A stretch of 64,000 nt of DNA from Membranipora membranacea (taxonomy: Eukaryota > Bryozoa > Gymnolaemata > Cheilostomatida > Membraniporidae), in assembly GCA_914767715.1 (NCBI GenBank), contig OU612069.1:12583387-12647386 (forward strand). The letters are read 5' to 3'. Shown here in pieces: positions 1 through 64,000 of the stretch (within the stretch, counting starts at the first letter, position 1; every line of letters starts with the position of its first letter). The position numbers were made by a program, and so were the translations under genes. A model generated the notes under the pieces. The model ran no database searches. It saw only the letters and a list, made by a program, of their open reading frames with translations, and was not told the origin of the DNA.

Positions 1-951
1 TTTACAGATTGAACATTCAACTTGTTAACATCCAGCTTCAATTTCTTACTTGATCTTTTTGACATTCGTTTGAGAATGATAAGGTTTTCTTTCGAAACTA
101 TAATTATGTGATCAGTGCTGCAGTTTGCGCCTCTGATTGCCCTGATGTTCTTGAAATTTTGGATATCTCATTGACAGGTGATGACAAAGTCAATCAGGTG
201 CCAATGCTTAGACCTTGGATGCGTCCATGAATTCTGATGCACTGGTTGATGGTTGAAGTAGGTGTTAGTAATGGTTAGTAGTAATGGTGTTAGTAGCTGG
301 TGTTCAGAACACAGGTCAAGGAGGATTTCTCCATTGCTGTTGGCTCTACCGCTGTTGACTTTTCCCAGTACTTTGGGCCATATGTGGTGGTCTGATCCTA
401 CGCTGGCAATGAAGTCTCCTAGCAAAATTATTTTGTCTGCATTTGGAATGTCTTTGAGCAGTCCTGGCTGAGCTTGTCATAGAACCCCTCAACCCCTCAA
501 TGATTTCCGGTGGGTTTGTCATGGTTGGTGCATAGACACTTATGATAGTAGACTGCCTTATGTGCTTCAGCGGTAGTCGTAGAGATATGATTCTATCGTT
601 AATGGCTTCAGGCTCCTCTTCCATCTGGGAGACTATAATGTTACTGATTGCTAAAGCTACAACAGCCTGCTTTGGTTCAGTTGATGGTTTTCCGCTCCAA
701 AATAATATGATGTATCCTGCAGTTTCTTCTCGTATACTCCCGCAACCTGGGAACCTCACCTCACTAAGCGCAGCTATGTCGATACTGTATTTCCTGACTT
801 TGTTTGCTATGATAGCACTTCTCCCTTCCGGTCTGAAAGCTTCTGTCCTGTCCAAGGTTGTGCGGACATTCCATTCAGCTAGTTTCAGTTTCTGTGATTG
901 AACCTTGTTAACCTGGGCGACGCCGGTATGAGTTTGCGTTGTCGTTGCCAT
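1..951 (-). pseudogene. Non-LTR retrotransposon endonuclease relic
   Basis: Read on the minus strand, 951 to about 460 encodes the start of an apurinic-type (EEP fold) endonuclease as found in RTE-like non-LTR retrotransposons. The typical N-A-E-W-N-V-R-T opening context is visible, followed by a D-I-A-A-L-S-E-V-R segment carrying the catalytic glutamate, then an I-I-S-V-Y-A-P-T strand. A frame change near 430-470 moves the continuation (N-G-E-I-L-L-D-L-C-S region, then W-T-H-P-R) into another frame, which runs towards the window edge. No reverse transcriptase is visible before the sequence ends. It is a broken, 3'-incomplete copy. The family (RTE versus another lineage) is inferred from motif style only. 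Confidence 0.75.
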
Positions 952-1300
952 GATTCATAGAGATTGCTGGCAAGGTATTAGACTACACAGGGTTTTGTCA
1001 GTAACCTGGCAAGGAGAACCCGAGATGAGACCACTGTACCTGTAGTCGCATTGGCTGGCCGGAAGATACATGGAATTATTGAGTCAGGGTGGCACTTTGC
1101 TCCCTTAGCATTTTTCCAGAAGGGGGACAGCTGCAAGGTAGCAGGGTCAACAATATTGTGGTTGTAACTTAGCGGAGGTGCCCTTCTTGAACCTTTGGCT
1201 CTAACCTATACTAGATCACCACCAAGATACTGTGTATCCTCCTTGTTGTCTTGCTCCCAGATTGTCAGCTAGATTTTAAGTGTACAGGCTACTAGTTTGA
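952..1300. other. No gene seen; transposon-flanking sequence
   Basis: No open frame with recognisable content. The segment lies between the endonuclease relic and an integrase relic and is probably decayed Ty3/gypsy-type sequence. Confidence 0.5.
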
Positions 1301-1850
1301 CATCAGGTAGTTGGGAATCTCCTGATTGAGCATGTGACAGACTGCTTGTGGGGATTGCATGACCCATATATCATGAGGACCTGCGGTCTCTTCACAAGCG
1401 AGTAATAGAGATAATATAGAGCTTCACCAATGTTCTTATTCCCTACATTGACGGTGATAGCTAGAGGTCTTGTAGTGCTTTCAACAGCTTGACATCTTCT
1501 GCTATGAGTTTGAACTGGGTGCCCAGGTTGCTGATCTAGTACATCTGCCACTGTTTTTGCTGTTACATCTGGTATGGGTACCACGTCCCTCCAACTGGTG
1601 AAATGGTCAGAGAGCACTAACTCTATCTTGTTCCCTTGAGGAGAAGGATTGAGAGGTTCCACCAGCCTTATAGATACCACTTACCAAGGACAGCCTTCAG
1701 ATAGTTGCTGTTTGTTCTGGGTTGAGTTGGGTGGCTGTTTATTGCTGCTTGGCAAATCTCACAAGTTTGCATAAGTGACCAGATATCTCTTTCCTAGCCA
1801 TTACCAATTTAGCCTCAGCCATTTGTAGGTTTTATTGATGCCTGTGTGGT
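1300..1850 (-). pseudogene. Ty3/gypsy-type integrase relic
   Basis: On the minus strand, 1,850-1,690 shows a degraded zinc-binding segment ending in a C-x2-C pair, typical of the integrase N-terminal domain. It is followed at 1,680-1,303 by the start of the catalytic core: an E-P-L-N-P-S-P-Q-G-N-K stretch, then L-V-L-S-D-H-F-T with the first catalytic aspartate, then V-P-I-P-D-V-T-A. The second aspartate and the glutamate are not recovered, and substitutions have accumulated. This is the pol 3' part of an LTR retrotransposon whose protease and RT parts appear to lie at 5,180-5,990 on the same strand. Non-functional. Confidence 0.75.
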
Positions 1851-2560
1851 GTTGCGTATCTTCTATACCTAGGGTTTGCATAGGCAGAGGGCTGACAGTC
1901 AGCCATTTAGCGTGCTGGTTCTATGTGAATCTTATCTGTAGGATGTCCATATCCAATCAACATGGTAGAAAGTTTTAGCTAACTTCTTTAGCTCAGTGCT
2001 TCCTCCCTCTAGGCTGAGGGGTGTCCCAGTTGGAATTTATTATCTTTTCTTATCATTGTGTATTATTTTGGTTCCGTGCCAGTCTGTTGTAGTGTTTCTG
2101 TCCAGCAAGGTCCTCCCTGCTGCCTCTATTCGCAGGCATTATTTGCCTGCCTGATATTTCTTTCGAAATTTGAAGCGCTGTGTTTCCGGTGTCATGGCGA
2201 CCAGTCAAGAAAATTTTAAACAAATTTTACTTAAGTATATTTATCATCTCAGCAGTGCAAGCCAAGTCATATTCCAGATCTTATCCCCCATTTAGTCAAC
2301 ACTGTAACCATTTTAGATTATCAACAGGTTCAACAGAGCAACACTGCAGTACAACCATAGCCATACAACCTAGCTATTGTGTATCAACTTGTGTAATGTT
2401 TTACTGCTAATCAATGCCTGCGTGTACGTTGTAATTTTACCTGTCATTGTTCTTGATTTTAAGTTACATGTCTTTTTAATTCTACACCATATTTTTATCA
2501 ATTTTTCTGTTTTCTGGGTACAAGTCCTAAGGACTTATTCTTCTCCAGAATAAACATGGA
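1851..2560. other. Unassigned sequence left of the non-LTR element
   Basis: No coding region recognised. The segment probably holds more decayed LTR-element sequence and the junction with the plus-strand non-LTR element. A short (TA)n run lies at about 2,561-2,572. Confidence 0.4.
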
Positions 2561-4775
2561 ATATATATATATACAACAACACTCAGAACACCTCCATGAT
2601 GACATCAGCAGATATGAATTCACACACACAAAACCCAAGCTCTGACTCTACTCCAACCGACACCAGTACACTCTACCTATGTGGTACATGTAGGAATGCT
2701 GTCACATGGGAACACAAAAGCGTCCTATGTGAGGAATGCTCAACTTGGTTCCACATATGCTGTCAAAATATTCACTCAGCACAGTACTCCAAGCTCGACC
2801 ACAGCAGCGTCGCCTGGGCCTGTACAAATTGTGACACCCAGAATTATAGTCACATAGTATACAACTGCACTGGCTATACGAACAACAGAAGTCAAGACAA
2901 ATCATCGAACCTCTCAAGCCTAGATCTGAGTATCGAGTCGCTTGATGAAAGCTCAAAACCAAGACACGAATCCTCACCAATAAAAAAGAAACCAAACCGA
3001 CTACACGGACGACCAATTAAAATCATCAACGTCAACACCCAATCCATCTGTTCTAAGCTCGAAACCTGGCGTAACTTGATTCAGAGCACAGAACCTGATG
3101 TGGTCATCGCCACTGAAACATGGCTTAGTGCTGATATAAATGATGCTGAACTTGAGCTTGAGAACTACACTATCTACAGGCATGACAGAACTGCTGGAAT
3201 CCACGGTGGTGTCCTCATTGCTGTAATTAAGGCGATCAACTCAACCAAAATACCATACACAACCACTGACGCCGAGATAATATGGGTAAAGATAATACTC
3301 CCCGGGCAACAGGACCTGCTTGTAGGGGCCTGTTATTGCCATGATGCGAGTGACACCACAACCATACCGGTGCTTGAGAAGACAGTTGAGGAAATATTGA
3401 AGAAACGCCACAGGAATGTCATCATTGGTGGCGACTTCAATTTTCCCGGCTGGGACTAGGCATCCAATCAACTCAAACCGCAAACCAGATATGTTGGCCT
3501 GCATGAAGAATTTATGTCCTTCCTGAACACCTATGGGCTTACTCAACATGTGAAAGAGCCGACCAGAGAGAGAAATACTCTGGATCTCATAGCATCAGAC
3601 AGACCAGACAGAATAAATAGGACAAAGGTGATACCCGGTATCAGCGACCACCACGTTGTATACACAGAGATGTCACTGAAAGTAAACCGCAGACGGACAG
3701 CCCCTAGGACAGCCTGGGTCTACAAGAGAGCCGACTGGCTAGGCCTCACCAAGTACATCGATCCACTCTTAAAACCCCTTGCTACAAGCTCAGACAGTGT
3801 AGAAAACCTATGGGCTGCATTTGAGAATGTTATGACCAGTGCAGCCAACAAGTTTATTCCATCCAGAAAAGTTAAAGCCAGAGAGTCTCGACCCTGGATA
3901 AGCAGCAAGCTGCAAAATACTAGAACATATCATCACTAGTAATATGATGTCGTACCTAGAGACAAACCATAAGCTCAGTCATATGCAACATGGCTTTCGC
4001 AGAAATCGTAGCTGTGAGACCCAGCTAATAGAGTTTACATCAGACATATCATCACTAATGGACGAAGGCAAAGAGATCGACGCTATAGTGCTTGCCTTCA
4101 GCAAGTCGTTCGATAAAGTCTGCCATACCAAGTTGGTCAACAAAGTCACCTCCAAGGGCATCAGCTGCCAGGTCACCAACTGGATCTCCAGCTTCCTAAC
4201 CTCTCGATCGCAAGAGGTTGTGGTAGATGGATACCCATCCAAACCATGCCCTGTCACATCCGGTGTCCCTCAGAGCTCTGTTTTCGGCCCCGCCCTATTC
4301 CTCAAGTACATAGACAATCTTCCCTCATGTGTCAAATCAGTTTCTAGGCTCTTTGCTGACGACACTATCTTATACTGCTCTACTGACAACAACCAGCAGC
4401 TGCAAAGAGATCTGCATGCCTTAGAAGAATGGGAAAAGACATGGAATATGGAGTTTAACCCAAAGAAATGTGAACACATCAAATTCAGTCGCAAGAGAAG
4501 CGAACTCGACAACAACCATTACACTCTTCACGGCATAGAGATACCGAAAATATAACATAAAACATAAAGTGTCTTGGTGTAAAGCTTGACTCCACATTAA
4601 AGTGGGGCACAAATACTGACTACATCGCCAACAGAGCTTCAAACAAGATCGGATTCATAAGAAGAACGATCCCATACACCTTACCACACCTCAGAGACAA
4701 AGCGTACAAGACTCTGGCATGACCTGTCCTAGAATACGCAAGTACTGTCTGGGACGCAGGACTAACATCAACACA
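2560..4775 (+). mobile_element. PHD-endonuclease-RT non-LTR retrotransposon (CR1/L2/jockey-like), defective
   Basis: The open frame 2,596-3,459 starts with a PHD-type zinc finger (about residues 28-80: C-x2-C, then C-x2-C, F-H-x2-C, and a final C-x2-C). It continues into an EEP endonuclease with the N-V-N-T-Q-S opening, an A-T-E-T-W-L catalytic segment and a G-G-D-F-N end motif. After a frame change, 3,514-3,939 carries the endonuclease end (S-D-H-H) and linker. Frame changes again at 3,944-4,555, giving reverse transcriptase from a late palm segment (H-G-F-R), F-D-K-V, S-G-V-P-Q and the catalytic F-A-D-D. The RT N-terminal palm is missing, so there is an internal deletion as well as frame breaks. 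The RT tail remains recognisable to about 4,770 (C-L-G-V-K-L-D). It cannot transpose. Confidence 0.88.
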
Positions 4776-5178
4776 TCGATATGTCTCGGTCTCGTCCTGG
4801 TCTCGTCTCGGATTTTCATGCTGTCTCGGTCTCGTCTCGTCTCACCAAAATCTGACAATTTGCCATCACTAGTCTCAACTTTGTATTATGTATGTGGTAA
4901 TGTCCTGTCTGGATAATGGGCTTATCATTTTTGTGGTTGATATTGTTAGATATCATAATAATAATTCAATAACAATGACTCAATAATTCAGTGTAGACCT
5001 AGAAGCAATTTCCTAGATGTAAAACCAAGACAGTGTAGGACATCAACGTATGAAGTCGTAATGTAAATCCATTTCACGCGCTTTTTTCGACTTGACCTGG
5101 CTCGTGCCCGAATTTAGGGAAATTTCAGTGGCTCGGCTCATTTTCATTTTTGCTAGCTCAATACAACACTAGTCTTTG
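4776..5178. other. GTCTCG-rich run and 3' flank of the non-LTR element
   Basis: At 4,780-4,845 the hexamer GTCTCG or close variants recurs, forming a short low-complexity tract. The remainder to about 5,178 has no coding content, and its end coincides with the point where gypsy RT homology resumes on the other strand. Confidence 0.5.
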
Positions 5179-5990
5179 CTCATTGGTAGTTGCCAATATC
5201 CACAATTAGGATATAGGGTGCTGAAATACACACTCCCTGGGCAAGGCTGTATTCAATCCTTGGTAGTGGGTAAGTGTCCCTGATAGTATAGGTGTTGATA
5301 GCCCTGTAGTCCAGGCAGAGTCAGTAGATGCCAAATTTTTTTCTTAACCAGCACCACTTTTCCTTCTCAAATCCTAGCCGTTGGAGACCCTGCATGATAG
5401 GTTGGCTCCCGGGTGCGGTTGGGATCTCATGGGTGACTCAGTTTGTAAACCGATATCATGTCCTCATTCAATGAGTACTCCAGTAAACTTGATATGTGTT
5501 GATCACCAGCATGGTGGGATCCTGTGCCTGTTTGGCTGAGCTGCATTCTTTCTGTGCTCGATCCAAAAGCCGTTGCACATGCATGGGTACATGTGCATGT
5601 GGTTCTGGAGTTGGTTTAGATGCATCGAGGCTGTCATCTGTGACTGACTTCTATCGGTGTGATGATCTTGAGAAATCTGGTCATCTGCATGAGTAGTAAA
5701 AAGTCTGATACTGTGTTTATACAGCCTACTACTACTATTCAAGTTCTCCTTACACAGTGTAGCCGCCATCCTGAATCCAAGATCATCATCATTGTGATGC
5801 TCTCTAAGTCCGTGAGCCAGCGTTGAGCCGGTAAGCTGGTTTTCGGTGTTTGCTATAATGCAAGCGTGTCTGGTGATCTGGACTTCGCATCTTAGTTCAA
5901 ATTTTAATATTCCTTGTCCTAGCAGCTGAGTGCAATGTCGATTGGTTAAAAATGTCATTCCGAGGGTGGCATCCTCTGCCACATTGGATA
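5178..5990 (-). pseudogene. Ty3/gypsy-type protease and RT relic
   Basis: The minus strand from 5,982 to 5,500 has a retropepsin-like tail (D-A-T-L-G-M-T-F-L-T pattern, as in the alpha-helix/flap region of gypsy proteases). From about 5,440 to 5,178 the frame, broken by stops, shows the start of RT: P-x2-I-Q-x-G-L type entry, a C-L-D-Y-R-A-I-N motif, then T-Y-P-L-P-R-I and G-Y-W-Q-L-P. Homology stops abruptly near 5,178, where the plus-strand non-LTR block begins. With the integrase at 1,300-1,850 it looks like one element split by insertion and deletion. Dead copy. Confidence 0.78.
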
Positions 5991-8845
5991 CCCGAAAAGT
6001 TATTATTGCCGAACAGCACCTAATTCTGTATTTGAGTGAGTTTGTTCTGTATAGTTGCCATCACTTGATCTGGTATGAAGATGTTTCGGAACAGGATATT
6101 GTCGCCAGAGTCTGAATCTAAAAGGTAGTTAACTAGCTATCGGCTATCTACTTACTCTGGTATATGCAGGCAGTGTCCATGTGCTTAAACTCTTTACCGC
6201 TGATTCAATTGGTTTGCTGAGATCTGTGCCGATTGTAACTGGTTACTGGGCCAGACGGGGGAGGGGGGTGTTTCCCGACGACTGTTTAACTGGCTCCCGA
6301 CTAGTTACTCACCTGGCTGGTTGACTGTAGGGGTGCCTGGCTGTGCCGTGGCTAGTTCGGCCTTGAGCTTTTAAAATTCACTCCTTGGATGGCTAATGTT
6401 GACAAGGTTCCTTCTGTGTCCTGTTATGAGTGAAATGTGCAGGTTGTTGGGTCTGACTGGTAAGATTGCTGGCTTGCATCTCAACTTACTCTTTTGATGG
6501 CTTTCACCAGTGAGTCCATTTTATCTGGTCCGTCTGACTTTTTATCATGGTTTTTTATATGCTCTGGCATCATTCCGAGAGCTGTGTTGGTGAAGCTTAG
6601 TCTGATTCATGCTACTCTTGAATTTATCGATAGTGGTTTTAATTTTGAGGTCTCTGTCTCAACTGGAGAAGACTCTGTCCACAAGTTGAGTGATATCTGC
6701 GCCAAACTCTTGGAGGCTCTATTTGGCCTCCTTTTAAAGAGCATTAAGTCTGTCCCAGGCGTGTTTTGCGGTCAGTCCAAACTGTCCGCATCGACCTGCA
6801 AACACATTCTTAGTGGTTCTCTCATGTACGGCGTAGGCAGCTGCCACTTCTATGCTGGCTCTTAGGTTTAGCGCAGCTTATTGTTCTGACCTACCATTAG
6901 CCTCAATGAAGAAGAACATTATATAGTTGAAAAGTCCTCTATTCTTGCTCCCTGAATATATTTAAGATTTAGGTTTGTTTCTGGTGCTTATCTGTCTGAT
7001 TGTTACACTGAGTTGCCTGCTAGATCCATTCATATAAATTTATTCATCTTTATTTGCATCAATATCATTCGAAGATGTTCGCCCTGACGTACAAAAAAAA
7101 AGTAGGAAATAAATCTAATTAAAACAAATGGTTTGACAATGCCAATTTGAATGTATTTATGGTTGTTGATGAAAACACCTATTGAGGTAAAAACAGAGGA
7201 AAATTAAAATGCAAGGTCTGACAATGTTAAAAGAAAAGAATTCGGTGCATAAATGCTGCGTTGAAGTCAGATGTATCGGAATTTGTGGATTTACTATCAG
7301 CCTGAAAGCTCTTTCCTTGATGATAAAAATTGGATTTGTTAGATAAGATATCGACATTGTATTAGTCAGGCCTCCAATATTTAACAGAGATTATGCTAAT
7401 TAATTTAATTTTGCCCATCGTTGATCTCATCAAAATATGATACGATCAGAACTAATATGCAAACCATTTGAGTTAGCGCTGGTTGATACTGCTCATCGCT
7501 CACAAAATTTACCCTAAACTTTCTGAGTTTTTTCCCTGCCTTAAATGTTTTGTGCATAGTGGATGTGGCTGAGGGTATAGTTTCCGGTTCCTGTAGATCC
7601 AGTCAAGGAGATGTAGTCCTCTGTTGGATCCCCTGTTCGAGCTCATTTAGCACTTGTTTCCTGTTAGCTCCTGGCATCCTGGCGGACATCCCACTGCTGC
7701 CAACAATATTGTAAATGACCAGGCTGACCTGGGCACGGCCATTTTTATTACCAGGATGGGCAGTTGCCCAACCTAGCGGGTCACGGGGTTCACTTACACA
7801 GGGAGAGAGTTCAAGGCTTCTTGAGCGGCCTCCAATGCCCGATGTCCTCTGCACTGAGAACCTGCACTAGGGTAGGTGTCCCAGAGTATGGGTGCCACCA
7901 AAATCACAGAGCGTGCATCCTTTTGGCGAAGTGTTGGAGTGAGTATGATTGCAGTGATCAAGTAAATCCTAGTGTTAAAAGAGGTTTGAAAATCCACGTT
8001 ATTATAATCCAGTGCAGTGGTTGTCCAAGAGTGAGTTTTAAGGCAGAGTAAATAATCCAGAGAAGAGACTGTTGCATGTCTGTATTATTGTATTTAATTG
8101 AATGATAAATTTGATGCGGTGCCTTTCGCTCCTATTTCATTTGAAGCTTTCATAGTGAATATCAGGCAAATTGAGCGTAAATAGGATAAACACCAAACCC
8201 CTTAACTACTAGTTTCCCTGTACATGTATTTGAAAAAAAATACCGGCATTTAGAAATTTCTTCTATTTTTGTAAAAAAATCAATGCGTAATGAGGAACAA
8301 GATAATATGGGTTTCTATTGTATGCGATTAGCATAATCGCAAAACGGAAATATTTTCTCTTCGCTAAGTCCAGGAGAGATGCCTTGAGTAGAGCATGCCG
8401 TTCTATGCTGTAATCATCGACTTAAACAAGGGATGGGCTCTGGCAAGTACTCCGGAAGCTCGAGAAACTCATGGACTGACTGCATATTCTGTCCATAATG
8501 GAATGCAAGCCAAAGTGTTCAGTCAAAATAATTTGCTGTCTCAACAAGGGCTGTGGCTTGGCCCTGACTCTGTAAACACTCTACCTTGCAGCTATGCTGG
8601 AAGCAGCGTTTAGGAGCACTGAGGAAGGAGTTGATATACAGACACAACACAATTCAGATAAACAAAATGTGTCAAACTTCATGGTCGAGACCAAAACTGA
8701 GCCTATACTTGTACAAAAAATGCTCTTTCCTGGCGACAGCGCCAGCGTGTCTCAACTTGCTGAGAATCAGAGTGTAAGTAGACAATTTTTAGGACATAGC
8801 TAGAAGCTCTAGTCGCAAGAAATCTGAGTGCCTCTACCAAGGGAA
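5991..8845. other. No gene recognised; probable decayed transposon DNA
   Basis: Several short open frames exist on both strands but none shows a known domain, splice structure or coding bias I would trust. By position, 6,000-6,900 minus could be remains of gypsy gag. I see no zinc knuckle, so this is a guess. Confidence 0.4.
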
Positions 8846-8847
8846 GG

Positions 8848-8960
8848 CAGGATGGCGTGGTGGTTTGGATTCAAGCTAGACAATCTGAGGGTTGCCGGAT
8901 CGAATCCGAGACACTACACATGCTACTAAAGGAGGTGAGCTCTCCAGACAATAGCCTAGC
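8848..8960 (+). mobile_element. tRNA-derived SINE head, family D
   Basis: A pol III A-box-like TGGCGTGGTGG is followed about 45 bp later by a B-box-like GGATCGAATCC, the spacing expected of a tRNA-derived promoter. The acceptor stem does not pair, so it is a SINE head rather than a tRNA gene. Confidence 0.55.
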
Positions 8961-8984
8961 TTGCCCACTCCTACCTTGTACTGG

Positions 8985-9335
8985 AGTGCGACAGGACCTA
9001 GACAGCACACTATATACAGCTAAAGTGAGGCACCTAATTGTGGGGCAACGTAACGTCGTTGGAAGGTGTAGAAGCTATGATGCTATCATTGATTTGCTGT
9101 CCATAATGAAGGTTTTTTGTTCATAACCCAATTAATTTTGATCGGAATTTGAATTTGAAAATTGCTTTACAATCAGCAGCATCTTGTTATCAACTTGATG
9201 TTGTTTCTTCATTAAATCAATGATAGCATCATTGCTTCTACACCTTCCAATGACGTTACGTTTCCCACAATTAACTTCCTCAGTGCCTCAATGCTAATGC
9301 TGCATATAGTGTCCTGTCTAGGTTTATTATTAAGT
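8985..9335. repeat. Palindrome at the outer edge of the left arm
   Basis: About 8,990-9,110 reads on the plus strand as a short copy of the outer end of the right arm (63,780-63,890). About 9,200-9,330 repeats the same sequence inverted: GGAAGGTGTAGAAG at 9,060-9,073 faces CTTCTACACCTTCC at 9,234-9,247. The two halves form an imperfect palindrome with a spacer of about 100 bp, so the large inverted repeat ends in a second, smaller fold. Confidence 0.8.
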
Positions 9336-9454
9336 CTGTGTTTAAACCTGAGAAATATGATGATTATGAAAAACAGTTGATGATCAAAACCATGAAGGAC
9401 CAGCAGCAGCATTCAACTTATAAAACAAGGCTAATCTGAGTTAAAATCTATTGT

Positions 9455-9665
9455 CCTATTGTTATATTGAAAATAACCCGAATTCTAATAGCCATTGGAA
9501 ATCACTTTGGAGTTGCCCCTCCACAAATAAAGTGAAAGCAACTCCCAGTTTACATGTAGTTGCAGCAGGGAGGGTGGTATCCCACCCTCCCTGGTTGCAG
9601 TGCAAAGGTATAAACAGGGAGGGGCCCTGATATAAATAACATGACTCAGCCAGAAACGAGGCAGT
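9455..9665. repeat. Short foldback inside the arm, mirrored at 63,480-63,610
   Basis: GAGTTGCCCCTCC near 9,510 and GGGAGGGGC near 9,617 flank a smaller fold, GGGAGGGTGGTATCCCACCC at 9,569-9,588. Part of the sequence is present in the mirrored position of the right arm, so the element predates the large inverted duplication. Confidence 0.55.
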
Positions 9666-11911
9666 CACATAGCGGCAAACAGATAGTGCAGACTACCATC
9701 ATATTTCGTACTATGGAATCATGTTATACCTTTACACCAACTTAAATACATATTTAATCTACCATATTATGGATCCAAACAAAACGTAAGACGCTACCAC
9801 AAAACTGCAAAAAGAAAATAAACTGAAAAGGCAAAACAAAAAGAAGAAGACGAGATTGGGAAAGGGACTCTACATATGACTGTTTGTTTTACAACATGTA
9901 TACTCATGAGGACAGCCAGATAACTCATTATATTACTTCTAGAGTCTCCCCAAAAGGCTGGCGGCTAGTAGAGAGGACACTCAACTGATAGCTTTGCACT
10001 GAGAGGATCTTGCTTGAGAAATCAGATATTTGTAACAGTTTTTTTGAGGTGAGCCTGTTCTATCGATTGTATTGATAAGTTTAGTTGTATTGGTCATCCT
10101 AAAACCCTAGTTTCAGATACAACATCATAAAAGTATTTAGCATAGGCTTTGATGTTGTTACAGGAACAAACATAGTACATTTTCTTAATGTTATCAAACA
10201 AACTGCAGGAACTCAAACCCAAACAGCCCATTGTAATACAAGGGCTGTTCACTGAATTCCGTATATTTTCCCTTGGCAAATTAATTGTTTTGTGAGGTTT
10301 CTATTTTGGCTGCGCTTTGGAAGGTCCTGATTTGTTCTGGCTTGTCTTACTGTTTATATGTTAACTAATACACAGAACCAAACCTCCTGATTAGTGCTGT
10401 GTGAAATTGCTAACAAGTCAAATGATATTATGGCAACAATGTATATTATTGATATCGATCATAACCGAAATTAAGGGTAATCACATTTTGATATTGTATG
10501 TCGACATCGGAGAAATCTAGCAATCATTTCCTATAAATATGGTAATTGCCTTTCCATTTACCATGAGAAGACAACCATAGCAAGAAAGTGGTCCAATAAT
10601 TGTCTCACCAAAATAAATGGTCTATATTGAAAACGCCCCTCCGAGAAATTTACTGTATATCGATAATGAACCGTCTGATATCAACCAATATCGTAGCAAC
10701 GAATATCATATCGAGCAATTAAATAATGCCTGAAACAAAACCGTCCCACCTGATATCGACCAATATTGATCAATATCTTGATATCCTGCAACACTTAATT
10801 CTATTGGCCATCAAAGAGCAATACTGTGTCAGAAAATTCCATTCTCAAGAATAGATGTGAAATTACACGATGACCGAACGTTAGAACAGCAGACTGTAGC
10901 AGTAATTGACAAAACCTAAAATGATCAGTTGGATTTTTACGCGATGATTGGTAAAACCTTGTACGATGTGAAATGAAGATATGTGTATTATGAACTTATC
11001 TGCTTGACTATACCATCAAAATATTTTGAACAAATGTTCTAAAATGTACGGCCTGCGTAATATAAATGTCTCCTATTTTTTCTAACTGGCTGGACATTGA
11101 ATAAGTTTGATCAGTAACATATTCGAGCGTAATTAGAAGACTTTGGATAACAAAGAATCACCCGCTAGCAGTGCTATTGTAATTTTTATAAACCAAAGAA
11201 ACCTGTTGATAATAAAAACCGTAGAGGACCAGCATTCGAATTGACCAACTATGACAATCTGAATTAGCATCTAAACCTTCGTAAAGGTTTTTAGCATAGG
11301 TTCTGAAATTGTTACGGCAATAAACAAAGTTTTTTGGCTGCTCTATGGAAGGTGCTGACTTGTACTGGCATATCTTACTTATCGTGTCGACCAAGACACA
11401 AAACTAAACATCTCTACTAGTGCTGTGTGAAATTACTAGCAAGTCAAAACTATATATTGGAAATAAAAATTATATTGATATCGGTCACAAACGTAATTGG
11501 GAGTGATCACATTCTGATATTGAATGTTTCAAGACAGAGAGGGCGACATCAGAGATATCTAGCAATAATCGCCTATAAATATGATAATTTTCAGCCATTT
11601 ACCATGGGGAGACAACTAGTACATGAAAATAGTCTATTAATCGACCCACCAAAATAATGGTCTACACCTAATATAAATACTACACATTTTTTCTACCTGG
11701 CTGCTGGACATTGTGTGAGTTTGGTTTGTAGCACATCCACGATTAAAAATTATCCGCTAGAGGCGCTCTTGTATTTGTTTTAAAGACTTTGTTTGAGGCT
11801 GCTCTATTGTATCACATCTTATTCTCCATATTTTTTTCTATCATGTGAGCGATTTTCAGCTTTATAAACCAAATATTGAGGAAGTTATGGCCTCTCAAAC
11901 TTCCAAGGTGA

Positions 11912-12057
11912 TTGCCTTCAATCGGCATTGGGAATAAGCGGATGTTTCCCCTGGGGTATGTCACAACCACAGACATGTGGCATCTATGCCACATGTCTGT
12001 GGTTGTGACATACCCCAGGGGAAACATCCGCTTATTCCCAATGCCGATTGAAGGCAA
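11912..12057. repeat. Perfect 146-bp palindrome with 2-nt spacer
   Basis: Positions 11,912-11,983 and 11,986-12,057 are exact reverse complements (72 bp each), separated only by CT at 11,984-11,985. The first mismatch is at 11,911/12,058. The right arm has no equivalent, so it was gained in the left arm or lost from the right. As RNA it would form an uninterrupted hairpin. It could be a palindromic MITE or a fold-back replication product. Confidence 0.93.
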
Positions 12058-13203
12058 GCTTCGAATCAAACAGAGCCACCTGCTAGACTGACTGTTATAG
12101 AGATGAAGAAACCTTATTGACCATGGGAGCACTTGTTAATCAATAGCCGTTATGGACAAGCTTTCAATTTGTGAACCTAAGCTAATTTGAGTTAAAATCC
12201 ATTGTTTCTAATTAGTATATAGCATTGGTTCTGAGATAATGAGTGGAACAAGCAGCAGGGTTCTGGTATTTATTCACAAAGTTATATTGTTACTCTTACT
12301 TGATTCTGGAAGATCAGTAAGCGCTGGTGGAGTGACGATCTGTCTGAACAACTTTTCTATAACAAACAAAATAAATGGATGGACTTTTAATTGAAATGTT
12401 GAAATACAGTCAGGCTCCAAATCAATCAGAGTCACCCGTCTGACAAAGGGGGGGGGAGAGGGTCTGGGGGGCTCAGACTACCGCTAGACCAGCTATCGTA
12501 TTTTTCCAAACAAAATAAACCTGATTGGCAGTCAGAAAGTAATCCATCATCACCATGGCTGTGGGCACACAATTATTTGTGAAACTAGGCTAATATGATT
12601 TAAAGATCTTTTGTTTCATAAAGGTATTTAGCATAGGTTCAGAAATAATATGGGGAACAAACAAAGATCTGTACATACATGTATCCATAATGTATTTATA
12701 CCACGGAATGTAACGGGATGTTAACAGTCCAGCATTCGCTGAACTTATTTATTAACACTAAGCAAAAGTAAGGTAATTCTATTTTAGCAGATGCATGGAT
12801 GCTGTCTTACGCTGGTTTGATTTTATGGAATATGTGAACGCCACAAATCAACAAAACGTGAGATCATCAGGCTGCAGCTTTTGAGATTTGGGGGCTACTG
12901 GCACATTCTTTGTCCAGGACTGTTTTGTTGATCTCAGGGGCTGGAGGGCGGCATTGGGTTAGTTATTTCTGGTTAGCAGTAGAATAATGACACAGGTATT
13001 TACTAAATTCTAAGATTTATTGGATGTACAACACAGATAGCGCTTGATTTTGCAACGAATCCCCCGCCCCCAGAGTTTTTCATGCAGATAAAAATATAAA
13101 TGGACACCCAACTTGGAATGCGCTTGACATGGAGTCCCAAAAATCACCCCTCTACTATTTTATAAAATGATATGTAAACAAATTTGTGGCATGGTACACT
13201 TAC

Positions 13204-13301
13204 CTGAAAATGGGAAATCGATTTGACTTGGTGTCAAGTGCAGCTTATTTTTTAGCTTCTTAGCAGTTTGATTACACCACCAAATATTCTGAACAGCTTT
13301 T
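13204..13301 (-). other. Exon-like block of array unit (acceptor lost)
   Basis: On the minus strand this matches the recurrent exon-like block of the arms and ends in a good donor (CAG|GTAAGT). The acceptor dinucleotide reads TG instead of AG, so it could not be spliced in as a normal exon. The frame carries stops. Confidence 0.5.
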
Positions 13302-14694
13302 CAAAAATGGGTGGCAGAGATGTAGCTGGCTGGACATTGGATTAACTTGTTGCATAGAAAATATGAACAATAATTTAGTTCAGGCTTTGAATCAAACAAA
13401 GTCACCAGCTAGAATTGCTATTGCAATTGTTTCAAACCAAAGAAATCTGATTATTAAAACAGTTGAAAACCCGTAATGGACCAGCATTCAATTTGTAAAA
13501 CTAGGCTAATCAGAATTAAGATCTATCATTTCATAAAAGTATTTAGCATAGGTTCTTCACTTGTTAGGGGAACAAACAAATGATAAATGTTTTTATGCTA
13601 GCAATAGGAACCCCTGGAAGTGTTTTAGCCGTCGTTCAAACATTTCAAAACCTTCACAGTTCAAAATTCCTAGAAATCCTAGATAAACCCGCATGGAGCA
13701 AAATTGGGTCAGAAAACTCCACTCTAGATTTGATGTAATTATCTCAGACTTAGTATCTTCTGGGATATTTAGTCAGGAAATATTTTGTTGTCATTGAGAG
13801 GCTCTGACATTATTTGGGGAACACAGAAGGCAGTGAAACTACTGTCAATGTTATTACATCAGAGAAAAAGAACTGGGAATAAAACAGCCAGGGTAGTATA
13901 AAGGAAGCACAGCTGGTATTCCGGTCCGCTCTATCAAAGGTACAGACATATGCCAGTTTTTCATATAACCTCATCACCTGCTCAACTAAATCTCTAGATA
14001 AACCAGCGCGTAGCAACAATGAGTTGAAAAATCAAAAACTCTATAGCGGTCCATAGATGGATGTCGTCCTTGTTTTTTGCACCTGTCTGCTAATAGTGAT
14101 GTCCTCTAATCCCCCAACTATAGCTGTAATTTAGGATGACAACTCAAAGCCATATTAACATCGACATGAGGGATTTCATTGGTTTGATTAGGTTACAGTT
14201 CGATGTTTTCTAGATGGCTTTTCTAGAATGGCTGACAGAGATAAAGTTGGCTGGACGCTGAATTAACTTGTTGCGTAACAAATATGAGCGACAATTTTGT
14301 TCAGGCTTTGAATCTGAATCACTGCTAGACTTGCTATTGTGATTGTCATAAATAAACCAATAAAACCAATAAAACATTTGAAAATTGTGAAACTAGGCTA
14401 ACCAGAGTTAAAATCTTTTTTTTTTTAAAAGTATTTAGCATAGGTTCTGAAATTGTTAGGGGAACAAACAAAGAAATGTACATATTCTTGCTGTTTTAAT
14501 GCCAGATATAAACATGGAACTGTTTTAGCTGTCTTTCAAGCTTTTTAACTCATTCACAGAACTAAAGGCCTAGATAAACTTGCATGGAGTAAATTTGGGT
14601 CTAAAAATTCTGTTACTCTAGATTGGAGGCGATTATAAAACACCTGACTTCAGCGTAATATGAGATCCCCTTAATATTTTGTTGCTATTGGAAC

Positions 14695-14715
14695 GGGGGG
14701 GGGGGGGGGGGGGGG
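14695..14715. repeat. 21-nt poly-G tract
   Basis: An uninterrupted run of G. The mirrored position in the right arm holds a shorter C run near 56,474, so the tract predates the arm duplication and has changed length since. Confidence 0.9.
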
Positions 14716-15216
14716 CACCAGGTTAAGTTATTGGTAATTATTGAAATTATTTTGATTCAATCGCCATCATACCATAATGATAAGGTAAGTACAATAGAAA
14801 TGCTGCCGCCACACGCTAGTATAGGGATGATAGAGTCGGAGATTTTCATACCCAAGAGTCGATCAGGTTTGATCTTAATCTACATTTCGATCTACATTTT
14901 AATCTACACCTCTCCTGGCGAGGGGGGGGGGCGTCAGGAAAAGGGGTGCAGACAAGTAACATAATAGAGCAGGTAAAATTAATAGGCTAGAGATTAATCA
15001 AACTTATTAGACCAGCACGGTCATGAAGATACTTGAGAGTATAATTAAAAATCCAAGTATAGTTGGATAAACAAGTCGGAAAGTGCTTGATGCTGCAGCA
15101 AAACCTGCCAATCCCCCCCCCCCTCCCCCTATAACCTCTCTCAAACGGTAATTTCAGGCCTATATTCATTTTTTTTTTTTAAAAGTTATATGCAAAAAAA
15201 GTTGTGGTAAGCATAC

Positions 15217-15323
15217 CTGATACTGGGCGGATCGGTAAAGTCTGTTATGATGTGGTGTGAAGTGCCGTCTGTTATGAGATCTTCACAGTTTGGTTGTACC
15301 ACCAATTATTCAGAACAGCTTTT
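15217..15323 (-). other. Exon-like block of array unit
   Basis: On the minus strand an acceptor (GTAGTAG) precedes a 107-nt block ending CAG|GTATGC. It is the left-arm relative of 55,837-55,931 in the right arm. All three frames contain stops, so if it is an exon it is non-coding. Confidence 0.55.
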
Positions 15324-15755
15324 CTACTACAACGGCAACAGAAATGTAACAAACATGATTCTTAAATTGAGTCATTGAATCTCACCGCTAGACAAGCTAT
15401 TGTAACTTTTTATACAAAAGAAGCCTGACCGACTACCAAAACATTTTATAATCAACATCGCAATTAACCAGCTTTTGATTTGAGAAACCAAGCTAATCTG
15501 AGTTAACATCCATTGTTACTCACATGTATTTAGCGGAGGTTCTGACATTGAAAGGTGTACAAAGAAGGCTATGAATTTACTGTCAATGTTTTTGTACCAG
15601 AGAAAGGAAACTCGGACTCTAACAGAGAATGGTAGTACAAGGGCAGCATTGCTGGCGTTTCGGTAGCTCTATCAAAGGTGCTGACTTGCGCTAGATTTTT
15701 TAATTTTCATATAACCTCATCATTCACCTGCACGACTAAATCTCTCGATAAACCC

Positions 15756-15870
15756 TAGATCAAGTTACATCCGATTGCCTGCATGCGAGTTGCTACCTTC
15801 CACTGGCCACGACGTGACCAGTGGATAGGAAGGAACTGCAAATGCAGGCAAATGGACCGAACTTGTTCTA
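15756..15870. mobile_element. MITE, TAGATCAAG family, perfect 9-bp target duplication
   Basis: The ends are TAGATCAAG and CTTGTTCTA, inverted. The flanks carry an exact 9-bp direct repeat GATAAACCC at 15,747-15,755 and 15,871-15,879. The interior is partly self-complementary (CCACTGGCCACG against CGTGACCAGTGG). A 9-bp duplication is typical of Mutator-like elements; the assignment is inferred from that alone. Confidence 0.8.
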
Positions 15871-17619
15871 GATAAACCCAGGCGTTGAGCAACAGTAGGT
15901 CAATAAATAAGAAACCCCATAGCGATCCATCAGTTCTTGAAGATTCACAGTTTTGTAGTAAGAAACACTGATTGAGAATGATATCACAGTAAGATGCCAA
16001 GAAGTTATGAGTGAAGGGAACAGCCATACTAACTAGTGTGTATGTTTTACTGTGGTTGTTAACTAAACATGAACTCACAAGGCTGCAGCTTTTTAAATCT
16101 GGCACAGATCCTAAGTCAGCAATATCTTAGCTTATCTTATCTATAGCTGTCGTGAAGAGGATGGAGGGGTATCGGATGGTAAATTACTGGTATTGTAGGT
16201 TAGTAGAACTGGTGGTTACGCTTCTCCTGCAGGGATTAATAAATCTTACAATTAATTGAATACACAACTTTGAAATAAATGACCTAGAGGTGAAGCCTCT
16301 CATCAACAGGTTCTGACAAGCGTCTCAAATTTTTTTTGAATTTACCTGTTAATAATAAAGCTGTGGTACAATTATCTGATACTGGTGGATCGGTTAGCTA
16401 GCTCTCGTGTGACGTGGAGTGGAGATCTGTCAGAATGGCTTATCTATAAAATAAGCAACGGAAATGTTACTGGGTGGTCGTTTTAATTTTGTTGTTTCGT
16501 CAGAATGATTCTTGAATGAAGGCTTTAAAGCTAACGGAATCACTGCTAGACTTGCTATTGTATTTTTCACAGACAAATAAACCTGATTAATTATCAAAAC
16601 AGTTAACTATCAGAACCGTTATGGACCAGCTTTCAAATACTTAAACCTAGCTATTTTGAATTGAAATCCTGCGTTTTGATATCCGTTATTAGCATAGTTC
16701 CGACAGTACAAGGGGAACAAAATTTGCTATATACTTATTCTCGCTGAAAGTTACTTGAACTTAGCTGCCCAGCGTAATACTAGGGCAGCATTAACGAATT
16801 ATAGTTTACTGACGAGTGATGTATTTTAAAGTGTTCATATTATGGCAGCAGCTTCATCGAAGCCGCTGATTGTACTTGCTTCCTATTGCATATAACATTG
16901 AACCCCTGGATGCGATTTAGCTGACTTCCAAGCTTGCTCGCTATGTCAACTCCCCAGCAGAACCAAACATCTAGATAAACACGCATGGAGAAGAATGAGG
17001 ACAAAAAATCGATACTCTTGATTAGAGTTGATTTAGACACAACTGACATTAGCATAGAAAGAGATCTCTAGACTGCAAAATTTTTGATTTAATATCTACT
17101 GGCACAGCCCTAGCCAAGGAATATTTTGTTGCAGTCGGGAGGGGGGGGGGTGTAAGGGAGCAGGTAATTTAAATTCGCCTGATTATTGACATTCAGTATT
17201 GTTATTTAACATCACTGTGCTTAAAAAACTAATAAAAATCTAGCGTGAGCCAGAGCAATATCGATCACCTCTATTGTCTATAAATAACTCAAGAACACTT
17301 TATACAGGGGGGGGGGGGGTGAGGCATGTGCCAGGTGGGGGGTATGGGCAAGAGTCTGGAGGCTTTAAACTCAGATGCAGTGTGACCGACTGTGAAGTGA
17401 CGTTATTATATAAATAATCCAGGCTCGTGTTTATTACTGTTGTATCTAACCTAATATATGTATGGAACTTTGACAGTAGCGCCCAGGACAGAAGGGTTGC
17501 ATTCACAGTGTTTTATTCCACATCATGCAAGTTTGACTTGGTGCGCTGCACTTGCCTTTGTGCATTAAAATGGAAAGCCTCAGAATAGAGCTATGCCGAT
17601 GCCTTCACCTCACAGTTGA

Positions 17620-17875
17620 AAATTAGCTTTGCACAATACAATATGTACGTTGGGGACGCCCCTAATGTGCCAGTTATATTTAGTTTGAAAGCAATTGTAG
17701 CTACCATTGAATTCCGTGGTAGCTACTTCTAATTCAGTGGTAGCTACTAATTCGGATAACAACTTCAAGACAAATTCGCGCCATGGTGGATAGAGGCGGG
17801 GGGGGGGGGGGCGAGGCGTAGAACACTCTAGATTAAAGTTTGATTCGGTGACAGTGAATAAGTTATTATGTAAAT
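17620..17875. other. Left-arm-only insertion
   Basis: The mirrored right-arm sequence runs directly from the block at 53,205-53,220 to the block at about 53,230 without these roughly 250 bp. The insert includes a G13 run and a repeated TAGCTACT motif. I do not recognise the element. Confidence 0.5.
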
Positions 17876-18114
17876 ATCGCATATGATTGGACAGAGAGGG
17901 AAGGTGACTTAGATAGGCTTGTGATCAAATGGATGTATAAGTACCAGATTGGTCATTTAACCTACATGGTATATACCTCGCCCCCTTCGAATCACCATCC
18001 CCAATCCTCCACCACCCTCACAACCTTTATACCCTCTCCTGGACAGTTTCTGACATACATTTCATGGTTTTTAAAACGAAGGTATGATGTACAGTGAGAC
18101 GCGGGATTACTTAC

Positions 18115-18223
18115 CTCAGTTTACTGGAAAAAAGACTAAATATGCTACGACACGGAGGGAGTGCTGTCTGTTCAGGGCTTCTCTACTGTTTGATTATACC
18201 ACCGTGTGTCCAGAACCGCTTTT
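18115..18223 (-). other. Exon-like block of array unit, 109 nt
   Basis: The minus strand has a TTTTAG acceptor, a 109-nt body and a GAG|GTAAGT donor. The mirrored block at 52,879-52,987 has exactly the same length and both splice sites. Internal stops in all frames argue for a non-coding exon, or for conserved spacing left over from one. Confidence 0.6.
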
Positions 18224-19234
18224 CTAAAATGTGCGACAGAAATATAATATATCACAGGACATTGAATTATTTTGTTATGTAAAATATGTGAGCTTGTCGT
18301 GAATTCAGAGTCAGCCGCGAGACTTGCTATTGTAATAGTTTTAACCAAATAAAATATGATTGACTATGAAGGCGCTTATAATAAAAACCTTAAATGACCA
18401 GCATTCAATTTACAACCTTAGCTAATCTCAGTTACAATCTTTTGTTTCCTATTATTATTTAGCCTAGATTCTGACATCATAAGGGGAACAAACAAGGCTA
18501 TAAATTTATTCCCAATGTATTTATCCCAGGTAAAGAAACATAGTGTAGCAAGAGGCCGTTGGATTTATTCCATTGAGACCTAGCGAAATAATGTGTCTCC
18601 ATTCTAGTAGCTCTACTGAAGGTGCTGACTCAGGTTTTATATTTCTATGGGGAGCATCAATCATGAAATAAACATAGTGGAAGGCCCGATAAAGACGGCC
18701 GCTCCGGACAACGGCAGTGTGTACAGAGGAGTTGAGACTTAGAGAAAAATTCAAATTCAAAGATGTCTCTTGCTTTCCTTGGTGGCAGCCAACAATGGGG
18801 AAAATTGGTAACTCGTTGTCCATACAAAAACAGAATTCTCTAAGACCTCACAACAAAAGTTCTTTGACGCAGTTCCTATGTCTATCGGGTACCAGTAAAC
18901 TAAACAATTGCAAAACAGAAATATGTGAAGCAAAATCTGCAGCTTCCAACTTTAACTTGAAACATAACACTTTCTTGGACAGCAAAGCAAGAACAAAAGG
19001 ACATCGCTGGCCATTGATTGGGTGATTATTTTAAGCTGACATGACCAATCGTTACACTGACATATACTGCTCCGCACAAATAATTAGAATGCTAATACAA
19101 TGTCGTTATTCTGCACAGAATCAAGTGGCAATGATGAGAATGACTGATTAACCAATGCCATAATTAGATACAAAGAACCAAGAAGAATCAACAAGAACTT
19201 TTAGCAATAACTACTTACACACTAACTTGTGTTG

Positions 19235-19345
19235 TGGGAGATATATACACCCGAGGGTGCTGGGGGCTGGGACGTTCAATAAGGAATGCAACCCACGAAT
19301 ACTGCGGTACCAATCGCCTGACCGTGAATAGCAATGGCTCATTAG
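19235..19345 (-). mobile_element. Degraded SINE head, family C
   Basis: Shares the ACCCGAGGGTGCTGGG block and tRNA-like body with 20,690-20,850. It is mirrored at 51,560-51,660, so it was present before the arms were duplicated. Confidence 0.5.
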
Positions 19346-19534
19346 TGGTATCAATTGTGGGCGGAAACAATAGGACCAAAAAAGTATGACAGAGTGCTCG
19401 CTTCGTCAGATAAGAGGACCATAATATCTGAATATTGTTGGATAAGGTTGCATTATATTGGGTTGACATGAGAAATGATAGTACATAAGATCATTAGGAA
19501 ATGATAAATTAAGAAGATCAAAGGATAATTACAG

Positions 19535-19772
19535 TAGGAGTAGGAGGTCTCTCAGTTGGTAAGAGCGCCTGCCCTATAATGCGCAAGAGTTGGAGGTATC
19601 GGGTTCGAATCCCGCTGCAGTTTACTGACTACTGAGCGCAATTGACGCCCCAGGTGTGCTCCGACCTGCCTGCAAACTAAGATCAAATCGGCGCCGAATA
19701 TGGCGGCCGCGCCTTTAAGGCACTGTATTTCTCAGTCTTCGGACAGAGACAGACTTGTGATTTTAACCCCCA
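19535..19772 (+). mobile_element. tRNA-derived SINE, family A
   Basis: A tRNA-like head (A-box region CTCAGTTGGTAAGAGCGCC, B-box GGGTTCGAATCCC) is followed by a body containing CTCCGACCTGCCTGCAAACT. Extra bases between the boxes and an unpaired acceptor rule out a working tRNA. Its mirror copy is at 51,133-51,366. Confidence 0.88.
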
Positions 19773-19900
19773 TTACTCTTTTCGCAGTGACTAGCTGGTT
19801 TAACACAATCCAATCTATCTAATGATCCTGCTGCCGACATAACCATCACACATTTCTATGCTCTATAATAAAGCATAAGGTAAGATACTCTACTGCTTAC

Positions 19901-19972
19901 CTGGATATTTTAGATGGTGAAAAGAAGTGAAGTGTGAGTTATGAAGATATCTAGAACCTCTCTGCTAATCCA
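19901..19972 (-). other. Exon-like block of array unit, 72 nt
   Basis: The minus strand has a TCGCAG acceptor, 72 nt and a CCAG|GTAAGC donor. The right-arm mirror at 50,919-50,990 is also 72 nt with both splice sites kept. Another donor-like CTCAG|GTAAGC lies just upstream (about 20,004 here and 50,889 on the right). Confidence 0.58.
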
Positions 19973-20689
19973 CTGCGACGAAATATTCAGAACAAGCTTA
20001 CCTGAGATGTTTAAAATGAATGGCTCGTTCTTAGATTAAGTTATTGAATAACAAGTGACCAGTTTTTGGGTGCAAGCTTTGACGCATGCAGTAACAAACC
20101 TGCTAGCGCTGCCTATTGAAGATTTTTTTATTTAGTTAACTTCTGATTAATTCTCAAAACAATCGATAATCAGAAGCATAATGGAACAGCATTCAGTTTC
20201 AAAAACTAAATAAATGTAAAGCCTAAATTAATATATTGAACCCTGATTTTGTTCCTTGTTAAAATAGCTGAGCACAGGTGTGACATTATTAGGAGAACTG
20301 ATAATGTTTTGCACTCAAATCTCAATCTGTTTTGAGGACCAGTGGTTGTAACTGTAAGCATAACAAAAAATGACAAGTTTTGTGTAGTGCCCCAGTGGCT
20401 AAACTTAGATCAGCGTGATTGAAATAAAATTCAACTGATAGCATTGATATACACCTGTCTTTAGCTACTGGTTATGTGAAAATCAGTAACATTGCAAATA
20501 TTTAAGGCTCTTATTAACAACAGTAACAATACTAGCAGGTAAATAATTTGGTGTAAATACATTGGTCTTATCACAATAAAATTTGTACCATTTATTAGCA
20601 ATATAAATTATGTCTCCTTAATGAAGCGATTTAATAGAGTTGACAATTGTTGCATCAAGCCTGACAAACACAATCTGCCAATGCTGTGC

Positions 20690-20850
20690 AATGCCCTGTA
20701 GAGGTATAAACCTGAGGGTGCTGGGGATGGTGTAATCAGCCCTGAAAGCTTCCTTAATAGGATTCAAACCCACAACTCCTGCAGCATCAATCGCCTGGTA
20801 ATGAATATCGAGCGCTCACCGATTGCGCCATCTCACCATCACCATATAAT
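20690..20850 (-). mobile_element. tRNA-derived SINE, family C
   Basis: Minus-strand A-box ATGGCGCAATCGGTGAGCGC and a B-box-like GGGTTTGAATCC lie at tRNA spacing. The segment about 20,470-20,870 has no counterpart in the right arm, so this copy arrived after duplication or was lost from the right. Confidence 0.65.
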
Positions 20851-20914
20851 TACACTTGATCTGAGATTTTAATTTGGCTGGCTGGGTAGTTAGTCATCCC
20901 CATCATGTCAAAAG

Positions 20915-21110
20915 AGGGCACAACTCCCACATTTTCGAGAGGCACGGGCGCATAGTTCTTTACTGCAACTTGTACACGCGTTGAATAAATTGGTTCTCTT
21001 TTTAAACAAGTGAACAGAAATGACAATCGGTGCCGGGAATTTGAACCTCACAGATCACCAATATGTTTACGTTAGTCGACTCATGACTGCTTGTGACTCT
21101 TAAATTCAGA
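20915..21110 (-). mobile_element. tRNA-derived SINE, family B
   Basis: Shares a body with 50,165-50,385 in mirrored position: the GTTTAAAAAGAG block, GTGTACAAGTTG, and the terminal GAGTTGTGCCCTCTTTTGAC. The head retains a B-box-like GAGGTTCAAATTCCC. The pair predates the inverted duplication. Confidence 0.72.
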
Positions 21111-21707
21111 TTCATATCAAATTAATTTTGTATTCTAATTTTAAAGCGTCGGAGTTGCCATTCCACATCTATAAAGTACGTGACCTAACGTTTATTTAGT
21201 GTTTTATTTGGCTCCAATAGTACATTCCGACCTTTAAAAAAAATACATAGTTTACAAAGGTAAATGTGAGAATTCACTATTTGACATAACAGACAGTATT
21301 CACACCACCAACCTCATGAACCACAATGGTAACTATATGAAACCATTGAGGCACAAATAATAGACAATTTCTACACCAAACCACAGCTATGAATATGAAG
21401 TTTTTCTTATAAAATTCATGTAAATTTACAAAATGTAATGCACAGGTAAATGATGGCTATTTCCATGAAGACGAAAATAATTCCTCAAAGACTGGACCAT
21501 CTACACTTTTATCGGCTAGTCCCATGTACAGTTAGAGCCTGGACATACTGATGTTTAGCTCTTTACTAAAATTCAAAGGTAAGACTGTCCCTTGCTCAAT
21601 GAGCGATGGGAAATGCTTATGCTTTAATCACTGCCTAGTTTAAGAAATGCAGTAACATATTGATACATTTCCCTGATTAGACAATATCCTTGACCCTTCA
21701 CTGGATT

Positions 21708-21713
21708 TTTATT
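21708..21713 (-). promoter_or_regulatory. Poly(A) signal of SLX4
   Basis: AATAAA on the minus strand, about 24 nt beyond the SLX4 stop codon. The equivalent position after the duplicated exon in the right arm (49,181-49,186) reads AATAAC. Confidence 0.7.
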
Positions 21714-21737
21714 GAGGGTTTGAGAGTTGAACAGTAT

Positions 21738-24700
21738 CTACTGTTTCTTGGGTTGTGACACAGCTTTACTCTTCTGAGCAGGTTTCTTACATCTTCTGGA
21801 CTGATCCTGTTTATTCTGCACTGGTATACACTACAATATAAACATAAGTTGTCTTCATTAGAGGGTCTGATTCAGGAAGGAACTTTGTGTTAGTACGCAA
21901 AAATATGCGTTCAACTTTATTTTACATCTTATTCTCTATTTACAAAGTTTTCCCCTATGACCATAAAACTCTCCAACAGAATATAGGCAATAATGGTTCA
22001 TGATGATTCTGTATTATTGGTGCAAAATTTAAGCCCTCCCACATGCATATGCAGTAAGACACAGCATTCAATATGGGTGGTCTTAATGGCTATATGGAGC
22101 TAACCAATCAAAACAACAGAGCACTAAGGCTTTCTGCAGCATTTTTGTGGTAGCCTAGCACACAAGGTGCCAATGCTTGCCACCATGGAGTTTTGTTCAC
22201 TTAACCATAGTTAGGCTTCATACAAAACATCAATACTTGTGCATCTACTAACCTGTTTAAAGCAGAAAGTTTCCAGCTGTTTTGTAGAACATTTTATTTT
22301 AGCTGATTTGATCAGATCGATTAATTCAGACCTCTGTATCATCTGTAAATAAGTCCAATTATAGTCACAGTTCAAGCGTATATAGGAGACCTCTGCCATA
22401 TCAGGTAACAGGACCATATGCTCTGATCTCTTGATAAAACTGAGAGGATAATGGGGAAAGGAGAAGCTACCATGCTGGAACTGATGGTTCATATTTGAAA
22501 CTTTTACAATCAAAGAAATATATATGAAAAGGTTATTCACGCAATCTGGAATGACAGTTATACACTAGCGCTGGACTATGTAAGCTTCAATAAACAATAT
22601 ACATGTATACTGTGTGGTAATGGTGGGATAAAAAGTGGTACACGACTATGACCATGATTATCATGTTTGCTTTTTGATGCAATCAACGAAATGGTTAGGC
22701 AGGCTCCTGGTGCCGCAAGAGTCATCCTAGTCCAAGTCCAATTGAGGGCATTTTTGATTGTTTGTTCCTGCCCCCAGCACTATCAGGTGATCAAATCCCT
22801 TTCAATGTCAGGCTAATGGTTCCAAAGAAGGATCACAAAAGTTGAGCGAAATTTAACCTGATGGTTTAAATTTTGCTTTTTTTTAGTTGCCTCCCCTGAC
22901 TAAAAGGCTGAAGAAACTTTAAATAAAAGCGAGTCAACATCAATATTCTTTGGCGAGCCAAACTAGTGTTAAAAACAAGAAGATATAACTACCTGATAAG
23001 TGAGCATTCTGTTATAGAGCTCCTTGTGACCTTGAACTAGCTGTCTCAACATCAACTCAAGGTCATCAGGAGTTATCAGTTCACTGGTATCAGTGTCCGA
23101 TTCCGAAGAACTAAAATTTAGAAAATGTAGAATCAAATGATATGCTAACATGCTAGGATTCGGGGTCTCTCACTATGTGAATGGGAAGGTGGATTTATAG
23201 GGTTAGGGGTTGGATTCTGTTTTATCAGTAAGCAAATTTCAGATAAAAATCCCTGTAGATTACCATCTACGTCTTCAATAGATAGAAATTGTGTGATTTG
23301 AAACATTACAAGATACAACACCAACCTGATAATATTTAGTTTCCAGGCAAAAATAATGAAATATAGAGGCTGTTTTTTCTATAATTAAGGGAAAACCAGT
23401 CCACGGGATTCTGATGCCAAAAAAACCAACAAAGTAAAATGTGTCACCTTCACACCTCTTGACAAGACAACCCTAAGATCTAACCAGCTTTGAATTATCA
23501 ATACCATGCCATATGTATGGAGATGGAGTAAAATCCGAATTGACTGCAGTTCAGGTCACTGCGATAGTGTAAGAGCTGCTATGGTTTGAGGGGAATATAG
23601 GCCAATTGGATCGAACAGTCTATTCCATATTAAGATGATTAATAATAGTTACATTCATATGTGATTGGGCGATATTTTTGTTAACATTTCATATAAATTA
23701 TTTTCTACAAAAAAGTTGACAATGGACCTATTCCTTAAACTTTTAAATAAAACCAAAACATGATCTTTTTCGCAACAACTGTAGCACACTAACGTAAACA
23801 GGGCTTCGGAAAATAACCATGGCTAGTCATTCCACTCCGAATACCCATATATAACAGACACAGATACAACATTTATCTTACCTTGTGTCCTCTTCATCAG
23901 GTCCTTGAGTTTGTAGCTCTTCTATATTAGCAGTTGAGATGACATCACTTCTTGTTGACACAATGTCATCTTCATCGCTACTGCTTAGAAGCTCATTGAC
24001 TTCATCCAGTAATCTGTCTATCTCTGTGTCGGCGTGACCTTCTGACCTGAGGACAGCGTGACCTTCTGACCCTCCGGCAGCTTTAGGTTGATCTGATACA
24101 GCAGTACTCTGATAAAGGGAAATATACAGGTAAAGGTATCTTTAGAAACCAAAGGCGTTACAGCGTTGAAGGAGTGAGAAAAAAGTGATTTGATACATGA
24201 TCACTTATGCTTGCTACGATTATTTTTGCAGGAATGACCTTTGATCTGCGGGCTGATGTGAAGAGGTGCATACATAAAAATAATGCCTCAATCTTGAATC
24301 AGTTCTCCCATCAAATGGATTCAATGGATATAAACTGAGCGCACCATGGTCTTTTCAAGTGACATGTCCTGTAGTTTTAAGAATTATCACAGTACAAGTA
24401 TCGTCATTTGATACTGGAAGGATAAGGAAATGTGTATTGAAATTAAAATGTTGAGCAGTCTCTGATTTTTACAGGAACTCATTGCGAAGTTAGCAGTAAT
24501 TCAAAGTTGGCAGCTTACTGTGATTGTGTGAGACATGGGTGTTACTCGAGCCACCCGCCTTGTCTCAGATTGAGCTGATGTAGAACTACTGCCCATCTGT
24601 GTGACACGAGGCACAGATTCCACATTATGTCCTACTTTGCTTGCCCCTTTCTCAGCTGCTGTTTCAGCACCTCTTTTGGCTGAGGAGGCAGACTTGGAAG

Positions 24701-27700
24701 CTTTCTTATTTTTCTCAGACAGACTGGATTTTGATTGAGTGGTAGGGCGACTGGTTGAAGGTGCAGGTAGACTTGAAGGGCGACTTGTCGTTGGTGCAGG
24801 TTTACTGGGTGTTGGTAGGACAGTCCACTCCGCGGAGGTGTCGGTCTCATATACGTGTGTCTCCTTATAGACCTGTGTGAGAGCTGCCACCATTCTCTTC
24901 CTGGACATTTTATCTCTCAATCCAAAACCTCTCAACTTTTTCTGCAATGGTCAATTTTGGTATATTCAAGCACATGGATAAGGCAATCTTATGGTACATC
25001 ATAAATAATCATTTCACTACACATTTTCTAGACTTGGTTTTGACCCCTCCGACATAACTACAGGTAGACGAAAAGCTCTTGCCCTAATAACAGCTATGTG
25101 GGTTGCCAAATACTAGGCAATGGGTTGTCTTTTATCTGATTTATTGTTGGATTTGCCCTTACCCCTAGCGGAACGTTAAAAAAATATAAATTATTTCTTT
25201 TATTAGGTAAATTCGCGCCCTTGGTATCTAAATTAAATAATCAATAAATAATCAATGGAAATCCCATTTTCATTGGGAAATCCAACTGAATCCAACTTGA
25301 ATTCAAGTTGTCTCCCTATTACCAATGAGGAGATAATTCTAAATTTCATTAGTGGCATTTTATTTTATTGGCGGTTAGCTGATTTGCTGGCAAAGTGGAT
25401 TAAACAAGATAAAACAACTCACCTTTAATAACTCATCACCCATACCCTCATAGTGAGGCATGGGAGTGAATGGACTGGGTATGAAAGCCTTGTGTGTGCC
25501 TCTCCTTTGAATACCACTGCACTGAGCAGGTGTCGACTGTACTATTGCCTCAGCACCATCTGGGAGAGCTGACGGGGTGGGGGTGAACACGTCCCAGTCA
25601 TCATCTAAGCCGTCCCATTGCTCAATTTTGGTATCTCGGTGTCCTGTGCAAGGAAGAAAAATTTATTTTGATAGATTAATATCATAGGTATTTCTTTGCA
25701 AGCGTATCTTTGTTATTGCATTCCCTAACAACACTCAATAAATAGGAACTAACAGTGCTGAAAACATCAAAATAGACATTCATCAAATTCAAATGATTCC
25801 TTTCCGTGAATTACTAAAATAGTCAGGCAGACAGACAATTAATCATTTTCATTTGCTTTTGCCTTTACCTTTTTTTATGCTACACTTTTTGCAAAAAAAA
25901 ATCAACAACCTGTAAGCAATACATTAGTCTCACCTTCCTGAACCTCTTCAGTAGAGGACTGAACAGGTGGGAACAAATCTACAGTCGGCTCCTGAGCGGG
26001 CTTCACTGTAACTTTGTCTACTGATGAAAGAGGTTTGACCGTATCTTGAGTGAGGTCGTCTGTAAGGTCAAGCTCAGAGTCACTGTTTGTCAGATCCACA
26101 TCTGCATCTATCATATTAAGGAAGTCCATGTGAACACATGAAATAAGAATGGACAACATCATATTACCCACTGACAAGATGATATAGTTTTGTTTTTCTC
26201 GGAGGTTATCGCCAAATCATTGTCGAGAACTCTTGGAGTGTATTATTTCGGATTCCCTTGTCCAGCTAGGGTGAATGGCCCACAACAGCCAAGTGTAGGC
26301 ATTTAATCCCTGGTGAGAATAGCAACCCAGCAGCTCACTTACCATGACCCTGACATTGAAGGATGCTGTCAAAGTGTGCAATGCTTGATGTCAAACACTA
26401 ATTACCACAATATGGCAGCGTGTTGATATGTTGTAACAGTTGAGAATTAAATACTTATATTAAAACTCATCAGCCGCTCTGATTATCGTAATCATTAGCT
26501 AGAGAATTGAAATAACACCACCAAAGTGTTTGAATTTTGAGTCCTAGCCGCTTTACCTAGCCTAGCAAAGTCTAACATTTCTCTTCTTCAATTGGCTACA
26601 AGTTCAGAAGCTACTATAGCTGACCCTTGTAAAACTTTTTTCAAGCAACTTGCCTGAGTATTAGAAGGTTGTTACTGGGACGTCGATCAATGCATAACCA
26701 AAAAGCTGCCAGATTTGTAGCTTTATTCAGATCCTGACACAAAGTTCTATACTGATCACATATCTGCAAAAATAGCCACACTATGTATTTTACAACTGTT
26801 CTATTATTCATATGAATGGTGAAACTCACCAGGTTTAACAGTAGTTTGTCCCGCTGATAAATCACCATCGTTACCCTCGTGGTTAAGAGTGCTCAAGCTC
26901 AAATTATCTCCTCCTGTATCTACCTCTGCAGGCTCATAATTATCTCCCCTGGTATGTGTGGCTAGCTTATCAGTGTCAGAGGTCACATTGGTAGCAGCAG
27001 CAGTGTCATAAGTAGGTATGTGAGTCGGTGTGTCAGGTGTCAGCAGGTCCACCACATGACCTGCAGATAAATGGTGAAAATTATGAGTAAGGAGTGTTTT
27101 TCAATTACCAGACTTAAACACTACCCAAAGACCAAGGTGTGCTCACTGTGACATCATAGTGTAGGGGATGAGAGTTGCCTTCCCTTATGGGATGCCCATT
27201 TTCCACCATGCAATGGCATAAGCCAAGTAGAGCATTGAATCTTTTTACCACGCAAATCTTACAAAATTTTCTCATAAGTAACTGCCTGACTATAAACATG
27301 TAATAGTCTTTGGGTAGTCTTTAGCGGCAAGGTGTTGGTGTGGTGGGGTTATGGTATGTTTTGAGATAATAATATAGAGAGTCGGGAGGCTGTCATATGG
27401 TGCAGGTTCAACTTCTCAAAAAATTGTGCACACTTATGGGCCCAACAATCAAATTAAAAAACCCTAGCATAATTTATGGCATTTCTATATGTGTGAATAC
27501 ATTCATAGGCCTATGAAGACAAAAGCAGATAGAGAAGATTGGTCGAACTTTGGTATAGAAGAGATGAAACCCACTGGAATAGCACAAGACACACAAAAAA
27601 AAAGAGTCTAGGAATAGTACACATAATCAGCATCTCCGATTCAATGGTTCATTTCTCCAATTTCGATAGTAAGTAGGGAAATATTTTAACATGGCTGTCA

Positions 27701-30700
27701 CAATAAAGGTACATTAACACAGCAGATTTTTCTGACAGGTTTTTTTTCAGATCATACATCATTATAATTTTATAAATATTATTATATATGCTATCATAGA
27801 GAGCAACGAAAGAGCGGAGTGTTGAAACATTGTCAGAAAGCGCTGCTCTTTGGTTGTTCGCAATGATAGCTTAGATATAAAAAATCATACCTAGAAATCT
27901 GGCCAAATATCTGTCAGAAAAGCCGGCAGTATAAATGCACCTTAAACCATCGCTGCCACACAGGCAAATGTGTGCTTATTGAATTATAATATTATGACGC
28001 TGTAATCTCAGCATTGTCACCTAATGGACAAACAATTTTCACAAACTGATCGTCAAAATCAGGATATGAAATTAATTATCGTCGTAATCATCTATGTAGT
28101 GATCGGCTTACTAGTGAACACTTTTGACGTCATCACCAGTGCGTTAATATCATACCCTGATTCTGAAAATAAGTTTGTGCAAATTATTTGCCCGTTAAGG
28201 GATAATTCTGAGAGTAAAGCCTCAATTAGTTATCTTGGAGCTCTACTGAATCGATGAGCACGAATTTAGTAGTTTAAGCATCATCTCAAAAACTGCCGAT
28301 TAACTTTATTTGTATTGATTTTTTAGAATAATTCCATTCAACCTCTCAATTTACCAGCTGCACTCACCATCTGGAGATGTTGGACGCTTGTTCTCAGCCA
28401 CAAGGTTAATAACATCAGAACCCCTCTCCTGGTCTAAATTTAATCCAAGAGGATCTGCTCCTATTGATAAGTGAGGAAGGTCACCACTACCAGGCTGTGC
28501 TTTTCCTTTCTTCCCAGGAGTTGTAGCACAGGGTGACTTGACAGAAGCTGCAGGTGGCCTCTTTGGACTACCTGCAGGCCGACGTGTCGCGTTTATATCA
28601 TAGACTGTCAATTCAAAAGTATCATCAATTGAGAAGGAAGATGTCCATGGTTTCTGAGGAACAAGCTGTTCTGCTTGCGTTTCAGTTTCATTGCTTGGTT
28701 TTTCTGGGTTATCAGTTGTTTTATTAGTATATACATTGAGGCTTAGTACATCACTGATAGTTATAGAATCAGACTCCTGGTCCACTATGTCCCTGTCAAG
28801 ATCTCCTTCTTTGACTGCAAGATCTGAAGAGATCGGTGCATCATCTCCTCCAGTAGCACAATGATCATCTACTGTGTGACCATCTTGTGGATTAAAATCT
28901 AGATCATCATGGGGTTGACCTGCAACATCAGGCTCTTTATCCGCAGCTGATGGCGATGGTGCCTCAGGCTTCTTGTCTGTTTTACTGGGTCCTCTATCTC
29001 TGTAAGATGATGGTATCTTTTGAGGCACACCGATAACTGATTGGTCCTTGTGTGATTGGCAATCAGTGGTCGGTTGTTTGCTAGTCTCAATTCCATACAA
29101 TTGTTCATTATGAGGAGCACACATACTCCCGCAGAGGTCTGGGACAGCTGCTGGTGTGACCATATTGATCATCTTCTCCATATTCTGTAGCTGATTACTA
29201 GCGGAGGCCATGCTGAGTGAGGCATTCATACCAAACACAGGCGCTGAAATGTCTGAAGCGAAATGGTTTGAAGTATTCACAATGGCCTGAGACTCGATAT
29301 TTCTACACATCATACCACCTGCATCCGAGGAGCGCATGGTGGGCGGCATGAAACTGAACAGTGAGTTAGGATGTGTGTGATGACTGGGAATATGCTGCAA
29401 TGTAGGCTGGGTACCTCGTGCGACCTTGGGGCTAGGTGATGTTGACAGGGTTGTACCCCTGTCTACTGATTGGCCTGCTGGCGATAGCGCAGATTTCCGG
29501 GGCCGCCCTCTACCTCGTCCAGTGCCTCGACCACGAGGTCTACCCCTCCTATTTACGGAACCATAGCTGTGTCCGGTTAGGCTGTTATCGGTAAACTTGT
29601 GGATATTATAGTCAATTTCCTTTCCTTGTGCATTGACAGGAAGTTTATTCCCTTTCAGCCAAGTTGTATTGTTACAAGGGTCAGATTGTACAGCAGCGCC
29701 TACTGTTGGTTCCTCTGCTGAAGTGCTGCAATTGGCTGCACAAGGAATCGGGTCAAGAGTTAGTTCGACTTTCACTTCTTTTAGTGTCACATTCGCATTG
29801 TCTGCTGTTGCTGTTGGGAGGAGTTTCCTGGGTCTACCTCGGCGGCGGCGGTCCTCTTTGGGAGAAGGCGAGCAATCTGGTTTTATAGATGAGATATTGT
29901 CGGCGCCGATGAGGTTTCTGGTTCTTGTGATATTCTGCAGTTCAGCAGCTGTTTGATTGGATGTTTTTATTTCTGTTGGGTCCTGAGGATTTTTGCGTGG
30001 TCTTCCTCTCTTTCTCCTCATCAGTGATGAGTTCGAATGGAGTGTCAGCTTCGTAAGCAAACTCGGTCTATCTGTGACGGAGCTACTACTGCTCTCATGA
30101 GAGTTATGCCTCGTTTCTCTGCCCTGGAGAATCTTTGCCCTGGCATTTCCTTTTGACTTTCTGGTCTCCAAAGGAGTTGAGGTCATCTGTAAAATAATCC
30201 AAAAAGGTTGAGGATAAATTCAGAAAATATTTTCGATCTCCAACTGCCTGCCTCAATCAAATTATCTGGAAATAAAACAAGAATTGCGAATGAGCTCCAA
30301 ACATTCGGGTCGGATAAATACGCTATCCATTACACAAGCCTGATACAATCACATGAAGCAGTCATTTCTCAGGCAGACCGCATTGGAATGGTATTCTGAT
30401 TGATAACGGAGACCATGACTCACTGTAAACTTATTCCTGTCGAGTTTCTCTGTGATGACTTTGGCCTTGAGACCAGGATTTGGGTTTTGTTGAGTTGAAG
30501 TATCATGTCTGTCTCTCGAATATGGAGGAGATCTTAAATTCCTGACATTTGTCGTGTCTCTCTGACCTGAATCGCCAGAGGCATCTTGGATGAACCTAAA
30601 GCGTATAGATACACATGAGTATGAGACATGACAAACTGCGCATCGAGCCATTAATCAAATAATGATATCCAACTCTTAACTATCCCATCTGTGTGAAAAC

Positions 30701-33700
30701 CAGTCATTGACATGACATTTTTATATACATGGTAGTCTGAAGAATTTAATATACAGTCCTCCTCCCCCCCCCCCCCCTCAGAGCCAAACCTCCAAAACTC
30801 TAGTGAACAATAAGCGCGTACCTATGGATAGAGCTAGCTATAGTCTGTAACACTTGAGTTGGTATACTGTTTAGTACTGAGCCGTCTCCATTGTATAGAT
30901 ACTTGAGCCAGGCTGAGACATGACCATACGCCAGTTCTGACATGTCAATCATATCCTCACTCAATAATCGCTACCAACAAAAACGTCAACAATAAGTTTG
31001 TGAATTTGTGGTACTTCAGATATAACACCCTCTCTCGTGTACCATGATAATGAAGAGAGATATAAAACATCGTCGGCATGTTTTTTGAGTTAGCGGAATT
31101 TCAGATATAACACCTCTCTCATGTAACATAACATTAAACTGACACAAATAAAATTGTAATATATTTATCACTACAAAAAAAATTAAACGATAAGTAGTTT
31201 GTTTATCAGAAGAATTAAGTTTAACATACAACCTCAGCTGTAATGTAAGCTCTTATGTGGAATTAACCAGACAAAAGTGAGCTGTAAGCTCATCTAGCGT
31301 GTATTCCTGGTCTAGCCTGAGATGAACACCCATAGTGCACACACAAACCTGATGTAGTTGTGGATATCTTGAAGCTAGCACAACTTTATGTATGGATATA
31401 TCACACATGTTAGTCTTGATAACAGCGTCTGAGAAATCAGGGTTTGTAAGTAACCGACACATGTAATCACCGGAGCCCAGAAATCTCTGTAACCAAGCGA
31501 GTAAAAGTACACCAGGCGTGACAAAATACAAGGATAATTTATGAGCTTATAAGATTTGGATGAACATAAGAAATATTCAATATGCTGGAAAGATCTTTTG
31601 TGGCGTATAACTTTCAGGATACTTTATACAAGTGTTAGGCTATCCAACATTCACAAGGAACTTAACCAGCTCGCATGCTGAGAAATTTTGGCATAGTACA
31701 AAATGCTGTAGAATTATTTCCTTTATGTCAAAGAGGGGGCAACTCCAGAGGCATAAGTCCGTACCGTATTAATGAATGACCACCCCTCTAATGTGACAAA
31801 AAACACAAATGACATGCATCATCAGAATTAAAACACAACTGCAAGCAACAGAAAAATTTGATACAGCCACCAAATAGGCTACATAGACCCTAGAGGAGCG
31901 AAGAATTAGGAGGAAATGATCATCATTTTGTACAGGCCTGAAAAGTCGAATGCATGGCTGGCTTAAACTCAAACCTTTACCAGCTAAATTTGTGCTAGCC
32001 AACAATAAGTCTCCCAAACTAGCTAAAAATAAGTCTCTCAAACTTACTAACAATAAGTCTCTCAAACTAGCCCAACAAATGATTGGGCTGATTAGGATTA
32101 TCAAAGTATCTCATTAAATATGAAACCACTATGAGTTTTTCTTACCAGAGCTTTCTCTCTTTCAGTACAAGCTATGCTTGATGTGTCATCTAACGGTCTA
32201 ATAGTGCTCTGGTCAGCCTCAATATTTTTTTTTTGTGCGACAGTAGGGGAGGCTCGTGCACACACCGTCTTGTTAGCTACTGCGGACATCTGAGTACTGG
32301 TCACGCGTGACGCTCCAGTCATGATTCTTCTGTTAGCCTGTGTTCTCTCAGCTGAATGATCGGGTGTCTCAGGTACCACAACTTCAGGATCATCACCTGA
32401 CTGATGCCCCAAGTCTATAAATACAAGCCAAGACATAAATGAAAACAAACTAGATTAATAAATATTAGCTATCGTTTGGTCTTGCTAGTTTGGATGTGGC
32501 TCCATGTTAGCTGGCACCTCTCTCCAATAGCTAAGGTGGAGTCTATATCAAGGAATGAGGTTGAGTTAATCAGCCACACATTTAAACCAATTCTAACCTG
32601 TGTGAAATGACAAACTTCTCCTACTGCTTACAAACATGACGCAGTGAACACGTAAGGCCCCTCTTTGTATGATGTCACAGAATGAGAATGAGAGAAGTGT
32701 TTGCTTTCATCAATAACGTTCGGATTTGTCGCCACAGGCAACACACAACATCTGACACTTTTCTGTGCCCTTTTAAATATGAGTTGTCTCCTCCTGGAGA
32801 GCACAAAGTGATCATGGTTTATCATCTAGCCTGTGCTAAATCTGCGGAAATAACATCCATTGCTCTCACAATTCGCAATAGTTTCACTAACCGTTCATGT
32901 TTATACCGAGGTTTTTTAGCTCTGTGGAGGATCGAGACGTCCCTTTTGGCCTTCCTGGTTTCCTTTTATAAATCTGAGTACCCGATATGTTGACTGCATT
33001 TATAGCCTGAGTACTTATAGAAGTGTTCCCTGACCTTCTGGACACAGAGGAGCGCATCGTTGTGAGCTACAGAATAGTTTTATACCAGGGTCAAAGGCTA
33101 AGGTTACAAGGTGAAATGACTTTAAACTAATTGCGATTTCATCGCTTTGCCTAGCACTCTATCACTCACAGGTAAGAGAATTTGACTCGGGGATACTAGG
33201 TACAATTTGAACACCCTCGATTGAATCAAACTATTCAACAGATCACATTACAATTGGTAAACCGTTATGATAATTTCAGATTCATAACAAACCTTTTTGG
33301 AGAGTGATTTGCCCGCTGTCAACCTCTGAGTTGTTATTTTAGGGTGATCTTTAGCTGATACTGAAGGGCGTCCTCTAGTGGCGGGCCGCCGAGTTGTTTC
33401 CTCTTGAGTTGAGGGGGAGTTAAGTCTCGATCTCCATCTCTTAACCTGATGATGAGATATTTTAGACAGCGATAAGGGAAACCTGTGCAGTGTTATGGTT
33501 TGGACGAATAGCCTTGGCAACTTTTTTAGTCACATCATAGCAATTTGTTCAAAATCCTCACTATTTTCACATAGGTTCATCAAACAGTAAGCTATTTGGA
33601 TGGCAGACCTATGGCAGATCTAGTTTACTGAGCTAGGAACGATCACATCTTGGTAGCTTTTTATTCAAACACCTATTTGAGCCATCGACTTTTATTTCAG

Positions 33701-34795
33701 ATGTGATTTTATGTGTTTGCAACAACGCTGTTGCAAGAGAATGATGAACTTTCAAGAATATGGTCGATACAAATCAGCGTACCCGGTTTAGCATCGGAGA
33801 GGATTATACTTAGAGGCTGGCCAAATTTACATAAAAAGATATAGACCAGGTTTGATCCGGGTTGCCTGCATGCGGTAGTTAGTGCTTAACTGTAGTGGTT
33901 GGGGCGAATAGAAATGCCAGTAAACAGGACCAAACTTGATCTACAAAAGACCTGGCAAACTGGTTAACATCACTACAATCATATGGTAGCATATACTCAC
34001 TCTCTGAAATGCAGCCGATTCCTCTTGCCGACCATCAGATACAGATGGTGATTCAGCGGGCGGTGTTTTCCGTTTCCTGTTTAGTGCTGCGGTTACCTCA
34101 TTAACTGGCTTAAACTTGAACTTTCCTTTTCGAGCTGGCCGAGCAGATATATTCTGTTCTACTAAAGACAATACATGTGAGGGAAATAAGACAAAAATTG
34201 AAAGTTGCCTAGCAAAACCTCTCGGTTGTTGCCAACTGCCATAGCAGAAGGTTATACAACTTCACAAGAGTATGCGTTGAAGTCTTCTGGTGTCCACCGC
34301 AGTTGCTACGTGTGTAAGCGCTAGTTTTGACTGTTTTTCTGACAACCCAAGTGAAATATTAGGAGCCTCGTGAGTTAAATCAATCTTACCAGCTTTCAAT
34401 TAATATTTCGGGAGTCTGTTGTAGCGTTTGCTTTATATGATAATTTTAGCAGCAACCAGCAAGAAAAATGAAATCAACAAATCTTTCAACATACCATCAG
34501 GTGATTTGCTTCGCACACTTTGCGGTTGTGGTGGATTCCGAGGCGGTTGTGTTGGTTTCCGAGGCCGATCTTCATCATCATCATCACTATCTGACAGTTG
34601 AATGATCTCAAGAGGTTTGGCTTTAGCTGCCTTCTTCATCTTTTCAGGATTAGGCGAGCTCGGCTCGTTTTTGTAAGCGAGGCATTGTGCTATATGTCGA
34701 TGGTGATCGATGGCTTTCATATAAATACCCTTACACCCTTTGCACTCGTATATACGATAGCTACGACTCATCAAATCTTCCATTGATGATGACAT
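21738..34795 (-). CDS. SLX4: SLX4 structure-specific endonuclease scaffold, 17 exons, 1,637 aa
   Basis: SLX4 is the nuclear scaffold that docks SLX1, MUS81-EME1 and XPF-ERCC1 for Holliday-junction and crosslink processing. Coding exons, 5' to 3': 34795-34495, 34161-34001, 33445-33293, 33066-32892, 32414-32146, 31486-31349, 30970-30822, 30595-30424, 30186-28368, 27060-26830, 26107-25934, 25643-25423, 24941-24519, 24108-23882, 23110-22993, 22342-22253, 21830-21738; all phases agree. Seen: one UBZ4 finger (C18, C21, H34, C38); a SUMO-interacting motif at 64-67 before acidic residues and another near 1192; BTB domain 354-449; SAP-like MUS81-docking segment about 1305-1350 (T-P-M-P-H-Y, then G-F-G-L); C-terminal SLX1-binding domain 1539-1637 (L-Y-N-R-M-L-T-Y-Q) ending in a lysine-rich tail. 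AT-hook GRP cores lie at 244, 568, 624, 722 and 734. The XPF-binding segment is not obvious. Human SLX4 is 1,834 aa with two UBZ4 fingers. The exon 4 donor (GTTAGT) is the least certain boundary. Confidence 0.94.
27705..27946. mobile_element. MITE in SLX4 intron 9
   Basis: About 34-bp inverted ends: AAGGTACATTAACACAGCAG at the left and, at the right, the complement of AAGGTGCATTTATACTGCCG, each running on to CTGACAG. The middle holds a second fold (GCTATCAT against ATGATAGC). About 240 bp, no coding capacity. Confidence 0.75.
31487..32145. other. SLX4 intron 5, no separate gene
   Basis: At 31,980-32,070 three near-identical copies of an AAATAAGTCTCTCAAACTA-type motif occur in tandem. Nothing else was recognised. 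Confidence 0.5.
33842..33943. mobile_element. MITE, TAGATCAAG family, in SLX4 intron 2
   Basis: The ends TAGACCAGGTTTGATCC and GGACCAAACTTGATCTA are inverted. Flanking 9-mers AAAAAGATA and CAAAAGACC agree at 6 of 9 positions, compatible with an old 9-bp target duplication. Confidence 0.65.
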
Positions 34796-35643
34796 ATTGA
34801 GTATCTTGCAGATTACACTTACTCATTCAGGTTTAGTGAATCTTGCAGTTTGATGTGGATTACCCTTTCTCAAGGTGATCAGGTTATCTGGTTTACTTAT
34901 TGTTAAGGTTTGATGTTGATAACACTTTCTTGGTGTGGTCAGTTGACTATGGGTTTATGCAGATAACCCTTGTACGATGTGATGACTTTGAAGACTATTT
35001 ACAGTTTGACAAGGTCTATTTGAAATATACACCCTTTCCAAAAATTAGGATTACTTCAGTGGATTAGTTATGGCACTGTTATATGGATCCTTCCTTGATT
35101 TAATGTTTGATATAATATATTGATAGATAATTTGATCACGCTACAGACTGATTTCATCACACTACATCACATGTCCTAGAAAATAACTACACTTTAGCTA
35201 TATCTTATTCCCTCACTAGCAGTTATATTGTGTGTGGTGAGTAATATTATCAGAGCGTATGAGAACTCCAACTCTGAAGTGAACAAGGATCTGAAAACAA
35301 AAATTGATATCCTAACAACATCAGCACGAGAGCCTAAAATACATTCAATCATCTGGGGTTATATTCTTCATTCACAAGTAGTAATAAGATCACTTCCTTA
35401 GAAAACTTTGCAATTATGATCACTGTCTGAGTTGATTGAGGATATAGGCCAACAACCCATCTTTGCAGCTACAACACTAGCCAGGGTTCCCAAGCTCGTC
35501 CCAATTTTATTATTTGACCTTCTTTGGAGTTACTTTCTTATGTGAGATTATAATTGTCATAACCAGTGTATATGTGTCAGAATTGTTTATTTCAGGACGC
35601 AGCGAAAATGATAGTGACTTACCTGTAAGTATTTGTTATGAAG
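34796..35643. other. Intergenic: SLX4 5' side
   Basis: 848 bp between the SLX4 start codon and the stop of the upstream same-strand gene. It must hold the SLX4 promoter unless there are 5' non-coding exons. Short repeated GGTTATCTGGTTTA-like phrases occur at 34,850-34,990. No element was recognised. Confidence 0.5.
35586..35591 (-). promoter_or_regulatory. Poly(A) signal of the 112-aa membrane protein gene
   Basis: AATAAA on the minus strand about 53 nt past the stop codon at 35,644. Confidence 0.6.
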
Positions 35644-36654
35644 TTATTTACGCGGATCTACATCTGTGTTAGTTACACCATATTTCTCTCTCATAGCGGT
35701 GTGTTTAGCGTAAGGGTCAGCTCTTTTCTCTGCCTCTTCTATCATAGTAAGAAGCCTTCTCTGGGTGTCCTGGAAGTGAGAGAAGTAGTCACAACTTGTT
35801 ACATGCCATATAATTTCTTAGTTTCTTTGTTACACACTAGGTCTTATTCTATCATAGTCTGAGCCCCAGACTCTTGCCCCAACTCGACGACCCCCCACTC
35901 GGCCAAGGAAGACCCGTTATCTTTAACTAGACTTAGCAAGCTTGGCTGGCTTGTGTGGGAAGAGGCAGACGGGGACAATGAACTGCAGTCATGATTTGTG
36001 AATTTTTGCACTATGTTTCTTCTGCTCACACATTATTTCTAGTCATTAACTGGGTAGAAAAACTACTTGCCCAATATTAACTTACAGTAGGTTGGTTATC
36101 TGATCTTGGATTGCGTATTTCTCCCTTAATCTGTTGAAAAAGCCAGTTTTCGTCTTGTCCTTTCCACCTACAATGCAGATCAATTCAACCGAATCATACA
36201 TCTTATAATTTAATTGTTTTGACTGTAAATAATAAAATTTCCGCAATTAGAAGTTATATTTGGTGAAGGAAAGTATGTAGGGCCCATTTATTTGCAACAA
36301 GACTGGAAGGTTCAATGGAATTCATGGTTCCTTAGTCGGAACCTGATGGAAAGTTTCTATCGTGTTTCTTTATCGTATTCTCAACATCAAACTCCCCAAT
36401 TTCCTCAGTAGGTACCATGAGTTTGAATGGACTCTATTAGACATGGGTCCGGGCAGAGTTTGGGGGGGGCTGAAACTAGCTAATGACTGAGTCCGCTCCT
36501 CGAAATGTCTTGCATGTACTTACATGCGATACGCCAAAGCACCACCAATGATCCAACTGCCAATAAACACAGCCGCGGTCCACTTCTTGATGGACTTTCC
36601 AGCTAAAGACAGTGGCTCATACGGACGCCCTGTAGGCCTGGGGTTTCCTGACAT
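35644..36654 (-). CDS. Small single-pass membrane protein, 112 aa, unknown
   Basis: Three exons: 36654-36524, 36167-36086, 35769-35644. Lengths 131, 82 and 126 nt join in frame with GTAAGT donors and good AG acceptors, and end at TAA. The start is the first ATG of exon 1. Residues about 26-43 form one hydrophobic segment (W-T-A-A-V-F-I-G-S-W-I-I-G-G-A-L-A-Y) preceded by two lysines. The remainder is hydrophilic, charged and probably helical (R-R-L-L-T-M-I-E-E-A-E-K-R), with no cysteine. The layout resembles small mitochondrial inner-membrane or ER proteins, but I do not recognise the family. It lies tail-to-head upstream of SLX4, 848 bp away. Confidence 0.82.
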
Positions 36655-39329
36655 TTAGAGAACCAAAAGCTATAGAAACTCTCTGTAAAAAAAATTGGAG
36701 CTTTCTATAACATTACAAAAGTTTATGCTGTTCTGAATGGGCACTAAAAACTGTTGATTGCACTTAAGGCCTATAAGCCATTTTTGTTTGTGCTCTAGGG
36801 GTTACATGAGTGTTGTAAGACATGTCCCATACAGCATTGGCCACACGTCTCACATCACCTGAGTTTTAAATTGGACTAAGGATAATATTTATGATGTTAT
36901 CATATAACGGGCTACTACCCATACAGAACTGGACTTTTTCTGTAATAGAGCCACTTAGAGGGAGTTATTTCAAAGACAGCAAGAAATTTTTATCTTTCAA
37001 CCCCAGCCCGCTGCTGTTAATTTTTTTTATTTGCATTTAGGTTTCTAGCATATAGCATTTATCAAGGGTTAGGCCAAAATTTCATCTTCCTTTATCTTGG
37101 TTATTATTGTCGTATGCTCATCCAACAGCTTTAACAATGAAAGGGAAGGAGGTCAGGACAGACCATTTGGATATTCCAACAAATTAAGGCACATAACATA
37201 AATTCTATTAAAGCAAAGGTTGAGGGTGTATTGATATCCATCCAAGTCTTTTGTTATGTTGAGTGAAGAGAACTTGGTCTACAACAGAGGTGTATTGTCT
37301 CACCACTGTCTGACATGACTGTCTTGCAATGGCCCAATACTGTCTTACAATGTCTCAAGACCACCCCACAACAAGTCCTATGGGTGTTCACGCAACGACC
37401 ATCAACAACTGGTCAAGGTGTCCTTTCAGAGCTGATAAATACATTCAAACAAATCCAAATTGTACCAACATTGTACACTTGGCTTCAGTTATGTAAGCTT
37501 ATCTTGGACAGGCTGTCTGTGGCTGTCAGGGGAGTCTTTCAATTAGAAAGAGCGATGCTCTACTAAAGCAAATTATCACTATCACTCAAAATTATTGCTC
37601 ACTTGGTCTTTCAATTAGACAAAATCGTTCCCGGATCGCTCACTCAGAATGTATATATTTCCATCAATGAGTGAGCGATCCGAGAGCGAGACCTTTAGCA
37701 GGTCTCACTCACTCAGTTAGTGAGCAATCAGATTGAGGTTTTAGATGTTTTCAATTGAAAGACCCCCCCCCCCATGCTCCTAAAGATGGAATAGATAGAG
37801 TAAGTTTACTGAGTTCATTACAAAATAAAGTACAGTTGTTAAAATACCCTTTACCAGTGGTTCCTACATATTGTAGCAGAGGGTGGATTGTGTATACCGA
37901 CAAATGAGTGTAGCAAAAGTGGAGAACTGAGGCTAGCATACACGTTCCCCAACCATCGATCACACACACCCAACAGAACATGTATTAAGACAAGCAAACT
38001 TTGCCTGCCATTGTACTCCTTTGTTCACCAAACACAAGGCATTTTGTTATACAACTCTCATAGGTGTCTTGGGACATGTCTCCCAGACATAGGCCCCCAG
38101 GGCCTATCCAACATACTACAGCATAAGTGTTCTTTATTTTGTAATGTTTGTTTTATCACTCCCTGCAACAAAATGGTCCCATCAAAAATATAAGAGAGAG
38201 AGGAAGAGAGTTGGCTTGGAACAATGAAAACATACAAGACACTCCAGTGAGTGGTACTAAAAAAAGGTTTGAAGTAAGATTAAGTCATAAACTCAATCAA
38301 ACTGACTACTGAGAAAAAAACTATAAAAAAAGGTTACTAAACTAAACTAATAATTAAATTGGGAGTAACTCTCATTGTTTGTGTCCAGGAAAACACATCA
38401 AATTGTCTTGATGTATAGGTTTGAGTTGCATCTTTCTTGAACCAACGCATATATGTCCCATAGTGACCTTATAGTTATGGAATAAATACCGCCACTGCTA
38501 CGAATGCAACTTAATTTACTTAACTATTCGTAACACAAAATTTTGCAAACAAACCTTTTCTTGCATGCGAATGTGACCTTCCTTTAACCTTCATTTGATA
38601 AGTTTGTCTTATTGGTCAGTTGGTCATTTTATCACCTGTGATTGGTCTATGATTATGAAGGTTGAATCACACTCAAGATGAAAGAGGACAACTTCGGCAA
38701 CTCAGTAAAGGATGACAACTCACCAAAACAGAATATTTGTGCTAATGTAGGCAATGAACTTGATGTAGGTAGGGAGGTAGCCTGTCTTAACAACCAAACA
38801 AAGGTTTCCCCCCCCCCACCGAACAAATCTTGCTAAAACAGGCTAATAGGGAAGGTGCTGTCTATACTCTCTATAATACACAGTTTAGCAAAGATAAAGA
38901 TAACAGTTTTCCTATTTCAAAAATATTTGCAGACATGACATTTAGTGCGCTTGTAAGAGTTAAGGAACAAGTTTTATCACATATTGTTTGCACCTACAGA
39001 AGATACTATCCTATCAAAAAAACCAGCTGATTCGAGACTCGGATTAAAGAGTGAAAAGTAGTATTAAATATTAAGTAGTATTCAGAGAAGCTTGACAATT
39101 TACCAAAATTAAGACATATAATTTTAGGCTGCATATAACTTTTAAAAACTAGGCAGTACAAGGGCGAGTAAATACCTATAGAAAAGAAAAATATTATTAA
39201 AATAAAATGTAATCAAATTTGATTCATTAATTTAAGTTTAAGGGTATAAGGATATATAGATCTCGTTAGAACTTTTCATGACAGCCAGGCTTTCATATTT
39301 ATCAGCGAGCGGGCGGTTATTACACTTCA
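36655..39329. other. Intergenic, 2.7 kb, one MITE
   Basis: No credible gene apart from the MITE-like element at 37,530-37,772. Short C runs occur at about 37,766-37,774 and 38,810-38,817. Confidence 0.5.
37530..37772. mobile_element. MITE-like foldback element
   Basis: Opens with GGGGAGTCTTTCAATTAGAA and closes with the inverted TTTCAATTGAAAGACCCC. An internal copy of GTCTTTCAATTAGA lies near 37,600. The centre is a palindrome (GATCGCTCACTCA at about 37,634, TGAGTGAGCGATC at about 37,668). About 240 bp, no ORF. Confidence 0.7.
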
Positions 39330-41928
39330 TCAGCAATCTGGAAGATAGAAGAAATACCAGTGGATAAAGGGTAGATGAGAACTAAGCTATAGTTGTGATG
39401 CGCTATAAAGACAAGGTAACAACTCCATGATTTAATTAAGGGTGATATATATAGATCCCTAGAAAGGTATGGTAAATATTAGTTTGTTATTATTATTCCA
39501 TTGAGTAATCATCTTTGTAGTTGCGTTTTGGAGTTACCACCCTTTCTTTACTGTGGTTAAATAAAGTCACCTTTCTTGATGAGCCTGAAGTTGTGTATGG
39601 TGCAGAAAGGAGACACAAAGGCCATATCTGGATCAGCAAAGTGGTCACTGACTGCTTCAATCTGACCGTGGCTGTTGATTCCGAGGATGCATCCTGTATC
39701 GCTCCCAGCATACGTCTCAATACTACAACGAATTTACCAAATCAGATTATAAAATAACATCAGGTAAGTGGTGTCAAAAGTCACAATGCATTGTGGGCTA
39801 TTTTTCAATGTGTACCCTTTTAACTTGATCAGCAAAATAAAGATGAATATATATATATATATATATATATACTTTCATTATATTGTGTGCGTATGTGCCG
39901 GTGTACTCCCTAACGTTCAATGACAATCGGTTGCTCTTCCTTTTGACTTACCCAACGACAGATCTCTGATTCGGTGACTGACTAATTGTCAACACTTCGT
40001 TGATAGTATTGTTCCGGCTTGTAACCTGAATAAATACAAACCAACAGGATAGAATACTGCCTAGGCAATGTGTTGGGTCTGATTGGCTGGGATGAAAGCC
40101 AATGCCGGGTCAGGTGGTACTGAAAGCATTGGAGTTTCCCCCCCCCATCTACCGACGGTCTGAAGGCAAATAGGCCTGTCAGTAGAGGAGGGCAATTCCA
40201 CGCTGTTAAAACAGATCAAACATGACCTAAATTTAACAAAAGTTTAACTGTAGGTACAGAATCAAGTGGTCGGACAATAAATGGCAAGGTACCAGCTATG
40301 TACTATCACCATCACACAATATGCATTGCGGGATAGCTTTCAACATTCATCGCTGGTGCAATAATGCAGGGAGAGTTTTCAGACCCCCGGTCATTATAGA
40401 GATTCCTTGGCATTAACTTACCTTTAGTGTCTGACCACAAGATGTGGTGAGCCATACATTGTCTCCAAGAACTCTGCGAGCATTCACCAATTCCCACTTA
40501 AAGGAATTACTCTGTTTTATATCAAACAGTTCTACTCCATCTCTTGTGGGTCTAACCACCATATCTGTGAATATTGACAGCTGCTGATAACGACCGCTTG
40601 AAATTTGTCTATTTTACTGTTTATATGACATTGATTATTATAATTGAAAGTCTCATGGTAGCCTACATATGAACATAAATTGATTTGGGGCAGGTAGGTT
40701 TAGATTCTGCAGGCAGAAACTGGGGCAGAGTTTGAACACTTTAACTAGGAAATAGTGGGGGGGGGGGCAGTTTGAAATTCTCCGGGTTATATCTCAAAAT
40801 TAGTAATATGGAAAATAACCCACACTCTGCTTCATAGATGTAAATTGACTTTGATGAATGTGAGATACATGGGCATTGGCCAATGTGTTAGCTCTTGGTA
40901 AATTGGATGTTGGGTCAATAATCTGTGCCAACAAAATGGTACCACAGGCTTGGCATTGAAAACATTAAAATTAATAGACAACAAAAAATCAATACTTGGT
41001 GAATAAATGGCGGTAGACATACCCACACAGAACGCACAGGGTTGAGTAGTCACGTTATGGTAAACTACATGGACCTTTAGAGGCCGATAATCTAAAGTAG
41101 TAATAGAGTAACACTCCGCTGCCAAACTGCCAACTAGTGTGAACAGAAGAACTGACTAAAATATAAATCAAAACTTCTTTTAAGAGGAGGCAAATCCCTT
41201 CACAACATGTAGAACGTAAGAATCGACAGGCTCTGCCCCCCCCCCCCCTACAGCAAAGTTCATCAACACAGGCTAGTTATTTCACTGACACTGACAGGAT
41301 ACATAGGAGGAATGTGTATCTCTCGTGCTTTTCAGGTTGAGACTTTAAGTCTCTGCAATCACCTCCTGAGACTATCCTGGGCAGGCTGTCGGGGTGGGTG
41401 GGGTAGCCACCCGACATCCTTCCCAGGCTATCCTAAGGCAATATGACAGATTGAAGATAGTTGTATCCCAGTCATAACCAGCTGTGAACATGGATTCTCT
41501 CAACTTAACAAGTTGTTAGCATCTGATATGAAGTCTATGGGCGCTTTGTGTAGCCGAGAGAGATACAATGAAATAGTATTTTTTTCGAACACACCAAAAC
41601 TAGCTGCACAATTTGATGTGTAAACGTAGCCTATAGTATGATATCAGTTTCAATATTATTTTGTACTGGTCCAACCTCAGTCTTAGCCAAATATATTTGG
41701 AGTTGCGCCCTACACTTTTTTTGTTATAGCTACCTTTATATAGTAGACTGTAAGATTTTCCATTTCACACTTTCAAAGTCAGTTGTCTCTTTACGCTGAT
41801 ATCACTTCTCTATATCCCTCTTCACAGATGATACGCTCGCTCTGTAGGATATGGCCTGGGATCAATACCTGCTCTTGTTTTTATAGCTATATCTCAGCTA
41901 CCTGTGCCAACAATGCACCCATGACCAT
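39330..41928 (-). CDS. Secreted cysteine-containing protein, 178 aa, unknown
   Basis: Six exons: 41928-41902, 41155-41023, 40564-40422, 40025-39952, 39722-39571, 39337-39330. Lengths 27, 133, 143, 74, 152 and 8 (with stop) keep frame. Exon 1 starts M-V-M-G-A-L-L-A-Q and joins S-V-L-L-F-T-L-V-G-S-L-A-A-E-C in exon 2, a convincing signal peptide with cleavage near residue 22. An upstream in-frame ATG would need a different donor phase, so this start is preferred. The mature part has about seven cysteines (including C-x2-C) and a G-C-I-L-G-I-N-S-H-G segment, and reads like a small extracellular beta-rich domain. No family is recognised. The last exon is tiny; reading through donor 39,570 instead ends a few codons later. 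Confidence 0.78.
39847..39871. repeat. (AT)n microsatellite
   Basis: Twenty-five bases of pure alternating AT inside an intron of the 178-aa gene. Confidence 0.9.
40075..40225. mobile_element. Degraded MITE in intron of the 178-aa gene
   Basis: Contains the CAGTAGAGGAGGGCAATTCC core shared with the foldback at 51,733-51,793 and an end resembling the TAGATCAAG family (AGATCAAAC). A C8 run lies inside. The borders are approximate. Confidence 0.4.
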
Positions 41929-42444
41929 TAAGGAAGTTTGATGACATGCGATTAGTCATGCCTGGGCTTGGTAAGTCTTTTTACCATGAAATATCTTCCT
42001 CTTAAAATGGAGGATAGGTATATATTGTATCATGTCTTTTAATGGACCCGTTTTGCATAAATACCACATTTTTACTCATGTTTGAGTCATATACACGTTA
42101 TTTATCAAGGAAGTGCATAGCGCTAAGGCTGGGAATTGGGATGATATTGGCATTTTTGCTATTCACCAAAAACTCCATTGGTCATCTCATATCTCCTACA
42201 ACTCATCAGGAGATTGCTGTCACGATTCCAATGCATTTGTTGAGAGCGGGATGAGGGAATTCGCCAAGACTTCGTGACCTGGGAATTCCTCGTATGCAAA
42301 AACCACAGAACAAAATTATTTCCCATTATCATACGTTTATTGAATGTGTGGTTTGTCAGTTGTTGGTCATAGAATGGTGATTAGTTTGACTGCTTCCAGA
42401 AAGATCATGGGAATCCCCAAAAATTATTGAGTTCCCCAGTCAAA

Positions 42445-42556
42445 GGGTAAAAGCGCCGACTTGTTCCTTTGTAATAAAACTGATTATTGATAGTTTTACA
42501 TTTATTATTAATAATCCAGTTTATTTCCGTGGAACAAGTTGGCGCTTTACCTAATA
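42445..42556. mobile_element. Small foldback element
   Basis: GGTAAAAGCGCCGACTTGTT at the left pairs with AACAAGTTGGCGCTTTACC at the right, and the pairing continues towards the middle (ACTGATTATT with AATAATCCAGT). About 110 bp, non-coding. Confidence 0.75.
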
Positions 42557-43138
42557 TAGGTTGATGTTTATTTCCTCCCTGTGACGAGTCCATCCTTATT
42601 GTGGCAGCATTGATGAGTGTGGAAAAACAACACCTCCATAGTGTGATATGCAATACAGTGTACTATACAACTCAGCTTATACTCAGCTATAAATATTTAT
42701 TAGCATATACTTTCAATCCGCCATTTTTCCAATAATCTTTCATATTGAGAAAACCATAAATTTCGATTATTATCATGTCATGTTCAGTGGAGGGGGCAGG
42801 GAACCTATGAAAATAATAAACCTTAGGCTATGCAATATACGTAGGTCCTCATGACCCCATCCTTTGCTATGGTGAGTAACCTTGCATAACTATTTCTCGA
42901 TCAGATAAGACCAGAACAAATTTAACAGTGTTAAAATAAATCATGATGGACTATACTTTATTCTGGAAACTGGATTTCACTGTTCCCTAAAATTAATACA
43001 AAAGTAATAGATTCCTTTCAGTTTTTTCAATTGTTTTGTTACGTATCACCAGGTCTGTGAATTCACGAATTGTTCAATTGTGCATCACTATTGAAAATCA
43101 CTGAATTTTTGAGGTAGGAATTGTCATCCGAACGTTCT

Positions 43139-43400
43139 ATAGTTAGATTTGCCAGTGATCCATTAGTCCCAAGAAACCTCAACTAATTTTCATAGTAACA
43201 AATGTCAATTTAGATAGAGTCATCCATTGGTACCACAAAAACCGCAACAAATTTCCATATTTAGATTTGTCAAGTTTTAGAACAGTCCCAAAAACTTAGC
43301 TTATTTCCATAGTAAGAATAATCAAGATTATACAATCATAAATAAGTCCCTAATTTCCGTAGTAAGATTTGTTAGTATTATACAGCCATGGATAAGTTAC
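43139..43400. repeat. Degenerate tandem repeat, unit about 60-80 bp
   Basis: The phrase CCATAGTAAGATTTGTCA and variants recurs about four times, each followed by a TACAGYCATGGATAAGT-like or TAGTCCCAARAA-like phrase. Confidence 0.6.
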
Positions 43401-43422
43401 AGCGCTGAGAGAGTAGAGTTGA

Positions 43423-46400
43423 TTAGACACACTGCTGAGTGGCTGAGATATAAGTTTTATGATTGGCACACAGTTCCAACAGAGATAGAGAAGCTACTGC
43501 TCCCTCATCATTCTTCTTAGGATACAAGACTCTACAAACAGGAAACGGAAATCGTTGTTTGTAAATTTTGCTAAATAATCACAATGTGTCTTAGTGATCA
43601 TCACACTGACATTGATACAAGACTATAGCATGTGTATCTCTGATCGTTAGAGTCAATTTAGTATGAGTACCTGTCATGTTTCTGCCACTAATTAATTTAA
43701 ATTTACACTTAAAAAGCCCGTATGGAACTTCCATTTCCTATGTATAAATCTTTGAATGCTCTGTTGGTTGGGGCTTGGAGCTCAAACCACCCCACCAGGT
43801 ATTACTTTATCTCCTCAAGGAATCCTGGATACCCTAACATTCGTTCTAAACTACCTGGAGTTTATGCACTGATATTATCGACTCTCTCCAGGCCCGTAGT
43901 TCTAGGGGAGGCAGAGAGGCACTGCCTCCCCTAGAAAACTAAATATCGTGGCCTAAAAACACTATAATTGAATAATCTACGTCAGAATCAGTCCCTCTGG
44001 GACTACCATTCGCTTTATAGACCTCAAATTTTGCAGGGAGGAGCTTACAGCACCCCTACTGGTGATGCCTCAGCCTTTTGCCTCCCCTACCATTTCTTCT
44101 AAACTACGGCCCTGCCCTCTTAAATGCTAACCCTGACCCAAATAAATTTTTAGTTTGTTGGGCATTTAGCTTATTAAGAATGAACTCACTGTGCTCCTGA
44201 CTCAGTCTTAGCAAGCATGTAGAATGCTGATCTCCTTTTCAAAAGAGCTTCAGTCAGTCTCTGCTCAACATCACTTGGTATCTTCACAACTTCTCTGCCC
44301 AGAGATGGGGCGGTGGGCCATGATATTGTCATCGTCCCTTTGCTGCATGATATCACTGGAGAGAATTCTTTTGAACTCTCACAGTCTTAAAAAAAGAAAT
44401 GCACGTGTGTTGATAGGGGGGGGGGGGGTCAATGGTGGAGTAGATCTAGATCAAGGTTCATCCTTTAACCTGCATTTCGAGTTGTCCCCTCCACTGATCA
44501 ATCGAGGAAGAGAGGTACAACTCCAAATGTCGGCAAATGAATCAAACTTGATCTAGATTAGATCATCTCTAATACAGATGATGATTCGGGACACATCATA
44601 TGAATGAAAGAACACAAAGACATGATGCTAAGTGTTATTCTGTTAAAGTAACTAATCATCAAAATATTTATTTTTCGCGGTATTTGGTTGAAATGTTTTG
44701 GAACTTAAAAATGGTTGAAATCTGGGAGTCATAGCCAAACCTTCTCTCAACTCAATTTATTTAAATAACAGGTTGACTAATATTCTAGCTCACATTATAT
44801 TACTAACGAATTAGCCAAATAGCGAAGCTAAAAACAGTGTGACCGCCTATGTCCAGTTTAGGTCCTCAGGCAGCTGCAAGGCGAATTTGACCCATTACAT
44901 TATCAAATACTCAAATTGAATGATTGATAATGTAATGACACTAACTCGCATAAAAACCATCTGCGCAATTTGACTAGCCTATGTAATGTGATGTATCTGG
45001 TAAGGTGGCAGTAATACTACCAAAGATAGCAACCTTGTATGAGACATGTTTACAAAAGTTCAAGTCTCTGGATGCAATATATCAACTTTTTTTATTTAAC
45101 CTTAACAGTTGCCTCCCCATTAGTCAATGTACCAGACTGCACGTCACAGTCAAGGCCTTAGGAATTAAGTCTAATCTGGGGATTGCCTACCTGAATCACA
45201 CAGTCTGTCAACAATCCCATAGTTCCTTTCGGCTAAAATCTCCATGTAATCACGAGTTACGTTGTTATCTAACAGAGAGCAATCAAGTGTATATTGTGCG
45301 GTGTACTGTATAACTCGTCTAAAATGCTCCTCTACAAAAGAAAACAATGCTCAAAGAGTTGTAATTTATTTGATGGGGCGGCGGTTGGCAAAAAGATTAA
45401 AATTGTTATTGTGTTTGGTACGTTAATGCCAATGATGAATTTTAGTTTGAAAGGTAGTAAGCGTGGGTGTGGGCCATCATAATGACCAGATGCTTCATAG
45501 CTTATCATCACAGAGTAAGGATAAACAGAGGGGACACTTCAATGATCGTTATAGTGCCTGCGGTTTTTATCCACTGGGGGAAATTCATCAATCTGGCCAC
45601 CTGCCAATTTCAAAATATATATAAGTTACAGTTGAGTTTTGTCATGCAGACATAGCCACCTTTGATAGGTCATAATTCATTCTGTATTTATCCTAAAGAC
45701 TGATTTCTAACGTTTCTGAAATGTCCAATCTTCGAGCTATACACCATATTATTGTCATATTTTGGTAGGATACATAGGCTATGAGTAATCCAGGTTTTTA
45801 AAATGAGTTTTATCATATAGATTTACATAGGGCTTAGGTCAATGCACGGACATTTCCTAATTTTGATGACCAGCCGTCTATCAATTGTCAAATGTAAATC
45901 TATATGACAAAACTCATTTCAAAAACCTGGATTACTCTTAGCCTATGAATCCTAGCAAAAAATGACGATAATATGGTGTATAGCTTGAAGCTTGGACATT
46001 CCAACAAAGTTGGAAATCAGTCTTTAGGATAAATACAGAATGAATTATGGCCCATCAAAGGTAGGGATGTCTGCAAGAAAAATGCCATTATAACATATAG
46101 AGATAATGAGTTTTTGGCATCCAGCTGTGCACAATTTTCCCCCAATCAAAAACCGCAGGCACTATAACTATCATGGAACTGTCCGCTCTGTATATCCTTA
46201 CTCTGTGTTGTCATCAAGACAAAATCTATTGAATAACGCATTAGATAGAGCTCAATCATAGCAGCAGACAATTATCTCATAAATATTCCTCTTTCACACA
46301 GCATCACGCTATAATTCTGAAAATTTCAATCCTTCAATTAACGTCAAGGCAAAATGGCATTCTTTTAAAAGGTTTAGCATAGAATTTTGAAAACTTATGA

Positions 46401-48397
46401 GCCACAGACAATTATCACATACACATTCCTCTTCACATGTCATCACCTTATAACTATGAAGTTTTAAGCTTGCTAAGACATTATGGTTGATTAAGGTTGA
46501 TTAAAATCAGATGTCATATCACTCGCCCATCCCGAGGCATGGGCGGCAAAATATTATTGCCTTATTGGCGAGGTCGCAATATCTGCGCCAATTTGCTCTC
46601 AGTTTGCAGGCAGGTTGGAGCACACCTGGGGGCCAACCAATCCCCAGTAGAAGATGGACTGCAGTGGGATTCAAACCCGCGACCTTCAACACTTGCATGT
46701 TGAAGTTCGGCGCTCTAACCAACTGAGCCACCTCCTACTCCGTAACATGACAAACATTCTAAGGACCACAAATTATGCAATTGACTATCGAAAGCTCAAA
46801 CCTTTGACTTTTAAATATAAGCAAACCTTGTAGTTTTCTGATGTAACCTCCAATTTCTCCAATGAGAACGTCTCCCTCTGGTGACATCATCATAGAGTGA
46901 GGATAGGGGGTCTCGCAATCTACACTGTCACCATCATTGTGACCTCTAACCCCTGAGCAGACAGAGGCAACTGTCAGGTCATCAAGGTCAAGTATCCTCA
47001 GCTTGTTGTTGTCTTGATCAGCAACAAGAAGACGATTCTCATTTAGAGTGAGAATCGCTCGAGGTTGGCGAAAGAGGGCCTGGTTGAACGTCCCGTCTCG
47101 GAATCCACTTTTGCCCACATCACCAGCTAGAAGAGTGAGGGTGAGGTTGGAGAGATCTAGCCTGCTGATGTGATTCTTGTTAGACACAAACACAATGTTC
47201 GGATCAATGGCGTCCCAGGTGAGAGTTACAGGTCTGTCAAGCTCGTCTGATTGGATAAGGGTTGTCACATGGCCATCTTCATCTACAGAGCGTATAGCAT
47301 TATTGTTCCTGTCGAGAACAAGTAGTCCATTTTTGCCTGGCCTCCTGTCCTTTGTCACAGCTGCAGGGTAGGCAAACTTACTCAACTTGCCGTCATACAG
47401 TCCAGAGTTCTCAGACCCACAAAGTCCAGAGTATGTTGAAGTCTTCCTTGTGATTCTATTGATGAGTCGAAGACAATGGTTGTACAAATCTGCTGCCACA
47501 ATATGAGTGGTGTTTAGCTGGGTGAAACCAAGAATAGTAGAAAACTCTGCGGCTTCTGCGATGCCATCATTGTAGCTGTAGTAACTAGAGAACTCGGAGC
47601 CAGCTATCAGTGTAGTTGTCGCTCCGTCAGTAGATCTCAGTGTTTTTCCATCCGTGTAGATCACATGACCCGTTTTATAGATGTCAGCTTCGAGGTGGTA
47701 AATCCAGCGAGCGCTCTTAATGTGCTGATACGTGCTCATGTCACCCAACTCATTCCTACAAAACATGAGAGAAAAGAATATATATCATTTGGAAAGCAAG
47801 AACAAATCTGTAGGAGGATGTTGATTCAAATTGCAAGGTTATGGCTTGATCCAAAGACTGAGAAATAGAGATATCTTAGGGCGCGGCCGCCATAATCTGC
47901 GACATTTTGCTCAATTAGTCAATTAGTCAATTAGTCGGTAGACTGCAGCAGGATTCGAACCCTGGACCTCAATCACCTATATAGTACAGGCCAGGTAATC
48001 TAACCATCCATGCTCCCATCAATCAGGGTCAGCATTTTTAGTTGCTTAGTATTGAACATTGAACATAGATGTTTGCGCTTAAATTATCATCTAGTAACAA
48101 TTTCCAGTAAATAAACGCAGTAGACAATGAGTAGACAACTTACCAGTTGGTGAAGTTCTGAGCAGAGCTCATCCCACCTCCCAGTATCACTGATACCCAT
48201 AGCAGTAAAACCTACAAATCAAACAAGAGATATCAAGCACAGGAGTAAAGACCAATCACACAAACACACATTACAGTGCTTCCATTATTACTGGGGGTTA
48301 TTGAACCATTCAGAAGAATAGGCACACCTGATGTCCAAGATTTTTGAACACCTAACAAGAAACTGAAACCATACACAGACAATCTTACCTTTGTCAT
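43423..48397 (-). CDS. Secreted NHL-repeat protein, 483 aa, 6 exons
   Basis: Exons: 48397-48389, 48211-48144, 47755-46827, 45331-45191, 44385-44190, 43531-43423; lengths 9, 68, 929, 141, 196 and 109 keep frame to TAA. M-T-K from exon 1 plus V-L-L-L-W-V-S-V-I-L in exon 2 make a signal peptide, so the start is firm. The big exon 3 encodes a run of NHL/YWTD-type beta-propeller blades, with repeats such as G-F-R-D-G-T-F-N-Q-A-x-F-R-Q-P and L-L-V-A-D-Q-D-N-N-K-L-R. The C-terminal 150 residues have scattered cysteines and no family I recognise. The product is probably extracellular; its ligand is unknown. Intron 3 holds a 700-bp foldback element and a SINE, intron 4 two MITEs. It is the first gene of the same-strand set and its 5' end faces the inner end of the right arm. 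Confidence 0.88.
43890..44114. mobile_element. MITE with CAGGGCCGTAG-type ends, hAT-like, in NHL gene intron
   Basis: The left end CCAGGCCCGTAGTTCTAGGG and the right end complement CAGGGCCGTAGTTTAGAAG form inverted termini, followed inward by GGGGAGGCA on each side. About 225 bp. The termini resemble non-autonomous hAT elements; family inferred. Confidence 0.65.
44447..44555. mobile_element. MITE, TAGATCAAG family, 9-bp target duplication
   Basis: Inverted ends of about 42 bp begin TAGATCAAGGTTCATCC and end in GATTCATTTGCC-type sequence before GATCTA. Flanking 9-mers GAGTAGATC (44,438-44,446) and GATTAGATC (44,556-44,564) match at 8 of 9. Confidence 0.82.
45508..46210. mobile_element. 700-bp foldback element in NHL gene intron 3
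   Basis: The two halves are inverted copies over about 310 bp each, around a loop at about 45,830-45,895. Examples: CACAGAGTAAGGATA at the left edge and TATCCTTACTCTGTG at the right; AAATCTATATGACAAAACTC near 45,894 against GAGTTTTATCATATAGATTT near 45,804. Identity is about 80-85% by eye. No coding capacity. Confidence 0.9.
46506..46740 (-). mobile_element. tRNA-derived SINE, family A, in NHL gene
   Basis: Minus strand: GGAGGTGGCTCAGTTGGTTA, B-box GGGTTTGAATCCC, then the family body with ACCTGCCTGCAAACTGAG and a GCCGCCCATGCCTCGGGATG end. The insert between A and B boxes rules out a tRNA gene. It ends about 87 bp downstream of the exon 3 donor. Confidence 0.88.
47845..48018 (-). mobile_element. 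Degraded SINE, family A
   Basis: The minus strand carries CCAGGGTTCGAATCCTGCTG (B-box), a tandem TTGACTAA insert, and the GGCGGCCGCGCC...CTCAGTC tail found in the 19,535 and 51,366 copies. It lies in NHL gene intron 2. Confidence 0.75.
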
Positions 48398-48920
48398 TTT
48401 GTTGTGATCTGAAGCAAGCTTCGGAGCAACCTATGAGTTTCAAAAATCAATTCAAAATGACACCACCTAGCATTTGCTGAATCCTATTTCACACAACTTT
48501 ATCTATTTTAATGAGTGTGTCTGTCAATCAGGTTTACAGAAGATTTAGGTTTCTTTCATGTTATCTTAATCTCCAGGTAAACAGAGTTAGCAGACCTTGG
48601 TCAACATTGCACACCTTGGTTATCAATGATGAATTCGGTCTAACTTTATGGCCTATCTTATGATCATGCACTCAGTGCATGTGTTCCATACCATTGCCTG
48701 GTGTTCTGATCGTGTGCAGTCTCATCATAGCGTTTTGACCTGTTTTGTCATGTATAGATGTACTGGTTAGGTCTAATATTTTTTAATATCAGCAGACTCA
48801 GCACAATTCTTACTGAGTATTTCGCTCAATAAGGTTCACTTTCACCAATCTATAATGGGATTTTGTCGATGTAATCTGCGACTGATGTAATGCACTATTT
48901 TATACTCATATTCTGTGGAA
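48398..48920. other. NHL gene upstream region to the arm boundary
   Basis: About 520 bp between the NHL start codon and the inner end of the right arm. It should contain the NHL promoter unless 5' exons lie inside the arm. No core element was identified. Confidence 0.45.
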
Positions 48921-49063
48921 GATTTGTATGTTCATAGAGAAAAACTTTGTAAACCAAATAAAAATTAATATGATAAATAAAATCTCATCCATATCTTGGT
49001 GTACTAATATGTAGTTCTTTCCTGAATCGGACGCTTTCATAGTCCCTTGTGGTTATATTGTAG

Positions 49064-49156
49064 AGTATACCAGTGCAAAACAAACAAGATCAGTCCAGAA
49101 GACGTAAGAAACCTAATCAGAAGGTCAAAGCTGCGTCACAACATAAGAAACAGTAG
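49064..49156 (+). pseudogene. Second copy of the SLX4 terminal exon, open frame
   Basis: A 93-nt block, the same length as SLX4 exon 17 (21,738-21,830), preceded by the same TTATATTGTAG acceptor and ended by TAG. In exon phase 0 it encodes 30 residues. Six differ from the resident exon: C to S at the first position, then C to R, A to N, S to V, V to A and P to H. About 13 nucleotide differences, no indel, no stop. No upstream SLX4 exon accompanies it on this strand, so it is orphaned here. It could become the working exon if the core were inverted. The downstream poly(A) hexamer is AATAAC. Confidence 0.9.
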
Positions 49157-50160
49157 AGACTGTCCAACTCTCAAACCTTCAATAACCGACCAATCTGGGA
49201 TACAATATGCGGCTGCATTTCTTAACCTAGGTAATAATTACAGTAAAAGCATTCCCCATTGGCTCGTTGACCAAGGGGTGGTTTAAAAATTAATTTTGTA
49301 GTATAGACCTAATAACCTGCATGTCCAGGAATCGATTGTATGGTGGACTGTCAGATTAATTGGCAGCGAGTCTATTCCTTTGTAACATACTGCTGCAATA
49401 ATACCGATACCATCTCTTGTCTATGAATTAAATGTTTTTGTATTATATGAAATATATAGAAAATTATGTTCCATAGCTGTGTTTTGGTGTGGAAATTAAT
49501 TGTCTATTATTTGTGGTTAGATGGTTTCATAGTCGCCATAATGATACATTGTGAAATCTCCTTTTGTAATTTTTAATTCTGTCATTTTGCAAAAGTCGGA
49601 ACGCATTATTGAAATCCAGTAAAATACTGAATAAACTTTACGCAAAGTATTTATTGTTGTGGTATAAGACTCTAATCATGAGAAAAGGCATGAGTAGTTT
49701 TATGAGTATGGCTGTGTGCTGGCCTCACCATAAGGGATTATCTAGTTAGATCAGGTTCGATCAAGTTTGCTGAGGGTGGAAAAGCCTCGAAACCGGCGTG
49801 ACAGTAGATGGACTAGTCCAATGATTGTAAATCAGATCAAACTTGATTTGAATAAAGTCAGGTGATAAGGTATGAATCGGAAGTTACAAGGGGTGAAAGC
49901 TACCTACTATTATAAGCCTCTCCTTCCTGTAGTTATTTTGCCAATAGATGAATTCTTACTACTCTAACCAGAATTAAGCCAAACAGTATATTTTAGTTGC
50001 TGCTAATATATGTTTAATCTGTCCAAGAGAAAAGAAGAAGCCTGTATTATTGAATCAGGTTATTTGACACAAGTAAAATCAGAAAAGTTTTAATTATTTA
50101 ATGTTTACTTTGAAGCTTATCGGTATAGGTGAAAGATATAACTATATATAAGTAACTAAG
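49157..50160. other. Right arm, sequence following the orphan exon
   Basis: Diverged counterpart of 21,120-21,737, with insertions. It includes a TAGATCAAG-like element at about 49,757-49,857 (GATCAGGTTCGATCAAG and GATCAAACTTGATTTGA). No gene. Confidence 0.5.
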
Positions 50161-50164
50161 AGTC

Positions 50165-50385
50165 ACAGGCAGCCATGAGTGGTCTAAAGAGTACAGAGTT
50201 GTGATCAGTGAGGTCCTGGTTCGATTCCCAGCACAGGTAGTCATTCCTGCTCACGTGTTTAAAAAGAGGGAACAATTCATTCTAAGTGTGTACAAGTTGG
50301 AGTAAAAGAATATCTGCGCCCCATGCTCCTCGAAAATTACGGGAGTTGTGCCCTCTTTTGACATGAAAGGATACCTAAAAATCCA
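50165..50385 (+). mobile_element. tRNA-derived SINE, family B
   Basis: Mirror of 20,915-21,110. B-box TGGTTCGATTCCC, then GTTTAAAAAGAGGGAACAA and the GAGTTGTGCCCTCTTTTGAC end. A clean mirrored pair. Confidence 0.75.
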
Positions 50386-50918
50386 GCGAGCCAAAAAGAT
50401 AAAAATAGATCGACCTTTATTATAAAGGGCATAAAGACATGAAGCGTGTATATCAATGCTATCAGTTGTATTTTATTTCAATCACGTCGATCTAAATTTA
50501 GCCACTGAGGTACTACATACTTGTCGTTTTTGTTATGCTTACAGTTACAACCACTGGTGCTGAAAACACAGTGAGATTTAAGTGCAAAACATTATCGGTT
50601 CTACTAACAATGTCAACACCTATGCTAAGTTATTTTAACAAGGAACAAAAGGTTCAATATATTAATTTAGGGTTTACATTTATTTAGTTTTTGAAACTGA
50701 ATGTTGTTCCATTATGCTGCTGATTATCGATTGTTTTGAGAATTAATCAGAAGTCAACTAAATAAAAAATCTACAATAGGCAGCGCTAGCAGGTTTGTTA
50801 CTGCTTGCTCAAAGCTTGCACCCAAAAACTGGTCACCTGTTATTCAATAACTTAAATTAAGAAAGTGCCATTCATTTTAAACATCTCAGGTAAGCTTGTT
50901 CTGAATATTTCTTCGCAG

Positions 50919-50990
50919 TGGATTAGCAAAGAAGTTCTAGATATATTCATAACTTACACTTCACTTCTTTTCACCATCCAAAATATCCAG
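50919..50990 (+). other. Exon-like block of array unit, 72 nt
   Basis: CTTCGCAG acceptor, 72 nt, CCAG|GTAAGC donor; mirror of 19,901-19,972 with identical length. Confidence 0.58.
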
Positions 50991-51132
50991 GTAAGCAGTA
51001 GAGTATCTTACTTTATGCTTAATTTTAGAGCATAGAAATGTGTGATGTTTATGTCGGCAGCAGGATCATTAGATAGATTGGATTTGGTTAAACCAGCAAG
51101 TCACTGTGAAAAAAGTAATGTGGGTTAATGCT

Positions 51133-51366
51133 GGTTAAAATCACAAGTCTGTCTCTGTCCGAAGACTGAGAAATACAGTGCCTTAAAGGCGCGGTTGCCA
51201 TATTCGGCGCCCATTTGATCTTAGTTTGCAGGCAGGTCGGAGCACACTCGGGGCGTCAATTGGACCCAGTAGTCAGTAGACTGCAGCGAGATTCGAACCC
51301 AAGACCTCCAATACTTGCACATTATAGGGCAGGCGCTCTAACCAACTGTGCTACCTCCTACTCCTA
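51133..51366 (-). mobile_element. tRNA-derived SINE, family A
   Basis: Mirror of 19,535-19,772. Minus strand TTGGGTTCGAATCTCGCTG and the shared body. Slightly less decayed than the left copy in the A-box region. Confidence 0.88.
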
Positions 51367-51732
51367 CGCCTACTGTAATCGTCCTTTGGTCTTTTTAATT
51401 TATCATTTCCTAATGATCTTATGTACTACCATCTCTCATGTCAATCCAATATAATTCAACCTTATCCAACAATATTCAGATAATATGGTCCTCTTGTCTG
51501 ACGAAGCGAGCACTCTGTTGTACTGGTTTTGTTCTATTTTTTTTGCCCGCAATTGATATCACTAAAAGGCCATTGCTATTCACGGTCAGACGACTGGTGG
51601 GTTGCATTCCCTAATGACCGTCCCAGGCCCAGCACCCTCGGGTGTATATATCTCCCACATCACAAGTTTGTGTACAAGTAGTTATTGCCAACAGTTCTTG
51701 GATTCTTCTTTGTTCAAGTTAGATCCATTTTT

Positions 51733-51793
51733 CCCTCCTTGAATTGCCCCCCTCTACTGACAGTAGACGGGGGCAATTCAAGGAGGGAAAGTT
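51733..51793. repeat. 61-bp hairpin sequence
   Basis: TTTCCCTCCTTGAATTGCCC and GGGCAATTCAAGGAGGGAAA are exact inverted copies around an 18-20-nt loop (GTCTACTGTCAGTAGA region). It sits inside a degraded TAGATCAAG-type element (51,722-51,815). Confidence 0.85.
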
Positions 51794-52394
51794 GATCATA
51801 CTTGATCAGGATTCTTCTTGGTTGGTTCTTTGTATCTAATGCTGACATTGGTCAAACAGTCATTCTTATCATTGCTACTTAATTCTGTGCAGATTAACTG
51901 CATTCCATTCCCATACTAATTATTTATCAGAAGCCATATCAGTCAGTCTAATTACGGATTGTGTCAGCTTGAAATAAACACCCAATCAGTGGCCAGCGAT
52001 GTCCTTTTGTTATGGCTTTGCTGGCCGAGGAGGAGCGTAATTACTGGAGTGTTATGTTTTGAGTTCTAGTTGGAAGCTGCAGATTTTACTTCAGATATTT
52101 CTGTTTTGCAATGGCAACTGCGTCAAAGAACTTTAGTTGTGAGGTCTTAGAGAAATCTGTGTTTGGTATGGACACCATGTTCCCACTCTTCCCAATTATT
52201 GGCTGCCATCATGTAAAGCAAGAGACATCTTTGACTTTTTCTCTTAGTCTCAACTCCTCTGCACACACTGCCATTGTCAGCGGCCGCTATCATTATCGGG
52301 CCTAACACTATGTTTATTTCTTGATTTATGCTCCTTATAGACATATTAAATCAGAGTCAGCACCTTCAGTAGAGCTACAAGAACGGAGAGACAC

Positions 52395-52503
52395 TAGATC
52401 AAGCATGATCCGACTTGCCTGTATATAGGTTTTGAGCCGCCGCCGGCTCACCAGTAGAATGGGAAAGACCGAACTGCGGGCAAATTGGATCAAACTTGAT
52501 CTA
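52395..52503. mobile_element. MITE, TAGATCAAG family, right-arm only
   Basis: The ends TAGATCAAGCATGATCC and GGATCAAACTTGATCTA are inverted. Flanking 9-mers GAGAGACAC and GAGACGCAC match at 7 of 9. The left arm at about 18,580-18,600 runs through the site without the element, so insertion after duplication is likely. Confidence 0.82.
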
Positions 52504-52878
52504 GAGACGCACTACTTTGCTGGGTCTTGATATAACAATTTCGGTGAATGCTGACCTCTTGCTCCGCTATGTTCCTTTCTCTGGTATAAATACACCGAGA
52601 ATATGTATTGAGGCCTGTTTTTTCCCCTTCAAAGCCTAGGCTAAATAATAATAAGAAACAATAGATTGTAACTGAGATTAGCTAAGGTTTGTAAATTGAA
52701 TGCTGGTCATTTAAGGTTTTTATTATAAGGTCCTTCATAGTCAATCATATTTTATTTGGTTAAAACTATTACAATAGCAGGTCTCGCGGCTGACTCTGAA
52801 TTCACGACAAGCTCACATATTTTACATAATAAAATAATTCAATCTCCTGTGAAATTACATTTCTGTCACACATTTTAG

Positions 52879-52987
52879 AAAAGCACTTCTGGACACACGG
52901 TGGTATAATCAAACAGTGGAGAAGCCCTAAACAGACAGCACTCCCTCCCTGTCGTAGCATATTTAGTCTATCTTCCAGTAAATTGAG
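52879..52987 (+). other. Exon-like block of array unit, 109 nt
   Basis: CATTTTAG acceptor, 109 nt, TTGAG|GTAAGT donor. Mirror of 18,115-18,223, same length. Stops in all frames. Confidence 0.6.
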
Positions 52988-53322
52988 GTAAGTAATCCCG
53001 CATCTCACTGTACATCAACCTCTATTTTAAAAACTGGCTAGGAGAGGGTATAAAGGTTGTGAGGGTGGCGGAGGATCGAGGATGGTGATGGGGAGGGGGG
53101 AGAGGGTATATACAAAGTAGGTTAAATGACCAATCTGATTCTTATACATCCATTTGATCACAAGCCTTTCTAAGTCACCTTCCCTCTCTGTCCAATCATA
53201 TGCGATATCTACATATAACTTTTACTATGAGGTGAAGTCATCGGCTGAGCTCTATTCTGAGGCTTTCTATTTTAATGTAAAAATGTCAGGTGCAGCACAA
53301 GACAATCTACCATGCGTAGGAG

Positions 53323-53560
53323 TTGGCTCAGTTGGTTAGAGCGCCGTCCTTTTGCATGCACATTTGAAGGTCGTGGGTTCAAATCCCACTGCAGTCCATT
53401 GACTATTGGGGTTTGGTTGGCCCCCAGGTATGCTCTGACCTGCCTGCAATCAGAGAGCAAATCGGTGCAGATATTGCGGCCTCGCCATTTCGCCAATTTC
53501 GCCGCCCAATCTTCGGGATGTGGCAAGTGATCAGACATCCAATTTTTAATTAATGCTGGA
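53323..53560 (+). mobile_element. tRNA-derived SINE, family A, right-arm only
   Basis: GGAGTTGGCTCAGTTGGTTA and GGGTTCAAATCCC define the pol III head; the body and CCAATCTTCGGGATG tail match the 46,506 copy. The left arm at about 17,500-17,530 lacks it, giving an empty site. Confidence 0.88.
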
Positions 53561-54531
53561 ATTAATCTCTGTGAATGCAATCCTTCTGTCCTGACGGCTG
53601 TCAAAGTTCAAATCATATTATTAGCTTAGATACAGTATTATACCTCTACCTGAGTTTATAGTGATTTTTCAGTTTTTTAGAGACAAAAGAGGCCAATTCA
53701 GATTATTCAGATTGTTCAGATTGTTCAGCATTGATTCTTTTAATTTTCAAGCACAGTTATGTTATATAACATAGTTTAATGTGATTAATCAGGATTCAAT
53801 GGTGTTAAAAATCTACAACAGGCTGTGCTAGCCCCCTCCGGTAGAATAGCAAACCTTATAGAAGATTTTCACATCCTAATCATGATACCTGTACATATTG
53901 TAGAGCGGTATCAGGCTGGACAAAATTTAGGTCCACTTGCCTGCATCCGAAGTTGCTCCCCTTTCACTGGTCACACTACATGCAGTGTGACCAGTGGAAG
54001 GGGAGTGCTTTATGACTATGCATGTTATAAAATGTACGATCAATCACAGGCTTATTTCGATTACCTTCTCCCCTATAGTGTAATCTATCTTCTGATCTTG
54101 TCAGACATTCTCATCTTATTCATCTGATCCAAAAATAAGCCTGATCTCATCCCCCCCCCCCCTCCGATGGGTAACAAAATGGCTCTCGACTCTGTGTGTT
54201 CCAGTAGATGCTAAATCTAAAATATTAAAGTCTGGAGATCTCATGCTACGCTAATGCCGGGTGTACCATAATAACCTCCGATCTAGAGTACTAAATCCTC
54301 TGACCAAATTATGCTGCATGTGGGTTTTTCTAGATGTTTCGATTTGTTAAGGAGTTTGCATATCATGCAAGCTGGAGGGCCGCTCAAACACCTCCGGGGG
54401 AGGGGGGGAGGGGGTCCCTGTTATATGAAAATATAAAGGAAGCACTGATCAACACCTTCTGCTGAGCTGCCAAAATAGAAACACTTCAAAATACATCACT
54501 TTGATAATTGTTAATCAACTAAATTCCATGT

Positions 54532-54715
54532 ATTACGCTGCCCTTGTATTACGCTGCCCTTGTATTACGCTGCCCTTGTATTACGCTGCCCTTGTATTAC
54601 GCTGCCCTTGTATTACGCTGCCCTTGTATTACGCTGCGCTTGTATTACGCTGCCCTTGTATTACGCTGCCCTTGTATTACGCTGTCCTTGTATTACGCTG
54701 CCCTTGTATTACACT
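54532..54715. repeat. 16-bp minisatellite, 11 units plus partial
   Basis: The unit ATTACGCTGCCCTTGT is repeated head to tail from 54,532 to 54,707 with only two single-base variants (one G for C, one T for C), then a diverging partial unit. It appears to be amplified from the CTGCCCTTGTACTAC phrase that occurs once in other array units (for example 55,525 and 61,580). Confidence 0.95.
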
Positions 54716-55439
54716 GGGCAGCTGTATCTAGTAATTTTCAGCAGTGAAAATAAGTACAAAGCCTTGCTTGTTTTCCTTACAATGTCAGAACCTACTCTAA
54801 ATAAGTATATCAAAACAAAGGATTTCAATTCAAAATAGTTAGTTTTCACAATTTGAAAGCTGGTCCATTACGGTTTTGATAATCAACTGTTTTGATAATT
54901 GATATGGTTTATTATTAACCATATTCAAAAGCTGGTCTAGCAGTTGACAGTGTTTGATTTCAAATTAAATCTTCGAAACAAAACTAAAACGACCAGCCAG
55001 TTTCATTTTTGTTGCTTGTTTTAGAGAAGCCATCAATCATACTGCCAAGTAATCTTTATGACTAAGATAGCTCTGATAAATTTGATTAATTTGAAGCCTT
55101 TATTTTACTTGTCTGAGACCTCAAACTCTTGCCCCCTCATGACACCTAGAGATAGTCTGAGCCCCCCAGACTTTTGCAGTCTGATCATTGTAAAACTTCA
55201 TATAGAGTACTGAATTTCAGACCCAATTTTGCTTCATGCGAGTTTATCTAGAAGTATAGATCTATGAACGAGTTGAGAAGCATGAAATTTGGCCGATATA
55301 CCGCTAGGAGGCTCCATATTATATTATGTTCCTATCGCTAGGTTTGGTTAATTCATCTACATTTCTGTCACCCATCTATAGAGTTTCTAATTTGTTGACC
55401 CGATGTCGCTTCACATGGGTTTATCTAGAGATTAAGTTG

Positions 55440-56120
55440 TGCAGGGGATGAGGTTATATGATAATAGTAAACTAGCACAGGTCACCACACTCGATAGAGC
55501 TGCCGATATACCATCAGCGTCAACGCTGCCCTTGTGCTACTCTTGGCTGTTTGAGTCAAAGTTCCATTTCCCTGTTATACATAAATCAAAATCAAATTCA
55601 TAGCCCTCTTCATTATCCATAATAATGTAAGAACCTACGCTACATATATGAGAGTAACAATGGGTTTGAACTCAGATAGCTTAATTTCTCAAATCAAATG
55701 CTGGTCAGTTGATTATGCAATATTCTTTAGTTGATCAGGTTTCTTTTGTTTAAAAAGTTATAATGACTTGTCTAGCATTTAGATTCAAAGCCTTAATTTA
55801 AGAATGTGTTTTTTTACATTTCTCTTTCCATTATAGAAAAGCCGTTCCGAATAACCAAACTGTGAAGATCTCATAACAGACGGCACTTCACACCACGTCA
55901 TATCAGATTTTACCGATCCGCCCAGTATCAGGTATGTGTACCACAACTTAATTTGCATATTATTTTTTAACCAAAAAACATAAAGTATAAGCCAGAAACT
56001 GTTTGAGAGAGGTTAGGAGGGGGAGGGGAGGATTGGCAGGTTTTGTTGCAGCATCAAGCACTTTCCGACTTGTTCATCCAACTATACTTATGATTTTTAA
56101 TTGTACCCTCCAGTATCTTC
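55440..56120 (+). repeat. Array unit, close sister of 61,480-62,050
   Basis: From GTTTATCTAGAGATT through the exon-like block to GCATCAAGCAC the unit aligns with 61,480-62,050 in direct orientation at roughly 85-90% by eye. This is closer than to most other units, so unit duplication continued within the arm. Confidence 0.75.
55837..55931 (+). other. Exon-like block of array unit, 95 nt
   Basis: TTTCTCTTTCCATTATAG is a strong pyrimidine-rich acceptor, and the block ends ATCAG|GTATGT. The mirrored left-arm block is 15,217-15,323. Stops in all frames. Confidence 0.62.
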
Positions 56121-56914
56121 ATGACTGTGCTCGGTCTAATAAGTTTGATTAATCTCAAGCCTATTCATTTTACCTGCTCTCTTATAGTCTAGTTATAGTT
56201 CAATCATATCTAATATTCTATTCTATATAATTCACAGATGTTACTTGTCTGCGCCCCCTTTACTCTTGCTACCCCCCCCCTTCCTGACGCCCCCCCCCTT
56301 GAAATGTAGATTAAGATTAAATCTAATCGACTCTTGGGTATGAAAACCTCTGACTCTACCATCCCTATACAAGTGTGTGGCGGCAGCATTTTTTTGCAGA
56401 TACCCTTATATATTTGGTATGATGGCGTTTGAATCAAAAGAATTTCAATAATTACCAATAACTAAACCTAATGCCCCCCCCCCTTCCGAATCCTCGCTCC
56501 AGTAGCCACAAAATATTAAGGGGACCTCATACTACGCTGATGTCAGGTGTTTCATAATCACTTCCAATCTAGAGTAACTGAATTTTCAGACCCAAAATTA
56601 CTCCATGCAAGTTTGTCTACGCATTTAGTTTTGTAAATGAGTTGAAATACTTGAAAGACAGCTAAAAAAACTCTCAGGGGGTTCCATGTTTCTATCGCTA
56701 GCATTAAAACAGCGAGAATACGTACATTTCTTTTTTTGTTCTCCTAACAATTTCAGAACCTATGCTAAGTACTTTAATGAAACGATAGATCTTAACTCTG
56801 GTTAGCCTAGTTTCATAAATTCAATGCTGGCCCTTTACGGTTTTCAAATGCTTTATTGGTTTTATTGGTTTAGGACAATTACAATAGCAGTTTAGCGGGT
56901 GATTTTGTATGTAC

Positions 56915-58157
56915 CTTTATTCTCTCAAAGGGGTGATTGAGAAATAAAAAAAGCTGGTTTGCCTGCTGTAAAATTGTTAATAAAAATGCTGATGTCTAAA
57001 AGCTGTCAATGATTGCATAAAAACGAGTTGTGGTTTACATTTAATACAAAAATACAAAAAAAAGGTAGAAAATAAACTAAAAGAGTGATTTATTCAAAAT
57101 ACTAATAGCCTGAGATCTAAATCAGTCTCTACGGAGGTTAATGCGGTAGGGTAGATACTTAAATCGACCAGATGGTAGCGTGTCAAAGGAGAGTAGAGGG
57201 TTAGGTGCGTGGGTAGCCACCATTCTCAGGAATTTGATTTTAAATCTGTGTTTTACTGTGTCTGCTAGTTGTGGGAGGGGAGCTTTGGACAGATGAATGT
57301 TTTATAGCATACGGTAGTGAGTTTATCTGATGATCTCATAACAAAAAATTTTTTATTAAATGCAGCTTCTTACGAGCTTTCTTGACAAGATTCCCGGTGT
57401 TTGAGAGGAATTTTACTTTGTCTGTCCTCGTGGTTCCTAGATATTTATTTTCGTCGACTCGTTTGATGATGACACCACAGAGAGATAACTCCTATGGACT
57501 TAGATTATCCCTCGCAATAGATAGGATAAGTTTTTGCTCTTGCTCTTATTTAATATGAGATGGTTATCATTGCACCATTGGTACAGAGTTGTCATCTCTT
57601 GCTGCATAGTTGCAGGTTGGTTTTGGGCTTGTTTTTTGAGAAATAATAGGTCATCAGCATATTTATACAGAAGCATATTGTTATTGGATGGCGCTAGCTG
57701 ATCTAAATCTGATATATTGAGAACAGAACAGGGGAGATGACGCAGCCCTGTGGGCTTCCTGTTGATGTTGTAGCTGATGAATGATGATGTGTTGAGGTTG
57801 GTACTAAGTTTCTGCTGGCGGTTGATGAGAAAGTTAAAGGTCCAGCTAATCAGATTTTGGTGAAGAGATGTTTGTTTGAGCTTCTCGATCATTTTTCTAT
57901 CAGAATTGCTGGGCATATCGTACGTTGAACGCTGATGTAAAGTCAATGAACATACCCCTTACGTAGTCGGTAGCATTAGCGTCAAGGTGTTCTGAGATGG
58001 TGTCAAGCGCTATTATCAGTGCATATTCTGTTGAACGGTGCTGGTGGTAGGCGAACTGGTTGTTGTCAGTTACCAGTGGGCGTAGATGGGTGATGATCAG
58101 CCTTTCGAGACACTTAGCTAGATGGGAGGTCAGGGCAATGGGACAGAAATTTTGTTG
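56915..58157 (-). pseudogene. Non-LTR reverse transcriptase relic, right-arm only
   Basis: The minus strand from 58,130 to 57,500 encodes the middle of a non-LTR RT (CR1/jockey-like): an F-x-P-I-A-L-T entry, F-I-D-F-T-S-A-F for palm motif A, and a catalytic Y-A-D-D. The two open parts overlap near 57,900-57,946 in different frames, so there is at least one frameshift. The first half of pol and the endonuclease are absent (5'-truncated, as usual for these elements). The left arm at about 14,310-14,345 is uninterrupted across the same site, so this copy inserted after duplication. Confidence 0.82.
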
Positions 58158-58470
58158 ATTCAAAGCCTGAAATAAATTATTGCTCATATTTGTTACGCAC
58201 CAAGTTAATTCAATGGCCAGCCAACTTCTTCTCTGTCACCTATTTTTGAAAAGACATCTAGAAAACATCAAACATCAAACCAATGAACTCCCTCATGTCG
58301 ATGTTGATATTGCCTTGGAGTTCTCATCCTAAATTACAGCTATAGTTGGCAGATAAGAGGACATCACTATTAGCAAACAGGTGCAAAATCAAGGATGACA
58401 TGAAAATCTGAAATAAATATCGTTTCGACAGGCCACACCTGCTAGCCCACAGTACCAATAATTTACCAGC

Positions 58471-58489
58471 TACCCCCCCCCCCCCCCCA
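58471..58489. repeat. Poly-C tract
   Basis: A run of about 18 C. One of many long G/C homopolymers in the arms and spacer (also near 17,309, 30,766, 41,240, 44,416 and 54,150). Confidence 0.85.
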
Positions 58490-59122
58490 GGCCTCTTTAG
58501 GATGACAATAAAGTAAATATTGAGTTTTGATGTGCCAGTGAGATGCTAAATATTTTAAAAAGCTGCAGCCTTGTGATCTCGCGTTAAGTTGCTTAGTGTT
58601 TATCTATCGTATAAAACCTACATAACCCCCCTTGCCTCTTTGTTTAATGTTTTGACGACATCCATCTATGGACCGCTATAGAGTTTTTGATTTTTCAACT
58701 CAATGTTGCTTTGCGCTGGTTCATCTAGGTATATTATTGTGCAGGTGATGAGGTTTTATGATCATTAAAAACTAGCATATGTCAGCACCTTTGATAGAGC
58801 CGACGGAATACCATCAAAGCTTCCTTTATACTACCCTGGCTGTTTTAGTCCCAGTTCTTTTTCTCTGATGTAAAAACATTGACAAAAATTTCACAGCCTT
58901 CTGTGTTCTCCAAATGATGTCAGAACCTATGCTAAATGCATTAGAGTAACAATATAATTTTTTCTTAGATTAGCTTGGTTTCTCAAATCAAAAGCAGATC
59001 CATTACGGTGTTGGTTATCATGTGCTTTGTTAAACCATCAGTTACAATAGCGGGTGTAGCAGTTAGATTCAAAGCCTTAATTTAGAAGAATCTTGTTTGT
59101 TAAATTTCTTTTTCCATTATAG

Positions 59123-59228
59123 CAAAACTGTTCCGAATATCTGGGGGTGAAACCAAATTTTGAAGAGCTAATAATAGGCGGCACTTCACGCCACGTAAAT
59201 CAGCCTTTACCGATCCACCCAGCATCAG
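59123..59228 (+). other. Exon-like block of array unit
   Basis: TTTCTTTTTCCATTATAG acceptor, about 106 nt, GCATCAG|GTACCA donor. Same block type as 55,837 and 61,900. Confidence 0.58.
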
Positions 59229-60199
59229 GTACCAGCATATACCAAAACTTTATTATTATGAAAAAAACATGTGATGACTGGAAACTCTTTGAGAGAGGTT
59301 ATGTGGGGATGGGGTGCTGACGGGTTTAGCTGCAGCATCAAGCACTTTCTGACTTGCTCACCAGACTATACTTAGGATCTATTAACTAATTAATGACTAT
59401 GCTAGCTCTTATAAGTTTGAATAATATTAAGCCTTATTATTTTACCAGCTTCCTGCTTCCTTTTGTCTACCTTCAATATTATCTAATATTCTATTCTAAA
59501 TAATTCATGTTACTCGTCTGAGCTGAAGTTATGGATATGAGTCATCATCAACAGAACTTTTTCAGCACTGATACTAATATTGCCTCGGAGTTGTCATCCC
59601 AAATCCCAGCAATGATTTAATTGATTAAATATTAGAGGATATCAATGTTGACAGACATGTGAAAATAGTCATTGCATGAAAACCTGAAATATTGCCTCGA
59701 CAAGCCACATTTGCTAGTCCCGCTCACCTATAGCACCTAATTTACTCAGTGCCATTCAGCCCAATTCGCAACAGCAATAAATTAGATATCAATCTAAAGT
59801 TAACAGAGGGTTCAAAAAATACGAAAAGACTTCTTTGGCAGGAAAATGTATATTTTATTGCATATTATGCAGACTTATAAAAAGTGTTGTGATGGATCTA
59901 TAACTTAAAATTGATGTAAACTTACTTTCAATCCGATCCTTATATTTTGTCAAGACAAAATCAGCTAGCTTGAAGTGGATGGGAAATGCCTAAGTCTCCT
60001 ATTACTTCAAACATATCTAATATTCTTATCCGATTCACAGATCGATGTTACTCGTCTGAGCCCCCAGATGCTTGCCCCCCCCCTTCCCCTCTTCTGATGC
60101 CTCCCTTGGCGCGGAGAGATGTAAATTTAAATGTTGCTCTACGTCAGGGTTCACACATTGAGAACATGTTCATAGCCTTCTTTGTACCCCATTTAATTT

Positions 60200-60700
60200 A
60201 ATTCAATATAATTCATTTAATATTTTATTAATTATACACTGATTACCAGCTGATTCTTATAAATTCAATTAATGGGGAGCATTCTAAGTTTACTTTGCCT
60301 GCTCTATTATAGTCTTATCAAGTGATAGCTTTCCAGTAAGAAGCGCTTCTATTTTCAATTAGTCACAAGCTTTATTTACATACTACTTGAATCTAAATCT
60401 GCAGTCCAAAAATCATATCCTACATATTCTCATATAATTCTCCCGTCTAACCGAGTACCACTGGGAGCTATCAAGATTGATTGTTCTAGCCCTTGGCATC
60501 CTAAGGTGTATATCTCAACTGTGTACCCGTCTTCTGACAGACTCATGAAAAGACATGCAACCAAACTGGAAAGACAGCTAAACACTACCAGGGGTCCCAG
60601 AATTGGGCCATTTGAGATCAGACAGCCCTTACATATACGCTGTGTTAACTGGGTAGCTGAAGTAGAATAGAATGAGCCTGTGGGGCAAAGGACAGCACAA
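60200..60700. other. Unassigned right-arm segment
   Basis: No counterpart clearly seen in the left arm between 12,000 and 13,000. Phrases at 60,480-60,640 could be the tail of a non-LTR RT, but no motif is firm enough to call. Confidence 0.35.
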
Positions 60701-61152
60701 CTCCAAGTAGTGAATAGCGGCTAGCTGTTAGCGCCATGAACCCATTTTTTCTTGGGAATGGTAAAAATTACAATAGCAAGTCTAGTGGGTGATTCTGTTT
60801 GATTCAAAACTATTGTTCATACTTTGCTACGCGCGCAACAAGTTGATCCAATGACCAGCCAGCTACATGTTTCAGTCAAATAGGGGACCGTGTCTTTTTT
60901 GTTTAACATATCACAATAAAATACATGAGACACAGGTCCGAAACTGTTGAGGGGGGGGGGAAGCCTGTAAGGTTGTAAGGTATTGGAGGATGTGCTTTCT
61001 AACCTTTCGTCCAATTTATTTTTATATTGGTGTCCAATTTTCCAAAACTTCCAACTCCAAGTAGTGAATGGCGACTAGCTGTTAGCGCCATTAACCCATT
61101 CTTTCCATGGGGATGGTTAGAAGGCACAATTTAGTATAGTGGGTGATTCTGT

Positions 61153-61377
61153 TTGATACAATGCATGAACTTAATTATTGTTCATATTTTGTTATGCACA
61201 CAACAAGTTAATCCAATGTCCAGCCAGCTACATGTTTCTGTCACAAATTTTTATGAAACATGGTGCATAATCAAACAGCAAAGGTTTTTTACTGATCGCC
61301 CAGAGTATTATCAAATAGGGGACCGTGTCTCTCTTTGGATAACATATCAAGATAAATTATATGGGGCAAAGGTCTAA
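61153..61377 (+). other. Open stretch within an array unit, 74 codons
   Basis: An open frame from 61,153 to the TAA at 61,377 covers the position of the exon-like block in this unit; the acceptor context there is degraded and the donor reads AAAGGTC. It encodes a hydrophilic C-terminal part (F-Y-E-T-W, R-P-E-Y-Y-Q-I-G-D-R-V-S-L-W). It matches no family I know, and neighbouring units break the frame. More likely chance than gene. Confidence 0.25.
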
Positions 61378-61479
61378 AGTCGAGGCATTTGTAGTTGCTT
61401 CCTTTCCACCTGGTCACGTCGAGGCGACTGGGAGAGCAACTCGCATACAGGCAAACGGATTAAACTTGATCTAGAGTTT

Positions 61480-62050
61480 ATCTAGAGATTTAGTTGTGAA
61501 GATGAAGAGGTTTTATGAAAATTAAAAACACTAGCACAAGTCAGCACCTTTGATAGAGCTGCCGTAATGCCAGCAATGCTGCCCTTGTACTACCATTGGC
61601 TGTTAGAGTCCGAGTTTCCTTTCTCTGGTACAAAAACATTGACAGTAAATTGATAGCCTTCTTTGTACACCTTTTAATGTCAGAACATACGCAAAATACA
61701 TGTGAATAACAATGGATCTTAACTCAGATTAGCTTAATTTCTCAAATCAAATGCGGGTCCATTGTCGTGACGTTGATTATACAATATTCTGTAGTCGATC
61801 AGGTTTCTTTTGTTTTGAAAGTTACAATGGCTTGTCTCGCATCTAGATTCAAAGCCTTAATTTAAGAATGTGTTTGTTGCATTTCTCTTTCCATTATAGA
61901 AAACCCGTTCCGAATAACCAAACTGTTAAGATCTCATAACAGACGGCACTTCACACCACGTCATATCAGATTTTACCGATTTCGCCCAGTATCAGGTTTT
62001 GTTGCAGCACCACGCAATTTCTTGGTTGTACATCCAACTATACTTAGGAT
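61480..62050 (+). repeat. Array unit, close sister of 55,440-56,120
   Basis: Contains the exon-like block 61,900-61,995 (acceptor CCATTATAG, end ATCAG|GTTTTG). The donor is weaker than in the sister unit. Confidence 0.72.
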
Positions 62051-63769
62051 CTTTGAATTATACCCTCGCGTAACTTCATGTATATGCTAGCTCTATTAAA
62101 GTAACCTGCTCTCTTATGGTCATTTTACATTAGAACATTTGTTCAAACTATTTTGATGGTATAGTCAAGCAGATAAGTTCATAATACACATATCTTCATT
62201 TCACATCGTACAAGGTTTTACCAATCATCGCGTAAAAATCCAACTCATTTTAGGTTTTGTCAATTACTGCTACAGTCTGCTGTTCTAACGTTCGGTCATC
62301 GTGTAATTTCACATCTATTCTTGAGAATGGAATTATCTGACACAGTATTGCTCTTTGATGGCCAATAGAATTAAGTGTTTAAAGATATCAAGATATTGAT
62401 CAATATATGTCGATATCAGGTGGGACGTTTTTGATTCAGGCCATATTTAATTGCTCGATATGATATTCGTTGCTACGATATTGGTTGATATCAGATGGTT
62501 CATCATCGATATACAGTACATTTCGTGGTGGGGCGTTTTCGATATAGACCATATTTTGGTGAGACAATTATTATTAGACCACTTTCTTGTTATGGTTGTC
62601 TTCCCATGGTAAATGGAAAGGCAATTACCATATTTATAGGAAATGATTGCTAGATTTCTCTGATGTCGACATACAATATCAAAATGTAATTACCCTTAAT
62701 TTCGGTTATGATCGATATCAATATACTTTGTTGCCAAAATATCATTTGACTTGTTAGCAATTTCACACAGCACCAATCAGGAGGTTCGGTTCTGTGTATT
62801 AGTTGACATATAAACAGTAAGACAAGCCAGAAGAAATCAGCACCTTCCAAAGCGCAGCAAAAATAGAAACCTCACAAAACAATTAATTTGCCAAGTGAAA
62901 ATATACGGAATTCAGTGAACAGCCCTTGTATTACAATGGGCTGTTTGGGTTTGAGTTTTGCAGCTTGTTTGATAACATTAGGAAAAATTACTATGTTTGT
63001 TCCTGTAACAATATCAAAACCTATGCTAAATACTTTTATGGTGTTGTATCTGAAACTAGGGTTTTAGGATGACCAATACAACTAAACTCATCAATACAAT
63101 CGATAGAACAGGCTCACCTAAAAAAAAACTGTTACAAATAACTGATTTCTCAAGCAAGATCCTCTCAGTGCAGAGCTATCAGTTGAGTGTCCTCTCTACT
63201 AGCCGCCAGCCTTGTGGGGAGACTCTATGAGTAATGAGTAATCTGGCTGTCCTCATGACTATACATGTTGTACAACAAACAGTCATAAGTAGAGTCCTTT
63301 CCCAATCTCGTCTTATCGTCTTATTGTTTCGCTTTTTCGGTTTATTTTCTTTTTGCATTTTTGTTGTAGCGTCCTACTTTTGTTTGGATCCATAACATGC
63401 TAGGTTAAATATATATTACAGTTGGTACAAAGATATAACATGATTCCTCAGAACAAAATATGAAAGTAGTTTGCACTATCTGTTTGCCGCTATATGACTG
63501 CCTGGTTTGTGGCTCAGGCATGTTATTTATACCTTTGTACTGCAACTACATGTAGAATGGGAGTTGCCTTAACTTTATGTGTGTTGGGGCAACTCCATAT
63601 TAAATTACAATGGCTATTAGAACTTGTTTAATTTTCATTATAACAAAAGGACAATAGATTTTAACTCAGATTAGCCTTGCTTTACAACATGAATGCTGCT
63701 GATCCTTCATGGTTTTGATCATCAACTGTTTTTTATAATCATCATATTTCATAGGTTTAAACACAGATT

Positions 63770-64000
63770 TAATAATAAACCTAGACAGGACACTATATGA
63801 CGCATTAGCATTGAGGCACTTAATTGTGGGCAACGTAACGTCATTGGAAGGTGTAGAAGCAGTGATGCTATCACTGATTTACTCTCCAAGATCCGGGTTA
63901 TTTATCAATAACTCGATCAATTTTGATCGGATTTCAAGTTTGAAAATTACAATAGAATAAGCAGCTTGTCCTGAACAGTTTGATACTATTTTTTTTTGAA
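63770..64000. repeat. Outer end of right arm, first half of a possible palindrome
   Basis: 63,780-63,975 aligns inverted with 9,210-9,330 and, in direct orientation, with 8,985-9,195. The latter match includes TTTTGATCGGA and TTGAAAATT beyond the arm end. The second half of a palindrome like the one at 8,985-9,335 would lie outside the window. Confidence 0.7.

Follow-up and report, generated by a model that had tools for sequence, protein, structure and literature searches.

A second SLX4 terminal exon in a Membranipora inverted repeat is most likely a remnant of a multicopy gene cluster that exchanged 3' ends

SLX4 is a gene for resolving recombination intermediates, and in the window (the whole 64,000-nucleotide stretch of Membranipora membranacea DNA analyzed here) its last coding exon occurs twice, in opposite orientations, in the two arms of an inverted repeat. 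The question that this arrangement raises is whether the second exon serves to keep the gene complete when the DNA between the arms is inverted, as the initial annotation proposed, or whether it has a different origin.

The SLX4 gene and the second copy of its last exon

The SLX4 model, which was assembled manually on the basis of splice signals and reading frame and not from transcripts, runs on the minus strand from 34795 to 21738 in 17 coding exons. All 16 introns have GT donors and AG acceptors and the frame is open over 1,632 codons, giving a complete open gene model for SLX4 (FANCP) in the window. Both the BTB domain (E = 5.2e-4, narrowly passing the Pfam cut-off) and the C-terminal Slx4 domain (PF09494; E = 1.2e-7, above the cut-off) occur in one protein, as in the SLX4 (FANCP) scaffold, and in a homologue search Lingula and Pecten proteins listed with both domains matched residues 1180 to 1632. 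These domains and the 17-exon open frame uphold the identity first assigned to the gene. Residues 1 to 500 had no homologue among 7,997 scored candidates, and the best match of the protein to solved structures was not better than E = 0.6. A genome-wide search with the Slx4 Pfam model gave no matches here, and the same model was silent in 14 of 14 control genomes, so the empty result is uninformative.

Self-BLAST placed the left arm at 9213 to 21984 (also recovered by an inverted-repeat search) and the right arm at 48908 to 63881, possibly extending beyond the window end, with patchy identity of ∼70 to 89% by segment. On the inner side both arms end within intron 16 (21831 to 22252, minus strand), the left one 154 bp and the right one 156 bp before the start of the exon. 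Exon 17 (21738 to 21830, minus strand) is therefore inside the left arm, and its copy in the right arm (49064 to 49156, plus strand) is preceded by a truncated remnant of intron 16 (48908 to 49063, plus strand) in which 116 of 151 aligned bases equal those of the left arm. Over a 140-bp segment the arms match far beyond chance (E = 7.9e-42), and exon 17 is the only one of exons 9 to 17 with a second match within the window. The two exons share 80 of 93 bases without gaps, and the right-arm copy keeps a TTGTAG acceptor, the frame and a TAG stop, with six residue changes (C/S, C/R, A/N, S/V, V/A, and P/H). This confirms the description of a 93-nt copy in the opposite arm with intact acceptor, frame and stop.

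An SLX4 array on one chromosome

A genome search, in which 15 of 15 candidates were scored, recovered at least 15 matches to exon 17, a lower bound, all within ∼2.6 Mb of one chromosome (C5, 12.115 to 14.685 Mb), so that the right-arm exon is not a unique two-copy feature. The claim that the repeats duplicate just the part of the gene needed to survive inversion is not supported by this result, the copy being a truncated member of a set of at least 15. Two repeat copies in one window can seem purposeful when they are two of at least 15. Thirteen of the 15 listed matches are preceded by SLX4 exon 16; the exceptions are the right-arm exon and C5:12155729, orphan ends that are both cut off within intron 16 and are identical over 140 bp. 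Reading of the array outside C5 12.71 to 14.34 Mb gave at least 14 gene bodies in both orientations, of which 2 of the 14 found are uninterrupted over exons 9 to 17, one of them in the window (exons 1 to 8 were checked in the window and sister gene only). Among the papers listed by our literature searches there was no earlier report of an SLX4 array. We also considered intron 16 as a dispersed mobile element, which was rejected as 15 of 15 scored matches lie in the cluster, in a search that skips very common words.

The 3' flanks of the 15 listed copies fall into class A (5 copies) and class B (7 copies), together with the two orphans, which are diverged class B, and one copy (L018) whose flank is A-like beside the stop and then departs. 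The first sites separating the classes are 21751/21750, a Pro versus His codon in the end of exon 17 (21738 to 21751, minus strand). The gene in the window has a class A flank (21038 to 21737, minus strand) with AATAAA 24 nt after the stop, as found in 4 of 5 class A copies, and AATAAA or ATTAAA is absent before position 225 in all 7 class B copies. The flank of the orphan exon (49157 to 49856, plus strand) is ∼83 to 87% identical to other class B flanks and ∼62 to 64% identical to class A.

The second gene, a sister to that in the window, lies at C5:12114500-12130200; none of its 17 exons is missing, its frame is open and its 3' end is class B, and its product differs from that of the window gene at 27 residues. 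Broken copies compared with the window also have dN/dS below 1 (0.35 to 0.71 in seven of nine), so dN/dS alone does not identify the sister as a functional copy. Next to the orphan exon of the window is an NHL-repeat gene (46762 to 47739, minus strand), opposite in strand to that exon, and its one further genomic match is located in the sister unit; with two matches only, this gene was not co-amplified with SLX4. From 46779 to 56713 the window is 99.8 to 99.9% identical to C5:12146500-12163400, with a few small gaps and one large exception, a 6,957-bp insert in the sister. The two units might be haplotypes of one locus kept side by side in the assembly, their 3' ends then being allelic; differences of 7 in 9,946 aligned bases in the right parts and of 1.4 to 2.5% in the gene bodies would suit alleles of a polymorphic invertebrate. 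Against this, ∼490 kb of a single contig, including further SLX4 copies that are more diverged, separates the units, and their left arms differ in class beside exon 17. We regard this explanation as unlikely, if the most serious of the alternatives, and misjoined or doubled haplotypes are possible in the single assembly analyzed.

Exchange of 3' ends between exon 16 and exon 17

From exon 15 to exon 16 the attached copies in the assembly belong to two body lineages, lineage 1 in 8 of 13 and lineage 2 in 5 of 13, and both lineages occur with both flank classes (1A, 5 copies; 1B, 3; 2B, 4; 2A, 1). The single 2A combination is L018, with the class A state at 8 of the 9 flank sites that were scored and the B state at 21734. 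The switch from lineage to class falls between 22259, the last site separating the lineages (in exon 16, 22253 to 22342, minus strand), and 21751, an interval of 508 bp that covers intron 16 and reaches into exon 17. The two sides of this interval have incongruent histories, the pattern expected of ectopic recombination in a multicopy array, at the diagnostic sites and in the body tree, where flank-B members as one clade were rejected (AU P = 1.4e-46); in the converse test, a single clade of the body-1 members in the flank tree was not rejected (P = 0.053), and both values are only nominal because the groups were named after the flank and body identities had been seen.

We propose that ectopic recombination within a largely pseudogenized SLX4 array probably explains both exons, and that the spare exon 17 is most likely a leftover of a cluster trading its 3' ends, not a purpose-built safety copy. 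Under this proposal both exons would belong to the local array, the inverted arms would be old duplication products, and a segmental duplication that broke off within intron 16 would have left the orphan 3' end in the right arm. Homologous recombination between copies, by crossover or conversion within intron 16 to exon 17, would have passed the tail of SLX4, together with its poly(A) signal and the DNA downstream, from one copy to another. We infer that these events were ectopic recombination in the germ line, that the assembly is correct and that the orphan exon is unused. The chromosomal orientation of the 3'-end classes did not distinguish between inversion and direct exchange. On this view, a gene that resolves recombination intermediates is located in a locus shaped by recombination.

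The sequence of the interval bears on two further explanations. Intron 16 of the window is 95 to 98% identical to that of 10 copies from both lineages with gaps excluded; with gaps counted, the range over the 12 other attached copies is 82 to 97%, with only 82% to L017 and L019 and 89 to 90% to L009, L018, and L021, and identity to the orphan remnant is 72%. Two lineage-2 copies (L013 and L016) match the window at 57 to 87% over introns 10 to 15 and at 96% in intron 16. It is conceivable, but we think quite unlikely, that the segment from intron 16 to exon 17 acts as a lasting center of exchange, through which copies in both orientations continue to trade tail, poly(A) signal and downstream DNA without loss of an intact gene, making the locus tolerant of inversions and unequal exchange; in that case the window and sister would represent two functional states of a gene whose own role lies in processing recombination intermediates. 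Functional constraint alone, for example on a splicing or regulatory element, could make the segment uniform at 95 to 98% across both lineages (gaps excluded) with no special exchange, but it cannot create differing combinations of body and flank, and the segment is uniform even in copies broken elsewhere. We consider constraint by itself decidedly improbable.

Inversion and comparison with known systems

The proposal that the palindrome flips in the population, with the right-arm exon then completing SLX4, fits the geometry, acceptor, frame and stop, and it gains from the exchange of terminal ends elsewhere in the array and from an orphan exon that lacks gaps and has diverged somewhat less than its flank. 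The assembled copies argue against it: none is in a flipped state, the two NHL-bearing units are oriented alike with respect to SLX4 and orphan exon, and an exon 17 of right-arm type is linked to the gene in 0 of 13 copies, although a flip in the population is possible. The orphans have Ser where all 13 attached copies, Lingula (a brachiopod) and Pecten (a scallop) have the first Cys. The sister carries its insert ∼100 bp upstream of its orphan exon. A switch would need a crossover in the innermost 154 bp or in the exon, so that only ∼250 bp of the arms could join exon 16 to the copy, and no exact tract of ≥20 nt occurs within 21700 to 21990, compared with 90 such tracts, of up to 97 nt, elsewhere in the arm regions. 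Because exon 17 lies within the arm, it would move together with the gene in a crossover at any more distal point, which applies to most of the arms, and the copy is not needed. This suggests that an inversion, if any, would usually keep SLX4's own exon 17, and it leaves unsupported the argument that the copy makes inversion survivable. We therefore judge the flipping palindrome very improbable. The idea that SLX4 survives with an alternative end holds in part: different bodies carry alternative terminal exons and 3' flanks, and the sister is intact, but no attached copy has the orphan-type end.

Sex-chromosome ampliconic palindromes combine inverted arms, multicopy genes and sequence exchange between copies. 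The SLX4 locus shares these features, but its arms are diverged (∼70 to 89%) and most of its copies are broken. Bacterial shufflons swap protein C termini by inversion, and interchangeable C-terminal segments are the same in idea; nothing seen at SLX4 suggests regulated switching.

Closer parallels are human inversions whose inverted repeats contain gene parts, namely, HsInv0241 (first exon of AQP12A/AQP12B), HsInv0396 (3' untranslated region [UTR] of PABPC1L2A/B), and HsInv0030 (first exon and promoter of CTRB1/CTRB2) (PMC3961182, PMC6748972). As far as the cited accounts of these loci go, duplicated gene ends let recombination swap an exon or UTR while the genes survive, much as we propose here, but those inversions have been genotyped in human subjects, and each partner is a gene. 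At SLX4 the exchange is inferred among array copies of one assembly, and it concerns the 3' end, with an orphan exon as the partner in the right arm. The inverted repeats do hold a gene part, as at HsInv0030; both orientations of the enclosed segment were not observed in the one assembly, and identity at the gene part (116/151 in the intron, 80/93 in the exon, no exact tract of ≥20 nt in 21700 to 21990) is insufficient for crossover. The human IDS gene recombines with a nearby partial pseudogene (IDS2/IDSP1), inverting the DNA between them and causing Hunter syndrome (PMC6982257). From that account, SLX4 resembles IDS in having a nearby partial copy, but the SLX4 copy would restore the missing exon, and an inversion was not seen.

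The suggestion that the right-arm exon terminates a different transcript of the plus strand is scarcely credible: its acceptor and frame are intact, but the neighboring NHL gene is on the other strand and no plus-strand gene leading in was noticed among the listed open frames, which short exons could escape. The changing basic tail after the Slx4 domain and the changing poly(A) signals of the array provide a natural test of whether these alter SLX4 function. The orphan exon differs from that of L016 by 5 nonsynonymous and 2 synonymous changes, 5 of these 7 being private to the orphans; 7 in 93 is low at the 14.5% rate of the flank (binomial P = 0.03) and less so at the 12% rate of the longer flank (P = 0.12), and the exon has no gaps, compared with 10 gap runs over 366 aligned bases of flank. 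This lower divergence could reflect constraint, part of which may predate orphaning.

SLX4 and its array on C5

The genome search, which covered the 339-Mb, 18-contig assembly and whose match counts are lower bounds, placed the window on the forward strand at C5:12583387-12647386. In a hand-built model, SLX4 occupies 34795 to 21738 on the minus strand and has 17 coding exons and a 1632-codon open frame; the predicted protein carries BTB and Slx4 domains, both above Pfam cut-offs, and a homologue search found SLX4 matches in Lingula anatina and Pecten maximus. Self-comparison of the window showed that exon 17 lies within the left arm of an inverted repeat whose arms have diverged, and a 93-nt copy of this exon (49064-49156) points outward in the right arm. 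The hand-built model and alignment bore out what the initial annotation had assigned to this copy: its coordinates, its reading frame with acceptor and stop, and the six residue changes. The Pfam match to the Slx4 domain stops at residue 2 of exon 17 (residue 497 of the 525-residue fragment, in which exon 17 begins at 496), so that most of what the exon encodes is a basic tail beyond the domain.

The right-arm exon has at least 15 genomic matches, all at C5 12.115-14.685 Mb and on both strands, and ∼10 kb was taken around each of the 13 outside the window (L009 to L021). Exon 16 lies upstream of exon 17 at 12 of these 13 places and in the window's left copy, giving 13 of 15; the two exon 17 copies lacking it, here called orphans, are the window's right-arm exon and C5:12155729. 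A search with exons 15 and 16 and intron 15 returned 15 matches, with one body split in two, and thus at least 14 SLX4 bodies. The one body of the 14 that has lost exon 17, at C5:14479261, also has a broken exon 9.

Matches to exon 9 were confined to this C5 cluster (20 matched stretches of 24 candidates), with none near L017 or L019. Of the 14 bodies, two were found uninterrupted across exons 9 to 17: that of the window and a sister copy at C5:12.115 Mb. The rest carry frameshifts or stops, have lost splice sites, or lack exons. When each copy is compared with the window gene over these exons, the intact sister has a dN/dS of 0.53, L012 of 0.99, L020 of 1.06, and the other seven compared copies of 0.35 to 0.71, overlapping values by which the ratio alone cannot separate live from dead copies.

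Probable exchange of 3' ends among SLX4 copies

The 700 bp following exon 17 fall into two classes, with ∼62 to 67% identity between and ∼94 to 100% within them. Class A comprises the window's left copy, L012, L014, L015, and L020, and class B comprises L009, L011, L013, L016, L017, L019, and L021; the two orphans belong to class B as well but are more diverged (83 to 87% identity). The L018 flank is A-like for ∼100 bp and then departs; of its 9 scored flank sites, 8 carry the class A state and one, 21734, is B-type. The gene body just upstream forms two lineages that are ∼71 to 78% identical (exon 15 to exon 16, or intron 15), and among 13 copies all four combinations occur: lineage 1 with class A (5) or class B (3), and lineage 2 with class B (4) or, in L018 alone, class A. 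The body without exon 17 described above (C5:14477200-14480400), which is of lineage 1 and has exons 15 and 16, continues into a class B flank.

Sites fixed for body lineage end at 22259, in exon 16, and those fixed for flank class begin at 21751, in exon 17, so the switches fall inside 508 bp. The body tree rejected a clade of flank-B members (AU P = 1.4e-46), and the flank tree, tested conversely, gave no rejection (P = 0.053); both P values are nominal, as the groups were defined once the flank and body identities had been seen. With gaps excluded and 10 copies examined, intron 16 of the window gene is 96% identical to that of L013 or L016, while introns 10 to 15 of both are 57 to 87% identical; with gaps counted, intron 16 matches L017 and L019 at 82% and the other ten full matches at 89 to 97%. 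L011 and L018 are mosaics: introns 10, 11, and 13 group them with lineage 1 (95 to 97%), intron 15 with lineage 2 (73 to 74%). Together, the mosaics and intron identities indicate that recombination acted along SLX4 and that intron 16 forms a uniform zone.

We consider ectopic homologous recombination between copies of the array the probable cause; the exchange could have proceeded by crossover, conversion, or template switching, all alike compatible with the data. In 4 of 5 class A copies the stop is followed 24 nt later by an AATAAA, whereas neither AATAAA nor ATTAAA precedes position 225 in any of 7 class B copies; judging from these motifs, 3' exchange would also alter poly(A) signals. Known relatives are human inversions that swap gene ends held in inverted repeats (AQP12A/B, PABPC1L2A/B, and CTRB1/2; PMC3961182, PMC6748972) and the recombination of IDS with a partial copy of itself (PMC6982257). 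The papers listed in literature searches included no account of an SLX4 array.

The sister unit

A second copy of the arrangement occupies C5:12.107-12.163 Mb, with SLX4 and the NHL-repeat gene on the minus strand and the orphan exon on the plus strand. Its SLX4 retains all 17 exons and the 1632-codon frame, with 27 residue differences from the window's. The right part of the unit is 99.8 to 99.9% identical to window positions 46779-56713 (7 mismatches in 9946 aligned bases), and a 6957-bp tandem-repeat insert ∼100 bp upstream of the sister's orphan exon (L010:2190-9146, or C5:12148689-12155645) is absent from the window. The left arm of the sister is different. Just past exon 17 it shares 87% identity with the right flank of the window and 64% with the left; the outermost 3.3 kb fetched of this arm is 88 to 92% identical to the window's right arm versus 78% to the left, and the middle ∼1.3 to 1.5 kb is equally close to both (84%). 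For this pair the main alternative to recombination within the array is that window and sister are doubled haplotypes, which we regard as unlikely.

The orphan exon and the inversion reading

The initial annotation had proposed that the right-arm exon would complete SLX4 after arm recombination and inversion of the core. A crossover between arms would invert all DNA between the two crossover points; as exon 17 lies inside the arm, SLX4 keeps this exon and the 3' flank behind it in any crossover farther out, and the spare is not needed to survive inversion. Exon 16 could be joined to the orphan only through the innermost 154 bp or within the exon, and inside 21700-21990 there is no exact arm-arm tract of at least 20 nt, although the arm regions share 90 such tracts of up to 97 nt. 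Palindrome flips also find no support in this one assembly, though other individuals might carry one: none of 13 attached copies carries an orphan-type exon, and the two units with an NHL gene are oriented alike. What stands is the general idea that SLX4 copies here can swap ends yet stay whole, since this is how the window gene differs from its sister; the inversion as proposed does not.

The intron remnant beside the window's orphan is a 156-bp poor match to the left arm (116 of 151 aligned bases). The exon differs from that of L016 at 7 positions (5 nonsynonymous, 2 synonymous), of which 5 are private to the orphans, one is common to L012 and L014, and one to L017 and L019; a Ser replaces the Cys of all 13 attached copies, Lingula, and Pecten. 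Seven random substitutions kept the frame in 53% of simulated draws, making the open frame weak evidence of use. The exon is gap-free beside a flank with 10 gap runs, and is less diverged than that flank at a 14.5% rate (first 150 bp; binomial P = 0.03), with P = 0.12 at a 12% rate (366 aligned bases). This sequence comparison hints at some constraint, possibly older than the orphaning.

Elsewhere in the window, a hairpin-like element at 45506-46210 (191-nt arms, 89%) looks like a mobile element because a 97% copy sits in the left arm of the sister unit. The right arm holds a 16-bp tandem repeat at 54529-54716 (11.8 copies, 97% matches), and retroelement pieces lie at 2554-4552, a PHD finger and endonuclease followed by a reverse transcriptase.
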